From Bryum argenteum (lineage: Eukaryota; Streptophyta; Bryopsida; Bryales; Bryaceae): a stretch of 64,000 nt of DNA. Numbering within the stretch: the stretch's first letter is position 1; each line of letters opens with the position of its first letter. A model generated the notes under the pieces. The model was not told the DNA's origin. It worked only from the letters and a program-made list of their open reading frames with translations, and did not search any database. The stretch spans positions 34,264,101 through 34,328,100 of the forward strand of contig CM073321.1 in NCBI GenBank assembly GCA_037043015.1. The letters are read 5' to 3'. Below are positions 1 to 64,000 of the stretch, piece by piece. The translations under genes were made by a program, and so were the position numbers.

Positions 1-215
1 ATAGGGGGTCGATCTTGTTTACGAGAGAACGGCTCAATCCATTTACAACGACTACCCTTCACACATCGCTCTATATCGTCTGGACAAAAAAAGAATTGAT
101 CTACCATTTTGCTACCACGTTGAGGAGGCTGCCATATTCCTCTGTAAGTTGGAGCTGCGGTAGCCTTTCCGTTTTGGACACTGCGAGATTCGCATTTCTT
201 CCTAGTCTTAGCCAT
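1..215 (-). pseudogene. MULE-like transposase, Cys-rich C-terminal tail (partial)
   Basis: Minus-strand reading from an ATG at 215 gives MAKTRKKCESRS... and later FFFCPDDIERCVKGSRCKW, a spaced Cys cluster, and runs off the window edge. It lies just downstream of the helical exon on the same strand and probably is the last exon of the same gene. The link is positional and only modestly supported. Confidence 0.35.
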
Positions 216-263
216 AATACCCCAACAAGCCTTGGCTGAAGACTCCTTCAAACGGGCAATGTG

Positions 264-1166
264 TCATAGCCTCTCATTCACTTTTGTCTCTTGAACAGCG
301 ATAGCGCGTTGATTACTGGGTCCTTTAGAAGTGGATGGTTCCAGCGGTTGCTCTTGAGCTTCATCTTCTTCGTGGATGGTAGTGAGATTCTCATCACGAG
401 CTCGAGTGACCCTTCTCCCAATTTGAGGACGCGAGTAGCTGACGGTGTCAGGTTGATGAGTTTTATCTTCAGCACCAATGGGAACATTTGCCTTACGTTT
501 CCTGGAACCGAAATCCTCTGCCCCCTCCAAGTGGGCGTCACGAGTACAGTATACCTCTGCTTCAGGGAAGTTCATAATTGCCTTATTGAGGCACGATGGA
601 TTGCCGGATCGATTAGCTCGAAGTTTGGCGGTGTGAAGACGCTTGCTAAGTTCGTCTACAGATGGTCCAGAACCACTTGCTCCACCTTTGTTGAATTGAT
701 GGTAGCCGACCACTTGGAGGAAGGCTCGAACGTTATTGTCAACGGCTGCAACGTAGAGATCCCTACCCTTATTGCCAGACGCTTGCAACCATTTGTTATG
801 GATTGACTCCGCAAGGTTACATGAAGGCATCTCTGCAAGTTCTTCTGCCGAATATTTTTTTCTTGCAATATACGAATTTATCAGAAGTACTCTTAGAAAT
901 CGAAAATGTATTGGGCAACTTTCGGTGCCAAAAGTTGCCTCCAGAATAAAGATATATAATATGTACTTTCATAAAAACAACCAACTAATTATCAGTATCA
1001 TTAAAACTGTAATTGTCAATTTCTTTGCTATAGTCATTAAAGTATAGAAGCTATCGTAGTGCATGAAATCAGCAAAGATATCACAAAGTAATAGTATACT
1101 TACTTGTTCCACAAATCCACCCCATTGCCTGTATCTGAAGTGCCAGTACGCAAGCCAATGATCCAA
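264..1166 (-). pseudogene. MULE-like transposase, C-terminal helical part with intron
   Basis: The upstream exon ends with HWLAYWHFRYRQWGGFVEQ directly before a GTAAGT donor at 1103. A matching acceptor (TTGCAG) lies at 833, giving a 271-bp intron rich in A and T. The next exon reads MPSCNLAESIHNKWLQASG...RDLYVAAVDNNVRAFLQVVGYHQFNKGG, then a hydrophilic tail to 264. The joined reading frame is off by one base, so either a small indel has occurred or the true donor differs. The helical NLAESIHNKW block is characteristic of the same family as the upstream zinc/DDE part. Splicing is inferred from the sites alone. Confidence 0.5.
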
Positions 1167-1266
1167 GTGTTTTAAACCAACTTTGGAGGTGGCCTTAAAG
1201 GATGCCTACCATGCTCTGATAGCCCAATACCGCGTCTCAGCCTCTTCCATGTTGCGCGCATCCTTG

Positions 1267-3096
1267 TTATGTATGTTTCTCTAGGGATTGCGTCCAGTGG
1301 GAGTAACATGTTCGTTCGTGGCCTTCCATGTATATAGCAGTTTTTCCTGAGTCGTAGATGATATGCACTGCGTTCCAGTTGGCTTGAGCACTATCAGCCA
1401 TAAATCCTTGGAACTGCAGCTTGGGTACTCCGTTCATGGCCATGACGTGATCGAGGTTCTTCCAAAAGACAAGTTGAGATTCTTTGTCCTCAGACTGGAA
1501 ATCACAGCATGCAGTGGTCAGAATGCGTGGGTAACGTACACATGGCAAGCCATGGTGGTCCAATCCGTGACGCGTTGGACATGGTCAAACATCATCCATG
1601 CGTGAGAGAGGTTTCCTCCAGGCTGCATACAGCGAACAAGGTCAACACCGCTACCGGGGCTGATCCCGGACATCTTGAAGATGAAGACCTTCTCAGAGTC
1701 GTCTCGTTGGCCTGGGAACATGTTGGGTTGCACATAGGCCCACTTGCTGAACCTCTGAGCTTTGTGATCCCATCGAGAATGCCATACCTACGCAAATACT
1801 TGAAAGTGTAGATACGATTCCGCATGCTCGGTGAGTTTAACTCCTTACATTGATCAAAGACCGGTTTTAACTGCTCGAGAGAGAGATTGGCGGATTCATG
1901 ATCACCTTCGTCAAGGAGAAGTAAGTTACCAAGTAAATCTTTGCTGGTTTTCATAATTATTTTTGAAACTGTTGCTTGAGGGTTACGGTCAACATGCTCT
2001 TCTAGTAACTCATCTCTCTTTTTCCGTACACATCTATAATCTCTGACTTTAACAGGGTGTTTGTGAGTTCCTAAATGAACACATGCATGCTCTTGACAAT
2101 CTTCTCCAAGCACGTAGAAGATTTTGGCAGAACAAGGGACAACACAAGGAGGAGGTTCTTTGCAAAGCTTACAAACCAGAGTCGAGGAGGGCGGGGGCGC
2201 TCCACCTACTGAGAAGGGGTCTTTGGTAATGCCTTCAAACTCCACCTCGTTGACACCAGTGACTCGATCAGGTCGTTGCAAGAAGTCGCAGTTTGGATTG
2301 TGACAATGAGGATGACCTACACAGTTACAATATCTAAAAGACAACCCTTGGGTGTTGCTGATGTTGGTAGTCATTGTCCTTGTCCACACATGTCCGTCAT
2401 ACCGTTTATCCGTCGCCTTCATGGATTTTGCAACCTTGTGAGTTTCAGAGGGAATAGTGGGAGGGAATATGAAGAGAACATCTCTATTGAAAAATGGAGG
2501 CAAGAAAGAGACGTTGATTGTTTGAATGGTATTGAAATTGATTTTTTTTATGATAGATTTGCTACTGGGCATACTAGCGAGATTGCAGAGAGAGGGAAGA
2601 ATTTTTTTTATATACATTGAGAGGTAGGCAGGGAAGAAAGACTGCAAAGATGACTTCTTCTTGTCGTCAGAGGAATTGGATACGTCAATAGTAACATGGA
2701 GACCTAGTTTGATCTTGACACGAGAGAGTGTCGGAGCAACGGTAGAGATAGTAGAAGAACTACGTGGAGTAAGGAGACTGTTGAGGCATTCATGACAAAC
2801 TTTATCAAACCGTAGAGGCCGTACTTTCCAGGACCTAGCTTCCACATTGTAGCATTATTCTCTAAGATGACAAGATCTACGACTATAGAGCACAAAACAT
2901 CATTAGTAACTGGATCAAGGACTTCGCTCTCTAACCACAGAGACAATGCATCATACCCAAATCAAGTTCCAAGCCGCGATGGAGTGATCTCTACTACTCC
3001 ATCAAGACCTGCCGGAATGCAAAGGAGAGGAAGAGAACCTTGGGACCTAATCTCAATAATGTTTGAAAGAGGAGGTTGGAAAGCAGAGGCAGCCAT
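1267..3096 (-). pseudogene. MULE-like transposase, zinc-binding and DDE part
   Basis: Reading begins near 3096 with MAASAFQPPLSN, meets an in-frame TGA, then ALSLWLESEVLDPVTNDVL. A frameshift follows before the long open stretch 2845-1592. That stretch carries a Cys/His cluster (FRYCNCVGHPHCHNPNC) and a second one (VCKLCKEPPPCVVPC ... ACVHLGTHKHPV) of the kind seen in FLYWCH/GCM zinc domains. After another shift come MFDHVQRVTDWTTMACHVY and then FWKNLDHVMAMNG...GFMADSAQANWNAV, which fits the second acidic position of a MULE-type DDE core, ending HWTQSLEKHT. The role would be DNA cleavage and strand transfer in the nucleus. At least three breaks make it non-functional as written. A domesticated host gene of the same family is less likely because of the decay. 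Confidence 0.6.
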
Positions 3097-3170
3097 AATG
3101 ATCGAGAGAGACAACGAGCATGGGCAATGGATGTGAAAAAAGGATCTACACTTGCTATGCAGCATTTTAT

Positions 3171-3860
3171 AAGTGAAGGTTGGTAGTGCAAAGGAGTAAC
3201 GAAGTTAGAAAGGACATCAAAGTCAATGAATCAGGTAATAGTCATCGAGTACAATGAATGTTTTAGAATTATTTTTAGTTACAATGGATAATCTTATTTA
3301 ATTTTGCTAATGTCAGGGGCGAAGGTGGAAAGTGATTTTGAAAGTACTGTTCATGCAGTTAATTGATCTTATTCTGTTAGATGTAACATTAGAGAATTGT
3401 GAGAGTTTATTGAGTAAATTTTTGTGAAAGTTTAAGCAGCCGTCATTGACAGAGTTGTTGCATGTTAGTAGGATCGGTTGTCGAAATTGTTCAATTTTAG
3501 CAGAATGAGTAACGCTGGAATCGCTGTCAGAATTTTCCTATATCAAGGCAATATTTAATGTAAGAACGGCTGTCAGAAGTGTTGCCAATAAGGTTTGAAT
3601 TTAATGTATGAATGGCTGTGAGACATACGCCGATAGAAGTGTTCTATAATAATTCTAATGTCAAAGAAGGAGGGACTATCAGATGTACGCCGTTAGAAGT
3701 GTTCTATATTAGTTCCGCTATAAAAGTAAGAACGGCTGTCGTAGATACGCGTTTCAGGATGACATGGAGAATATCAAGCAACGTGGATGGGGTTTGAATG
3801 AAAGTTGCCAGGTAGATGAGGTCATCTACTACATTTCGGAATGGTATAAATGGGTGAGGT
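3171..3860. repeat. Non-coding stretch with 60-bp tandem repeats
   Basis: No gene is visible. Between about 3560 and 3755 an imperfect unit of about 60 bp recurs three to four times. Its marks are GGCTGT(C/G)AGA, then TACGCCG(A/T)TAGAAGTGTTC, at about 3611, 3671 and 3731. Earlier sequence from 3171 shows only weak variants of the same words. Confidence 0.5.
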
Positions 3861-3944
3861 TTGACAATATCACCCTCTTTATTCTTTAATGTGTCTTCAA
3901 GAGCACATGTGGTAGAACAAAGTATTTTACATTTGCATACTGTG

Positions 3945-4139
3945 ATGAATCGTATGAATGTAGATCGAAGTGACAGTGATGGTGCAAAGGATATTGCGAA
4001 GAAGAAGAAGAAGGAGAAGAAGAGAGGTGGAATGAAATTTAGTGCTCCTAAAGCGTTAAAGCAAAGTTCGTTGCATAAGCGAGGTGGATCAACCTCAATG
4101 GGGGACGAGGAAGAAGATGACGAGTTTGAGGGATACGAC
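3945..4139 (+). CDS. Charged N-terminal exon cut by the hAT insertion (partial)
   Basis: An open frame reads MNRMNVDRSDSDGAKDIAKK followed by a Lys-rich stretch (KKKKEKKRGG) and then acidic residues (MGDEEEDDEFEGYD). It runs straight into the hAT terminus at 4140, and what follows in the element is unrelated. It may be the first exon of a gene disrupted by the insertion, with a basic nuclear-localisation-like patch. I do not recognise the family, and it could also be chance open sequence in low-complexity DNA. Confidence 0.3.
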
Positions 4140-4150
4140 CAGGGATGTCA
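4140..4150 (+). repeat. hAT left terminal inverted repeat, copy A
   Basis: CAGGGATGTCA, then CGGTGTCCTGAC. It pairs with the right end at 20643-20653 and with the terminus of copy B at 43316-43326. Immediately upstream is gatacgac. Confidence 0.75.
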
Positions 4151-4254
4151 CGGTGTCCTGACATTTGCCAGGGGTCCGAGGACCGTCTGTGACTTAGAGA
4201 TTTTGGTCTTTTTACAAAGGGTAAATGACCACCGATATGGGTTCATTGGCCGAC

Positions 4255-4375
4255 CCACCCCGGCGTCTGGTCCTCGAGCTTGCCGTCGGCCCGAGCGACC
4301 GGTCGGCTGGCCGGCCGTCGGCGAGGGCGACCGGCCTTCGCGTCGGGCAACCGCCTGTGGCTGGATGGCCCGCTT
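4255..4375. repeat. GC-rich CCGGTCGGC block upstream of the hAT transposase
   Basis: A dense run of GACCGGTCGGCTGGCCGGCC-type words lies between the hAT left end and the transposase. Similar blocks sit at the 5' side of the RING, CKKYVKMYH and kinase genes of this element. Possible promoter-proximal CpG-rich element, or internal tandem repeats of the transposon. Confidence 0.55.
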
Positions 4376-4647
4376 CAACATCCAACAGTTCTGGAGCATG
4401 CCATTTTCAAATTGCAACGGTCATATTTAGAGTTGGATGGTATGTAAGAGAAGAAACATAGAGTCTCACTTCAGTTTTGAATTTTGAACACTTTCCAAGA
4501 GCTTTGAGCTGCATAGTTCATTTTATGTGTACATTGCTTGGTAGGTATTGAGTTCGGAAGTGAGGATTTCCGTAAGGAACTCTTGCCATTTTTTTCACGT
4601 CCCGGTCCTACCACTGTTTATGACTTTGAGGCGTCCTATTTATCAAA

Positions 4648-7528
4648 ATGGGCCCTACTGCATATGAGCCTTGCTTTAGAGACATCGAGAAGGAAGGCAA
4701 AGCGTCCGGGTCCTTCATACAGTGCTCCCTATGTCATGTAATACTTCCCAAGAAGAAGAGTCGGAATCTGAGTCATTATGCGTACGAGAAGATTCCTGGA
4801 CATCGGGATTCGAGTTCTGCCTTTTGCCCAAAGCTGCCTAGGGAAATTAGGCAGATATTTTTAAGATGTGGCGGGGAGTTCCCTCCATATAACGCAGAAT
4901 TGGACAGATTTCTTGGTGAATGTTCTCTCACTCCATCTGCGGACGTTCCAGGTGCCTCTAAACATGACATTCCAGAAACCCCTAGGAGTGACTCGTGTGT
5001 AGGGTCCTCGCTAGGCACCCCCATGAATTCAGCAGATCTGTTGGTTGGGTCAACCTCTGCTTCTTCCATCCTCATGAGGGGAACTAAGGATACTCGCCCG
5101 ATGTTTGGATCAATGTAGCAAACCAAGCAATCTTTAATTAAAGCTACTTTTGCAGAAGCGGATAGGCGGGAGTTGAATAAACTTTGGGTGAAATTTTTCT
5201 ACAAAGCAAATTTAATATTTTCTGTAGCCCGGAATGATGCGTTCAAAGCAGCTGTGATGAAGACTGCTGGATTTCAAAAATCCTATGCTCCACCATCTTA
5301 CCATGACATTTGGACAAGGTTGTTGGGAGAAGTAAAGACGGAGTTACAAAAGAAACTAGATGGTAGACTCTTGGAGAGCCTTTGGAAGTTTGGAGGAACT
5401 TTGACCATGGATGGATGGTCATCTGTGACTAGTCGCCCTTTGGTGAATGTGATGCTTGTGACTCAAGCTGGAGAGCTTTTTCTTGGAGCTGCGGATACTA
5501 CTGGCATAGAGAAAAAACAGCGGTGTACATGTCAACTCTCATGTTGAAGTACATAGAACAAGTTGGGCTAGAGAACATTGTCCAAGTATGCACAGACAAT
5601 GCTTCTGTAATGCTCAATGCCTCAAGAATAGTCCTTGAGAAATGTCCGCACATTTTTATGCAAGGGTGTACAACAGATGCAATGGACTTGTTGTTGGAGG
5701 ATTGGGGAAAGGCTGGATGGATGGCGAATACTTTGGTCATGGCGAAGAGAATGGTCAAGTTTATCAAGAGGCGACAAATGCCCCTAGTTGTGTTTTGTAA
5801 ACACGTGGCAAAATTCAGCCTACTGATGCCTGGGAAAACAAGATTTGCTAGTCAATTCATAATGATAGATCGCTTGTTGGAGGTCAAGGATTCATTGGAG
5901 CAAGTTGTTGTCGACCCTATGTTCACAGCCTAAGCCTCAAAAAAGACGGTATCTGCTAGTGATAAGCTTATATCTTCCAGTAAGGTCAAGAAGGTGGTGT
6001 TGAGCGATGACTTTTGTACGGGATATAGTGGCCCCCGTAGTCTAAGCTCTGAGAGAATTCAACGGCAAGGCTCCTAGTACGGGCGAGGCTTGGCATATCA
6101 TGCGTCATCTTGAGAGTCATACTTTGCATGCACCGCCAATCTCATTGGAACCACTTGAGGTGGCCACCGCGAAAGAGGAGTTTTACCATCGGAGACGGCT
6201 CATGACAATTGATTTACATGGCGCGGCTGCACTTTTAAATCCTTATTTACTACATGACCAAGAATTAGCTGACGATCCCGATCTGACAATAGCTTGCAAG
6301 CCTGTTTTATAAAAACAATGTTACGCGGAGGATTATGCAGACGTGGTGAGTGAATTTCTTGCCTTTTGAGTAAGGGGTCCACCATTTCATGGCATGCTGG
6401 AGCCTAATACTCAAAAACTAGCTCCACATGCATGGTGGGAATTTGAGGGTGCATGTGCTAAGCTCCTCTCTCCAATTGCAAAGCGAATACTAGCACAGAC
6501 CGTGTCCTCGTTGGCTTGCGAACGCAACTGGAGTAGCTACTCTTATGTTCGCGACAAGAAACGGAATCGGTTACTACCGGGCAGAGCTGATGACTTGGTC
6601 TACATATATTCCAACTCGAAATTGCTTGCGAATGATAAGTTGAGTAACGATGGGCGGTGGTACAAAGAGAACTTGGATTTAGAGGAAGACCAAGTACATG
6701 AAAACAATGAGGAAGCTGTCGAGGACGAATCAGAGACTGATGACAATGATATTTTTGAATTTGGTGATGAAGACGATGATATGACTTTCTTCCCCGCTTC
6801 AAATGATGAAGATGCTCCAAATGTTCACGATGCTAAGGGTGATTTTATCGCTGATGGTGTTTCGGCGGATGATCTAGAGGATGAGGAGCCGTTAGCACGG
6901 TTAAGGACACAAGACAGCATGGACAAATCGAATAACATCCCACCTGTTATTGCTAGTGGTTTACGGTTGGAAAAGGAGGCAATAGACGTGAAAACCACCG
7001 CGTCCAATACTACTGCCGGCACTATGAGCAGTGATCCAGTCGCGGAGAATATCACATCCTATATCTAGGATCAACTATCTTTACCATGTGCTACTCCCCG
7101 CGCTTTATTTCAACCTTCTACTGCAAGGGTTACGACAACCTTGGAGAAATCCTCTATGGGTTTAGTATCCCTTTCAAGAGCCAAATATGGCAGCATCTCT
7201 AGTGACTCTGATGTACCTTTAGGCAGGTATTTAAAAGATGCCAATGTTCCTTGTACTGCCACAAGGTTACAGCACATGCTTGGCACTTCGAAGTCGCATA
7301 AACGATAATCTGGACCGGTTCCAATTGTTCCGCCAAATAAACCAAAGATCCCTGTTAATCTCCCCGAATTTGACACTTGGCATAAATATGGGAATATACA
7401 ATGTCCGGAGAATAAGGCCAAGATCAAACAAAAGGTTCCAAGCGATTATGAACATGATCCTACGGAGTCTGGTGGAGTTGAAGTGAAGAGATAGCGATAA
7501 TGAACAATCCTCTGGTCGTGATGAGTAG
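4648..7528 (+). pseudogene. hAT transposase (BED finger, DUF659, C-terminal dimerisation)
   Basis: The order of domains is classic for plant hAT proteins of the DUF659 type. A BED-like zinc finger (CSLCHVILPKKKSRNLSHY...FCPKLP) lies at 4720-4830. The DUF659 region follows at about 5160-5930, with FGGTLTMDGWSS, then YIEQVGLENIVQVCTDNAS and DLLLEDWGKAGW. The hAT dimerisation domain is at 6420-6620 (HAWWEFEGACAKLLSPIAKR, SLACERNWSSYS, DDLVYIYSNSKLL), followed by a long acidic tail. It would bind the element ends and cut and join DNA in the nucleus. Breaks include TAG at 5116, a frameshift near 5510, TAA after DPMFTA, TAA after KPVL, TGA before RGPPFHG, and TAG at 7066 in the tail. The frame closes at 7494 or 7528. 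Copy B keeps only the C-terminal half. The true start is uncertain and may lie near 4538. Confidence 0.85.
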
Positions 7529-7899
7529 TTGAATTTTGCATCTTTATGTAGTATAGGATCATAGAACTTATCCATATTATAGATATTGTAGCTATAGTTT
7601 ATTGTAGTACTTTATTGTTATACTCCAAATGCATTTGGAGATTTTATTGTCTACATGACTATATTTAATGTGTTGAAAAAATTACATATATCTTTACATA
7701 CTTGTCGCACGATGGTCTTCACTCTCAAGCATAGAGAAGAAATGCACATTAAAACAAAAATATTGCAACCGTTTACTTCAAAAATAATGACCCATGGATC
7801 AATGGTGGCACTTTTATCATTTTTAAAACAACATCCATACAACCTAGGAAAATCTTATATTTATACGGTCAAACTTAAGGTCCAACATCCGTTCAAACT
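7529..7899. other. Gap between convergent genes
   Basis: AT-rich sequence between the 3' ends of the transposase and the RING gene. It probably holds both 3' untranslated regions and polyadenylation signals. No gene is seen, and the same gap exists in copy B (about 41192-41611). Confidence 0.5.
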
Positions 7900-10800
7900 T
7901 CAAACTGAAGATCCATCCGATTGATCGATCTGAGCTATACTACGAGTACGCGGTCTTTGACTTGGATGGGCAATTCTACCGCCCTCTTCATATTCCCGAT
8001 CCACGGCTCCAATTTCGCCTCTCATCTCCGCCTACCAACTATCCTCCCCTTCTTCCCCCGATTGCTTCTTCCGCTTTTTGCTAGAATCTACTTGTTTGTT
8101 ATGTAAGATGTTCATGGCCCCCTCAATTCGTGCAATGACATCGTGTACAACACCTTTGAAATCATCCATTAATAGGAGTTCCGTGTTTTTTGGAGCTAAA
8201 ATACATGTCCTCCAAAACGAAATGGCGTCAGCGATACGCTTATCAAACTTCTTCACCGCATCCCAATAAGAGACCTCCACATCTTCAAAAGAGTTTTCCG
8301 GCATCAAAGTCCGGTATATTGTGGCCTCCTCCAATTTTGCAAGGACCATAGCTCTTCCAATTGGAGTATGATCGTACTTCTTATACTCCTCTCTAAAGCC
8401 AGTTGAATCTGTTATTTCGTGTCACGAACCATCTTCTCTCTTTTCCACTCTCTTTGGAGGAAATCAAAAGAAACGGTTGTGTTCGACGCTCCAATGCCCT
8501 CCAAAATTACGACAATACAACTCTCGTTGCTCTTCACCTTCAATATTCCTCGCCCTTATCTCTATTTTGTAATCTTGTGTCATCCAGAATAACTGATCAT
8601 GATCCCCACCATATTGAATGGCTAGTTGGTGTTTTGATTCGGACGTACTCCACTCAAGTGCATTTCCCCAATCAGAGTAGTGTAGAAATTTCTTTGGGAA
8701 TTGATCTAGTGGAAGATTCCATCGGTTGAACTCGTGCCCTGGTGGCATAAGATCTCGTATGCCCATCATTCCGTAGAATCTCGTGCTAAATGGAGAGCGA
8801 CATACAAGACATACCGATTTTGTCATGGCATATCGGCATGTGCAAGTAACATGGAAGTTATGGCCACATTGGCCCAACGTGTATGCTCCCTATAGACCAA
8901 AATGATGTAGGCACACCGCACATGTGTCCTTAAGTATTGCGGGAGGAGGGTCGCATGTGTTGATTACAATGCGAGTTGACTCTTGTAGGTGCAACGAGAA
9001 TCTACTGTACGACGCCCATCCTTCTCCTATCTCCAAAGTCCAATCAACATTATTGTTTTGCCCTATCTTAGAGTAGTTTGTACGCTCCATCATATCTTCT
9101 GCATCCCTGCAAACGGTGACCTTTATAGGGTCATATCGTTTTTTCGTATTGTTCTCACGAAACTTCTCCAATGAAGCATCTACAACTTCACATGAATCTT
9201 TTGATTTAGCTGCAATTGATTTGAGATCGTCTTGTGCCTTTGAAACCAAGGTCTCGCTATCTTGAAGTCGATGAACCCATTCCAACCATGGTAGTGTGCA
9301 TTTTTGGAGTGGTGTAGAATCTACCGTTTTCAAGGTTTTCGGTAATGCCTCCAATTGAGCGACTGCCTCATCTCTTTCTTTACTTGTAGCCTCCAACTTC
9401 ATTGACCATGCTTTTGCATCATCCTTTAATTTTGCAACTGCAACATCTCTCTCCTCATTCGCAGCCTCGAACTTCATCGCCCATGCTCATGCATTATCTC
9501 TCTCCTTATTTGATATCTCCAACTTCAATTCCCACGGACTTTCATCATCGTCTATTTCGATAATGGTCTTTTCCTTATTTTCTTTACCATCCTCTTTACC
9601 ATCCTCTTACCACCCGCATCCTATTCTGAAAGAAAAAGACTACATGAAGTCCTGATAATGGTCTTTCCCTTATCTTCTTTACCATCCTCTTTACCACATG
9701 CATCATATTCTGAAAGAAAAAGACTAGATGAAGTCCCTTGAGTGTCATTCTGTAATGGAACAAACTTGTCACCTTCTTTTGAGTCTTCTAACAAATCCCG
9801 AGTTACACGGCAAACTTCTACTGCATACTTTGCCTCATAGCCGCCAGCAGGTCGTTTGCAAAACATCCAAATTTTTGCAATTCAATGTAAAACTCGTAAA
9901 GGAGATCGCTCAGATTTTGGTTTTGTTTTTGCATTTTCAGAATGATTTGATTATCTTTCACTCGGTCCTTCACTAGAAGATGATATCGATCTATGATTGC
10001 CTTATAATTTTTGGAAGACTGTAGAACGTTCGGCATCATACCTGCCAAAGTGTGACTCATCTTCACAAAATTGGGAGCAATACTAACAAGTATTTCTGAC
10101 TGCCTATAGCAACTATGTCAGCAGCCGAGGTAACTGCCCAATCATTCCCTAGCATACCTTGCTCTTTATCTACCTCATTGCACCAATCTGCTATTCCGCG
10201 TGCGGTATCTATCCACTCCTCCAATTTCTTATTGCTTGGTACTGTACGCAGAAACTCCTCGAAATCATACCCCCATTGGAATCCTAATCTAACATGACAT
10301 AATCATCTGTTGGTGATTTGGTTTCCTCTGGTACACTTGGCCTTGCCTCCTCTGATGTTGGTATAGGGGTTACATGAGGTTCTCCAACTACTTTTGCATC
10401 TTCGAGCCTATCCGTTATGGTTGGTTCTACGAGTGGAGCATCCATGGCAACCATGTTCCTTCCATCCCCCTTCTGTGCCGTGGTTGTTGGAGGAGAATCC
10501 TTCACCACCATCTCATGAGTTTTCCTCCTCAAGTCTTGCAATAAAGCCTTTGTAGAGTTTGATTCTGGATCAAACATATCTGGGATATCTTTTTGATTTC
10601 TCTCAATTCGAAGAGGAAACGTACTACTTGCTGTGAATGTGCTCCAGTTCACCTTTTGCTTCAGTATTAGCTGAGCATACACCATGCACAAAAGCGTATA
10701 GGAAAAGTAACCTTTGCTCTTGGGACGATCTCCAAACAATCACTACAAGGAAATAGGGCCCGATATGACCAATAGTTGACAAAAAAATGTCCAAAATGAC

Positions 10801-11627
10801 GAAGTCGCAGGCTCGCAGCCCAACTTCTGTCACTTTGGAAATTATAAATGTTTTTGTCAACTCCTTGTCAACTTCTTGTCAACTTTTTTTATTTTTGACC
10901 AGCGTGGAATTGCTAAAACGGGGGCACTTAACCCCTAACCGTCTTTGAAGCCCGAAATGGGTTTTTGCAATTTCGGGCAACCTAGATAAAGGTGTTGAAG
11001 GTAATATTTTCTGCCTAATATTTTTACTTGGCGCTCCTTATACTGCAAAGTGGGTGTGGTAAAATTTGCAAAGTGGAATTTCAATTTTTGAATCTTCTAG
11101 GGCAATTCTCGATGTGCGAGCCAAGATCGGGCAATTTAAATTTAGGTTTTCAAAAAGAATTGGAATTACGTTCATAACCAAAGTACTACTTAAGTTCCTA
11201 AGGGCTCTTGGTCAAAAAGTTTACCAATTTTACAAGGGCGACCTCCAAAGTTTCCAAAACAATCTTGACAATGCCCAAAAAGCTTGGGAGACAAACTTTG
11301 GATGTTATGATCTCGCAAATGGTAAACATCCAACGGTTCATTTTTGAACATTAACTAAAAATAGTCTTAAGTACAAGATCTTACGGTTGGAAGTTTCAAA
11401 AAAAGAAATAACTTTCGTTTGACCTTGGGAATGCATAGAGGTAGAAAATCGAAGTTTCAAGGTTTTGAGCTCCCAAAAACACACACGGACGGTTTGGGGT
11501 TAAGAAAACTTGAAAAATACCCAACATTTACATGTCATCCTATAATTCACAGCCCAAGAACCATAATTTTCTCACTTTCTACTTCTAGAAGCTGCATGGG
11601 GGCCTGAAGGTCATTTAGGGATTTAAA

Positions 11628-11990
11628 CAAAATCAGCAGACTTTAGCAAGAATTTTGTCATAGTAGAATAGTTTTTTTCAAAAATTTTTGGGATAAAAAA
11701 AGCTAGTAAACCAAGTAAAGTTTCATCTCCAAAAGTTCGTTTGTCACTTAAAGCCTCCAATCAAAAGTTATAGACAAAATTCAAAGACGGGTAGTGAGGA
11801 ATTTTCTTTTTTGATATTTTCAAACACCCTCTTTGAATTTTGTCTATAACTTTTGAATGGAGGCTTTAAATGACAAACAGATTTTTGGAGATGAAACTTA
11901 ACTTGATTTACCAGCTTTTCTTAGTCTAAAGGTTTTTGAAAAAAGTTGTTTTACTATGTCAAAATGGCCGCCAAAGTCTGCTGAGTTTGG
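11628..11990. repeat. Large inverted repeat (foldback) inside the CACTA element
   Basis: The arm at about 11628-11790 is matched in reverse by about 11829-11990, with a centre near 11810. Shared words include AAAGTTTCATCTCCAAAA, AAAGCCTCCA and TATAGACAAAATTCAAAG. The spacer is about 40 bp. A transcript would form a long hairpin. Confidence 0.8.
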
Positions 11991-12027
11991 AAACAACAAT
12001 TCTATATAAATAAAACAAATTACTCCC

Positions 12028-12218
12028 CATCATCGAGTTGAATGGAGGGCGGGTTGGTAAGGTAACAAGTTTCGACTCACGAGGTCCCGAGTTCGATACC
12101 GGTATGGATCAGTACTTCCGAAGTTGTCGGCGTGGAATAAGTAAAAAGCTTTTTAAAAGTAACTATTGCCCGAAAACTTCGGGCAGCGGAAAAAAAGCTT
12201 TTTTTTTTTTTTTTTTTT
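12028..12218 (+). repeat. Possible tRNA-derived SINE with T tail
   Basis: GGGTTGGTAAGGTA followed by TTTCGACTCACGAGGTCCCGA and GAGTTCGATACC resembles tRNA-type A and B boxes of RNA polymerase III SINEs. A GCCCGAAAACTTCGGGC stem and a run of about 20 T end the unit. Clear target duplications were not found. It is nested in the CACTA element. Confidence 0.35.
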
Positions 12219-12982
12219 CCTCTCACCGTAAGAACTTGCTGACGTGTATTCTTGTCCGATTTGACAGCCGAATCGACATGTTTTTGTTAATAAGTGACCG
12301 AATCAGGGTCTCCTAATTGACGGGACAGTTGACTGAATTACATCAATTAGGTCACATATATCCTTGTAGTGAATGCCACCCAAACTTACTTACTACGATG
12401 AAGAAAGTGATCATCCTTGCATGTTTGCGGGTTGCAAGTACAATTATTGGTATTCACTTTGTGACATTCTCGAGGCCAAAGTTTTCCAATGTGGTACATC
12501 TTCACATATTTCTTGCAGGTCGCCAATCTCCAATGTTCCTCCTTTTCTAACTCCCAACCGCTCTCAGCTTTGATGGCCTCATTATCCAAAATCTTGTATT
12601 GCAACTCATGTCTCGCTCCTTTTGGTTTCACTCTCTTTGACGGTGTCTCCTGTAAAACCAACTCCGTCCCCACCAAATCTGCGTTTGCGTTTTCTTTCGC
12701 ACGTGACCTCAAGGTCTCTTGAGAATCAACCTCCATCTTCGTGTTATTGGTCTCCGTCGCCATGAAGAATAGGGAGTATAGAAAATACCCCGAAGATATC
12801 CCAAGTATGCAAAAATTTGATGCAGCAGCTGCAAGTATCGCGCTGACTTCTCCCCGCCACCACAAATGCAGCACACGAGAAGCTAATGCCCACGGTTGTA
12901 GCCCAATTGAGGTGGATGGATTCGAGAAGATGTGAGGGGAAATGAGGCCCAAGGGCCTTTTATCCCCTAATTTTACCAACCC

Positions 12983-13245
12983 TTGAGACCGGCCGCACGG
13001 ACCAGTCGCTCGGCCAATCACGGCCGCGACCGATGGTTGCCCATTTGTCCAGCCGACGGATCCTGGCCGGTCAATCCGGGCGACCGATCGGGGCTAGCCT
13101 ATCATGGCCGCTCGATCTCGCCGACCGATGACGGCCGACCAACGACAGCCGACCGATCTAGGCGGCCGATCCTAGCCGCTCGATCTCGCCAACCGATGAC
13201 GGCCAATCAATCTGGGCGGCCGCTCTGGCGGGCCGCTCCGGGTTT
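12983..13245. repeat. GC-rich GGCCGACCGATC block upstream of the RING gene
   Basis: Repeats of GACCGATC, GGCCGCTCGATCTCGCC and GACGGCC words lie 220-480 bp upstream of the RING gene start. The counterpart in copy B is at 37420-37660. Possible promoter-proximal CpG-rich element. Confidence 0.6.
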
Positions 13246-15889
13246 TTTTTAATTTTCTTTTTAAATTTAAAAAAAAAAAAATTACTGAAATCTTACAAAA
13301 TTTCATAGGATCCTTTTTGATTCCTCAAAGATTTCTGTTATTAGATTCTCAGTGTTAATTACACAATGAAAAAATGAATGCTATGTTGATTTCTAAAATG
13401 CTATATATTCATTATTCATGGAGACATCTTCACTTCAACTTTTGAGATCAAAACCATTTCGAGTCTACTCTATAAAGTGTAAATCTTCACAAAAATAAAG
13501 ATGTTTCGTACATAAGGCATACATTTGGGTCCAAACAGTTTCTTTCTTCTCTATTTTCTTTTTGTAAATTAATCGGCAATTTTCATCATTCCAAGGCAAT
13601 GCTTTCTACCATTAAGTTTCATTTAACATACTTTCTGGTACAACCATAATATTGAGATAAATTTGAAGGGCTTTGTAGTTGGAGATTTCATACTTGCATT
13701 AGCTTTGTAATATGAATTTTCACTTTAATCTGAAAATGATGTATTTTCGTGAATTCTCTTTTGTACGAATACATTATGATCTCGCAATCTATGGGGCTTT
13801 ATGAATCAAACTTTGAGCCACATGATCTACGACTGTAAGTCTATTACAATATTGCATGGTTGAGAATGTCAATTGGGTATCCTCATTTTAATATAGAACC
13901 CTTATTTTGGAAATACGTCATTCTGTTAAAAATAGGCTCTGAGATTGAAGAGTCTAGAATCTTAAATCCTATGTTGAATGTTGAAAATTGTACCAATATA
14001 TTCCTTGCAATAAACGTGTGATTTATCCCATGTCAATAACATCTTCAAACAAAAATGATAAATACAAAACAGATTATTTTGCACATAATAACTATGCGAT
14101 GTAGAAAAGTGCAATTGTTATCCATTTAAAATATAATTGAGAACTACACCATACATACACAAATCCATTATTTCCTTTCCACACACAATTGTGTTTGCAA
14201 AGCTTTGCAATTCCAAAACTAGAATTAAAATGAAATCTATCCCAAATCCCCAAGACCCTAAAACCCTAAAACCGTCAATCCTAAACCCTAGAGGCCTAGA
14301 TAGTAATTCATACATCCTAAATCATAAACTTTAAATCCTATCCACAAGTGATCTTATCCAAGAGATACTCTAAATGAAGAAGTGATGGCTCTTCAAAATA
14401 TTATATTTCCAAATCAATCAATCGAAGTTTCTAATAGAAGAATTATCAATTTTATTTAACATAAATTCTCAGTACTATACGTGTACAAGATCAAATATGA
14501 TTAAAACTTTATAAGCTGATTCCATTATTGCCATATGTTAAAAACTTATAGGGTGGGATATTTTCATAAATTTATTTGTCTCCCTTTTTACTTCTCTTTA
14601 TTTATGATTGCAAAATATAAAACAATAGAAACGTATTTACAATTAAGTACGATTATATGTACTAGGATATAAATATACTCCTAGCTTAGTTCAAGGGTGT
14701 CAAACAAAAAATAGCCAATAATAGAATTAGTTGTTTAAGCACAATGTTTTTTACTACTAAGTACTACTAAATTAGATACACAACGATGGAGTAATTTCCA
14801 AATGCACATCAAATAATATAGACCATAAAATGTGGACAAACTAAGGCCAAAATAGAAAGTCTAAATATTGACAAAGATGGTAAAACCAAAGTTATGAAAA
14901 CTAAATGCTCATACATGCTCACCTACATTTCATATATACTTAGATCTCTCCAATATTAGACATAAGTATACTCTCATAAAGAAATACCTAAAATTTCTGG
15001 AATGTGATAGAAGAGAATTTAGGGCCATTTCAAAGTATACAATAGGGGCCAAGCCATTAATGGGAGCCAATATATGGCAGAATCTCGTTGTGAGAATGGA
15101 TCAATTTTTGACAAAAGTTGGGAGATATAAGAAACGAATGCCAATTCATGGGAGCTTGAAATCCTAGCACTCACCACTAAAGGGGCTACGTCCAATATTT
15201 TTAGAATGATTTTATAATTTCAACCATAGGATCTTGAAGTAGACTACCATCGGTAGTAGTGTGAAATTTTCAACCGTTGGAACATCACTAGATGTGAGAT
15301 CATAACATTTGAAGTTGACTGTAAAACATTTTTTGGCCGTGACGGTAAAAGCCGAATCGGTGGCCGTGGTCGTTTAGGGGTTAAGAGAGGATATTTAAAA
15401 CAAATAAAACTAATGTGTACAAATCAAAAACATGGACTCTAGCTAATAATAAGAATTGGCCCCATGGCCTACGCTCTCCTTCTAGAAATGGGCATCAACT
15501 CCAAAGGGCTTCACAAATGGGAAAATTGGCCCCACTATATTGATTGTTAAATGTCTTCTCCTATTCAAGCCAATTGGGCATAACAACTCAAAAGGTGAGT
15601 GAATTGGCACAGAGATTTGTTGGCCTTCACTCCCCTTGTAAAGAGTTCCTTATTATAGATTTATTTAAAGCCGAGAGTATCTTTGTCATAAGACATTCTC
15701 GTTTCTGACAAAGAGATATTCCCGACATTCCCTTGTCAGAACATTCCTTGTCCATATTTAGACGCCACGTGGTCCATAGAGGCTAAATATAGAAGTGTCA
15801 AAATGCAAATATGTAATGCAGGGAAGTGATCGAAGTTGTGCAAACGGGGAGTTTTGGAGAGAGGCAAGAAGAAGAGGGGGAAGGAGGTA
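13246..15889. other. AT-rich region between divergent cargo genes
   Basis: About 2.6 kb without genes separates the RING gene (leftward) from the CKKYVKMYH gene (rightward), with a GC-rich block at each edge. It holds poly-A/T runs near 13250, a TTTAGGG-like tract, and near 15650-15780 a conserved stretch (TTTATTTAAAGCC, then GACATTC and CACGTGG words) kept in copy B. It likely carries both promoters. Confidence 0.5.
14262..14300. repeat. Interstitial plant telomere-like tract
   Basis: Three or more CCCTAAA-type units (CCCTAAAACCCTAAAACC, then AAACCCTAG). Mirrored tracts are at 35258-35290 and 36553-36585 in copy B, so the tract is part of the transposon and not a fused chromosome end. Confidence 0.65.
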
Positions 15890-16225
15890 CACGGGACGAT
15901 CGATCGACCAATCGCTCGAGTAACCTGGTCGGTCGCCAGGCCGGTCGGCGGTCGCCAGGTCGGTCGGTAGACCGGTTCCCGCTCGCTCGGATCGGTCACC
16001 CGGCATCAGCGGCTTAGATTGACCGATCGATCGCGCCATCGGGCGGCCGAGATTGGCCGATCGGTCGTGCGGCCGCGATCGGTCGTGCGGCCACGATCGG
16101 TCGTGCGGCCGCGATCGGTCGTGCGGCCGCGATCGATCGTACCCATCGATCGAGGCCGCAAGATCGAAGATGTGACCGCTGCCGTCCGGGGTCGGACGGC
16201 CCGTGCGAGCTGACCGATAGCGTCC
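15890..16225. repeat. GC-rich block with an 18-bp tandem repeat
   Basis: GACCGGTCGGTCGCCAGG-type words fill this stretch. At 16059-16130 an 18-bp unit GATCGGTCGTGCGGCCGC is present four times nearly perfectly. The array is absent from copy B, so it expanded after the copies separated. It lies directly upstream of the CKKYVKMYH gene. Confidence 0.7.
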
Positions 16226-16388
16226 GATCCCCCAGTCGGCATAAATAAGAGGGAAGGGGCTCATTCTCCCTCACTCTGGTGAACGGGCTGTACGTTGTGG
16301 CTTTTTTTAAAGCTGCATTGACTGCGTTGCTCGGGTCCTCGTGGGTCACCCACGCCGACGCTGTGCCTACTTGTCGCTGCTCAGAACA

Positions 16389-17602
16389 ACGCCGAAGTTT
16401 TCACGTTTGAGGGGCGAGCCCAAGTCTCCACGACCAAAGGGCAACCCTGCAAAAATGGATTGGGAAGCATATAGTGATCCAAATTGCGTTGCAGAGCCGG
16501 GTTGGCGAGAGGTGAGGGCAGACATTTGGAATTGCACCATGTGCAAAAAGTACGTGAAGATGTATCACATAATGAAGTTATGGCCGCGTCACAAAGCACA
16601 AAAATATGGTCCTTGACGTGAAAGCCCAGTAAAGACTTCAAAAGCGACTGTTTTGCGCACCGATATCATGAAGTCACAATTGCGGTTGGAATCAAGAACA
16701 CAAGGCCAGAACTGATGTTGTATTCTACCATGGCCATAGTTTGGGCTGAAATAGTTCTTCACAAGGATATTGACTGGACCACTGTGATAGGTTTGAACGT
16801 GCATTTATTGGATCGCAGCAACCGATTTATTCCAACAAATTGGATGGGACCAAGCGATTGTTATACTACTTATTCAGAACGTTCAGCTGATATAGATGCC
16901 CAACTTCAACAACATGGAACTCCAAGGGCATATGGGGGCACTAACCAAGATTCAAACCATGACGATTGTGAAGCACCAATATCCTTTGGCACAGGAAGTG
17001 AGAAGTATTACCATGGTAACCACCAATTCGGTACTCATGTGAGTTATATGCCACCCCATCAGGAAAACACGTACGGAGTCAAACGCGAATACGGTAGAGG
17101 TGGATCTAGTTCTAACTACCCATCTCCAATGTATACATGAGGTACACATGGTTTAGGAGGTGAGCAGGGTAGCGGATCCATTGCTCAAGGCAACTCAAGC
17201 CCAACTCATCCTATAAACTCATACAATCGTGGGAACCAATACGGTACAACATTCGGAAGTCCTGATTACCGTAGGCCATCACACCCGAAGGAAATATCCG
17301 AGTATGGAGGCCAATATGATAGAAGATCAGACATCGTTGGCTACTCGAATTTTGGATATGGTCAGAATGCATTCGGGAGTAACGATATACTTTCAGCACC
17401 TTTGCTATCTCTTGAGGACAAAGAGGCGAGGTTCCAACGAGATCTGCAACAAGCCACACTACTAAGTCAGTAGGAATACATTGAACAGCTTGAAGGTAAA
17501 AGGAACTTTAGGCAAACTTACTTGTTTGGAGAATCTTCTCAAGGACCACGTATATACGGCGCTGCGCCAAGTCATAAACATGATGATGAAGACTCGGATT
17601 AA
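16389..17602 (+). pseudogene. CKKYVKMYH-domain, Gly/Tyr/Asn-rich cargo gene, copy A
   Basis: Copy B shows MAPKLSRSRGEAKSP as the probable start. Here that ATG is ACG, and the next ATG (16455) gives MDWEAYSDPNCV. A domain WNCTMCKKYVKMYHIMKLWPR follows, then DHFAHRY-type residues, and LYSTMAIVWAEIVLHKDIDW. The same domain forms the N-terminus of the RING cargo gene. The C-terminal half is low-complexity, rich in Gly, Tyr, Asn, Ser and His (NQYGTTFGSPDYRRP), reminiscent of prion-like domains, ending HKHDDEDSD. A TGA and frameshift follow the zinc-like motif, a TGA follows SPMYT, and a TAG lies near 17471. Function is unknown. Cys/His spacing suggests metal or nucleic-acid binding, which is inference. 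Confidence 0.6.
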
Positions 17603-18549
17603 TCATGACGAAATCATCATACATAGTGTCATTATAGTAAATGTTATGTAGTTTTTTGCAACGCATGATGCCTACATCATTATCGCCTTGCTAGGGGCTA
17701 ATTTTGAAGATCTTGAAATCCATATTTTGTTTATGAATGGATTATTCGTATGTATGACCATATCATATATAAATATATTATGCAATTTGATTATTTCAAG
17801 GGATTTTATCGCGCTGTCTTGTATATTTACTATGAGTTCACTTGGTGGTAATAATTTCTTTTCTTTGGCTTTAAGCCTCTTTTCACGGTTTCACCTAACA
17901 TATGATAAGTTCATCAATTTACACAAAAATGCCATATGTAAGAAAAGTCATATTATGCTTGGCTTGACTATGGACAAACCATTAATAACGCAACTACGCA
18001 AGGTTGATATAATAAAGAAGTTTCATAGTTCATTATACATCCTCAGATGTTGGTCGTCAAGGTATAAAGATATTTTATATTGAAGGTATTAAGTTGGGTA
18101 CATCTTTGGAATTGGGTACATGTTGCAGTGATGAGATGTAAATTATAGACTTTTATGGCTTAAACACTAATGAGAAATGAACAACATACTTGTGAGAATT
18201 GTTAGAAATGATTTTATGCAATACAATAAAAAACCATACATGTGTTTTGAATTTGTTTTACAGAAATTATGGAAGAGAAGTTACTAAGGAGTGAAAAACT
18301 AGATACTTCAAACTAATAAAACCATATATTAATCTGTAAACCAAAATAACAGACAATGGAGAAGAAGTCATTCATTGGAATCATTGCAAGGTATATAAAA
18401 ACAAGAATGTACTTGAAGTACCTACATATAGAAGGCATGTAATACATTTGACTCCAAAAAATTGCCTACATCTACATTAGGACTTCAATGAAGAATCTAA
18501 AAAGCTAATAAAGCCGCAAGAACTACAACAGATGCGCGGAACTAATTTA
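17603..18549. other. Gap between convergent cargo genes
   Basis: AT-rich, no gene. About 255 bp (roughly 18095-18355) are absent from the corresponding part of copy B, where sequence passes directly from the kinase 3' flank to the next shared stretch. That is a small insertion here or a deletion there. Confidence 0.45.
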
Positions 18550-20023
18550 CTAATAATACTTGGTGCGAAAATGATCATTTGGCACCGGCCAATAGAATGA
18601 TTCCATGAAGCGGTTGACAACGTGGGTCAACGTATACTTTGCATCAGCCACCATCTCCAAGTATTGGTCAAAAGCATTTGCCAAGTCTTGATTTGACTAC
18701 CGGTCAGGCCCTGTTGTAATTTGCAAATTCTCGTAGGCCGTCGACATGCTCTACTTATGGATTCGTTGTGCTATCTGTGCCGTAGCAAACTCCTCCAAAG
18801 CGCTATCAAAGAAGGAAGTAACATTTATTTCATCACTCCGTTTGTACAAGTACGCCACCCGAGGATCCACCCAATATCGTGCTTGTAGAGTATCAATTCT
18901 CTCTTTGGGTTTCGTCAACGTGTACAAGGACCTCATTTTATCATCCATGCTCGTGGTTAGCCCCCAATCGCATACACCAATATACACTCGTGATTCATCT
19001 TGAGGAAAGTGAAAAAGTATGTTGTCTGGTGACACATCGTTGTGGAGGTAGTTCATCCGGTGGACTTCACACATGATATGCACTAGAGCCCAAGCAAGCT
19101 CAGTTCCTTTTCTGCAAAACCGAACCAACTACCAAGCTCGAATAAACTCATCATCGGAATGAGGTGTGAGTGCAATATCTCCGTTAACATCATCTCCATA
19201 CTTTGCATCAAGGGCCAACGTCGATTGAATCTACCAATACGTATAGCCTTGGAACTTATTTGAATGAATGGCTATAAAACGAATAACACCTGGATGTTGT
19301 ATCCTCACGGCAAACGCCTCATTCTGATGCTCCACCTTGGCCAAGTCTGGTCATGTCACGGCGTAGTTGGGAGTCTTTGCAGCAAATTCCCAAAACTCTT
19401 CAATGGCCACAACCCCTCTTATGTGAACTTTGGAAATTGTGCCGTAACCTCCTCTTAGACTCTTGTTCTCAAGTTCGATGATACAAGCCGTGCCAAGAAT
19501 TACTATCAAATTATTCATGCGACCCAGCTCCATTAACCTTTCTTCATCCGTGTGCCACCATCCTATGGAGCCGCGCCGGTTTTTATTATCATCGACCTCA
19601 TCGCTTGTTGAAAAGCCTCCCCCTCAATATCACATCCCTGAACCCCTCATCACCCGCTCGATTTGTTCTCTCGTACCTCTTCAATATGTGGACAGCGTTC
19701 CAGAAAGCATCGATTAATCTATCCTCCATTCAATCCGTAAATCCACGCTTATCGGTCTCCGGTCTCCACACCGGATCTTGGAGCACTTCCATCATGAGGT
19801 CCATCATGTCGTCTTTGAATTTGGCAAGAGCTTCCTCTTTGTATCTCACGTATTTGCTGAACAAACGTGAAAGACTGTTGGCCTCATAAAATCGCACCAT
19901 TACATTCTCCCGAAGAAAGTTCTTGCACTTATTGGATGGGTGCTCCCACTTCTCAAAATGTGTAAACGCCCCCGGTCTCCGGCCTCGATTCCCCCCACTG
20001 CCCCCAACCCCATGTTTTGGCAT
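18550..20023 (-). pseudogene. Protein-kinase-like cargo gene (HND/DWG type), copy A
   Basis: The start MPKHGVGGSGGNRGRR at 20023 is followed by FEKWEHPSNKCKNFLRENV and other helical sequence, then a kinase domain. Features are the glycine loop (LRGGYGTISKV), a possible beta-3 Lys (FAAK), HPGVIRF, the catalytic loop YLHNDVSPDNILF (HND in place of HRD), the metal-binding CDWG (DWG in place of DFG), and a C-lobe stretch FDSALEEFATAQIAQRI. APE is replaced by DPR. In-frame stops interrupt it (TGA after NYAV-T, then TAG after YTYW, IRAW, RIHK and GPDR), and the same stops occur in copy B, so it died before the copies separated. The gene would have been a Ser/Thr-type kinase or pseudokinase. The nearest relative in this window is at 57-59 kb. 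Confidence 0.7.
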
Positions 20024-20164
20024 CTTCTTGAAAAGAAAAAAACAAAATCTCCCCCCTTATAACGGAAAGACCTCTTTCCTCCCCAGGATAAGGAGCCAGT
20101 GGATGAAAATTAAAAAAATTTCCAACCTACGGCCACTCCGCACCCCGAAAAGGAAGAAAAGAAG

Positions 20165-20460
20165 TGAGGAGAGTGGAGGACCGGTCGGCCTTATGTAGGC
20201 CGCGGTCGCAAGGCCGACCGGCCGACCTAGATCCGACGGTCGCTGGCCGACCGGCCGGTCGCGACCGATCGAACGACTGACGGAGACCGCTACCGATCGG
20301 ACGGTCGACGCCGACCGCGCCCCATCCGACGGCCGATTGAACCCGCAACCGATTGGACGGCGTGCGGCCAATCAGGTGACCGATCCGTCCGCTGCGACCG
20401 ATCCGACGCCGTCGACCGGTCGGTCGGCCGTGGCCGATCGGACGGTCCTGGGCCGCCCAT
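20165..20460. repeat. GC-rich GACCGATCGGACGG block upstream of the kinase gene
   Basis: CGACCGGCCGACC, GATCGGACGGTC and related words lie 140-440 bp upstream of the kinase start and close to the right end of the hAT element. Fourth block of this kind in copy A. Confidence 0.6.
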
Positions 20461-20642
20461 TACAATCAAATGGTAACCTCCTACACTCACAACAGAACTT
20501 CAACGGCTAAGATGCGACCTCCAATACGATCTGACGGTTAAAAAGTTTACTACTCTCATAGTAATTCCGATTTACCCTCCCAGACGGACGTCCGGACGAA
20601 CGGACGTCCGTCCGACCACAAAAACTCAAAAGACGTCCGGAT

Positions 20643-20653
20643 TGACATCCCTG
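20643..20653 (-). repeat. hAT right terminal inverted repeat
   Basis: TGACATCCCTG on the plus strand. Read inward it is CAGGGATGTCA followed by ATCCGGACGTC, sharing the CCGGACGTC-type subterminal word with the copy B left end (TTCGGACGTCCGG). Flank is attcggac. Confidence 0.75.
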
Positions 20654-20909
20654 ATTCGGACGTGTGGGCCATGGCGAACAAGACGAACAATGCTGGTACG
20701 TTCATTCCTTCTTGGGCAATGAACATCTAGGGCGCAAGAAAGGTTTGGGAAGATTACGGCCGCCCGGTAAAATTGAAGAAGCCACACCAACGTGAAACAG
20801 CGGTTGAAGAAAATAACCGTAAACGATATGAGGTATGGGATTACATGTTCTTTTCTGTTTCTGTTTGGCTTATTTCGCATTGTAGGTCGACGTTTTTCGG
20901 GGAAATTGT

Positions 20910-20930
20910 TTTAGCTCGACTCGAGCTAAA
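20910..20930. repeat. Dispersed palindrome, copy in intron 1
   Basis: Perfect odd palindrome: arm TTTAGCTCGA, centre C, reverse-complement arm. It lies inside the 139-bp intron 1 of the methyltransferase-like gene. Confidence 0.9.
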
Positions 20931-22345
20931 GCCGCATAACATGTTTCCTTATTCGTGTGGCTTTGGTCCAGGCATTCGCGGCTGCTATGGTGAAGAGGTT
21001 CATGAGCATCAACACAAATGCGAGGGACAAGATTGTTAGACCGCGGACCTTCGCAACGAGCTCCTGATAATCACATCACCGGACGACGTCTACGAGTTGT
21101 GGTCGTGGTTCATCACCAACTACGGACTTGGAGAGCTGATCGACCCCAACACCAAGCTCCCATATAATCTGGCAAAAGATTGGGAAACCGCCGCAAAGAA
21201 GTTCACCTTCAACAGGGAGTTCTTCAAGGGTATGGGGCAGCTAGACGTTAAGAACCTCGAGGTGTTGGCGCTGCATTTGTTGAACAAGACTCCAGGTCGG
21301 ACATTGCCTTACCCGAAGGTGGCTGTGAAGAAGCCTGCAAAAAAGTACTTCCAGTGCTTGAGCGCAAAGCAGTGGGTCGAAAATCGGAAGAGGAAGAACA
21401 CTGTCGTAAGGGAATTGCACAACCTGAAGCCCTCGCTCGGTTTGTTCAACTCGGAGTGGCAATTCAATGCCGACAACTGGAAGAAGTTTAAGAAGGACTA
21501 CAATCCGACTTCTCAGACTATGTCCATGCTTCTCTCGGTCCCGGGCGACTCATTCTTCACCCTGTACCACCAAAAACAAACAAAGAATAAGCGTGTAGAA
21601 GAGATTTTGGAATATGCAGCCGAGTTCTTCAAAAAGTTTATGGATGTCAAAGGGACATTTGAACCTCATGCACCGATTGTGTACACGCGACACTTCTTCT
21701 CATCGACATTCAGATTCGGGATTTGGGCAAGGACTACGCATGGAGCCAAACTAACAAGTGTGATATTGGCTTCATTGATTTGCGATCCGTTCATGGAAGT
21801 GGAAGTAGAGTGGACGACACGGAGAGTTTATACTTTCAAAAAATTCTTGATGTATGGGCACACACCGTGACCGATCCTCACATCAAGAATCCCCCGGTTT
21901 GGATGTTGATCACTCCAACGTCGACCGACAGTGCCAGGTAGTGGTGTACGTGGACAATAAGTTTAAGGATGAGTACGCTCGCAAGGCAGCCAACTACATG
22001 CCTTCCAGCAACGAGCGTTTCAATGGCATAGAAGAGGGAAAAGCTTCAGAGAAGCACCAGCTTCCCTTGTTCTTCCTTGTTAAGAAGAGCAGCCACGCAC
22101 GGAATGTGTTGAATACAATTCTACCTGTATTCTATGCTCCAGACGTGCTCCTGTACACAAGGGCCGAGATGTACAGAGAACACGACCTAGGTCTCAGTCA
22201 CTTCGAGTTGCGATTAAAGTTCTATTGTCGTGTGTTGAAGATGTTTTCATCTCCGGGGGGCAAATTTTTATCAATAATGGCTAGGACAAAGCCAATGTTG
22301 GCTGGAATTGTAAGTACCCCGCGCCATTCCTTTTCCATCCGATTA

Positions 22346-22401
22346 TTTAGCTCGAGTCGAGCTAAACGGTCTCATGCTCGTTTAGCTGGAGTCGAGCTAA
22401 A
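22346..22401. repeat. Two dispersed palindromes in intron 2
   Basis: 22346-22366 is a perfect copy with centre G. 22381-22401 has one mismatch (TTTAGCTGGA arm). A decayed half-site TTTAGCTCAACTC is at 22450. All are in intron 2. Confidence 0.9.
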
Positions 22402-23157
22402 TGCTTTCATGCTTTAATCTTTTCATTCTTCGTATTTTGTCCATGGCCATTTAGCTCAACTCAAACTATTTCGTCTTCATCTTCTTATTAGTTGTTGTTT
22501 CCTTTTATAACAGATGTGCGAGACTGAGACGTATGTTGTTCTCCGCGAGAACGAGACAAAGGCTTATGCAAATGCTGCGGCGGACTATCAACATTTGGAC
22601 TACAACGATATCAACGTCGCAGCATACGTGAATCCGGAAGCTAATGCGGGTCCGAAGCCTGTGCTGAAGGGACGGGGAAGGGAAAGAAGAGGAAATCAAA
22701 GAAGAAGTCCACACAGCTTCTTAGCGACAACTCTTCAGCTTCGGAGCACGAACGTGAAGATGAAGGTGGTTCTTCTTCTCCGGCGGGGATGAATGCCCTC
22801 ACTGATTCAACCGTTGCTCTTGTGTCTCCTCCTGCAATTGGGCAAGCGTGGCAATTCCGTCTGGTACTGCTCGTGCTCCCACTCGTGGTCGTGGTAATGT
22901 CTCTTTTTAGGGTCGTGGAAGTGGTCGAGTTTGGTCTTCAACGTCTCGTGGCCGCGGTACAGCACGGGTCCCCCGCGCGAATCCGCTCAGCGTTCTTCTT
23001 CTCGGGCGCAAGCTGGCGAGGCTTCCCGGTCAAGAAGCGATACCGTGCCTCAAGCACAGAGGGCGCTTGAATCTAACTATGGCGCTTGCAATCTCGTCAG
23101 GGACATAGAGAGCCCCCTACTCCAGCGCCTGCGTCGTGTACGACCATCCGGTGAGGA

Positions 23158-23178
23158 TTTAGCTCGAGTCGAGCGAAA
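23158..23178. repeat. Dispersed palindrome near the end of exon 3
   Basis: Arm TTTAGCTCGA, centre G, second arm with one mismatch (TCGAGCGAAA). It lies 30 bp before the CACTA-like terminus. Confidence 0.85.
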
Positions 23179-23566
23179 CGAGCAGTCTCATGGGGTCGTC
23201 GATCTTGCACTATAAGAAAAACCTGTTTTTTGTGATGTCTTGTGTAATGTCTAATGTATTTTGTGATGTCTTACTGTCTTAAAAGATGTCTTCGAAGACA
23301 GGAGGACGTCTGTACGTCTAACGGGCACATTTTGGATTGGAGGGGCATGAAGACATCACCAAACAAAAAGATGTTGGTGAAGACATGGATGTCTTTGAAG
23401 ACATCCCGATAGACATCAAACTGCCACGTTGGCAAGGGATTTTGGACCAGCAAGGTAAAAACGACCAAAATTTAATGTTGGACAGGGTAAAAAGCATTTC
23501 TAATCTTAAAAGAGTAGCTGAATGGGCAGCGGTTTTCAAAAGTAGAAAAAAAACATCACACTTTTG

Positions 23567-23569
<3 letters not shown>

Positions 23570-23615
<46 letters not shown>
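23570..23615. repeat. (TA)n microsatellite
   Basis: About 23 TA units followed by a T run. Confidence 0.95.
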
Positions 23616-23623
<8 letters not shown>

Positions 23624-24963
23624 GAAATGTTAAATCATTATGTGACATGGCAATATTGAAAATACTAATTTGAGGCTATTCTCACTATTTTTTCATTGGT
23701 CTATTTTTTAATAATATTAAAATAAAAATCATATTTCAATAAAAAATATATTTTGTAAATTTTATTATATTAAAATAAACTGAAATATTATAATTCTGTA
23801 ATTTTTTTATGATTTAAAAATATTTAAATATTTAAAAAATATTATATAAAAAATATTATATCTGTAAAATAACAATGGTGCCAAAAAATAGAATTTCGAA
23901 GTAAAAGTAATTTCGTGGATATTTAATCCTCAAAAAAAGTGTGGACATAGATTAAAAAAGTTATTTACAACGCTTTATCTACATGGCAACAAAATCTCCA
24001 CGTCGGACCAGTTGACAAGTCATGCAACATCTAGTCGGATGTCTAACACGGTGTCCAACTTACCATAACTACGGTCAGGCATGAATGTCCGCGTAGACAT
24101 CTATTGGGATGTCTATGAAGATGTTTTGCACGACATCCTCCTAGACGTCATTTATCGAAAAGCGGCAGTAGTTAAGGGTCTCTTAAGAATAATGTCAAAT
24201 TCTTCTCTTACTGCTTGTCCTCCATTGGCGCGGGTCTCTGATTAGGCTCTATCTCTGATAACCCTTAATCCTCGAATACTTAAAAAAGATATAAAAAGAA
24301 AATAAAAACAATAAACAGTATTTTTTGGCTTACTTCAAGAAGGAACTAAATATTATTGATTATCCTATAGATTAGATTATTATAGTCCAATGGCAAGTTT
24401 ATACATTACTCTATCATCAACTACCAATATTATACAAATTGAAGCAAATTTACAGTAGATATAAATTTATGAAATTAGCTATTTAATATAGTTGAGTCAA
24501 TTCTAGAATAGAATTAGTATTAGGAAAGTTAGTTGGAAAGTTAGTTAGTACAGGAATAAAAGGTAGTTAAGAGTTGGAAGGAGAGCCTATCACCATGGAA
24601 GACTATAAATAGTCTCATAATTGTGATTCCACACTTTTCTATCAATAAAGATTATATGATTTGTTTTGGAAGAAACTCTATGTCCTACAATACGTGCTTT
24701 GTTGTCGAAAGAACTTTAAAGCATCTGGTATTTGATTTGTTGTGGAAGAAAACAAAAAACCTTTTATGATTAACGTGTTGTAGTTGAAACTCTGAAGATG
24801 TCATCAGATGTCTTTGATAATATCTGCAGGGATGTCTAAGATGACGTTCATGAAAATGTTTAACATGATGTCTATGAAGTTGTCGAAGATGACATCTACA
24901 ACATCATCCATAATCATCTACAAGGATGATTTTCATCGACTTCAGTGGATGAACAAAGGCGGC

Positions 24964-25245
24964 TAGGGTTTGCTGCAGCCGCCATAGTTAGGTCATGATA
25001 CCTTTAAGTAGAATTAGAGGCCGCATAAAGCTCATTTGTGCCTTCATTTTTTCAAGGAGTTAGTGTTTAGAGTGTAGAGGCTAAGGTTTGCTTCTTCATG
25101 TGGTTAGGGTTTGCTGCATCCGCCATAGTTAGGTCATGAGACCTTTAAATGAAATTACAAAGCTCAATTTTGCCTTACTTTTTCCAAAGAGTTAGTGTTT
25201 AAAGTATAGAGGATTTCAAAATTGTTTCTATTCAATTTTAGAATG
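24964..25245. repeat. 141-bp direct duplication
   Basis: TAGGGTTTGCTGCAGCCGCC plus ATAGTTAGGTCATGA at 24964 recurs at 25105 with few changes, and both are followed by ACCTTTAA and GAGTTAGTGTTTA. A weaker third start is near 25315. Confidence 0.7.
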
Positions 25246-26468
25246 ATTGTTAACTACAATAAGAGAATAGTAGTTGTAGAAATCTAGTAGCTCTCAAGAG
25301 TAGTGGTTTCCTTCTTCATGTGGCTAAGATTTGCTACTTAAGAGGAACTGGATTTCAAAAGCATCATGTACAAGAAACCCTAGCACTTGTAGTATTTGAT
25401 TTGTTGTGGAAGAAACCCTAGTACTTGTAGTATTTGATTTGTTGTAGAAGATGTCTATGATGATGTCTTCAAGATGTCTTACAACATGTCTATGAAGATG
25501 TCTAATTGTGTTGATGGAATTTCTGTTTTGGAGGGTGGGACATGAGGGTGGGGCAGCGAAATACGATGTGAGGCCGCGAAGAAAAAATGAAGCTACATAC
25601 GTGCTTGTAGGTGAGTGAAACAGATGTATGCATAGATGTCTATAACGTTGTTTTTAATGATGTCTAGAAGGATGTCTGAAGAAATGTCTAAGCAGATGTT
25701 TGCAAGAATGTCTAACTGTGTCGATATCTTGAGGTTAGGAAGTAAACCATCTTAACCTAGGTAGTGCAATTAAATGGAATTAAATCAGAATTTTTTTACC
25801 TTTACAAACCCTTCTTTAAATGCAGCTGATATTGGATTATTGAACATGTGTAGCGGCGGGACATGCACATGACCATACAGGTATTGACAGCAAGCGATGG
25901 TAGTGGAGGGGCTTCCGGAGTTCAAATTGTGGGTGCGTAGTATATCGTAGTTGTTGACAGACGTATTAGTTAATAGTCTAGTTTTGTATTATCTGAGGTT
26001 TTAATGACTTAAGCAATATATGTTTGACTCAAAATTTTTGACGTGACAGTGTTTACAGTTTATGTTATGTGAGACGTCTGTGGATTACGAATCTGATTAC
26101 AATATAAATATTTAAAAACGTCATCATAGATGTCCTTTAATATGAACAGAAAACATCAATAGTAACATTGTTGCAAACATTATGTTTAACACAAAACGTT
26201 TACATCCATGTCCTTCGGGATGTCGCTACAAACATCCAAGCAAACATCACAAATTTAACAAGGACATCAACCTAAACATCATTCTACGCACTGGAGACAT
26301 CTTATAAGACATACAAAGTGTCTTTTAAGATATCTTGTAAGACATTGCATACGTCATGCAAGACATCTTGTACGACATTTAAAATGTTTTGCAAGACAAT
26401 TTAAGTCGTCTTAACTGATGTCCAAATCATGATAGAAGCATAAAACCTCCAAAACATGCTGACGTGGC

Positions 26469-27548
26469 ATGCCACATCAACTTTTCCCGCGTGCCACGTC
26501 GGATTTTCCCGCGTGCCACGTTGGATTCTGGCGCCAAGAGCGACTGCCACGAGATGCGCCAACTTCCGACAGCTCTGACTTCTCCGACCATGACGAGGTT
26601 GAGGGTGCGAGCGACGGTGATGACGGCGACGACGATGACCGCGCTGATGATGCTGAACTTGTGGCCATGACCTTAGGCGACGAGGTGGTTCCCGATCCAT
26701 CCCACAACGAGACTACTTTGGCGGTTGCCGCTCTTGTCGAGTCTATTGCTCTCCAATGCCCGCAGATCGCATACAGGAGGCAGATTGAGAAAGAGAAGTA
26801 CAACAAATGGTTCGTGAAAGGAGTCTGGAAGCCCGAGGACGAGCCGGAGGATAACAAAGTAATCCGGTATTACGACTTCTCGGAGGAGCCAAAGTCTCCA
26901 AAGCCCAAGAGCAATGAGGATGATCCTCTTCTCCCTGTCGGGCCCAAGGAACCTGGAGAGCCTTCACAACCACTAGTGAAGCTCGAAATTGTCGTTCTTT
27001 TGCTCACGAAGGATCAGAAGCGGGCAAAGAAGCTGAAGGAGAAGGAGACGCGGAAAGCCATCAAGGCACAAGAACTTGCGGCAAAGCGGATGGAGAGAGA
27101 GAAGCAACGGTTAGCAGACATCGCGGCCCAGAATGCACGAGTTGACAGATTAGAGTCCACCATCATGAGTTCATAGTCTGAAACTCGCATGCATCTGGGC
27201 AAGATGGAGCATATGTTTCTTTCATTCGGGAATATCTTATCCCAATTGCCTATTCATCTCCCCATAGCCTCCATAAACTCTGATCAACCCCACCTCAGCA
27301 TCTATGACGCGCGTCCACCAGCCATCATCGCGCCTCCACAACCTCCTCATGTTACTGAACTAGAGATCGCACCCTGCCCCGTACCCCTCGAGATTTCGTA
27401 TAGGCTTCGACAAGAGGATGATGTCCCGACTGTGGTTACTGCAACTCCGACACATCACACCGCTGCAGTAGCATTAAATGTGGAGAAGTTGTCCCTTCCC
27501 GTGACTCTCCCGTGGCTGCTATCGAGACGGCTAAGTCTTCACCAATAA
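26469..27548 (+). CDS. Acidic coiled-coil protein, unknown (partial or broken)
   Basis: An open frame from 26469 to 27176 has an Asp-rich stretch (SDHDEVEGASDGDDGDDDD) and then a charged middle (KEKYNKWFVKGVWKPEDEPE). A Lys/Glu-rich coiled coil follows (KDQKRAKKLKEKETRKAIKA and AAKRMEREKQRLADIAAQN). After a TAG at 27174 the sequence continues in a second open stretch (27189-27548), Pro-rich. No ATG suits the start of the acidic region, and upstream GTGCCACGT words repeat three times (26465-26525). I do not recognise the family. Codon use is GC-rich compared with the surroundings, which supports real coding. Confidence 0.4.
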
Positions 27549-28060
27549 ATGCAGAGGTTAGTACTATTCTTTCCTTCTCTTTGTCTTTGCGATCGTTGCT
27601 GGTGATGGCAATTGCTCTGCTATTCCCTCATGTCTTGAAGTTTTCGCATTTAGTAATCTTAAAGCCGGCGCTCCTTGTTTGACAGGAGTCCGGAAGCGAT
27701 GGCGGCGAGTAGGTCGACGAGTAGTCTCCGAATTATTGGATGCTGTTTCGCTTTTAGTATATAGTACATTTATAAACGTTGTACTTATTGAAACATCATT
27801 CAATAAAATTGAGACTCTTTTCTTCTACATCATTTTTCGTCTTTAGTGAGGCACGTCCTTCTCATCACAAGGCCCTAAACATCGTCCTTTTCTACCAAGC
27901 CCCCCTTCTGAATACCTTGTTCCGTCCGATAGCTTCAAAATCCCCCACCAACCACTTCATGTTACCTCTGGGTGTCGCGGTTCAATACCAAATAAGTCTT
28001 TGTGAGTTCTTTGCATACTTGACAATTTGCAAGGTACACACCCTCTTGTTTTAATACCAT

Positions 28061-28918
28061 TTGCCATTGTTACGTGTTCCCTCGCTGCGGGCGGGACCGT
28101 CCAAACATCCCAAACAGCGTATCTCGCCCGAGCTACCCATTACGCATATCTCGCGCAGTCTTTTACGGTCCAAGCCCAAGTGGTTGAATGTGGTGTTGGA
28201 GTTAAACGGGGTTCTATGTTCGATGGCCTCTGTGTCTACCCCAACGCCTGCAGAGTGCCTGTCTTTTCCGGATCCCAATAATCCTCCGATGTTTTCCTCC
28301 ACCGTCCCAACCTTAGTTGCCGGCAGGGTCGTCTATCGTTGTCCCGGGTTGACCGGGTTCCTTCGCTTACTAAATTTGTTTTGCCACTTCCACGTCTGGG
28401 GTACCCTAGTGCCTAAGGTTGTCCATGGACTCTGCTCCTTTTTGTTCTCGAAGTCAGACGTTGCCCCTGGACTTGTCTTGGCTTCCAACCAATGCAATAA
28501 TTTGTTGTTAAAGAATTACCCATTCGCCAAGTACCCCGGCACAACAAATCCCATCCTCTTGAATTATCCTCGACGTCGGTTGTATCCTAGGAAGGGTGCC
28601 AATTTCAATAACAATAACATGCTCATTGTCGATTCCAAGCCTGAGACTTGCATTGCGGTTCCCACAAAGAACACACTTTTCACTGTTCCGTGGAACCATT
28701 CCTGTCCGGAGGAGCCAAAGTCCGACTTATTAAAGAGGATAGGCGAGATATGTCTTTCCGTGCATTTGAACGGTCATGAGAATTTTCCCGAGACTATGCG
28801 CCATCGTAGACCCACGCATAATGAACTGTCGAAAGACTCAGAGTTGTATAAGCTCTTGAGCCATAATCTTCCATATTTGTGGAATCAGGACCGAATGAGT
28901 GGGAAGAATTTGCCTTAA
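28061..28918 (+). CDS. FCP1/NIF-like HAD phosphatase-fold protein, probably inactive
   Basis: The 285-codon open frame has no ATG at its head, so an upstream exon is likely. PKWLNVVLELNGVLC stands where FCP1/NIF phosphatases have the DxDx(T/V) nucleophile motif, and here both Asp positions are replaced (E and N). It is followed by VYRCPGLTGFLRLLNLFCHFHVWGT, LASNQC, NPILLNYPRRR and NNMLIVDSKPETC, matching the order of NIF-domain motifs including a retained late Asp. LLKRIGEICLSV ends the fold. Known members dephosphorylate Ser in proteins such as the RNA polymerase II tail. The lost Asp residues argue against catalysis here. It reads through with no internal stop, unusual for this window. Confidence 0.55.
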   Translation: MPLLRVPSLRAGPSKHPKQRISPELPITHISRSLLRSKPKWLNVVLELNGVLCSMASVSTPTPAECLSFPDPNNPPMFSSTVPTLVAGRVVYRCPGLTGFLRLLNLFCHFHVWGTLVPKVVHGLCSFLFSKSDVAPGLVLASNQCNNLLLKNYPFAKYPGTTNPILLNYPRRRLYPRKGANFNNNNMLIVDSKPETCIAVPTKNTLFTVPWNHSCPEEPKSDLLKRIGEICLSVHLNGHENFPETMRHRRPTHNELSKDSELYKLLSHNLPYLWNQDRMSGKNLP

Positions 28919-29260
28919 ATACTTTCATCATTGGTTTAATTCTGATTTTTACCCTAGGAACCTTATGTTTATCGGTTGCTTAGATGGAGATATATTGTGG
29001 ATCGATTGGGAAATCCCCCCTTGACAAACGTGATTAAATGCGTTGTTATATTGTGTACCTTTTTCATTGCACTTAGTGTCATGGACTCACTTTCTAAAAT
29101 GGGTGTGTTTATAAACCAGGTTGATGCCGTTGGACGCCGCCTTTCTCTACTTCCATCATGTGTTTTGCAAGCAAATCTTGCAATTGGTCCTTCATCTGTG
29201 TCAGATGCCTCCATTACAAGTGATGACTGGAGAACTTTCTCGGAATAAAGGCGGGGACGA

Positions 29261-29743
29261 TTGATCTACTATGCTCGACGACGACGCGTGTTCAGAGATT
29301 ACACGAAGGAGGACATGGATAATGACGAGAACAATGTAGTAGACAATCCCCCTATTCAGACTCAACTAAGTATTGCAATCTGCCATGATCGAATCGGTGT
29401 GATGACCTCGGTTGCAGCGGCACCCCAAGATGAAGCTGTGTTTCGCAACTCCGTCGTAGATGGTCGTGCCTATTTAGCTCGATTCAATCCAAATAGTTCC
29501 TTGCCGAATACTGTGCCTCATTGTACCTTGTCTCTTGGGGCAAACACTTGCATTCATCTTACACAATTATTGTCCGAGACTCACCGTCTATTACGGAGAC
29601 GTGCATCGAAGCGTCGTAGAAGTGGTGCGCTTATGGAGATGGACAAGCCTGCACTCTCTAAATACACACGTAGTAAGGAACCTGTATTCACTAGAAAAGA
29701 GTCTAGTGGTGATACCTCCTCTCCGCCATGTCGTGATTGGTAG
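29261..29743 (+). CDS. Hypothetical protein, basic C-terminal region
   Basis: 160-codon open frame starting MIYYARRRRVFRDYTKEDMD, acidic then hydrophobic, with a basic run LLRRRASKRRRSG. It follows the FCP1-like gene by 340 bp on the same strand. It could be a downstream exon of that gene or of an unrelated one. Family not recognised. Confidence 0.3.
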   Translation: MIYYARRRRVFRDYTKEDMDNDENNVVDNPPIQTQLSIAICHDRIGVMTSVAAAPQDEAVFRNSVVDGRAYLARFNPNSSLPNTVPHCTLSLGANTCIHLTQLLSETHRLLRRRASKRRRSGALMEMDKPALSKYTRSKEPVFTRKESSGDTSSPPCRDW

Positions 29744-30023
29744 ATAATATAATGCCTACATGTTGGAGGTCTACAATTACATCAATAAATTGTATTTGTG
29801 CTTTCATATCAATAAAATTTTCTCTTGAAGGAACATATTTCTTAGCTTGCATTTTGATATACTTTCTCTTATTGTCTTTTATATTTGGGAAAACTCAGCA
29901 TTATCAGTAATAACCTAATGATTTGGTAAATAATTAGGTGAGAATCGATCTAAATGGAAGTCTCCCTTATTACTAAAATCGGTATATATTCCCATTGTAA
30001 CAAATTACGTGTTAATGCAGCAG

Positions 30024-30998
30024 AGTCGCATGAATAATTTGATAGTAATTCTTGGCACGGCTTGTATCATCGAACTTGAGAACAAGAGTCTAAGAGGAGG
30101 TTACGGCACAATTTCCAAAGTTCACATAAGAGGGGTTGTGGCCATTGAAGAGTTTTGGGAATTTGCTGCAAAGACTCCCAACTACGCCGTGACATGACCA
30201 GACTTGGCCAAGGTGGAGCATCAGAATGAGGCGTTTGCCGTGAGGATACAACATCCAGGTGTTATTCGTTTTATAGCCATTCATTCAAATAAGTTCCAAG
30301 GCTATACGTATTGGTAGATTCAATCGACGTTGGCCCTTGATGCAAAGTATGGAGATGATGTTAACGGAGATATTGCACTCACACCTCATTCCGATGATGA
30401 GTTTATTCGAGCTTGGTAGTTGGTTCGGTTTTGCAGAAAAGGAACTGAGCTTGCTTGGGCTCTAGTGCATATCATGTGTGAAGTCCACCGGATGAACTAC
30501 CTCCACAACGATGTGTCACCAGACAACATACTTTTTCACTTTCCTCAAGATGAATCACGAGTGTATATTGGTGTATGCGATTGGGGGCTAACCACGAGCA
30601 TGGATGATAAAATGAGGTCCTTGTACACGTTGACGAAACCCAAAGAGAGAATTGATACTCTACAAGCACGATATTGGGTGGATCCTCGGGTGGCGTACTT
30701 GTACAAACGGAGTGATGAAATAAATGTTACTTCCTTCTTTGATAGCGCTTTGGAGGAGTTTGCTACGGCACAGATAGCACAACGAATCCATAAGTAGAGC
30801 ATGTCGACGGCCTACGAGAATTTGCAAATTACAACAGGGCCTGACCGGTAGTCAAATCAAGACTTGGCAAATGCTTTTGACCAATACTTGGAGATGGTGG
30901 CTGATGCAAAGTATACGTTGACCCACGTTGTCAACCGCTTCATGGAATCATTCTATTGGCCGGTGCCAAATGATCATTTTCGCACCAAGTATTATTAG
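30024..30998 (+). pseudogene. Kinase-like cargo gene, copy B (5' truncated)
   Basis: Nearly identical to copy A from RMNNLIVILGTACIIE through the glycine loop, HND catalytic loop and CDWG to the terminal YWPVPNDHFRTKYY. The same TGA and TAG stops are present. The 5' end with the MPKHGV start and the GC-rich block is absent because homology to copy A stops at about 30010. The near identity over about 1.2 kb contrasts with the lower identity elsewhere in the arms. Confidence 0.7.
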
Positions 30999-31711
30999 TA
31001 AATTAGTTCCGCGCATCTGTTGTAGTTCTTGCGGCTTTATTAGCTTTTTAGATTCTTCATTGAAGTCCTAATGTAGATGTAGGCAATTTTTTGGAGTCAA
31101 ATGTATTACATGCCTTCTATATGTAGGTACTTCAAGTACATTCTTGTTTTTATATACCTTGCAATGATTCCAATGAATGACTTCTTCTCCATTGTTTGTT
31201 ATTTTATTTTATTACTTAATACCTTCAATAGAAATATCTTTAAATCTTCATGAACAATATTTGAGAATATATAATGAATTGTGAAACTTCTTCATTACAT
31301 CAACCTTGCGTAGTTGCGATATTAATGGTTTGTTCGAAATCAAGTCAAGCATAATATGACTTTTCTTACATATGCCTTTATTTGTATGAATTGAATAACA
31401 TATCATATGTTAGGTGAGAGTGTGAACAGTGAAAGAAGGCTTAAAGCCAAAGAAAAGAAATTATTACCACCAAGTGAACTCATACTAAAAATACAAGACA
31501 TCGCGATAAAATCCTTGAAATAACAAATTGCATAGTATATTAATATTTAATGATATAGTCAAATATTCGTATAATCTATTCATAAACAAAATATGGATTT
31601 CAAGATCCTCAAAATTGGTCCCTAGCAAGGCGATAATGTTGTAGACATAAACCGTTGCCCTAACTACATAACTTTCACTATAATGACACTATGTATGATG
31701 ATTTGTCATTC

Positions 31712-32802
31712 TTAATCGGAGTCTTCATCATCATGTTTATGACTTGGCACAGCGCCATAAGTAGGTGGTCCTTGAGAAGATTCTCCAAACCAGTAAGTTT
31801 GCCTGAAGTTTCTTTCGGCTTCAAGCTGTTCAATGTAATCCTGCTCACTTAGAAGTGTGGCTTGTTGCAGATCTTGTTGGTACCTCGCCTCTGGAAGAAT
31901 TGGCCTCATGGCCTACGGTAATCAGGACTTCCGAATGTTGTACCGTATTGGTTCCCACGATTGTATGAGTTTATAGGATGAGTTGGGGTTGAGTTGCCTT
32001 GAGCAATGGATCCGCTACCCTGCTCAACTCCTAAACCATGTGTACCTCATGTATACATTGGAGGTGGGTAGTTAGAACTAGATCCACCTCTACCGTATTC
32101 GCGTTTGACTCCGTACGTGTTTTCCTGATGGGGTGGCATATAACTCACATGAGTACCGAATTGGTGGTTACCATGGTAATACTTCGCACTTCCTGTGCCA
32201 AAGGATACTGGTGCTTCACAATCGTCATGGTTTGAATCTTGGTTAGTGCCCCCATATGCCCTTGGAGTTCCATGTTGTTGAAGTTGGGCATCTATATCAG
32301 CTGAACGTTCTGAATAAGTAGTATAACAATCGCTTGGTCCCATCCAATTTGTTGGAATAAATCGGTTGCTGCGATCCAATAAATGCACGTTCAAACCTAT
32401 CACAGTGGTCCAGTCAATATCCTTGTGAAGAACTATTTCAGCCTGGACCATGGCCATGGTAGAATACAACATCAGTACTGGCCTTGTGTTCTTGATTCCA
32501 ACCGCAATTGTGACTTCATGATATCGGTGCGCAAAATGGTCGCTCTTGCAATTCTTCACTAGGCCTTCACGACGAGGACCATATTTCACTGCTTCGTGAC
32601 GCGGCCATAACTTCATTATGTGATACATCTTCATGTACTTCTTGCACATGGTGCGATTCCAAACATCTACCTTCTCCTCTCGCCAACCCGGCTCTACAAC
32701 ACAGTTTAGATCACTCCATGCTTCTCAATCCATTTCTGAAGGGTCGCCCTTTGTTCGTGGAGACTTGGCCTCACCTCTCGAACGTGAAAGCTTCGGCGCC
32801 AT
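31712..32802 (-). pseudogene. CKKYVKMYH-domain, Gly/Tyr/Asn-rich cargo gene, copy B
   Basis: The start MAPKLSRSRGEAKSP is at 32802. TGG in copy A is TGA here (MD then stop), after which the frame stays open: TMCKKYMKMYHIMKLWPR, NCKSDHFAHRYHEVTIAVG, LYSTMAMVQAEIVLHKDIDW, and the low-complexity HQENTYGVKREYGRGGSS region to a TGA after PPPMYT. About 140 bp present in copy A (roughly 17283-17425) are missing before DLQQATLLSEQDYIEQLEA. This copy is the better guide to the domain because it lacks the frameshift seen in copy A. Role unknown. Confidence 0.6.
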
Positions 32803-32944
32803 TTTCAGCAGCGACAAGTATGCACAGTGTGGGCGTGGGTGACCCACGCGGACTCTGAACAACGCAGTCGATGCAGCTTTAAAAAAAGCCACAACGTACA
32901 GCCCGTTCACCAGAGTGAGGGAGAATGAGCCCCTCCCCTCCTGT

Positions 32945-33235
32945 TTATGCCGACCGGGGATCGGATGCCATTAGCTAGCTGGCACTGGCCGTCCGATCCC
33001 GGATGGCAGCGGTCAAATCGCCGGTCGAGCGGCCTGGATCAGACGTACGACCGATAGGGGTCGCACGATGGACCGGTCGATCGGAGCCGCCCGATGGCGC
33101 GGTCGATCGGTCGATCAGGGCCGTCGATGCCGGCCGACCGATCCGAGCGACCGGGGACAGGTCGGCCGACCGGCCCGGCAACTGACGACCGGGCCGGCGT
33201 CCTGCGACCAGCGACCGGCCTGGCGTACCTCCCTT
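32945..33235. repeat. GC-rich block upstream of the CKKYVKMYH gene, copy B
   Basis: CCGACCGGGGATCGG, GGTCGATCGGTCGATC and GACCGGCCCGGC words, upstream of the gene start as in copy A, but without the 18-bp array. Confidence 0.6.
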
Positions 33236-35257
33236 CCCCGTACCTCCCTTACCCCTCCTCTACTTGCATCTCCCCAACTCTCTCCGTTTGCACAATTTCG
33301 AGGACTTCCCTGCATTAAATATTTGCAATTTGAATAGTACTATTTTTAGCCCGGATAGTCCACGTGGCGTCTAAATATGGACAGGGCATGTTCTGACAAG
33401 GGAATGTCGGGAATATCTTTTCGTCATAAACGGGAATGTTTTATGACCAAGATACTCTCGGCTTTAAATAAATCTATAATATGGGACTCTTTACAAGAGG
33501 AGTGAAGGCCAACTAATCTCCAAGCCAATTCACTCACTTTTTGAGTTATGTTGCCCAATTAGCTTGAATTGGACAAAACATTTAACAATCAATATAGTGG
33601 GGCCAATTTTCCCATTTGTGAAGTCCTTCGGAGTTGATGCCCATCTCTAGAAGGAGAGCCAAGGCCATAGGGCCAATTCTTATTATTAGCTAGAGTCCAT
33701 GTTTTTTATTTGTACACATTTATTTTTTATATTTTTTTTTCTGAAATATTCTTTCCTAACACCTTAACAACCACGGCCACCGATTCGGCTTTTACCGTCA
33801 CGGCCAAAAAATGTTTTATAGTCAACTTCAAATGTTATGATCTCGCATCTAGGGATGATCCAACGGTTGAAAATTTCAGACTACTTTGGATGGTAGTCTA
33901 CTCAAGATCCTACGGTTGAAATTATAAAAAATTTCCAAAAATATTGGACATAGCCCCTTTATGGTGAAACCACCTATTGTCGTGCACTTAAGGAAAATTG
34001 AGGGAATCCATATACTTGGAGTGAGAAATGAGTAGGTTACTATTTTTCACGGATAGGGAATAGGAAAAGACGAGCTAACCCTATTTATGTGCTTTTTTAA
34101 AGCACACACATAATTAGATACAAATTTCAAAAGGAGAAGCCTATAGGCGGGCACCCTAAATATGTACGCATGAGGTACATGCAAGGGAGGTGAGATCTTT
34201 ATAAATGCAAGAATCTTGGGTGCCCGCCTTTGGGTAGGTGCTCGCCTTTAGGTGGTTTCACCATAGTTCATAGTGGTGAGTGCTAGTATTGCAAGCTCCC
34301 ATGGATTGACATTCATTTCTTGTATCTCCCAACTTTTGTCAAAAATTTATCCATTCTCACTAGGAGATTTTGCCATGTATTGGCCCCCATTCATGGCTTG
34401 GCCCCTAGTGTGTACCCTGAGGTGGCCTTAAATCCTCTCATATTACATTCCATAAATTTTAACTATTCCTTGATGAGAGTATACTGATGTCTAACATTGG
34501 AGAGATCTAAGTATATATGAAATGTAGGTGAGCATGTGTGAGCATTTAGTTTTCATAACTTTGGTATTACTGTATTTGTCAATATTTAGACTTTCTATTT
34601 GGGCCTTAACTTTTCTACATTTTATGGTCTATATTATTTGATGTGCATTTGGAAATTACTCCATCATTGTGTATCTAATTTAGTAGTACTTACTCTAAAA
34701 AACATTGTGTTTAAACAACTAATTCTATTATTGGCTATTTTTTGTCTGACACCCTTGAACTAAGCTAGGAGTAGATATATAATCTAGTACATATACTTGT
34801 AACTAATTTGCACATATTCTTTTTAAAAAATTAATTGTAGCATTATTCTTATTGTATGTATTTGAATAATTACTTATTTCCCTCTTACAAAGGTAATAGA
34901 AATAAGTTTCTATTGTTACTATGTTGCGATCATAAAATAAGAGAAATAAATAGTGAGACTAATAAATTTTATGAAAATATCCCACCCTATAAGTTTTTAA
35001 CATATGGCAATAATGGCATCAACTTATAAATTTTTAATCATATTTGATATTGTACACGTATAGTACATTAGTACTAAGATTTGATGTTAAATGAAACTGA
35101 TTATTTGTATACTTTGATTGATTGATTTGGGAATAGAATATTTTGAAGAGCCATCACTTCTTCATTTACAGTATCTAATGGATAAAATCACTTGTGGATA
35201 GGATTTAAGTTCTTGGTTTAAGATGTATGAATTACTATCTAGGCCTCTGGGGTTTAG

Positions 35258-35290
35258 GGTGTAGAGTTTAGGGTTTAGGGTTTAGGGTCT
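35258..35290. repeat. Interstitial telomere-like tract
   Basis: GGTTTAGGGTGTAGAG and then three TTTAGGG units. It is one of two such tracts in copy B, because the region is duplicated. Confidence 0.65.
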
Positions 35291-35417
35291 TGAGGATTTG
35301 AGATAGATTTCATTTTAATTCTAGTTTTTGTGTTGCAAAGCTCTGCAAACACAATTGTGTGTGGAAGTAAAATAATGGATTCGTGTATGTATAGTGTAGT
35401 TCTCAATTATATTTTAC

Positions 35418-35545
35418 ATATCGGTCGACTGTCATCGGTCGAAGCGACCGGCGACCGGTCTGCCGACCGCCCAGGCGTCGGACGACCGGCATGGCGACCG
35501 ACCAGGTCCCCCGGGCGACCGGTCGGTCGGTTGTTCCGCGTACCC
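35418..35545. repeat. Extra GC-rich block marking the duplication junction
   Basis: ATCGGTCGACTGTCATCGG and GCGACCGGTCGGTCGG words. Copy A has none at the equivalent place. It is the head of the second duplicated unit. Confidence 0.55.
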
Positions 35546-36552
35546 CCTTCCTTCTCCTCCTCTTGCCTCTCCCGAACACTCCCCGTTTGCACAACTTCGA
35601 TCACTACCCTGCGTTACATATTTGTATTTTCAAAGGTACCATATTTAGCCTGTGTGGTCCACGTGGAGTCTAAATATGGTCATGGAATGTTCTGACAAGA
35701 GAATGTCAAGAATATCTCTTTGTCCGAAATGAGAATGTTGAATGACAAAGATGCTGTCGGCTTTAAATAAATCTATAATAAGGGACTCTCTTCAAGGAGA
35801 GTGAAGGCGAACAAATCTCCAAGCCAATTCACTCACTTTTTGAGTTATTGTGCCCAAGTAGCTTGAATTGGAGTAGACATTTAACAATCAATATGGTGGG
35901 GCCAATTTTCCCATTTGTGAAGCCATTGGGAGTTGATGCCCTTGTCTATAAGAAAAGCGAAGGCCATGAGGCCAATTCTTATTATAAGCTAGAGACCATG
36001 TTTTTGATCGTACACATTAATTTATTTTTATTAAAATATTCTTTCTAAACCCCTTAAGATCCATGGCCACGAAAGTGGAGGTTTCCTATTTCGGGCAGCA
36101 TAGATGAAGAGGTCAAAAGTAATAATTTTTTATTAAATTTTTACTAGGATCTCCTTACACCGCAAAGTGCACGTGGTAAAATTTGCATATCCGAATTCCA
36201 AATTTTCAACCTACATCTAGAAAATTGAGGTTTGAAGTCCATTAAGGGCTGTTTAAATTTAGTCTTTGTTTGGAAATATGTTCATGATCAATCTACTACT
36301 TGAGTTCTAAAGTGACCCAAGTCAAAAAGTTTGTCAATTTCACAAGGGTAGCCTTGAGAGATTACAAAAATAATCTTCACAATTTCTAGTAATTTCTGAA
36401 TTAACTCTTCCTTCGAATAATTGTTTTGAGAATATAATAATTTAAAGAGGCATCTCTTCTTCATTTAGAGTATCTTGTGGATAAAATCACTTGTGGATAG
36501 GATTTATGGTTTATGGTTTAGGATGTATGAATTACTCTTTAGGCCTCTACGG

Positions 36553-36585
36553 TATAGGGTTTAGGGTTTAGGGTTTAGGGTCTTC
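36553..36585. repeat. Interstitial telomere-like tract
   Basis: TATAGGG followed by three TTTAGGG units, in the second duplicated unit. Confidence 0.65.
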
Positions 36586-37419
36586 GGATTTTGGGATAGA
36601 TTTCATTTTAATTCTAGTTTTCGTGTTGCAAAGCTTTGCAAACACCATTGTGTGTGGAAGGGAAATAATGGATTTGTGTATGTATGGTGTAGTCCTCAAT
36701 AATATTTTAAATGGATAACAATTGCACTACTCTACATCGCATAGTTATTATGTGCAAAATAATCTATTTTGTATTTAATATTTTTGATGGAGATGTTATT
36801 GACATGGAATAAATCACACATTTATTGCAAAGAATATACTTGTACAATATTGAACATTCAACATTCAACATAGGATTTAGGATTATAGAATCTTCGATCT
36901 CATAGCCTATTTTTAACCAAATGACGCTGTTCCAAAATAAGTGTCCTATATTTAAATGAGGATACTTCAATTGACATTCTCAACCATGCAATATTGGAAT
37001 AGAGTTATCGTTGCAGGTCATGTGGCTCAAAGTTTGATTCATAAAGCCAATGGCCAATAAATTTACAAAAGGAAAATAGAGAAGAAAGAAATTGTCTGGA
37101 CCCAAATGTATGCCTCATGTATGAAACATCTATGAATTTGTGAAGATTTATACTTTAAAGAGTAGACTAGGAATGGTTTTGTTCTCAAAACTTAAAGAGA
37201 AAATGTATCCGTGAATAAAGAATATATAGCACTTCAGAAATCAACCTAGGATTCCTTTTTTCATTGTGTAATAATCACAGAGAATCGAATAACAGAAATC
37301 TTTGAGGAATAAATAAGGATCCCATACAATTTTGTAAGATTTTTGTAGTGTATGTTATAAATAAAGAATTGAAAAAAAAATTTTGAAAAAAAAAATTGAA
37401 AAAAATATTTAAAGCAAAA

Positions 37420-37660
37420 CCCGCAGCGGCCGCCCAGATCGGTCGGCCGCCATCGGTCGACCGGCATCGGTCAGCCAACATCGAGCGGCCAGGATCGGCC
37501 GGCCAGATCGGTCGGCCGTCATTGGTCCGCCGCGATCGGTCGGCGCGAACGACCGGCCACGATCGGTCGACCGAATCGACCGGCCAGGATCCGTCGGCCG
37601 GACGGGCCGGCCAGCATCGGTCGCGGCCGTGAGTGGTCGAGCAACCGCTCCGTGCGGTCG
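37420..37660. repeat. GC-rich block upstream of the RING gene, copy B
   Basis: CAGATCGGTCGGCCGCCATC and GATCGGTCGACCGAATCGACC words just upstream of the RING gene, mirrored at 12983-13245. Confidence 0.6.
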
Positions 37661-37891
37661 GTCTCTAGGGTTGGAAAAACAAGGGGAGAGAAGGCCCTTG
37701 GGGCCTCATTTCCCCTCACTTCTTCTCGTATTCATCCACCTCAACTCGGCTGCAACCGTGGGCATTAGCTTCTCGTGTGCTGCATTTGTGGTGGCGGGGG
37801 GAACTCAGCGCGATACTTGCGGCTGCTGCATCGAATTTTTGCATACTTGGGATATCTTCGGGGTATTTTAAATACTCCCTAGCTATTCTTC

Positions 37892-40800
37892 ATGGCGACG
37901 GATACCGATAACAAGAATATGGAGGCTGATTTTGAACAGACCTTGAGGTCACCTGGGACAGAAAACAAGAACGCATGATTGGTGGGGACGGAGTTGGTTT
38001 TACAGGAGACACCGTCAAAGATAGTGAAACCAAAAGGAGCGAGACATGAGTTGCACTACGAGATCTTGGATAATGAGGCCATCAAAGCTGAGAGCGGTTG
38101 GGCCAATGAAACTAAGGAATACAGGAGATTGGCGACGTGCAAGAAATGTGTGAAGATGTATCACATTGGGAAACTTTCAAAGTTTACTTGCAACCCACAA
38201 ATATGCAAGGATGATCACTTTCTTCATTGTGCTGTAGAAGTTTGGGTGGCATCGTTTGGAACTCGTCCCAAGAGCAAAGGTTACTTTTCCTATACACTTT
38301 TGAGCATGGTGTAGGCTGAGCTAATATTGAACCGGAAGGTGAACTGGAGCACATTCACGGTGAGTAGTGCATTTCCTCTTCGAATCGGGAGAAATCAAAA
38401 GGAGATCTCAGATATGTTTGATCTTGAATCTAACTCTACAAAGGCCTTATTGCAGCACTTGAGGAGAAAAACTCATGAGACGGCGGTGAAGGATTCTCCT
38501 CCAACAACCACGACACATCAGGAGGATGGAAGGAATATGGTTGCCACGGATGCCCCAATCGTAGAACCAACTATAATTGATAGGCTCGAAGGTGCAAACG
38601 TAGTTGAAGAACCTCGTGTAACCCCGGTACCAACATTAGAGGAGGCAGGGCCAAGTGAACCACGAGAAACCAGATCACCAACAGATGCCATAGATGACAT
38701 GCATCCGGATTCGGGTATGGTGGAAAATTTTGTGGACTATCTGCATACGGTACCAAGCAATAAGAAATTGGTGGAGTGGCTGAAAACCGCAGAAAGAATG
38801 GCAGATTGGTGCAATGAGGTAGATATAGACCAAGGTTTGCTAGGGCATGAAGCCTCAGCTGCTGAAATAGTTGCTCTAGGCCTCGACTTGAAAGAGGCGT
38901 CAGAAGTACTTAGTAATATATCTCCCGATTTTGTGACGATGAGTCACGCTTTGGCAAGGATCTTGCCTAACATTCTACAGTATGCGGTGAATTATGAGGC
39001 AATCATAGATCGATTCCACCCTCTACTGAAGGACCGAGTGAAGAGTGAGCTAATCATTGTGAAACTGCAGAAACAACACCAAATTACGCAACGTCTACTT
39101 GACGAGTTTTACAAGAAATTGCGGTTGTTTGGCCAAGGTCCTGCTAGCGAGTATGTGGCAAAGTACCAAGAAGCAATGCGCCAAAGGGATGTGTTAGAAG
39201 ACTCAGAAGAAGGTGACAAGTTTGTTCCATCACAGAATGATACTCAGGTAGCTTCATCTAGTCTTTTGGTTCCAGAATGTGATGCGGGTGATAAAGAGGA
39301 TGGTAAAGAGGATGGTGAAAAGGATGGTAATAAAGATAAGGGGAAGAGCATTATCGGGACTTCTGATAGTCTTTTTCTTTCACAAATTGATGCGGGTGGT
39401 AAAGAGGATGGTGAAGAAGATAAGGGAAAGACTTATATCACGGATTTATATTCTCTTAAAAAGTATGGTGGAGAGGATGGTAAAGAAGATAAGAGAAGGA
39501 CCATTATCGAAATAGACGATGATGACGATGATGAAATTCCGTGAGAAATGAAGTTGGAAATATCACAAAAGAAGAGAGATGATGCACAGGTTGAGCAACA
39601 ACGAGCATGGGCAATGAAGTTCGAGGCAACAAAGAAGGAGAGAGATGTTGCAGTTGCGAAATTGGAGGAGGAAGCAAAAGCATGGTCAATCAAGTTGGAG
39701 GCTACAAGTAAAGAGAGAGATGAGGCAGTCGCTGAATTGGAGGCATTACGGAAAACCTTGAAAACGGTAGATTCTACACCACTCCTAGAATGCACACTAC
39801 CATTGTTGGGATGGATTCATCAACTTCAAGATAGGTGGAGCTTGGTTTCGAGGGCAAAAGACGATCTCAGATCGATTGCAGCTACATCAAAAGATTCATG
39901 TGAAGTTGTAGATGCTTCATTGCAGAAGTTCTTTACGAACAGATCGAAAAAACGATATGACCCTCTAGAGGTCACTTTTTGCGGGAATATTGAAGAGATG
40001 ATGGAGCGTACAAACTACTCTAAGATGAGGCGAAACAATGATGTTGATTGGACTTTGGAGATAGGAGAAGGATGGGCGTCGTACAGTAGATTCTCATTGC
40101 ACCTACAAGAGTCAACTCGCATTGTAATCAACACATGCGACCCTCCTCCCGCAATACTTGAGGACACATGTGCGGTGTGCCTACATCATTTTGGTCTATA
40201 GGGAGCATGCACGTTGGGCCAATGTGGCCATAACTTCCATGTTACTTGCACATGCCGATATGCCATGACAAAATCGGTATGTCTTGTATGTCGCTCTCCA
40301 TTTAGCACGAGATTCTACGGAATGATGGGCATACGAGATCTTATGCCACCAGGGCACGAGTTCAACCGATGGAATCTTCCACTAGATCAATTCCCAAAGA
40401 AATTTCTACACTACTCTGATTGGGGAAATGCACTTGAGTGGAGTACGTCCGAATTATAACACCAACTAGCCAATCAATATGGTGGGGATCATGATCAGTT
40501 ATTCTGGATGACACAAGATTACAAAATAGAGATAAGGGCGAGGAATATTGAAGGTGAAGAGCAACGAGAGTTGTATTGTCGTAATTTTGGAGGGCATTGG
40601 AGCGTCGAACACAACCGTTTCTTTTGATTTCCTCCAAAGAGAGTGGAAAAGAGAGAAGATGGTTCGTGACACGAAATAACAGATTCAACTGGCTTTAGAG
40701 AGGAGTATAAGAAGTACGATCATACTCCAATTGGAAGAGCTATGGTCCTTGCAAAATTGGAGGAGGCCGCAATATACCGGACTTTGATGCCAGAAAACTC

Positions 40801-41191
40801 TTTTGAAGATGTGGAGGTCTCTTATTGGGATGCGGTGAAGAAGTTTGATAAGCGTATCGATGACGCCATTTTGGTTTGGAGAGTATGTCTTTTAAACCCA
40901 AAAGACTCACAACTTCTATTATTGGATGAGTTCGAAAGTGTTGTGCAGGATGTCGTTGCAAAGATCGAGAAGGCCAAGGAAATCTTACATAACAAACAAG
41001 TGGATTCTAGCAAAAAGGGGAAGAGGCAATCGGAGGAAGGTGAGGAGGATAGTTGGCAGGTGGAGATGAGAGGCGAAATTGGAGCCGTGGATCAAGAGTA
41101 TGACGAGGGCGGTCAAATTGCCCGTCGAAGTCAAAGACCGCGTACTCGTAGTATAGCTCAGATTGTTCAATCGAATGGATCTTCAGTTTGA
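37892..41191 (+). pseudogene. RING-finger / coiled-coil cargo gene, copy B
   Basis: Uninterrupted by CACTA, this copy gives the gene order best. It starts MATDTDNKNMEADFEQ, then LATCKKCVKMYHIGKLSKF and CKDDHFLHCAVEVW, then YFSYTLLSMV and LNRKVNWSTFTVSS. A long linker with Asp/Glu/Lys-rich repeats (GGKEDGEEDKGK) and a coiled coil (MKFEATKKERDVAVAKLEEE) lead to VDWTLEIGEGWASYSRFSLH and the RING (CAVC, CGHNFHVTC, CLVC) with MMGIRDLMPPGHEFNRW. The C-terminal part is MVLAKLEEAAIYRTLMPENS to SIAQIVQSNGSSV. Stops: TGA-type break near 37977, TAG at AEL, a TGA after DDDDDDEIP, TAG inside the RING, TAA after TSEL, and TGA after VEHNRFF. Ubiquitin-ligase activity is only inferred from the RING-like spacing. 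Confidence 0.65.
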
Positions 41192-41221
41192 AGTTAGAAC
41201 GGATGTTGGACCTTAAGTTGC

Positions 41222-41286
41222 ACGTATATAACTATATATATATAACTATATATATATAACTATATATATAAATATATATATATATG
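41222..41286. repeat. AT microsatellite (TATATAAC units)
   Basis: TATATATATAAC repeated, absent from copy A at the equivalent place. Confidence 0.85.
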
Positions 41287-41611
41287 CTTTTTCTAGGTTG
41301 TATGGATGTTGTTTTAAAAATGATGAAAATGCCACCATTGATCCATGGGGCCTCATTTTTGAAGTAAAGGGTTGCAATCTTTCCGATTTAATGTGCATTT
41401 CTTCTCTATGCTTGAGAGTGAAGACCATCGTGCGACAAGTATGTAAAGATATATGTAATTTTTTCAACACATTAAATATAGTCATGTAGACAATAAAATC
41501 TCCAAATGCATTTGGAGTATAACAATAAAGTACTACAATAAACTATAGCTACAATTTCTATAATAAGTATAAGTTCTATGAACCTATACTACATAAAGAT
41601 GCCAAATTCAA

Positions 41612-43078
41612 CTACTCATCAGGACCAGAGGATTGCTCATAATCGCTATCTCCCTTCACTTCAGCTCCACTAGACCCCGTAGGATCATATTCATAATCGC
41701 TTGGAACCTCTTCTTTGATCTAGGGTTTATTCTCTGGACATTGTATATTCCCATACTTGTGCCAAGTATCAAATTCGGGGAGATTAACAGGGATCTTTGG
41801 TTTCTTGGGCGGAACAATTGGGACCGTTACAGATTTTTGTTTATGCGACTTTGAAGTGCCAAGCATGTCCTGTAACCCTGTGGCAGTACAAGGAACATTG
41901 GCATCTTTTAAATACCTGCCCAAAGGTACATCAGAGTCACTAGAGATGCTGCCATATTTGGCTCTTGAAAGGGATACTAAACCCTTAGACGATTTCTCCA
42001 AGGTTGTCGTAACCCTTGCAGTAGAAGGTTGAAATAAAGCGCGGGGAGTAGCACATTGTAAAGATACTTGATCCTTACTACCGGATGCGATATTCTCCAC
42101 GACCAGATCAGAGCTCATAGTGCCCGCAGTAGTATTGCACGCGGTGGTCTTCACATCTATCGCCTTCTTTTCCAACCGTAAACCACTAGCGAGAACAGGT
42201 AGGACGTTAGTCAATTTGTCCATGCCGCCTTGTGTCATTAACCGTGCTAACGGCTCTTCATCCTCTAGATCATCCGCCGAAACACCATCAGCGATAAAAT
42301 CACCCTTAGCATTGTGAACATTTGGAGCATCTTCATCATTTGAAGCGGGGAAGAAAGTCATATCATCGTCTTCATCACCAAATTCAAAAATATCATTGTC
42401 ATCACACTCTGAATCGTGCTCGACAGCTTCCTCATCGTTTTCATGTACTTGGTCTTCCTCTAAATCCAAGTTCTCTTTGTACCACCGCCCATCGTCACTC
42501 AACTTATCATTCGCAAGCAATTTCGAGTTGGAATATATGTAGACCAAGTCATCAGCTCTCCCCGGTAGTAACCGATTCCATTTCTTGTCGCGAACATAAG
42601 AGTAGCTACTCTAGTTGCGTTCGCAACCGGACGAGGACACGGTCTGTGCTAGTATTCGCTTTGCAATTGGAGAAAGGAGCTTAGCACAAGCACCTTCAAA
42701 CTTCCACCATGCATGTGGAGCTAGTTTTTGAGTATTAGGCTCCAACATGTCATGGAATGGTGGACCGCTTACTCGAAACGCAAGAAATTCACTCACCACG
42801 TCTGCGTAATCCTCCGCGGGTCATAATTTTTGTACAACACGCTTGCAAGCTATTGTCAGATCGGGATCATTAGCTAACTCTTGGTCATGTAGTAAATAAG
42901 GATTCAAAAGTGCAGCCGCGCCATGTAAATCAGTCGTCATGAGCCGTCTCCGATGGTAAAACTCCTCTTTTGCGGTGGCCACCTCAAGTGGTTCCAATGA
43001 GATTGGGGGTGCATACAAAGTATGGACATGTCTCTCAAGATCACGCATGATATGCCAAGCCTTGCCCGGGACCGACGG
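41612..43078 (-). pseudogene. hAT transposase C-terminal remnant, copy B
   Basis: From GKAWHIMRDLERHVHTLYAPP it runs leftward through the hAT dimerisation region (HAWWKFEGACAKLLSPIAKR, SSGCERN, a TAG, then YSYVRDKK). The acidic tail is open for 275 codons (42547-41720) and ends at 41612. The BED finger and DUF659 half are missing, so this copy cannot make a transposase. Relative to copy A the tail has about 90 percent similar residues by eye. Confidence 0.8.
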
Positions 43079-43230
43079 CCGGACCGAAGGTCGGATCGGT
43101 TGGCCGACGGCCTGTTGCTCGGGCCGACGGCCGGTCGCCCTCGCCGACGGTCGGGTAGCCGACCGGTCGGTCAGGCCAACGACAAGCTGGAGCACTGGTC
43201 GACAGGGTGGTTCGACCAATGAACGCACCC
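43079..43230. repeat. GC-rich block at the left end of copy B
   Basis: GGACCGACGGCCGG and GGTCGCCCTCGCCGACGG words, counterpart of 4255-4375. The internal deletion of the transposase joins this block to the C-terminal half. Confidence 0.6.
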
Positions 43231-43315
43231 TGATGGTCATTTACCCTTAGTAAAAAGATCAAAAATCTCTAAGTCACAGATGGTCCCCGGACCCCTGCCG
43301 GACGTCCGAACGCTG

Positions 43316-43326
43316 TGACATCCCTG
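43316..43326 (-). repeat. hAT terminal inverted repeat, copy B
   Basis: TGACATCCCTG, followed outward by gtccgatg. Homology to copy A ends exactly here. Confidence 0.8.
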
Positions 43327-44499
43327 GTCCGATGCCACACAACATGGGCTTTCCATGTTTGCAGGGCAAGGATCTTGGCGTCGTCAACCTTCCGGTCACG
43401 AATCAACTCTTTTGCAGCCTGAACGTGGTGCTCCCATCGATAATCCGGAACCGAGAGGTTTTTACGAACAATTCCCAATCCCAAATTTAAGGCTCATTTA
43501 CAATCTTTGGCATAATGATGATCGTTTGCCTGGAACTAACGTCAAGGGAATTCATCAAAATATTCTTGTAATGGGCAATTTCAGTCGGTTCCAACAATCG
43601 ATCAATGAATCTCGGTTCTGCAGGGTCGAGCAGGTTGATCGACACGTCAAGAGGATTGTCGCGACCAAAGACATAACACTATGCGCAGTTGTCCCAGTAG
43701 TCGTGGAGAGCCTTCGTCGCTTCCGCATACTTGATCTCCTTCTCCGAGACAACCACGTTCATTGTGGGGTTCATGAACGTAAGTGCGCTGCCGGAGGATT
43801 TGCTCTTTTTGGAGCCAGAGCTGGATGAGATTGGGTTTGCCCGCTTCCACCCCTCCCCGCCTAGACTTCCCTCTAGAGTGCCTAGATCCGACAGAGCGTT
43901 TCCAGATGGAGCCTGCAGCAGTAGATTCCCGGTCCGTTTCATCTAAGCCTTCCCTTCCTTCTTCGCAGTCTCGAAATCAGACAGAGCCTTCCAAATCTGC
44001 GCCGTGTATGGAACATACAATCTCACAAAGGCTTTTGGCGACAAAAGATTGGGTACCAATCTCGTGTCGAGATGATGCAGCTGAGTAGGATCGACCTTCT
44101 CGACCATATAATCGCGAATGAAGTCGTGGGAGAATCGGACTTCATTGGGCGGAGATACAATGGTGAAGTCGAAACCTTTGACCTCCAATGCTTCGAACTT
44201 AATCAGGAGGTATGCGTCTTCATACATAACAAGACCGATGAAGGCATCAATACACAGAGGCAAAAATGCCCCGTGAGACCCCGATTGTTGGTAGAAGAAG
44301 AATTGGGTCTTGTTCATCAGACGAATAGACCAAGAGAGAATGGAATTTCTTTTGGGGGTCCACAACCTCCCCAATTGCGCGTCCTCAGCAAAAGCTGCAA
44401 GCCGATTGTCTGCTGATTCGAGTACGACTGGTTCAAGGAATCCCTCTAGTGCTTGTATATTGTAAGTGACCTGATGATAACAAATTTACAGAGGGCGAA

Positions 44500-44690
44500 T
44501 TAGCTCGACTCGAGCTAAATGGGCTTGCGATGAATCGAGGTGCGAGACCATTTAGCTCGACTCGAGCTAAATGGGCTTGACCTGAACGAGGTGCGAGACC
44601 ATTTAGCTCGACTTGAGCTAAATGGGCTTGACATGAAACGAGGTGTGAGACCATTTAGCTCGACTCGAGCTAAATGGGCTTGGGTTGTCC
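44500..44690. repeat. 51-bp tandem array of the dispersed palindrome
   Basis: Four units at a spacing of 51-52 bp. The palindrome copies at 44548-44574 and 44651-44677 are perfect over 27 nt (arm CCATTTAGCTCGA, centre C). That at 44599-44625 has one mismatch and the first (44500-44518) is shorter. Spacer words GGCTTG and GAGGTGCGAGA repeat too. The array lies inside an intron. Confidence 0.9.
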
Positions 44691-44724
44691 TGGAGAATTA
44701 TATTATTTGATCTAGTTAATTAGG

Positions 44725-44802
44725 CATCGAGCTAAACGGGCATCGAGCTATATGGACTTCGAGCTAAATGGACATCGAGCTAAATGGACATTGAGCTAAA
44801 TG
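44725..44802. repeat. Half-site array of the same motif
   Basis: Five (A/T)TCGAGCTAAATGGAC-type half-sites at a spacing of about 16-17 bp, all in one orientation, directly beside the palindrome array. Confidence 0.8.
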
Positions 44803-45477
44803 AGATAAAAGTTGAAATGAGCGCATTTCAGCAGAAAAACTCAAATTTCAAAGCCAAGTACACAAATTTCAAAAGCTACATTAATCTGCGAGCAAAATTC
44901 CAAAACATTGTGCCCTGCAATGTACAGAATAAGCTCTAAAAGCGCAAGTTCAATGTAAAACCTAAAAATCAGAAGTAGGAACTTACAATCGGCGCAAAAA
45001 GCTCGTGGAAAAATTCGATGAGGATGCGGTAGCGCCCTTAATCACCGAGCATGAAATGATAAGGAGCATGAAAGGAGGACGAGGACGAGCAGATAAAAGC
45101 TCCTGGAACAATGCACTGGAAGCTCCTGCGGACGATGCTCGCGGCAAGACGAGATGACGAACAGGAAATTGGAGTAGGGCGCGGGAGCCGGAGCAGGGCG
45201 TGAGAGCAGGGTGAAGAGGGAGACGAAGATCGCAGCGCCAAAGCAAGGCGCGGGAGCCGCAATAGGGCGCGAGAGCAGGCGAAGAGGTTGACAAAGAGCG
45301 GGAGCAAGCGAAGAAAAAAGACGAAGACGAAGAGCATTCAGCAGCGGAATGAGTTGGGCAAGGGAGCCACTCCCGCTCTGTACCTCAGCCCAACCACCGC
45401 CTTTGAGAGGTGCCCAGGCTGCCCGGGCTCAATCGACGTCCTTGGGCTGACGGGGCTGCCCGGGTTGCTCATCTACA

Positions 45478-48400
45478 TTTTTTTATTTTTTTATTTTTTT
45501 TTTAATTTTTTTTTAATTTTTTTGTTAATTTTTTTTATTACAAATTCAATTAGTGTAATTTATTTCTACGGTCAAAATTTTGAATTATTGGTAGGGAATA
45601 AAAATAAGGTGGGTAAAGATATTTTTAAATCTAAGAGTAAGTTTCCTATAAAAATCATGGTGATATTTATAACTTTTATAACTTGTGAAAAAAAGCGAAT
45701 CAATATGCTATGAGTTTTATGCAAAAGTTTTAATACATTCAAACTTTGAATAATAAGTGTAATGTAAATACTCAAAATACGGGTATAAGATTGTTGTACT
45801 TTTATTACATTATAAGAACCTTAAAAAAATGAAAGAATCCTAAAAATAAAATATAGGAGTAACGAATCTACATGTCATCATTTACACTAACCCTCTTAAG
45901 TTTGAATAAGGAGGTGATTATCATTTCTAAAATACCTAAATAAGACCATATGTTTGTAGTGGACGTGTTAAAAATATTATATGTTAAAATAAGGTGTTTG
46001 TAGAAAGAAAATGAGAATTCAATAATCCGACAGAATTTAAAGTAAGTAAAAACAACAAATGTATGGACAAAAAGAGAGTGTAAGTGGTTTTTATAACTTT
46101 AATAGAAAATAAATTCTTAATAATGTAATCGTATGAATTACAACGTAAGTTGTATATATATATATATAAAAGTATGATAGATTTCTAATTCAGCTTTCTT
46201 ATGAAAGCATGATGTTCAAAGATGAAAAATAAATCTTTTTTTTTATCGTGCATAATGATTTTGGTATATTTTGTGAACCCAAATAACCATTTTCAAAAAC
46301 ATTCTGAAATAACGTTCTTTCTATTTCTTATTTATATTGCCTTTGAAATGTCCTTTTAGAAAATAACTTTAACCCTTTAATATTATATAACCTCTAAAAC
46401 AATTTGATCTTTTACATAGAGATATTCGAAAATTCAATAAAAATTCGAAAAAAGTAAAATCACAATTTTCTGTGAGTTTGAGCACTTATTGCAAAAGAGA
46501 TAATTCTAGACAAAATTTGAATTTAAATTAGCATATATAGCACTTCTGTGCAATATTGACGATCATTGCTCTAAAAGAGCCTCAAACCTTAACTCCTAAT
46601 CAATGATGAATTCTGAAACATGTATGTCTTTCTTGGATTTGTTAGCCAGTTCTTAAGCTCCCATTTCATCATAAAATTTGTTGTATTGTCAATTATTGTC
46701 AATTGAATATATGAACAAGTAGTGATCTCCCGTCAATTGCAAAACAATAATTACCATTAATTTTAAATTACCTCATAATGCATTATGAAATTCATATTTA
46801 TTCATTCAATTTAGTTTTCTAGATCTCTACATTAACTTTTGAAAACATCATCATATGAATTATGGTATTTATGTTATGGGACTGAGTGTTGTATATGTTG
46901 TTTAATCTTGAACTTAATTAAATATATGAGAGAAGAAAGCAGTTTTAATTAGAACCTAACAGGTTGGTTAACCCTAAAGCGCCAAGGTAGACTCGAAATA
47001 TCACATGTTTCAATCTGTCACCATAAATGTTATAAACAATATCAATTACAATCATTGCCTACCTGATTCAATAAGTTCCTAATAATAAAGATATAAGATA
47101 TATTATAGATTGATAACCATACTATGTACATGTCTAAGCCAGACTACTGCTTTCAAATGCAAACTAGTTATTCCGTAGAACTGAATTGGAATCCCAATTG
47201 ATTTTAGAAATCTAATTATATTATTTTATTTAAATTAGTGCATAGAACTAAAGTCCAAATAAATTTACATAGATTCCGCTTATTTATGTTTAAAAATTAA
47301 ATACAAAAGATAGACCTCAACTGAATCTTGGAAATCTAATTTTATGATTTTATCAAAATTAGTGAATAGCACCAAAATTTAAACAATTAGGATCTTATTA
47401 TTTTATTAAATTTTCATTAGTGTCGATCATAATTCACGAGGAAACTTTTACGCCCAACTTTTATTCTATAAAACAATTTAATCTTTATATTCTAAAAAAA
47501 ATTTACGTAAAACTAAAAAATATATTTAACTAGTTTTCCTCAAAAATTATCTAGTGTTCGACGGACGAATTCTAAAATTTGTGTTTTTTGATATTTTTCC
47601 ATACGGATTGGAGTTCTAAGAAACTACCAAGCATATAATATTTTACAGTGTAGTAGTTATGATTCAAGTTTAAGTGTTTAGCGTTAAGGGTTTAGTATAG
47701 GATTTAGTGTATAGAATTTAGGCTATAGAGTTTAGGAATTAAGATTTCAGTTATAGGGTAAAGGGTTCAAGATTAAAGGTTATTATTTTTGAAGTTAAAG
47801 ATTTAGGATTAAAATGTAAAGATAGAAGCTAGATAGCAAGTTTATGGAAGAAAGCGTAAATGCGGATACATTCAAAATTTTTGAAAATAGATTTTGAATA
47901 CCGTAATATGAAAATCATCTTAGCATAGGAATTAAAGTAAAACTAAATATTATTACGTTTGAATATCACACATAGAATACTAAACCTGTAAAATATATTT
48001 ACTCACTAAATGTTAACAGTCAAGACTTAATTCCAAACCAATAATATTATATTTTAAATATCATATATGGAAATAATTCACTTGAAAAAAGTAAGTAATA
48101 AACTTATAATTCCTCAACTTATTCACTCACTGTCTAAATACTTATATAATAGTATCTCACATAAATATATTGAATATTATGTTTATAAAATCCATTTGTA
48201 GAATATCAGATTCAACATAATTGAATATCATACTTAATATACCACAATTAATTAAGTAGAAACTAATCTTATAGAATCACATTTTAAAAAACTCAATATT
48301 ATATTTACTATAACCGTTGTAATGTGCAAAGTATTAGTCTTTTGATATTACACGTATTTTAGTAAGTACGAAATTTACAATACCTCACATCACCTATCGG

Positions 48401-50030
48401 TTTTGATAAATTGAGCATAAACGCTAGACATAAAGGCTTAGCGAATGTTAATAGCGTCCATCATTTCACATGCTAATTCACCAAAATAAACCTAACAATT
48501 GTTAGAGTTGAAGTATGGAAGTAATGCAAATAGATTCACATAATTTCTCTATAATTCTACTCTCCATTTGATACTTAAGTTTATTACAGCTCTATGAAAC
48601 TCTTTGAAGTCGTGCGTACTTAATTTAGTATAAGATAAAATTAAATCATTCAAGACTACATTAATTCAAGGTACACGATGAGAACAATTTGTTTTCCCTC
48701 TAAACATTTATTAAGTATAAGTTTCATGTAATTAAATATTTTCATGTTTTTCTCCCTATACTCTATTTAAACTAATCTTGTAAAGGTTCAAATAACAAAT
48801 GACACTATCTCTTTAACAACTAGAAGTTTCTTTTTCTCTTTGTGTAGTCGGATGAATTGTGGAAAAAAATGTTTGCAACAATGGTAAAAGTTTTATTATT
48901 AAAGTTATTGATTTTTAAAATATCAAAAGTTAAGTTAGTTATGGTCTAGGGTTTAGAGTTTTTCATTAATACGGTTTTAGGGTTTGATGTCAACTTAACT
49001 AATTTCTTTACTAATAATACATTAACTCGCCATACATTAACTTGCCAAAAAAATTGGTTGCTCAAAATTCTTGGCTCAAATAAAAGCCATGCAAATTAAT
49101 GGTAAAAACTACCAAAAATTTTACAAAGGAAAAATAGTCGAAAACTAGAATTTTCGCATTAAATTTCATGCCTTACCTTTAAATCATCTTAGATCTTTCT
49201 AAGGTTTCTATCACTTGGACGAGGCTCTAATTATAGGCCATCCCAAAAAATTAAGTTGAAACCCAACGGTGGATGAAGGAGATATGGCCCTCAAATATCA
49301 TCCACTTTGTCACTTTTTATGTCGACAAAACATCATTGCAAATCAAATAGCAAAATCATTATGATCATAAAACTTCTCACTACAAAGTTGTTAAGAATCA
49401 CCTTAAGATTATGACCCTGAAAAAGCAAATCATGCAAAACTATTTTTAATTTCACATAATTGGCTTGCAATGATAATACATGCCCCATGCTTGGAGATCC
49501 AATAAAATAGAAGAGCTGTCTTCACTAAAGTGCATTCCATTAATTCATACTTTATTTTATGGGCTTGCAAATTTCACAATACAAACTAGACTTGATTTGA
49601 AGCATAGCCCAAGTGATTTCATCTAAAATGGACCTCGGATGAAGAAGATATGGCTATTCAAAGTGCTGCCTTCCATCCAAAATGTCGTTTATCGACATTC
49701 TGCGCATTTAGGGGTTATCATTCTAGTGCCCAATATGTGATTATTTTGTAAATTTGAGTTTGGGTTATCCATTTTCCTCGCGATTCCGGTTTATTTTATT
49801 CCAATTATGTAACTTCTATTTTTAGAAATATTCCGGATTTCTCCGTGACTTAACTTCAAATGATTTTTACTCTCCCAGGATGTCCCCATTCCTCCCAAAG
49901 TTGGTGTGCACGGAAATCGAGGCAAATGTACTATTTAACTTGTGCACGGTTCCCAAGAATCATTCTCACTAATTACTGTGCACGAATATCGAGGCAATTT
50001 CTTATCACAAATGCATGAAATATGGACAAG
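45478..50030. other. AT-rich stretch without recognisable genes
   Basis: Starts with T-rich low-complexity sequence (45478-45545). Beyond it no open frame of note, no structural RNA and no strong repeat array are seen. Weak TTTAGGG-like words occur at 47680-47710 and 48946-48985, and (TA)n at 46150. Likely intergenic or heavily decayed DNA. Confidence 0.5.
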
Positions 50031-50032
50031 CT

Positions 50033-50223
50033 CATTTAGCTCGAGTCGAGCGAAATGGGCATCCACATCCAAATGCTTCAAGTTCACATATTCGTCTAGT
50101 TGAACTATTCAGAAGAAGACCATTTAGCTTGACTCGAGCTCAATGGTCATCCACCTAAGTATAATTTGACTTTTCTTGGGAGATGATTGTAAGAGGATCA
50201 TTCAGCTCGACTTGAGCTAAATG
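50033..50223. repeat. Three dispersed palindromes upstream of the DUF7869-like gene
   Basis: Copies at 50033-50057 (one mismatch), 50120-50146 (two mismatches) and 50199-50223 (two mismatches), spacing about 80-87 bp. They end 60 bp before the coding region and may lie in an intron. Confidence 0.85.
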
Positions 50224-50282
50224 GTCTTCTTCATACACATGCTTCGGGGTTAGCGTGATGAACAAATATCTGAAGAGAATAT

Positions 50283-51707
50283 GTGGATCTAGGGGAGCAT
50301 TTGCATCATCAAGAAACGAATCGTGAGTATTATTATACAAATCGTTCTCTTTCTATTCAGAGGCCGAGAGATGTACTTTGTATAATACATGACAAAATGG
50401 ATCATGCAAAGACTGCGTGCCCTGTATTTTCACATAAAACAAAGGCAAATGATGCATTGATCAAGCTTCCAATTGCTGTGACTGGCATGATTGTGCACGG
50501 GCATAGCGATGTCTGGTATGCTCATTATGGGCTCGATATTTATCCAAGTGATTGCAATCACACTGTTGGATCAATATTAAAGCTTTTACGAGATCTAGTA
50601 GATGTTCCGATCTTGTGTTCGAAATCATTATTCGCAAATTCAGACTCCCTGCCTTTATTTGAAGCTATATTGTTTGGATAAGAAGGGTGTTTAAACTCTC
50701 TTCTACCTGAAAGTGAAGTTTCTGGGGTGGCGGAGCCTCTACCTCCTGTCCTGCATGTGCAACTCGACAACGCAGCTTCCGACAACAAGAATAGATTTAT
50801 GTTTTGCTTTTGGTCTCTTCTGGTACACATGGGTGTGTTCCGTGAAGTATATGTCAATTTCTTGTTAGTTGGACATACCCACGAAGACATTGATGCCCTC
50901 TTTGGACGTTGGAGCATGAATCTGAAAGAGAATGACTTTCTCACACTTCCTTAGTTGATGAAGTCATTTATGGACGCGGAGTCTTTGCCGGTTATTCCTC
51001 ATTTGATAGAGAAAATACCTGACTTCAAGGGTTATATCAAAGACTATATTGGTCCTAGAGATGAAATTCTAGTTGGGCATTCGGAGGGTCAGCAATTCAA
51101 GTTTTAGAAGCATGACAATGGATGGCCCATGATGCAGTATAAGATGTTATGTACAGACAATGAGTGGTTAGCTTCTACTAATGGAGGTATAAAATTGTAG
51201 AAAGAGGAACGAAGTACAGGAAAGCCATTGTTACCTACAGGTGAGATGAAACCTTTGGCGCCCATTCCCATGAGAAACCGTGATGACATTGGAAAAGGCA
51301 TTGGAGGGTTTATTAAGATGTGGGAGACTTCATGTGTGGAGGACAAATCTGGAGAATTTTGTCGGCGTCATGAATTTGTTATTCGCTATTGGCGAGCTGT
51401 GAACCTTGCGTTGGTTGAGCCTATAGAAGTGTCTTCATTTTTGAAGAACGGGTGTTGGCCTTTGACTCCACTACCTGCGACACGAGAATTCTTAAATACA
51501 GGCGAATTGCGAGAGGAATATGGGCGTGATCCGCACTTTATCGGACGGTTGTGTGATAGACCAAGGGAGTCGTTTTGGGTTGGTCGAGATGTTTTTGTTG
51601 GATATTTTGTAGCTCTCTTGTTTTCCTCCATTGGCTTCCCATCGCATTCGATCCTTAAGGATGAAGGCTCTAATGGCCAATTTGGTATATCATGTAGATC
51701 CTTGTAA
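50283..51707 (+). pseudogene. DUF7869-like (probable transposase-related) gene
   Basis: One reading frame spans the whole region with four premature stops (TAA at 50679, TAG at 50952, TAG after QQFKF, TAG after GGIKL) and no frameshift. Key stretches are LCIIHDKMDHAKTACPVF, then VLHVQLDNAASDNKNRFMF, then NFLLVGHTHEDIDALFGRWS. This LDN..DNKN and GHTHEDID pattern is the hallmark I associate with DUF7869 proteins, often found in plant and animal transposon-like genes and thought to have an RNase-H-type fold with acidic active residues. The C-terminal part (FIGRLCDRPRESFWVGRDVF) is also kept. Two stops sit where Trp (TGG) would be plausible. The first exon is probably missing upstream, with palindrome copies in between. 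Confidence 0.6.
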
Positions 51708-51865
51708 TAATTCTTTGCTCTATTGTTTTACGTGAACCAATTTTGACATTAGCTCCACTGTAAGCTAGCGCTGGTCGCCATTGTTGTAGAAAAAAAATTT
51801 GAAAACCTCCTCTCAATGTGCTAAAACGCCCTTCCCCAATTCCCAATCCAACCCTCACAAAGATG

Positions 51866-52345
51866 GGGAAATCTATGGGGAGAGGGGCGGGTTACGGGGG
51901 GGAAGGGAGGAGAGGGGGTACGTGGGAAGGGGGGAGGGGGGGTACGTGGGAAGGGGAGGTACGTGGGAAGGGGAGGCACGTGGGAAGGGGAGGTACGTGG
52001 GAAGGGGAGGTACGTGGGAAGGGTAAGTGGGAGTAGGGGTAAGCGGGGGGGGGGGGAAGGGGGAAGGGGGAAGAGGGGGTACGTGGGAAGGGGAGGTACG
52101 TGGGAAGGGGAGGTACGTGGAAAGGGGGGGTAGAGGGAGGGGTAAGTGGGAGTAGGGGTAAGCGGGGGGGAGAAGGGGGAAGGGGGGGTCCGGGAGTAAG
52201 CGGGGTTAGGGAGAGGGATAAGAGGGGGGGGGGGAAGGGGGAGAGGGAAAGGGGGGGTAGGGGAGGAGAAAAGGGGGGTACGGGAGGGGGAAAGGGGGGG
52301 AAGTGGGATAGATGAGGGGGTAAGTGGGGGGGTAAAGAGGGTTGC
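51866..52345. repeat. G-rich purine block with GGGAAGGGGAGGTACGT repeats
   Basis: Near-pure G/A strand for about 480 bp. A 17-bp unit (GTACGTGGGAAGGGGAG) is repeated several times at 51940-52110, then irregular G runs. High G-quadruplex potential. Open frames here are composition artefacts. Confidence 0.9.
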
Positions 52346-52389
52346 TCCGTTTTTTAATTTATTTTAATTTTATTTAAATAAAATGTTAT

Positions 52390-52810
52390 TTGAAGAAGAG
52401 TGAAATAAACATATTACTACCCACCAGTATATTCTTTAGTCTTAATCTAAATTTTGAGCGTAAAATCAAATATATGATTAAACCATTAGGATGATAAATT
52501 ATTTTGTAATATAGTATTGGGAAGAAGAATGAAATAAACATAATACTACCTTCCGGTATATTTTTTAGTCTTAATATAAAATTTGAGCATAAAATCAAAT
52601 ATATGATTAGACTATTAGGATGATAAATTTATTCGTAATATAGTATTGGGAAGAAGAATGAAATAAACATAATACTACCTACCGGTATATTCTTTAGTCT
52701 TAATATAAATTTTGAGTGTAAAATCAAATATAAGATTAGACCATTAGGATGATAAATTTATTTGTAATATAGCATTGGGAAGAAGAATGAATTAAACATA
52801 ATACAAGGTG
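52390..52810. repeat. 129-bp tandem repeat, about three copies
   Basis: Unit starts GGGAAGAAGAATGAAATAAA at 52519, 52648 and 52777, with an earlier partial copy from 52390. Contains TAGTCTTAATATAAA and CCATTAGGATGATAAA. Confidence 0.85.
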
Positions 52811-53005
52811 ACATTGGAGAGAAATAGCACACATTTTAAGATCATTCATTTAGGATGTCGTAGCTCGAATTTTGAAATAGAGGGGGGAATTGGTTTGTAG
52901 TGGGGCAAATTTGAATAGGAGGGGGAAGAACGGAAACTTCAATTCTCTCTTTCCTTAGATTCTCCCTTGGCCCTTTCTTCCATCTACCGGGTATATTTAA
53001 GGTAA

Positions 53006-53700
53006 TGAAGTCCAAACATTCCTCACTAAAGCCAAGATTTGGACTTTCCCAGTTATAGTAGGGGGGAATGTTTGACTTTTCTACGATAGCATTGACTATG
53101 CCTTCCCTTCCCTCCTCTTCTATCCTCATTCCTCTCTTTCTTTTCTTCTCCTCCCCCCTCCACCCCCCCCTCACCTTCACCCCCCCTCACCCTCACCCCC
53201 CCTCACCCTCACCCCCCCCTCACCCCCCGGTAACCTCACCCTCACCCCCCAGTAACCTCACCCTCACCCCCCGGTAACCTCACCGTGTACCCGCTCCTCC
53301 CCCCCGTATCCCGCCCCTCCCCTCTCACCCACCCTACGTAGTTTTTCGAAAAAGTTTACGAAGGTTTTTCTCATATCTCTCACCAATCTTATGTTTTGCA
53401 AAGAAGCATCATTAATAGAATAAACAAATCCAAACATTCTCTCATTAAAGCCGAGATTTGGAGTATCCCGGATATAGTGAGGGAAGTTCGGATTTGCAAT
53501 GATTGGATTGAACATCCATCCACTCTTCTTCCCCTTCCTCCCCTTCTCTCCTCTTCCCTCCCCTTTTCTCTCCACTCCTCCCTTTCTTTTCTTCTCCTCC
53601 CCTCTCCACCCCCCCTCATCCGCCCCCTTCTCACCCTCACCCCCCCCTCACCCTCACCCCCCATCACCCTCACTTTCTCTCTTTCCCCCTTCACTTTGGA
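53006..53700. repeat. Duplicated unit with C-rich blocks
   Basis: CCAAACATTCCTCACTAAAGCC...AGATTTGGA at about 53011 recurs at 53433, each followed by GGAAGTTC/GGAATG words, then TTCCCCTTCC and a C-rich block (53150-53290 and 53520-53695). The period is about 420 bp. The C-rich blocks are complementary in composition to 51866-52345. CCGGTAACCTCACCCTCACC repeats at 53225-53290. Confidence 0.65.
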
Positions 53701-53991
53701 TTGACATCCTCTACCCGTATGTTTATTTTGTTATTATCCTATCATGTTCATAAGATATTTATTAGTTGTAACAAGATTTAAAATGATTTTTTCTCCCACT
53801 TAACTACTTACCAAGCTAACCATATAATGACACCATGATAATTAGCATTCTCATGATGATATGATTATAAACACATGCATAGAGTGTGCCAACAAGTTTG
53901 CAAAAGAAAAGCATATGTATTTCAGTAGTGTTTAACGATACAGAAAAAGAAAAGTATATCTTGGTTGCTACACAACTACGAAAATCTTCAA

Positions 53992-55925
53992 TTAGTTCTC
54001 GTCTATCGCTGCACCGCTTGGGCCGGCCTCGGCATCATTCGTACCCTTCGGCAAATCTTCACCCCCGCCCAATCGAAGTCTACAAACTGCAGATTGAGTC
54101 CTCCTCGCAGGCCCGTCTTCTTCAAGAAATTCCCTCAGGAATTGTGATTGTTGCATGGCTCGAAGCATGCATCTCGCTTGAGGACTATGTTGTTCCATCA
54201 GAAAATCAATGCTTCGATGGTGTAAAAGGTCTGTCCAGTCGGATTTATCCGTTGCCTAGTTCATCTCGTAATAGCGGTTGGAACGCTCTTTCGACGATTA
54301 CATTATTCCATCGAACTTCCATTTTAGCCCTTCTGGATGAATTCCTAATGGAAACTCTTTGTGCGCTTCGTCCCGATACCCGCTGTAAACCTCGTAGAAG
54401 AAGTTTCGCTTGTCATTGGCATTTGAGACATTTGATGGAATTAAATGATGGCACGCCCTCATAATTGCCTCCAGATTTCTTTTCCAGCCAAATTCCAGGA
54501 CGGCCAACTAATTCTCTATAGAAGAGCAAGACAATTTCCGACTCCATACCAAGTCTTCTCCCCATTTCCCTTTGTGGTCTTTTGCATTGGTTTCATTATA
54601 CTCCCAATGCGGTGGCATGTAATCCTCTAATCCAAAAAGGCTGTACAAGCGCTTGTGGAAGGCAGATTTACATAGCGGACATTGTTGTCGAACAACCATG
54701 AAGCCAATGAGGCAAATTGGATGAAACACGTGGCGGCAAGTGCCTATGCAAAATCCTCCTTCAGGTCCAAATTGGTTGCAAGACATTGCACAATTTTCAC
54801 CATCCGTCACGAACGTTGCTACTGCAAGCCACAGTTTGACTGCTTTCTTGATGTCCATCGTGTTTTCAAAATCCTACTCGCACTGGGCCCAGTCAATTGT
54901 TCCATCCGGTTTCTTTGGCAATTTGTCCGGAAACATCTCGTCTACAATTGCCCATGATGTCAAACCAAATACCCGCTCTTGATTATGATCCTTCCATCTC
55001 CTATCAATTTTCCTCAACTCCTCAGCTATTTGGTCACCTTTGGCGACAAATAAAATGCATGTCAACTTCAAAAGGTGTTGCAGGCGAGCCTAATACTTCG
55101 TTGAAATCTGCATTATCGAATGCCAAATAGTCAAGCACACTTCCTATGACCAATCCGTTTGGACTAGTCGATGTATTAGGTCGTGTTTGTGATGTAGAAG
55201 CCCCCTTCCCCTTTGCCATGGCCCCCTCAAGCTCCATCATACGTCGTTGCTAGGATGGGATCTCGTCGCTAGCTCTTCGCATGTCCTCTTTCAGCCGTTG
55301 ATTCTCTTCCTTCAAGCGTTGATTTTCTCCCATCAATTGCTGAATCCGGCCTTCTCTTGTATCAAAATGCTCCATCTCGACGGACAAATCTACTGCTGGA
55401 ATTTCATAGGGCACGCCTTCAGCCACAACAACCTCCACTTCATGGGGCTCAATGTTTCCACCAACTGCATGAACCATCTCCACATCTACTATATCGGGAA
55501 GTAGCTGCATCGGAACAAGTTGTCTTACTTGGGCCAATGAAGCCATGGGCATAGGCTCTAATGATCCAGCTAGCCTCTTTCGCTTATTCCTTTCCATTGT
55601 TTTGCGTCGAGGTAAAACTATCTCGTAGGAGCCATCGGAGTCGGAATCAGGCGGGGAGTTAGACATATGGTTATCAGGGTCTAATTCCGTAGGTCTGTCG
55701 GCCAAGGGAAACCACCCAAGATCCTATACCGCCCAAGTTCCCAAGCCAGGAAAACCATTTTGTACTCGTGGTGCTCGAGCCTTGCCTTCTAAACCCTTCA
55801 CAGTAGACCAATCGAACCTCTTCTTTAAAATAATCTCCACATGAACGCCGCGCACTAAATATAGCCCGACTTGGTTCTTGTTTGGTTACTTCGTGGCGTA
55901 AAGGAGTTGGTAAATTTGAAGACAT
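53992..55925 (-). pseudogene. Second RING-finger / leucine-zipper gene
   Basis: The N-terminal part (MSSNLPTPLRHEVTKQEPSR from 55925, then MADRPTELDPDNHMSNSPPD) leads to an acidic/basic linker and a strong heptad coiled coil (IQQLMGENQRLKEENQRLKE). After TAG and a frameshift near 55065 come RKIDRRWKDHNQERVFGLTS, PDGTIDWAQCE, then KKAVKLWLAVATFVTDGENC. The RING-like cluster is CAMSC...FCIGTCRHVFHPIC...CPLC, followed by HKRLYSLFGLEDYMPPHWEYN. The same order (DW block, helical block, RING, then R(F/L)Y..(F/M)G(I/L)xD(Y/L)MPPxxE(F/Y)N) occurs in the RING cargo gene of the hAT, so they are homologues. The C-terminal part goes on to 53992. Stops are mostly TAG. Kinase gene 2 lies upstream on the same strand. 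Confidence 0.6.
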
Positions 55926-56029
55926 CGGGAAAGGAACTCCGGGTTGGTGCAGTAGCGCAAATTGGCCTTGTTGCTTCTCAAGTGTAAAACATGGCTTTCA
56001 GGCTGGAAAGATTTGTCGATGTGGCACCA

Positions 56030-56800
56030 CTCATTAGGGGAGGGGGTAGGGTTAGGGGAGGGGGTAGAGGGGGTAGGAGGCGGAGGTAGAGGGGCAGGGG
56101 GGGGGATTCGGGAGGGGGATAGAGGGGGTAGGGGCGGGTAGAGAGGCGAGGAGGGGCGGCGAGGGTTGGGGGGCGGGGCGGGGAGGAGGGAGTTAGGGGC
56201 GGGGCCGGGATAGGGGAGGGGTTAGGGCGGGGAAGGGTTAGGGGCGGAGGTAGAGGGGCGGGGGGCGGAGGTAGAGTAGGGGGGGCGGAGGCGGCGGAGG
56301 GGGGAGGGAGGGGGGCGGAGAGAGGGGGGGGAGGTAGGTAGGGGCGGGGGGGCGGAGGTAGAGGGGGTAGGAGGGGGGAGGTAGAGGGGGCGGGAGGCGG
56401 AGGTAGAGGGGCGGGAGGGGGGGCGGGCGGAGGAGGGGAGTTAAGGGCGAGGTTGGGGGCGGGCGGGGTTGGGGGGCTGGGGCGGGAGAGGAGGGAGTTA
56501 GGGGCGGGGCGGGGGGGGGGGGAGAGGTTAGGGGAGGGGGAGGGATTAGGGGCAGGGGAGGGGGAGGAGTTAGGGAAGGGGGTAGAGGGGGTAGGGGGCG
56601 GAGGTAGAAGGGGTAGGAGAGGGATTAAGGGGGTAGGGGGGGTTGTTGTATTTTTTAATCTTTTTTTACATTTTTTAAAAAAAATTAAAATTTTTTAAAT
56701 TTTTTAAAATATTTTTAAAATATTTTTTTGGGGTGGGGGAGAAGGGGTAGAGGGGGTAGGAGAGGGATTAATGGGGTAGGGGGGGTAAAGAAGGTAGCGG
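56030..56800. repeat. G-rich block upstream of RING gene 2
   Basis: About 620 bp of GGGGCGGAGGTAGAGGGGG-type sequence, an AT stretch (56650-56735), then a further short G-rich part. It begins about 100 bp upstream of the RING gene 2 reading frame. Irregular tandem structure, strong G-quadruplex potential. Confidence 0.9.
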
Positions 56801-57146
56801 CGTTCTTTATTTATTTTTACTTTTTTTTTACTTTTTGTTTACTTTTTGTTTTATTTTTTTAATATTTTTATTTTTATTTTTTTAAATTTTTTTTTGTGGT
56901 ATTTACAAACCGATTCATGCATAGGTTGAGTGGTATTTGGCAAGGTATGGAACCAATAAATATGTGCACCCAAATCAAAACAATGCAATTAAATGTGTCA
57001 TACGAAGATGTACAAATGCATCGAATAAGAGAAGTTGCTGCGTATATTATATGTATGTGCACAATTGGAAGTACATATAGTATTGTAATTATCCATGCAA
57101 TCCTTCTACATACAATAGGCACACGCTAACTTTGGGGACCGCTAAA
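56801..57146. other. T-rich linker, no gene
   Basis: Poly-T rich sequence to 56900, then ordinary AT-rich sequence to the kinase gene 3' end. Nothing recognised. Confidence 0.4.
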
Positions 57147-58832
57147 CTAAATAGCTGAAGTACGGAAACAACACATGGGCATGATCCAATTAAATGGATA
57201 CTTTTCCAAGGCCTCTTTAACATCGGACACGGTCAACCTTTTGGACACATCCGGGTCCTCGAGGGCTTTTAATTTGAACCTGAGATACTCGTGATTCATG
57301 GCGCGGTCTGTACGGTGTGGCATAAAGTACTTCATATCGTACTCTTCTTGCCAAATGTGTTGTGCTAACCACCCAGCGGAGAATGCATCGGCTGCTTTGG
57401 AATCTATGTGTTTGCATTCTATAACCTCATGGGGATTGTCAGAACTGCGTGGACGATACAAAAACCATAATTCCGGTGCCACAAATTTACGCCAAGTGCG
57501 TTCTTCATCCAACTCCTCTTGCTTCGCAAATCCATACTTGGATGGCGCTTGTTCCACTACTCAACTTGAAATCCCCCAATCACAAAACCCGATGTAAACT
57601 GTATCTAGTTTCCAATCATCAAAATGCAATAGAACATTGGTTGGAGTAATGTCGTTGTGTAGATCATTTTGTTTATGACACTTGTCCACAATGACAAAGC
57701 AACAACAATGCGAAGTCAAGTTGTCGTTTACGGAATGTTACAACCCAACGTAGCTGTATATCGGATAGCCCTAAGTTGAGCTCTTTTGGAATGTCGTCGT
57801 ATTCCAAGTGCTTTGGGATTTTCTGATTGATATGAAGCTCAATATCTTTAAAGCTACCTCCGTTCCACCATAGCAAAAATCCATCCATTGTTCTAGTATG
57901 CAAGTACGATAGTCTGATGATTCCAGGGTGCTTAACTGGACATCCACCCGCCTCATTTACGATTGCCATGCGCTTCTCCTTCTCGTTGTTCACATTTGTC
58001 ACTTGTTTACGTGCGAATGGAATCCAACTAGGAATATGTTGAAGTTTCGTAAGCACCACCTTAGTAACCTTCCCATATCCACCTTGGATACGTTGTCCTG
58101 GCATAGATACCACGGTAACGGTTGATTCTAGCCACTTGAAAGTTCCACTGTTGCAATGAGACATAACAACATCCTCGGCTTTTAATTTCCATCTCTCATC
58201 CCTCTTCCGACGACCTTTTGAAAAGGATTGACCAGAACTTTTCACTGTATCTAGCTTTGTAACTAGTTCTTCATCTTCATTTGTCCATTTGCTCTTGTCT
58301 GTCAATTTCTTCCCCGAAATATACGTCCAGGCGTCTGCGGTGTTGGTAGTCAACTCTACCACTCTAAGGTCCAACCATGCACCATGGTCGTAGAAGTTGG
58401 TCCAATCACAGAGTTCGTAATTGTTTTCAAAGCAACGCTCGAGGTATTGGTGAAGATCGTGACACAAATTGTCGTATCCTTCCTCATTCGCCCCAATGTA
58501 AGACCCATGCAAATTTGGCATAGTTCGTATCTCATAGAGACCACTTGTGCCAATCAAGGACTATCTCATATACCACTCCGTTGAGCAAATTCGAGATAGT
58601 CCTTGATTGGCACAAGTGGTGTCTCTTCCTCCAGTAGCAAGATCGAGTTGTTCTTTTTTGACCCCTTACTTTTTTTCTTTTGTCCCTTTCTTTTCCCTGA
58701 TCTCGATGAAGAAGAGTTTGTAGATTCTGTCTCCTTTGGAATTTCCTCTGTTTCCTCAGGATGGTCAAAGGAGGTTTCCTAATCTTGATTTCCGTGTCGC
58801 ATACTTGAACCTTGGCTCCCTTCCCCCTCCAT
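57147..58832 (-). pseudogene. Second kinase-like gene (HND/DWG type)
   Basis: Start MEGEGSQGSSMRHGNQD at 58832, then a Ser/Lys-rich tail (SSSSRSGKRKGQKKKSKGSK), then ETPLVPIKDYLEFA. The domain proper reads YEIRTMPNLHGSYIGANEEG...NLCHDLHQYLERC, then a kinase fold: RIQGGYGKVTKV (glycine loop), FARK (beta-3 Lys), HPGIIRL, LLWWNGGSF, DLHNDITPTNVLLHF (catalytic loop with HND), YIGFCDWGISS (DWG), KFVAPELWFLYRP (APE intact), and DAFSAGWLAQHIWQ. The C-terminal end is RLTVSDVKEALEKYPF. Frameshift near 57700 and TGA after GISS. Compared with the hAT cargo kinase it has the complete APE and a longer N-lobe. Kinase activity is plausible for an intact relative, since HND and DWG keep both Asp residues. 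Confidence 0.7.
58541..58619. repeat. Near-perfect inverted repeat (hairpin) in the kinase 2 5' coding region
   Basis: A 27-nt arm starting CCACTTGTGCC at 58541-58567 is matched in reverse by 58593-58619, with a 25-nt loop. The match extends as GAGA/TCTC beyond a 2-nt gap. The two arms encode opposite-strand readings of the same words, so one arm is likely a templated inverted duplication within the gene. Confidence 0.9.
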
Positions 58833-59029
58833 TTTGAATCTAAGAAAAAAACGGCAAAAACTCCTCCCTCGTGCTGAAAAAACACCCCACCAAGTGCCCA
58901 CACTAACTCAATGAAGAAGTAGTGTTTGGCAACTAGCGGAGTGAGGTGAATAATGAAACAACTTGGCTTCTATAGGGGAGGGGAGTGGGGGCACTTGGAG
59001 TGTGGGAAAGGAAAAGGAGGGTGGGCCCA

Positions 59030-59510
59030 ACGCCGCCCCGCTCCTACCTCCACCTCCCCCTTGCCCCTACCCCCCCGCCCTATTCCCACCCCTCTCCCCT
59101 GCCCTGACCCCCCTCCCCCGCCCTACCCCCCCTCCCCCACCCTACCCCCTCCTCCGTGCCCCCCTTCCCTCGCCCTGCCCCCCCCCTCCCCCACCCTATC
59201 CCCTTCCCCACCCTATCCCCTCCCCGTGCCCCCTCCCCCCCCCGCCCCCCCCCCCCCCCCTCTCCCGCCTTGCCCCCTCTCTCTCCCACCCCCCCCCTCC
59301 ATGTCCCTCCCCAATTCCGCCTCGGCCCCCGCCCGCCTCGCCCGCCCCCCGCCCGCCCTCCCCCTCCACTCTCGCGCCCTAGCCCCGCCTCCCCGCTCCG
59401 CCCCTCCTTACCCGCCTCCCCGCCCCACCCCCACCTTACCCCCCCGGACCCCTCTTACCCCCCCTGGCTCCCTCTCATCCGCTCCTAACCCCTTTCACCC
59501 GCCATGTCTT
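59030..59510. repeat. C-rich block upstream of kinase gene 2
   Basis: About 450 bp of CCCCCTCCC-type sequence, beginning about 200 bp upstream of the kinase 2 start. The Pro-rich open frames here are composition artefacts. Confidence 0.9.
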
Positions 59511-59869
59511 CAGTCCTACGTGGAGCGTAAGTGGCTGCCAAGTGGCTTGGTTTTTACCTAAACCCTTGCCACGTCCTCGTTTTTTATACCTAAACTAAAA
59601 GTCAACAGAGGTTTGACCGTATCGGGCGAGCGAGAGCTCAATCAGACGGACAAGGCAGACGGACGGGCGGGCGGCGTGCCCGCTCGGTATGACAACCTTA
59701 GCTTGCACGGTCGAGCGCGGAAATGGAGATAAACTGCAACAAAAGACAGAAATTGCGAATTATGAGAGCTGTGGATAGCTTATTCCTCCCCTCATGTCTC
59801 GGAGTGAAACCCTGTGCCACCACACTTACGGTGTCAAAAGTCAGTCGAAAGAATGATTGAATTTGTGGT

Positions 59870-60080
59870 GTGCCAAATGTGCTGATTTTGTCCCTATCAC
59901 ATTTGGTACCGAAAGGTTGGGTTTGGGACCTTCTTCGGCTCAAAATGAGTGAATTTGTGATGGATATATTGTTGATTTCGTCCCTGTACTATGAGGTGCC
60001 GAAAGGTTGGGTTTTGGGATCCTTCTTTGGGATCGATGTGGGAGGGTCGCATGTTGTTTCTAATCATGTTCATCTGTAGA
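59870..60080. repeat. Short direct repeat with GCCGAAAGGTTGGG
   Basis: GGTACCGAAAGGTTGGGTTT at 59905 and GGTGCCGAAAGGTTGGGTTT at 59996, each followed by GGGA and CTTCTT. Preceded by TGATTTTGTCCCTATCAC / TTGATTTCGTCCCTGTAC in each. Confidence 0.7.
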
Positions 60081-60117
60081 AAGTCGGCATAGTGCACAAT
60101 TTATTGTCGATACCGAA

Positions 60118-62260
60118 ATGTGCATTTCACATGGCCTTTCGAGAGAGAATGCCAGGCTCTCACCCTGGTTCGGGGGGGGGGGGGGCGATGGAGGAATTGG
60201 TTCTTCCATTTCATATGCTAGAATTGGTTCTTCTTTTTCATCGCTAGCTCAGTTAGGGTTTTGGTACCAAAACTTGCATTTGACTTTTGATCTCCATAGA
60301 TATTTGCTTGTCTTAGATGCTTGTTCAAAGGGGGGCGATGGAGAAATTGGTTCTTCTTTTTCATCTGCAGACAATTAGATTTGGCCCACGCAGTCTTAGT
60401 ATTAGACAATGGTTTGATAGGGGGTGCATTTTGTTGTCAACTCTTGTCATGTTGCTTGTTTTTGTTACAAAATGCTAAAATCCAACTCGGTCCTGTGTGT
60501 GTTTTGGTACCAAAATTTGCATTTCTCTTTGGAGCAGTTTCGTGGCGCAGCAGTTGGCGTGGTTTTTTTTCAGTCTCTTGTATCTGTTTTGCTTTTCTTT
60601 CAGTTTGCAAAAAATGCGAAGTCGAGGAGGAGTGACTCGCATAGTTACTCTGGTTCGAGAGGGAGGGAGTGGATTTCTTTTTTATTCTTGTCATCTGTCT
60701 TGCTGATCCGGATGGAAAGACTGAGGGTTTCGGTACCAAAACTTGCATTTGACTTTTGCCCTCCATAGACTTGTACTTGTCGCAGACGCTAGTTGAAGGG
60801 AGCGATAGAGGAATTGGTTCTTCCTATTCCTCTGCACACAATCAGATTAGGCCGACGCAGTCCCAGTCTCAGACGTTGGTTTGATAGGGGGTGCACTTTG
60901 TTTTCAACTCATTTCATGTTGCATGCTTTCATTAGGAACTGTTGAAATTCGGCACGGTTCCATGTGTGTTTCGGTACCGAAACTTGCATTTCTGTTTGCC
61001 TTGTGAGACAGTTTCTTGGCGCAGCAGCTGGTTTGAGGAGGGCGTGGATTTTTTTTAGTCTCTTGTATCTGGTTTGCTTTCCTTTCAATCTGCAAAGTGT
61101 AAGAAGTTGACGGGGGAGTGACTCGCACAATTGCTGGTTCGAAAGAGGGGAGTGGAATTCTTTGTTATTCTTGTCATCTCGCTTGCTGGGTTTCAGTACC
61201 GAAACTTGCAATTGAATTTTGATCTCCAAAGATATTTTGAGACTTTGTTCAAGATCTGGGACATGTCCCATTTATATGTTGCCGCTTGCGTTCTTGGGGA
61301 GTCATCAAGTGATAAAGTAATCGCTGCTCGACCATCTGAAAAATGTGATCGGGGGTGTGACTTGCACAATCGCTGGTTCGAAAGTCGCTTGATTTGGTTG
61401 GGTTTTGGTACCTTGCTTTCATTAGGAACTATTCATATTCGGCACGGTCCCATGTGTGTTTCGGTACCGAAACTTGCATTTCTCTTTGCCTTGTGCGACA
61501 GTTTCCTGACGCAGCAGCTGGTTTGAGAAGGGCGTGGATTTTTTTGGAGTTTCTTCTAACTGGTTTGCTTTCCTAGTAGACTTTTGAAAAGTCATTCTCT
61601 TTGGGTTCTATGATGTGTTTTTAGACCTAAACCTTCTACCAATTGTTGTAGACCTTTCTTGTCCTCGCTTGTTGCACCGGCTGTTTTGAAATTGCTTGGT
61701 AGCGGTGGTTCCTACTGTGAGTTTTGATAGGACAAATTTCGGACTTGGTACACAGGTCATAATGACTTTGGCCGGTTACAAATAATTACTGTGATTTAGG
61801 CAAAGTTCTTTTGAGATACATGTAACATGAAAATGAACCTGTTAAATATAATCAAAATAAAACAGTATCTTTAATATGTGCTTACGACCGTATTGTTTTG
61901 GGTTTGTTTGGCTAAGGACTGTCGTTGCAAGGAGGTCCGACTAGCGAGACAGGTGTGACCAGTACATGAGTGTAACGAGACCATGAGCAATGGGTCTTGA
62001 ATAGACCTTAAAGTGCTTGATTGAGCGTTTGTCTTGTGTAACGAGAGCGCTCCAATAGAGCTGTAATTTTTCATGCTTTATTGCAGCTTGATGGAGGGGG
62101 TGCATTTTGTTGTCAGCTCTTGTCATTGCTTGCTTTGGTTACAAACTGTTGAAATCCGGCACGGTCCATGGTCCAGTGTTTGGTACCGAAATTTGCATTT
62201 CGTTTCGACAAAGTTTTGTGTCTCAATAGCAATTTCGAGTACGTATTTTGTCTCCAACGT
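60118..62260. repeat. About 465-bp tandem repeats with paired GGTACC(G/A)AAA words
   Basis: Half-unit A (word then TTGCATTTGACTTTTGATCT) is at about 60260, 60733 and 61196. Half-unit B (word then CTTGCATTTCTCTTTG, later GACGCAGCAGCTGG) is at about 60513, 60972 and 61462. Spacing is 459-490 bp. A diverged last copy is at about 62182. Other shared parts are GGCACGGTTCCATGTGTGTT and GGGCGTGGATTTTTTT. No coding content is supported. Confidence 0.8.
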
Positions 62261-62520
62261 GGCTTGCAGAAAGAATGATGTAGACAAGCGCCCTATAAGT
62301 ACTCTGAAGAATGTTTGGGCTTGTTTTTTGGGTTTTGTACTTGTTTAAAAGTAGAAATTATGGGTACTCTGGAATGATTCACGTACCAGTGTATTCCAAT
62401 TGGTTGTCTAAGCTTTCAACACTTATACGCTCAATGGCTGGTAGTGATTTGAAAGAGATGGCAGTGAGATTGAAATTTGTCTCATACTTGTTCTTTTGTT
62501 GTCGGTTTTGTGTATGCAGA

Positions 62521-62720
62521 TTTCATTGAGTAATGGATATGAAGATTCGACTTACCTTTCAGACAATGAAAGCGACGTTTCAAACTTTACTAACTCTCTT
62601 ATTTCAAATGTTGATAGTCCTGATCTTGTTATCGGTTACGTGCAATTCCGTCACCATTAGACGTTTCTCTTCGCCTTTCATTGATTGTTGGTATTCCGAT
62701 TGCTCGTGCCCTGTATATGT
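62521..62720 (+). CDS. Possible Ser/Asp-rich exon
   Basis: After a TATGCAG acceptor-like site the frame reads ISLSNGYEDSTYLSDNESDV and NFTNSLISNVDSPDLVIGYV to a TAG. It could be an early exon of the ParB-like gene that starts at 62978. Supported only by frame and site. Confidence 0.25.
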
Positions 62721-62977
62721 GTGAGCAACTAAGACTTTACAAATTGCGTCGTTTGGAGTCTAAAGCCCAAGCGTTTGTTAGCTCCGCGGCGCTCTTTGTT
62801 AGCTGTCAAATCTACATATTCGATAATGTGACCAATTGATACTTTCTTCCAAAGGTTTAAATGAAATGCACATGGATGCTCGAGAATTTGATTCTAAATG
62901 GTTGACTCAACTTGATGATTCCTTCTATCAATTTCTATTTGGGTTACATATTACTAACAATTTTTTGAATTTCTGAG

Positions 62978-63867
62978 ATGCGAGAAAATGATGTCGCGGC
63001 CTTGCATGATGTTACTTTGTTGACAACGACAACTAGGCCTTAGGCATCCATTCCATTAGTGGAAACTGTGCCTCGTTCCAATCAAGATAGCCAACAAGCT
63101 AGTGAGTTCTTCACAATCTTGCTAGACTCCCAATCTCCAACCATGCCAGTTCACGGAAGACCATCACACACTGATCCCACGAGCAAGGTAGCCCAAGATG
63201 ATGAATGTGACGTTCCTATGGAGGATGGCGCCATTCAAAGCCGTTCACCTGTCGAGATTGGCAATGCCCTTTCGTCGAAGAAACTTGGCAGCGTGAATGT
63301 TGGGGTTGTCGAAATGCCAAAAATTCTCAAGGATATGGATCCTAAGTGGAGTGCAAATGCTATGCGAGTTATCCACAAGAGCGACTCCAACTCCATCATC
63401 AACAGGTTCCGGGTCAAACCTGTTGAGAAGTCGAGGATGTTGATTCCTTTGTTCCGCCTAGTTTGTTACCCCAAGGTTCGAGCCATCATTAACCAAGATG
63501 TCCAGTAACTGCAGAATGAGTTCGTGAAGGGATATCGCGAAGGCGATCGAGTTCTCTACGTCTCATTCTTCGACAAGAAGGCAAGAGAGAAATTGGTGTC
63601 TTCTGATAATGACGTTTGGGCTAATCCCCTTTGGAAATCTACGAATGACCAATTTGAAGAGTCTTTGCAAGCCGTTCCTGATCTACATCAATTTTTAAAT
63701 AAGTACTTTTGAGTTTATGAGGGTAATCACCAAGTCACAGCTTGGATGCAATACATAGAGACGTATCAAAAATTTGATGCATCTTGGTATATCTCTGTCA
63801 ATTGCATTGTCCTCGACGCGTGTGAGAAGAACAATCTTCTCATTGAGGCCATGAACGACATTAACTG
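62978..63867 (+). pseudogene. ParB-like-domain gene (partial)
   Basis: A single frame runs from ATG 62978 (MRENDVAALHDVTLL) to a GTAAGC donor at 63868, with three premature stops (TAG, TAA, TGA) and no frameshift. The later part reads FVKGYREGDRVLYVSFFDKK, WKSTNDQFEESLQAVPDLHQ, FLNKYF, then VYEGNHQVTAWMQYIETYQK and INCIVLDA-like strands. The VYEGNHQVTAW motif resembles the (V/E)(D/E)GxHRxxA signature of ParB/sulfiredoxin-like domains. In prokaryotic and phage systems this domain is often fused to DNA methyltransferases. The gene continues past the intron, and the window ends shortly after. Family call is tentative. Confidence 0.4.
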
Positions 63868-64000
63868 GTAAGCAGCCATCTACATTCTCAGTCTATGGTC
63901 TTACAGAAGGTGACAAACTAAGTGTATTTTAACTGTTGTATTGTCATTTATTGGTCAACGGAGCATGACCATGTTGAAGACAATTTGCCGGCCAAATTGC

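Follow-up and report, generated by a model that had tools for sequence, protein, structure and literature searches.

Two inverted repeat units in a 64-kb window of the Bryum argenteum genome (the whole 64,000-nucleotide stretch analysed; contig CM073321.1, positions 34,264,101 to 34,328,100) raise the question of whether a hAT transposon can move as a multi-gene unit, and whether the genes it carries are cargo or its own. In textbooks, hAT elements are small transposons with a single gene. The original prediction, that a whole unit consisting of a hAT transposase and three passenger gene families had transposed, is supported: the two copies, A and B, almost certainly belong, in decayed form, to a large family of giant hAT elements. 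We place the probability that the family is a transposable unit with its own selected genes at roughly 0.7.

Copy A (4140–20653, forward strand; 16,514 bp) is a decayed giant element with all four gene types and both terminal inverted repeats, CAGGGATGTCA (4140–4150, forward) and TGACATCCCTG (20643–20653, reverse). Copy B (30011–43326, reverse strand, by self-BLAST) lies 9.4 kb away in inverted orientation and has lost its right end, the break falling within the kinase gene. Its left repeat (43316–43326, reverse) is exactly CAGGGATGTCA, confirming the predicted left ends at 4140 and 43326. Self-BLAST homology is inverted and in pieces (4137–19537 against 43329–30011), mostly at 81–90% identity with one short piece at 73%, and A 4351–6080 is without a counterpart in B. 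This homology had been said to stop exactly at the termini; it does start there, except that the alignment extends three bases beyond (GAC in both copies), which we take as coincidence, and the outer flanks differ as claimed. The two copies also agree in gene types and order, but only A is two-ended; a search for the right terminus of B found none, with homology ending at 30011. A candidate right end of B at 24827, CAGGGATGTCT, was dismissed because it agrees with the terminus over the first 10 bases only, and a site at 19640 with one mismatch was rejected as an end of A. Stops and frameshifts break both copies, and no clean target duplication was found for A, whose flanks GATACGAC and ATTCGGAC are alike at four of eight positions.

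The interrupted transposase gene of A (4630–7083, forward, by tblastn) has Pfam matches to DUF659 and Dimer_Tnp_hAT, domains that recur in the family's transposases and include the C-terminal hAT dimerisation region; B has only the C-terminal part (42056–43066, reverse), the first half being missing. A CKKY-coiled-coil-RING gene lies at 8035–12886 (reverse) in A, where it is in pieces and was located by tblastn with a 1122-aa relative, and at 37889–41056 (forward) in B. The predicted RING/coiled-coil and CKKY gene types are both present, although the CKKY match at 12.4–12.9 kb proved to be the start of the RING gene itself; the separate, second CKKY gene, Gly-Tyr-rich, is found at 16.2–17.6 kb in A (16249–17557, forward, by tblastn) and at 31757–32940 (reverse) in B. 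RING matches in A fall below the Pfam cut-off, the 1122-aa relative scores 32.6 bits against zf-RING_2 (cut-off 27.3), and the C3H2C3 zinc-ligand pattern is present in all four stop-free RING copies checked; the product, a predicted ligase, fits the RING-H2 E3 type. The protein-kinase-like gene (HND, DWG) is in pieces at 18556–20126 (reverse) in A, by tblastn with a 530-aa relative, and is cut at its N-terminal side in B (30012–30992, forward). Pkinase matches of its relatives are all below Pfam gathering cut-offs. Motifs assigned by eye on an alignment place the catalytic Lys, Glu, HxD Asp, Asn and DxG Asp in kin_Y2 and kin_I1 (FAAK, EH.NE, HND, PDN and DWG), with deviations in E5 (PDS), E7 (VHQNE) and I2 (YND), and these residues suggest membership of the protein kinase superfamily. 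A CKKY domain profile gave no matches to solved structures at E values up to 10, and an AlphaFold model of the domain from one window sequence had a mean pLDDT of 30 and was not used.

The unit had been described as present twice, which is true of A and B and an understatement, as the kinase search gave 743 first-look candidates genome-wide, 150 of which were scored. Searches covered the rest of the 259-Mb genome and only the best candidates were scored, so that the fractions given here describe best-scoring copies. The LEAFY gene of this genome is moss-like, the D in KMRDYVHCY being the mark of a moss-type protein. The left-end sequence (4140–4400) and the right-end sequence of A were each matched at 40 scored places, own sites included. 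Cargo bounded by these termini was found elsewhere: at the position and in the orientation expected, an element gene accompanied 35 of 40 right ends, while 34 of 40 left ends had either an element gene or a right end. Of 54 scored transposases, 44 had the cargo beside them in the same order and orientation, against none of 54 in the mirror control, and pairwise gene-order counts far exceeded shifted nulls. Thirteen two-ended elements of 13–19 kb were read, a non-random sample that includes A. Sequence of the RING, CKKY and kinase genes is present in all 13, and some transposase in 12 (partial in E9); E7 has cargo and a perfect duplication with no transposase match, and none of the 13 has termini around a transposase alone. 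Since 10 of the 54 scored transposases had no cargo match among the matches listed, and the 13 elements are no random sample, transposase-only copies may exist.

Transposition of the whole unit is borne out by perfect 8-bp target duplications around the entire element in 7 of the 13. One further element agrees at seven of eight positions and two at six, a level that random 8-mers would reach with a chance of about 0.4% (binomial, equal bases); the remaining three, A (4/8), E5 (3/8) and E8 (2/8), have no duplication. Short terminal inverted repeats beginning CAGGG, a start typical of hAT termini, occur in the three lineages examined (A, Y and Z). Together with the transposase domains and the 8-bp duplications, they point to the hAT superfamily. 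Starships are giant cargo transposons with a tyrosine-recombinase captain; a general Pfam scan of the open reading frames returned no tyrosine recombinase, and the mover present is the hAT transposase.

The distant lineage, Z, has a 1073-aa hAT transposase of about 37% identity. Beside it are a kinase-like gene and two members of the CKKY family, in an order unlike that of A and Y. Its left junction, predicted from the right end as duplication plus terminus, has one exact genome-wide match, at C7:18348126, which lies 23.7 kb away as expected and gives an element size of 23.7 kb. A second copy sought near C1:24508900 to bound this lineage showed no homology. The same was true of one sought at C3:12025600 to place a TET/JBP-like gene, which is therefore not claimed as lineage Z cargo. 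Positions 1–1500 of C1, which begin with N, contain neither TTTAGGG nor CCCTAAA.

The transposase, kinase and RING genes have been under purifying selection. Between the two subfamilies, dN/dS was 0.23 and 0.31 for the kinase, 0.25 and 0.28 for RING, and 0.30 and 0.27 for the transposase, with dS saturated for the CKKY gene; the kinases of two Y copies compared at 0.15. Values within the A subfamily are higher (0.27–0.80), as expected for decaying copies, and the selection shown is past selection. Long frames also persist: Y2 has uninterrupted frames for a 1122-aa RING protein and a 509-aa kinase, and one 16.9-kb element has frames for a 958-aa transposase, a 952-aa RING protein and a 528-aa kinase; in the latter element the CKKY gene is interrupted, the RING gene contains a stop, and the HND of the kinase has become YND.

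In both subfamilies, arrays of CGGTC/CGGCC type lie upstream of each of the four genes, about 14 to 25 times denser than in the rest of the element. In A, CGGTC/GACCG arrays precede the kinase gene (20001–20700, holding the densest 300-bp stretch of the window), the CKKY gene (15701–16300) and the RING gene (12901–13300). In B, they precede the CKKY (32801–33400) and RING (37201–37800) genes and occupy the left end on the transposase side (42901–43326). A second array in B (35201–35700), about 2 kb further out, lies close to a direct repeat of the region upstream of the CKKY gene and does not immediately precede a gene start; additional arrays likewise occur away from gene starts, and the CKKY gene provides exceptions in E8 (2.9 per kb) and E9 (0). 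It is the term passenger that needs revision: selection on the kinase and RING genes, arrays at all four genes and relatives in a distant hAT lineage make the accessory genes look like the transposon's own.

Alternatively, a hAT may have captured host genes that are now neutral passengers, like Pack-TYPE elements or the fungal histone-H3 hAT. There is a published case of a hAT that captured a gene and multiplied it (excerpts of PMC6710886), and many copies, A and B among them, are interrupted. This is nonetheless unlikely: the dN/dS values between subfamilies, similar to those of the transposase, already weaken neutral riding, long uninterrupted frames and common upstream arrays remain, and kinase-like and CKKY-family genes appear again beside the 37%-identical transposase. 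Whereas Pack-TYPE elements have captured fragments, no transposase of their own and unselected cargo, transposase is found here in 12 of 13 elements and dN/dS is 0.23–0.31 for the kinase and RING genes. The genes might instead be useful to the host, perhaps in signalling, with the hAT a mere vehicle, as thought for fungal Starship cargo. Kinase and E3-like domains do resemble signalling genes, and purifying selection by itself cannot separate host from element advantage; yet candidate copies number in the hundreds, many decaying, selection is about as strong as on the transposase, relatives travel with a hAT in the distant lineage and the arrays are common with the transposase, all of which render host benefit improbable.

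Two further explanations concern the boundaries of the unit. If a hAT were merely nested with a cargo element of several genes, the outer termini could belong to the latter, in keeping with the differing gene order of lineage Z, the perfect duplication of E7 despite its want of a transposase match, and a divergent relative of the cargo set at 54.5–58.6 kb (54529–58560, reverse strand; kinase-like, CKKY-like and RING-like), beside which neither transposase nor termini were found. Such nesting is very unlikely given hAT-type termini (CAGGG, 8-bp duplications) in all three lineages examined and transposase sequence inside the termini of 12 of 13 elements. A random duplication, whether segmental or palindromic, on a chromosome rich in repeats would make the hAT termini incidental and would suit two inverted copies 9.4 kb apart that share one 99.5% tract; it is ruled out by whole units with target duplications at unrelated sites, and homology begins at the terminus. 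Transposition of a unit with its own genes is the reading we prefer; the elements would probably form an old lineage of giant hATs with several genes each, the accessory ones serving the transposon.

The elements share DUF659/Dimer_Tnp_hAT domains, short CAGGG repeats and 8-bp duplications with the Ac, Tam3 and Hermes group but differ from usual hATs in having 13–24 kb and four genes. Typical hATs are about 5 kb (range, 110 bp to 7,144 bp), according to excerpts of PMC6710886. The histone-H3 hAT of Dothideomycete fungi described there also has DUF659, 8-bp duplications, an extra gene and hundreds of copies, but is about 9.5 kb with a single captured gene and mostly truncated copies, whereas the moss elements have several long genes that look selected. 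Arabidopsis VANDAL elements likewise combine a plant DNA transposon, an accessory protein gene (VANC) and noncoding repeated motifs, and VANC targets form tandem repeats (portions of PMC5735166 and PMC10398659); VANDAL has a Mutator-like transposase and the moss elements hAT domains, no VANC relative was recognised in them, and anti-silencing here is only putative. Fungal hAT7 and IS3EU elements also carry accessory enzyme genes, TET/JBP in hAT7 and alpha-kinase in IS3EU families (excerpts of PMC12730594). hAT7 makes 7-bp duplications, in contrast to 8 bp in the moss elements, whose kinase is nearest to Pkinase-type Pfam models, below cut-off. Giant KDZ, EnSpm and Sola-1 elements of Ectocarpus exceed 10 kb, many families having additional genes, but belong to other superfamilies, hAT making up only 0.05% of that genome (parts of PMC12477816). 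Titles and abstract beginnings in the open-licence literature yielded no giant multi-gene plant hAT, which is weak evidence of absence.

How such a unit might work can be proposed from its sequence. Whole units (13–19 kb, or 23.7 kb in the distant lineage) almost certainly move by cut-and-paste, and it is likely that the accessory genes serve the transposon. An element-encoded DNA-binding protein, either the transposase or a CKKY protein, could bind the arrays and turn on all four genes together or hold host silencing off, while the RING-H2 protein and the kinase would make transposition possible by modifying proteins of the host or the element. This specific array mechanism, with its putative binding and silencing roles, is tentative. 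We would also only speculate that the clade is a self-contained counter-defence unit, in which E3-type, kinase and CKKY proteins act via arrays before every gene to beat host silencing, and that this has allowed them to accumulate on a single large moss chromosome, possibly a sex-linked one. A set of several genes retained across so deep a split would demonstrate that, in plants, hATs can take on accessory genes for good. The moss elements also open to experiment a kinase and a ubiquitin-ligase-like protein encoded by a transposon, along with shared upstream arrays on which a factor made by the element may act. They may also bear on the loading of some chromosomes with giant elements, as with the KDZ and EnSpm elements enriched on Ectocarpus sex chromosomes (parts of PMC12477816).

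The two copies in the window share a kinase tract (A 18337–19537, B 30011–31211) that is 99.5% identical, against about 87% for the remaining A/B sequence; the nearest other genomic kinase copies, among the best 150 of 743 candidates, have 87% protein identity. Two elements may have inserted in opposite orientation and later exchanged sequence. A crossover between them would invert the interval and hand A the right end of B, an event for and against which we see the odds as even. It is proposed because the right flank of A, ATTCGGAC, agrees with the left flank of B, CATCGGAC, at six of eight positions, against four of eight with the left flank of A.

The two decayed elements in the window, copies A and B, belong to a giant multi-gene hAT lineage that is real and unusual, with accessory genes that show signs of selection. 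In element orientation, the gene order is a transposase (forward; DUF659 and Dimer_Tnp_hAT in Pfam), a CKKY-coiled-coil-RING gene (reverse; RING gene), a CKKY/Gly-Tyr-rich gene (forward; CKKY gene), and a kinase-like gene (reverse). The original prediction of two units sharing four genes in the same order stood with respect to order, which matches in A and B; however, both copies are interrupted. Copy A has two termini (4140-20653; left CAGGGATGTCA, right TGACATCCCTG), whereas copy B, inverted, begins at 43326, and homology runs out at 30011, inside the kinase gene; its right end was not found, and the N-terminal half of its transposase is missing. The notion of a unit present twice with element termini thus gave way to one two-ended copy, one one-ended copy, and further copies across the genome.

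Ten of these further elements, E1 to E10, were picked by a left end lying, in correct orientation, approximately 13-17 kb from a right end or kinase. Since spacing and orientation rather than flanks selected them, target duplications test whole-unit movement independently. Perfect 8-bp duplications were found at E2, E3, E4, E6, E7, and E9 and partial ones at E1 (7/8) and E10 (6/8), while E5, E8, and copy A had 3/8, 2/8, and 4/8 flank positions alike. Two other elements are I2 (C1, 16,865 bp, long frames; duplication 6/8, CGCCTTAC versus CGCTGTAC) and Y2, from a sister Y subfamily (C9, 18,693 bp; ends CAGGGTTGTCA and TTGACAACCCTG, perfect duplication CTCAAACT). As anticipated for a unit that moves with its cargo, the search of end pairs for target duplications gave perfect ones in 7 of the 13 two-ended elements, near ones in 3, and none in 3, and RING, CKKY, and kinase sequence lay between the paired ends in all 13. 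Transposase sequence was present in 12 of 13 (partial in E9) and absent from E7, which is thus either a deletion derivative or an element moved in trans. In E9 (C1:4952600-4969645), frames that by eye resemble retrotransposon pol break the transposase region and look like a nested insertion. In Y1, a second Y-subfamily element (stretches L029 and L030, C6:15941800-15961799), the left 7 kb is inverted relative to Y2 and left-terminus-like sequence abuts the interior, an arrangement that could reflect aberrant transposition or a misassembly.

The window occupies C1:34264101-34328100 of a 259-Mb assembly. Searches of this assembly scored the best 40 of 230 first-look candidates for the left end (53 matches), 40 of 280 for the right end, 54 of 1241 for the transposase, 81 of 953 for the RING gene, 95 of 1448 for the CKKY gene, and 150 of 743 for the kinase; the copy fractions describe only these best-matching places. 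At least one of RING, CKKY, and kinase stood at the expected place and orientation for 44 of the 54 transposases (best 54 of 1241), compared with 0/54 in a mirrored-geometry control. CKKY-to-kinase pairs numbered 54/95 (best 95 of 1448) versus a mean of 0.28 at shifted positions, and the gene pair counts are far from chance. Expected partners also occurred at 34/40 left ends, 35/40 right ends, and 86/150 kinases among the best-scoring places, bearing out the idea that other cargo copies are bounded by these termini. Contig C1 (44.09 Mb, 17% of the assembly) held 33/40 left ends, 28/40 right ends, 42/54 transposases, 51/81 RING, 76/95 CKKY, and 97/150 kinase places scored, an excess partly built in because all six queries derived from C1 elements. 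C1 is possibly a sex chromosome or one that does not recombine. A single LEAFY locus was found in the assembly, and its sequence carries a moss-type residue.

Copies A and B appear to have interacted since insertion. An inverted kinase tract (18337-19537 versus 30011-31211) is 99.5% identical over 1.2 kb, compared with approximately 87% in adjoining parts and 87% protein identity for the next genomic kinase copies (best 150 of 743 candidates), which points to recent gene conversion or exchange. The right flank of A resembles the left flank of B at 6/8 positions versus 4/8 for A's own left flank; this would be consistent with a crossover between the oppositely oriented copies having caused an inversion, but is suggestive only. 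Copy A also contains a 163-bp inverted repeat (11628-11989; 84% complementary, 36-base loop), and two long frames without a Pfam match (276 and 188 aa) lie between the copies at 21040-22417.

The accessory genes retain coding features. In Y2, stop-free frames span 1122 aa (RING gene) and 509 aa (kinase). In Pfam, zf-RING_2 scored above and Pkinase below the cut-off. The RING-H2 pattern was complete in 4/4 stop-free copies checked. By-eye motif assignment shows Lys, Glu, HxD, Asn, and DxG all kept in two kinase copies (kin_Y2 and kin_I1), and single copies deviate at one of these positions. The RING and Gly-Tyr-rich genes both contain the CKKY domain; no Pfam family accounted for it in these ORFs, and its profile matched none of the solved structures. 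Comparison of the A subfamily with the Y subfamily gave dN/dS values of 0.23 and 0.31 (kinase), 0.25 and 0.28 (RING gene), and 0.30 and 0.27 (two stretches of the transposase), which are rough because dS is about 1 or above; the CKKY pair was saturated (pN 0.23, pS 0.78). By these values, the kinase and RING genes were kept about as strictly as the transposase while A and Y diverged. Kinase dN/dS between two Y copies was 0.15. Values among A-subfamily copies were 0.27-0.80, as expected for copies decaying after insertion. A dN/dS of 5.8 in one 50-codon pair was taken as misalignment.

The genes also share upstream CGGTC/GACCG arrays, a motif picked after inspecting the elements. In the 700 bp upstream, mean density per kb was 18.4 for the transposase (10 copies), 13.6 for CKKY (13), 25.4 for the kinase (13), and 15.6 for RING (12 rows, two mis-assigned; 17.4 over the other 10), versus 1.0 across the remaining fetched sequence and, within the window, 0.5-1.4 outside elements. 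Exceptions at the CKKY gene were E8 (2.9) and E9 (0), and not every array sits at a gene start (e.g., 35201-35700 in B). In an open 5-/6-mer ranking, CGGCC, CGGTC, CCGAC, and relatives came top in eight A-subfamily elements and also in Y2. Shuffles of eight E2 and Y2 stretches, preserving base composition but not dinucleotides, gave means of 1.4-2.7 motif occurrences (largest 9) versus 9-25 observed. PMC8097297 describes hAT-encoded CGG-binding proteins with motif matches in subterminal regions of their own elements; by this precedent, transposase binding of the CGG-containing arrays is a reasonable guess.

A distant hAT lineage, Z, emerged from an additional CKKY-family gene adjoining Y1 (L030), with many relatives 95-99% identical on several contigs. 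On C7, the neighborhood of such a gene includes a kinase-like gene that shares 27% identity with the third kinase of the window, two CKKY-family genes, the first with an N-terminal part closest to that of the A-type RING gene, and a 1073-aa hAT transposase approximately 37-40% identical to that of A-type elements. From its right end (...AAGACAACCCTG), we predicted a left junction of CTCCACAT then CAGGGTTGTC; the sole exact genome match, C7:18348126, lay in the expected direction, defining a 23.7-kb element, and reading the site confirmed the terminus. With up to 2 mismatches, the junction occurred 30 times versus 7 for a reversed-pattern control. Kinase-like and CKKY-family genes are thus common to distant hAT lineages, in different order. 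Inside this element, L044:1720-2832 (C7:18350919-18352031) carries a C2H2 zinc finger together with interrupted pieces of a TET/JBP-like dioxygenase (joining two of them with X gave E 3.6e-8 and 33.2 bits, slightly short of Pfam's 34.9 cut-off); one other copy had no homology to this region at the spot tested, so the region is perhaps a nested insertion.

In PMC6710886, hAT elements are typically about 5 kb (110-7,144 bp), and one with an H3 gene reaches 9.5 kb. No use of the word hAT turned up in the main text of a giant-transposon review (PMC6431247) or in the accessible part of a review of plant gene capture (PMC13317346). PMC12730594 and PMC12477816 describe accessory genes in other DNA transposons, and PMC5735166 and PMC10398659 the VANDAL/VANC system.

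Elsewhere in the window, a divergent cargo-like set of kinase-like, CKKY-like, and RING-like genes lies at 54529-58560 (minus strand); neither transposase nor termini were found close to it. Relatives of its kinase elsewhere reach 90% identity (138 matches; best 133 of 696 candidates). Long degenerate G-rich or C-rich, strand-asymmetric repeats occupy 51865-52341, 53102-53678, 56036-56655, and 58950-59561.
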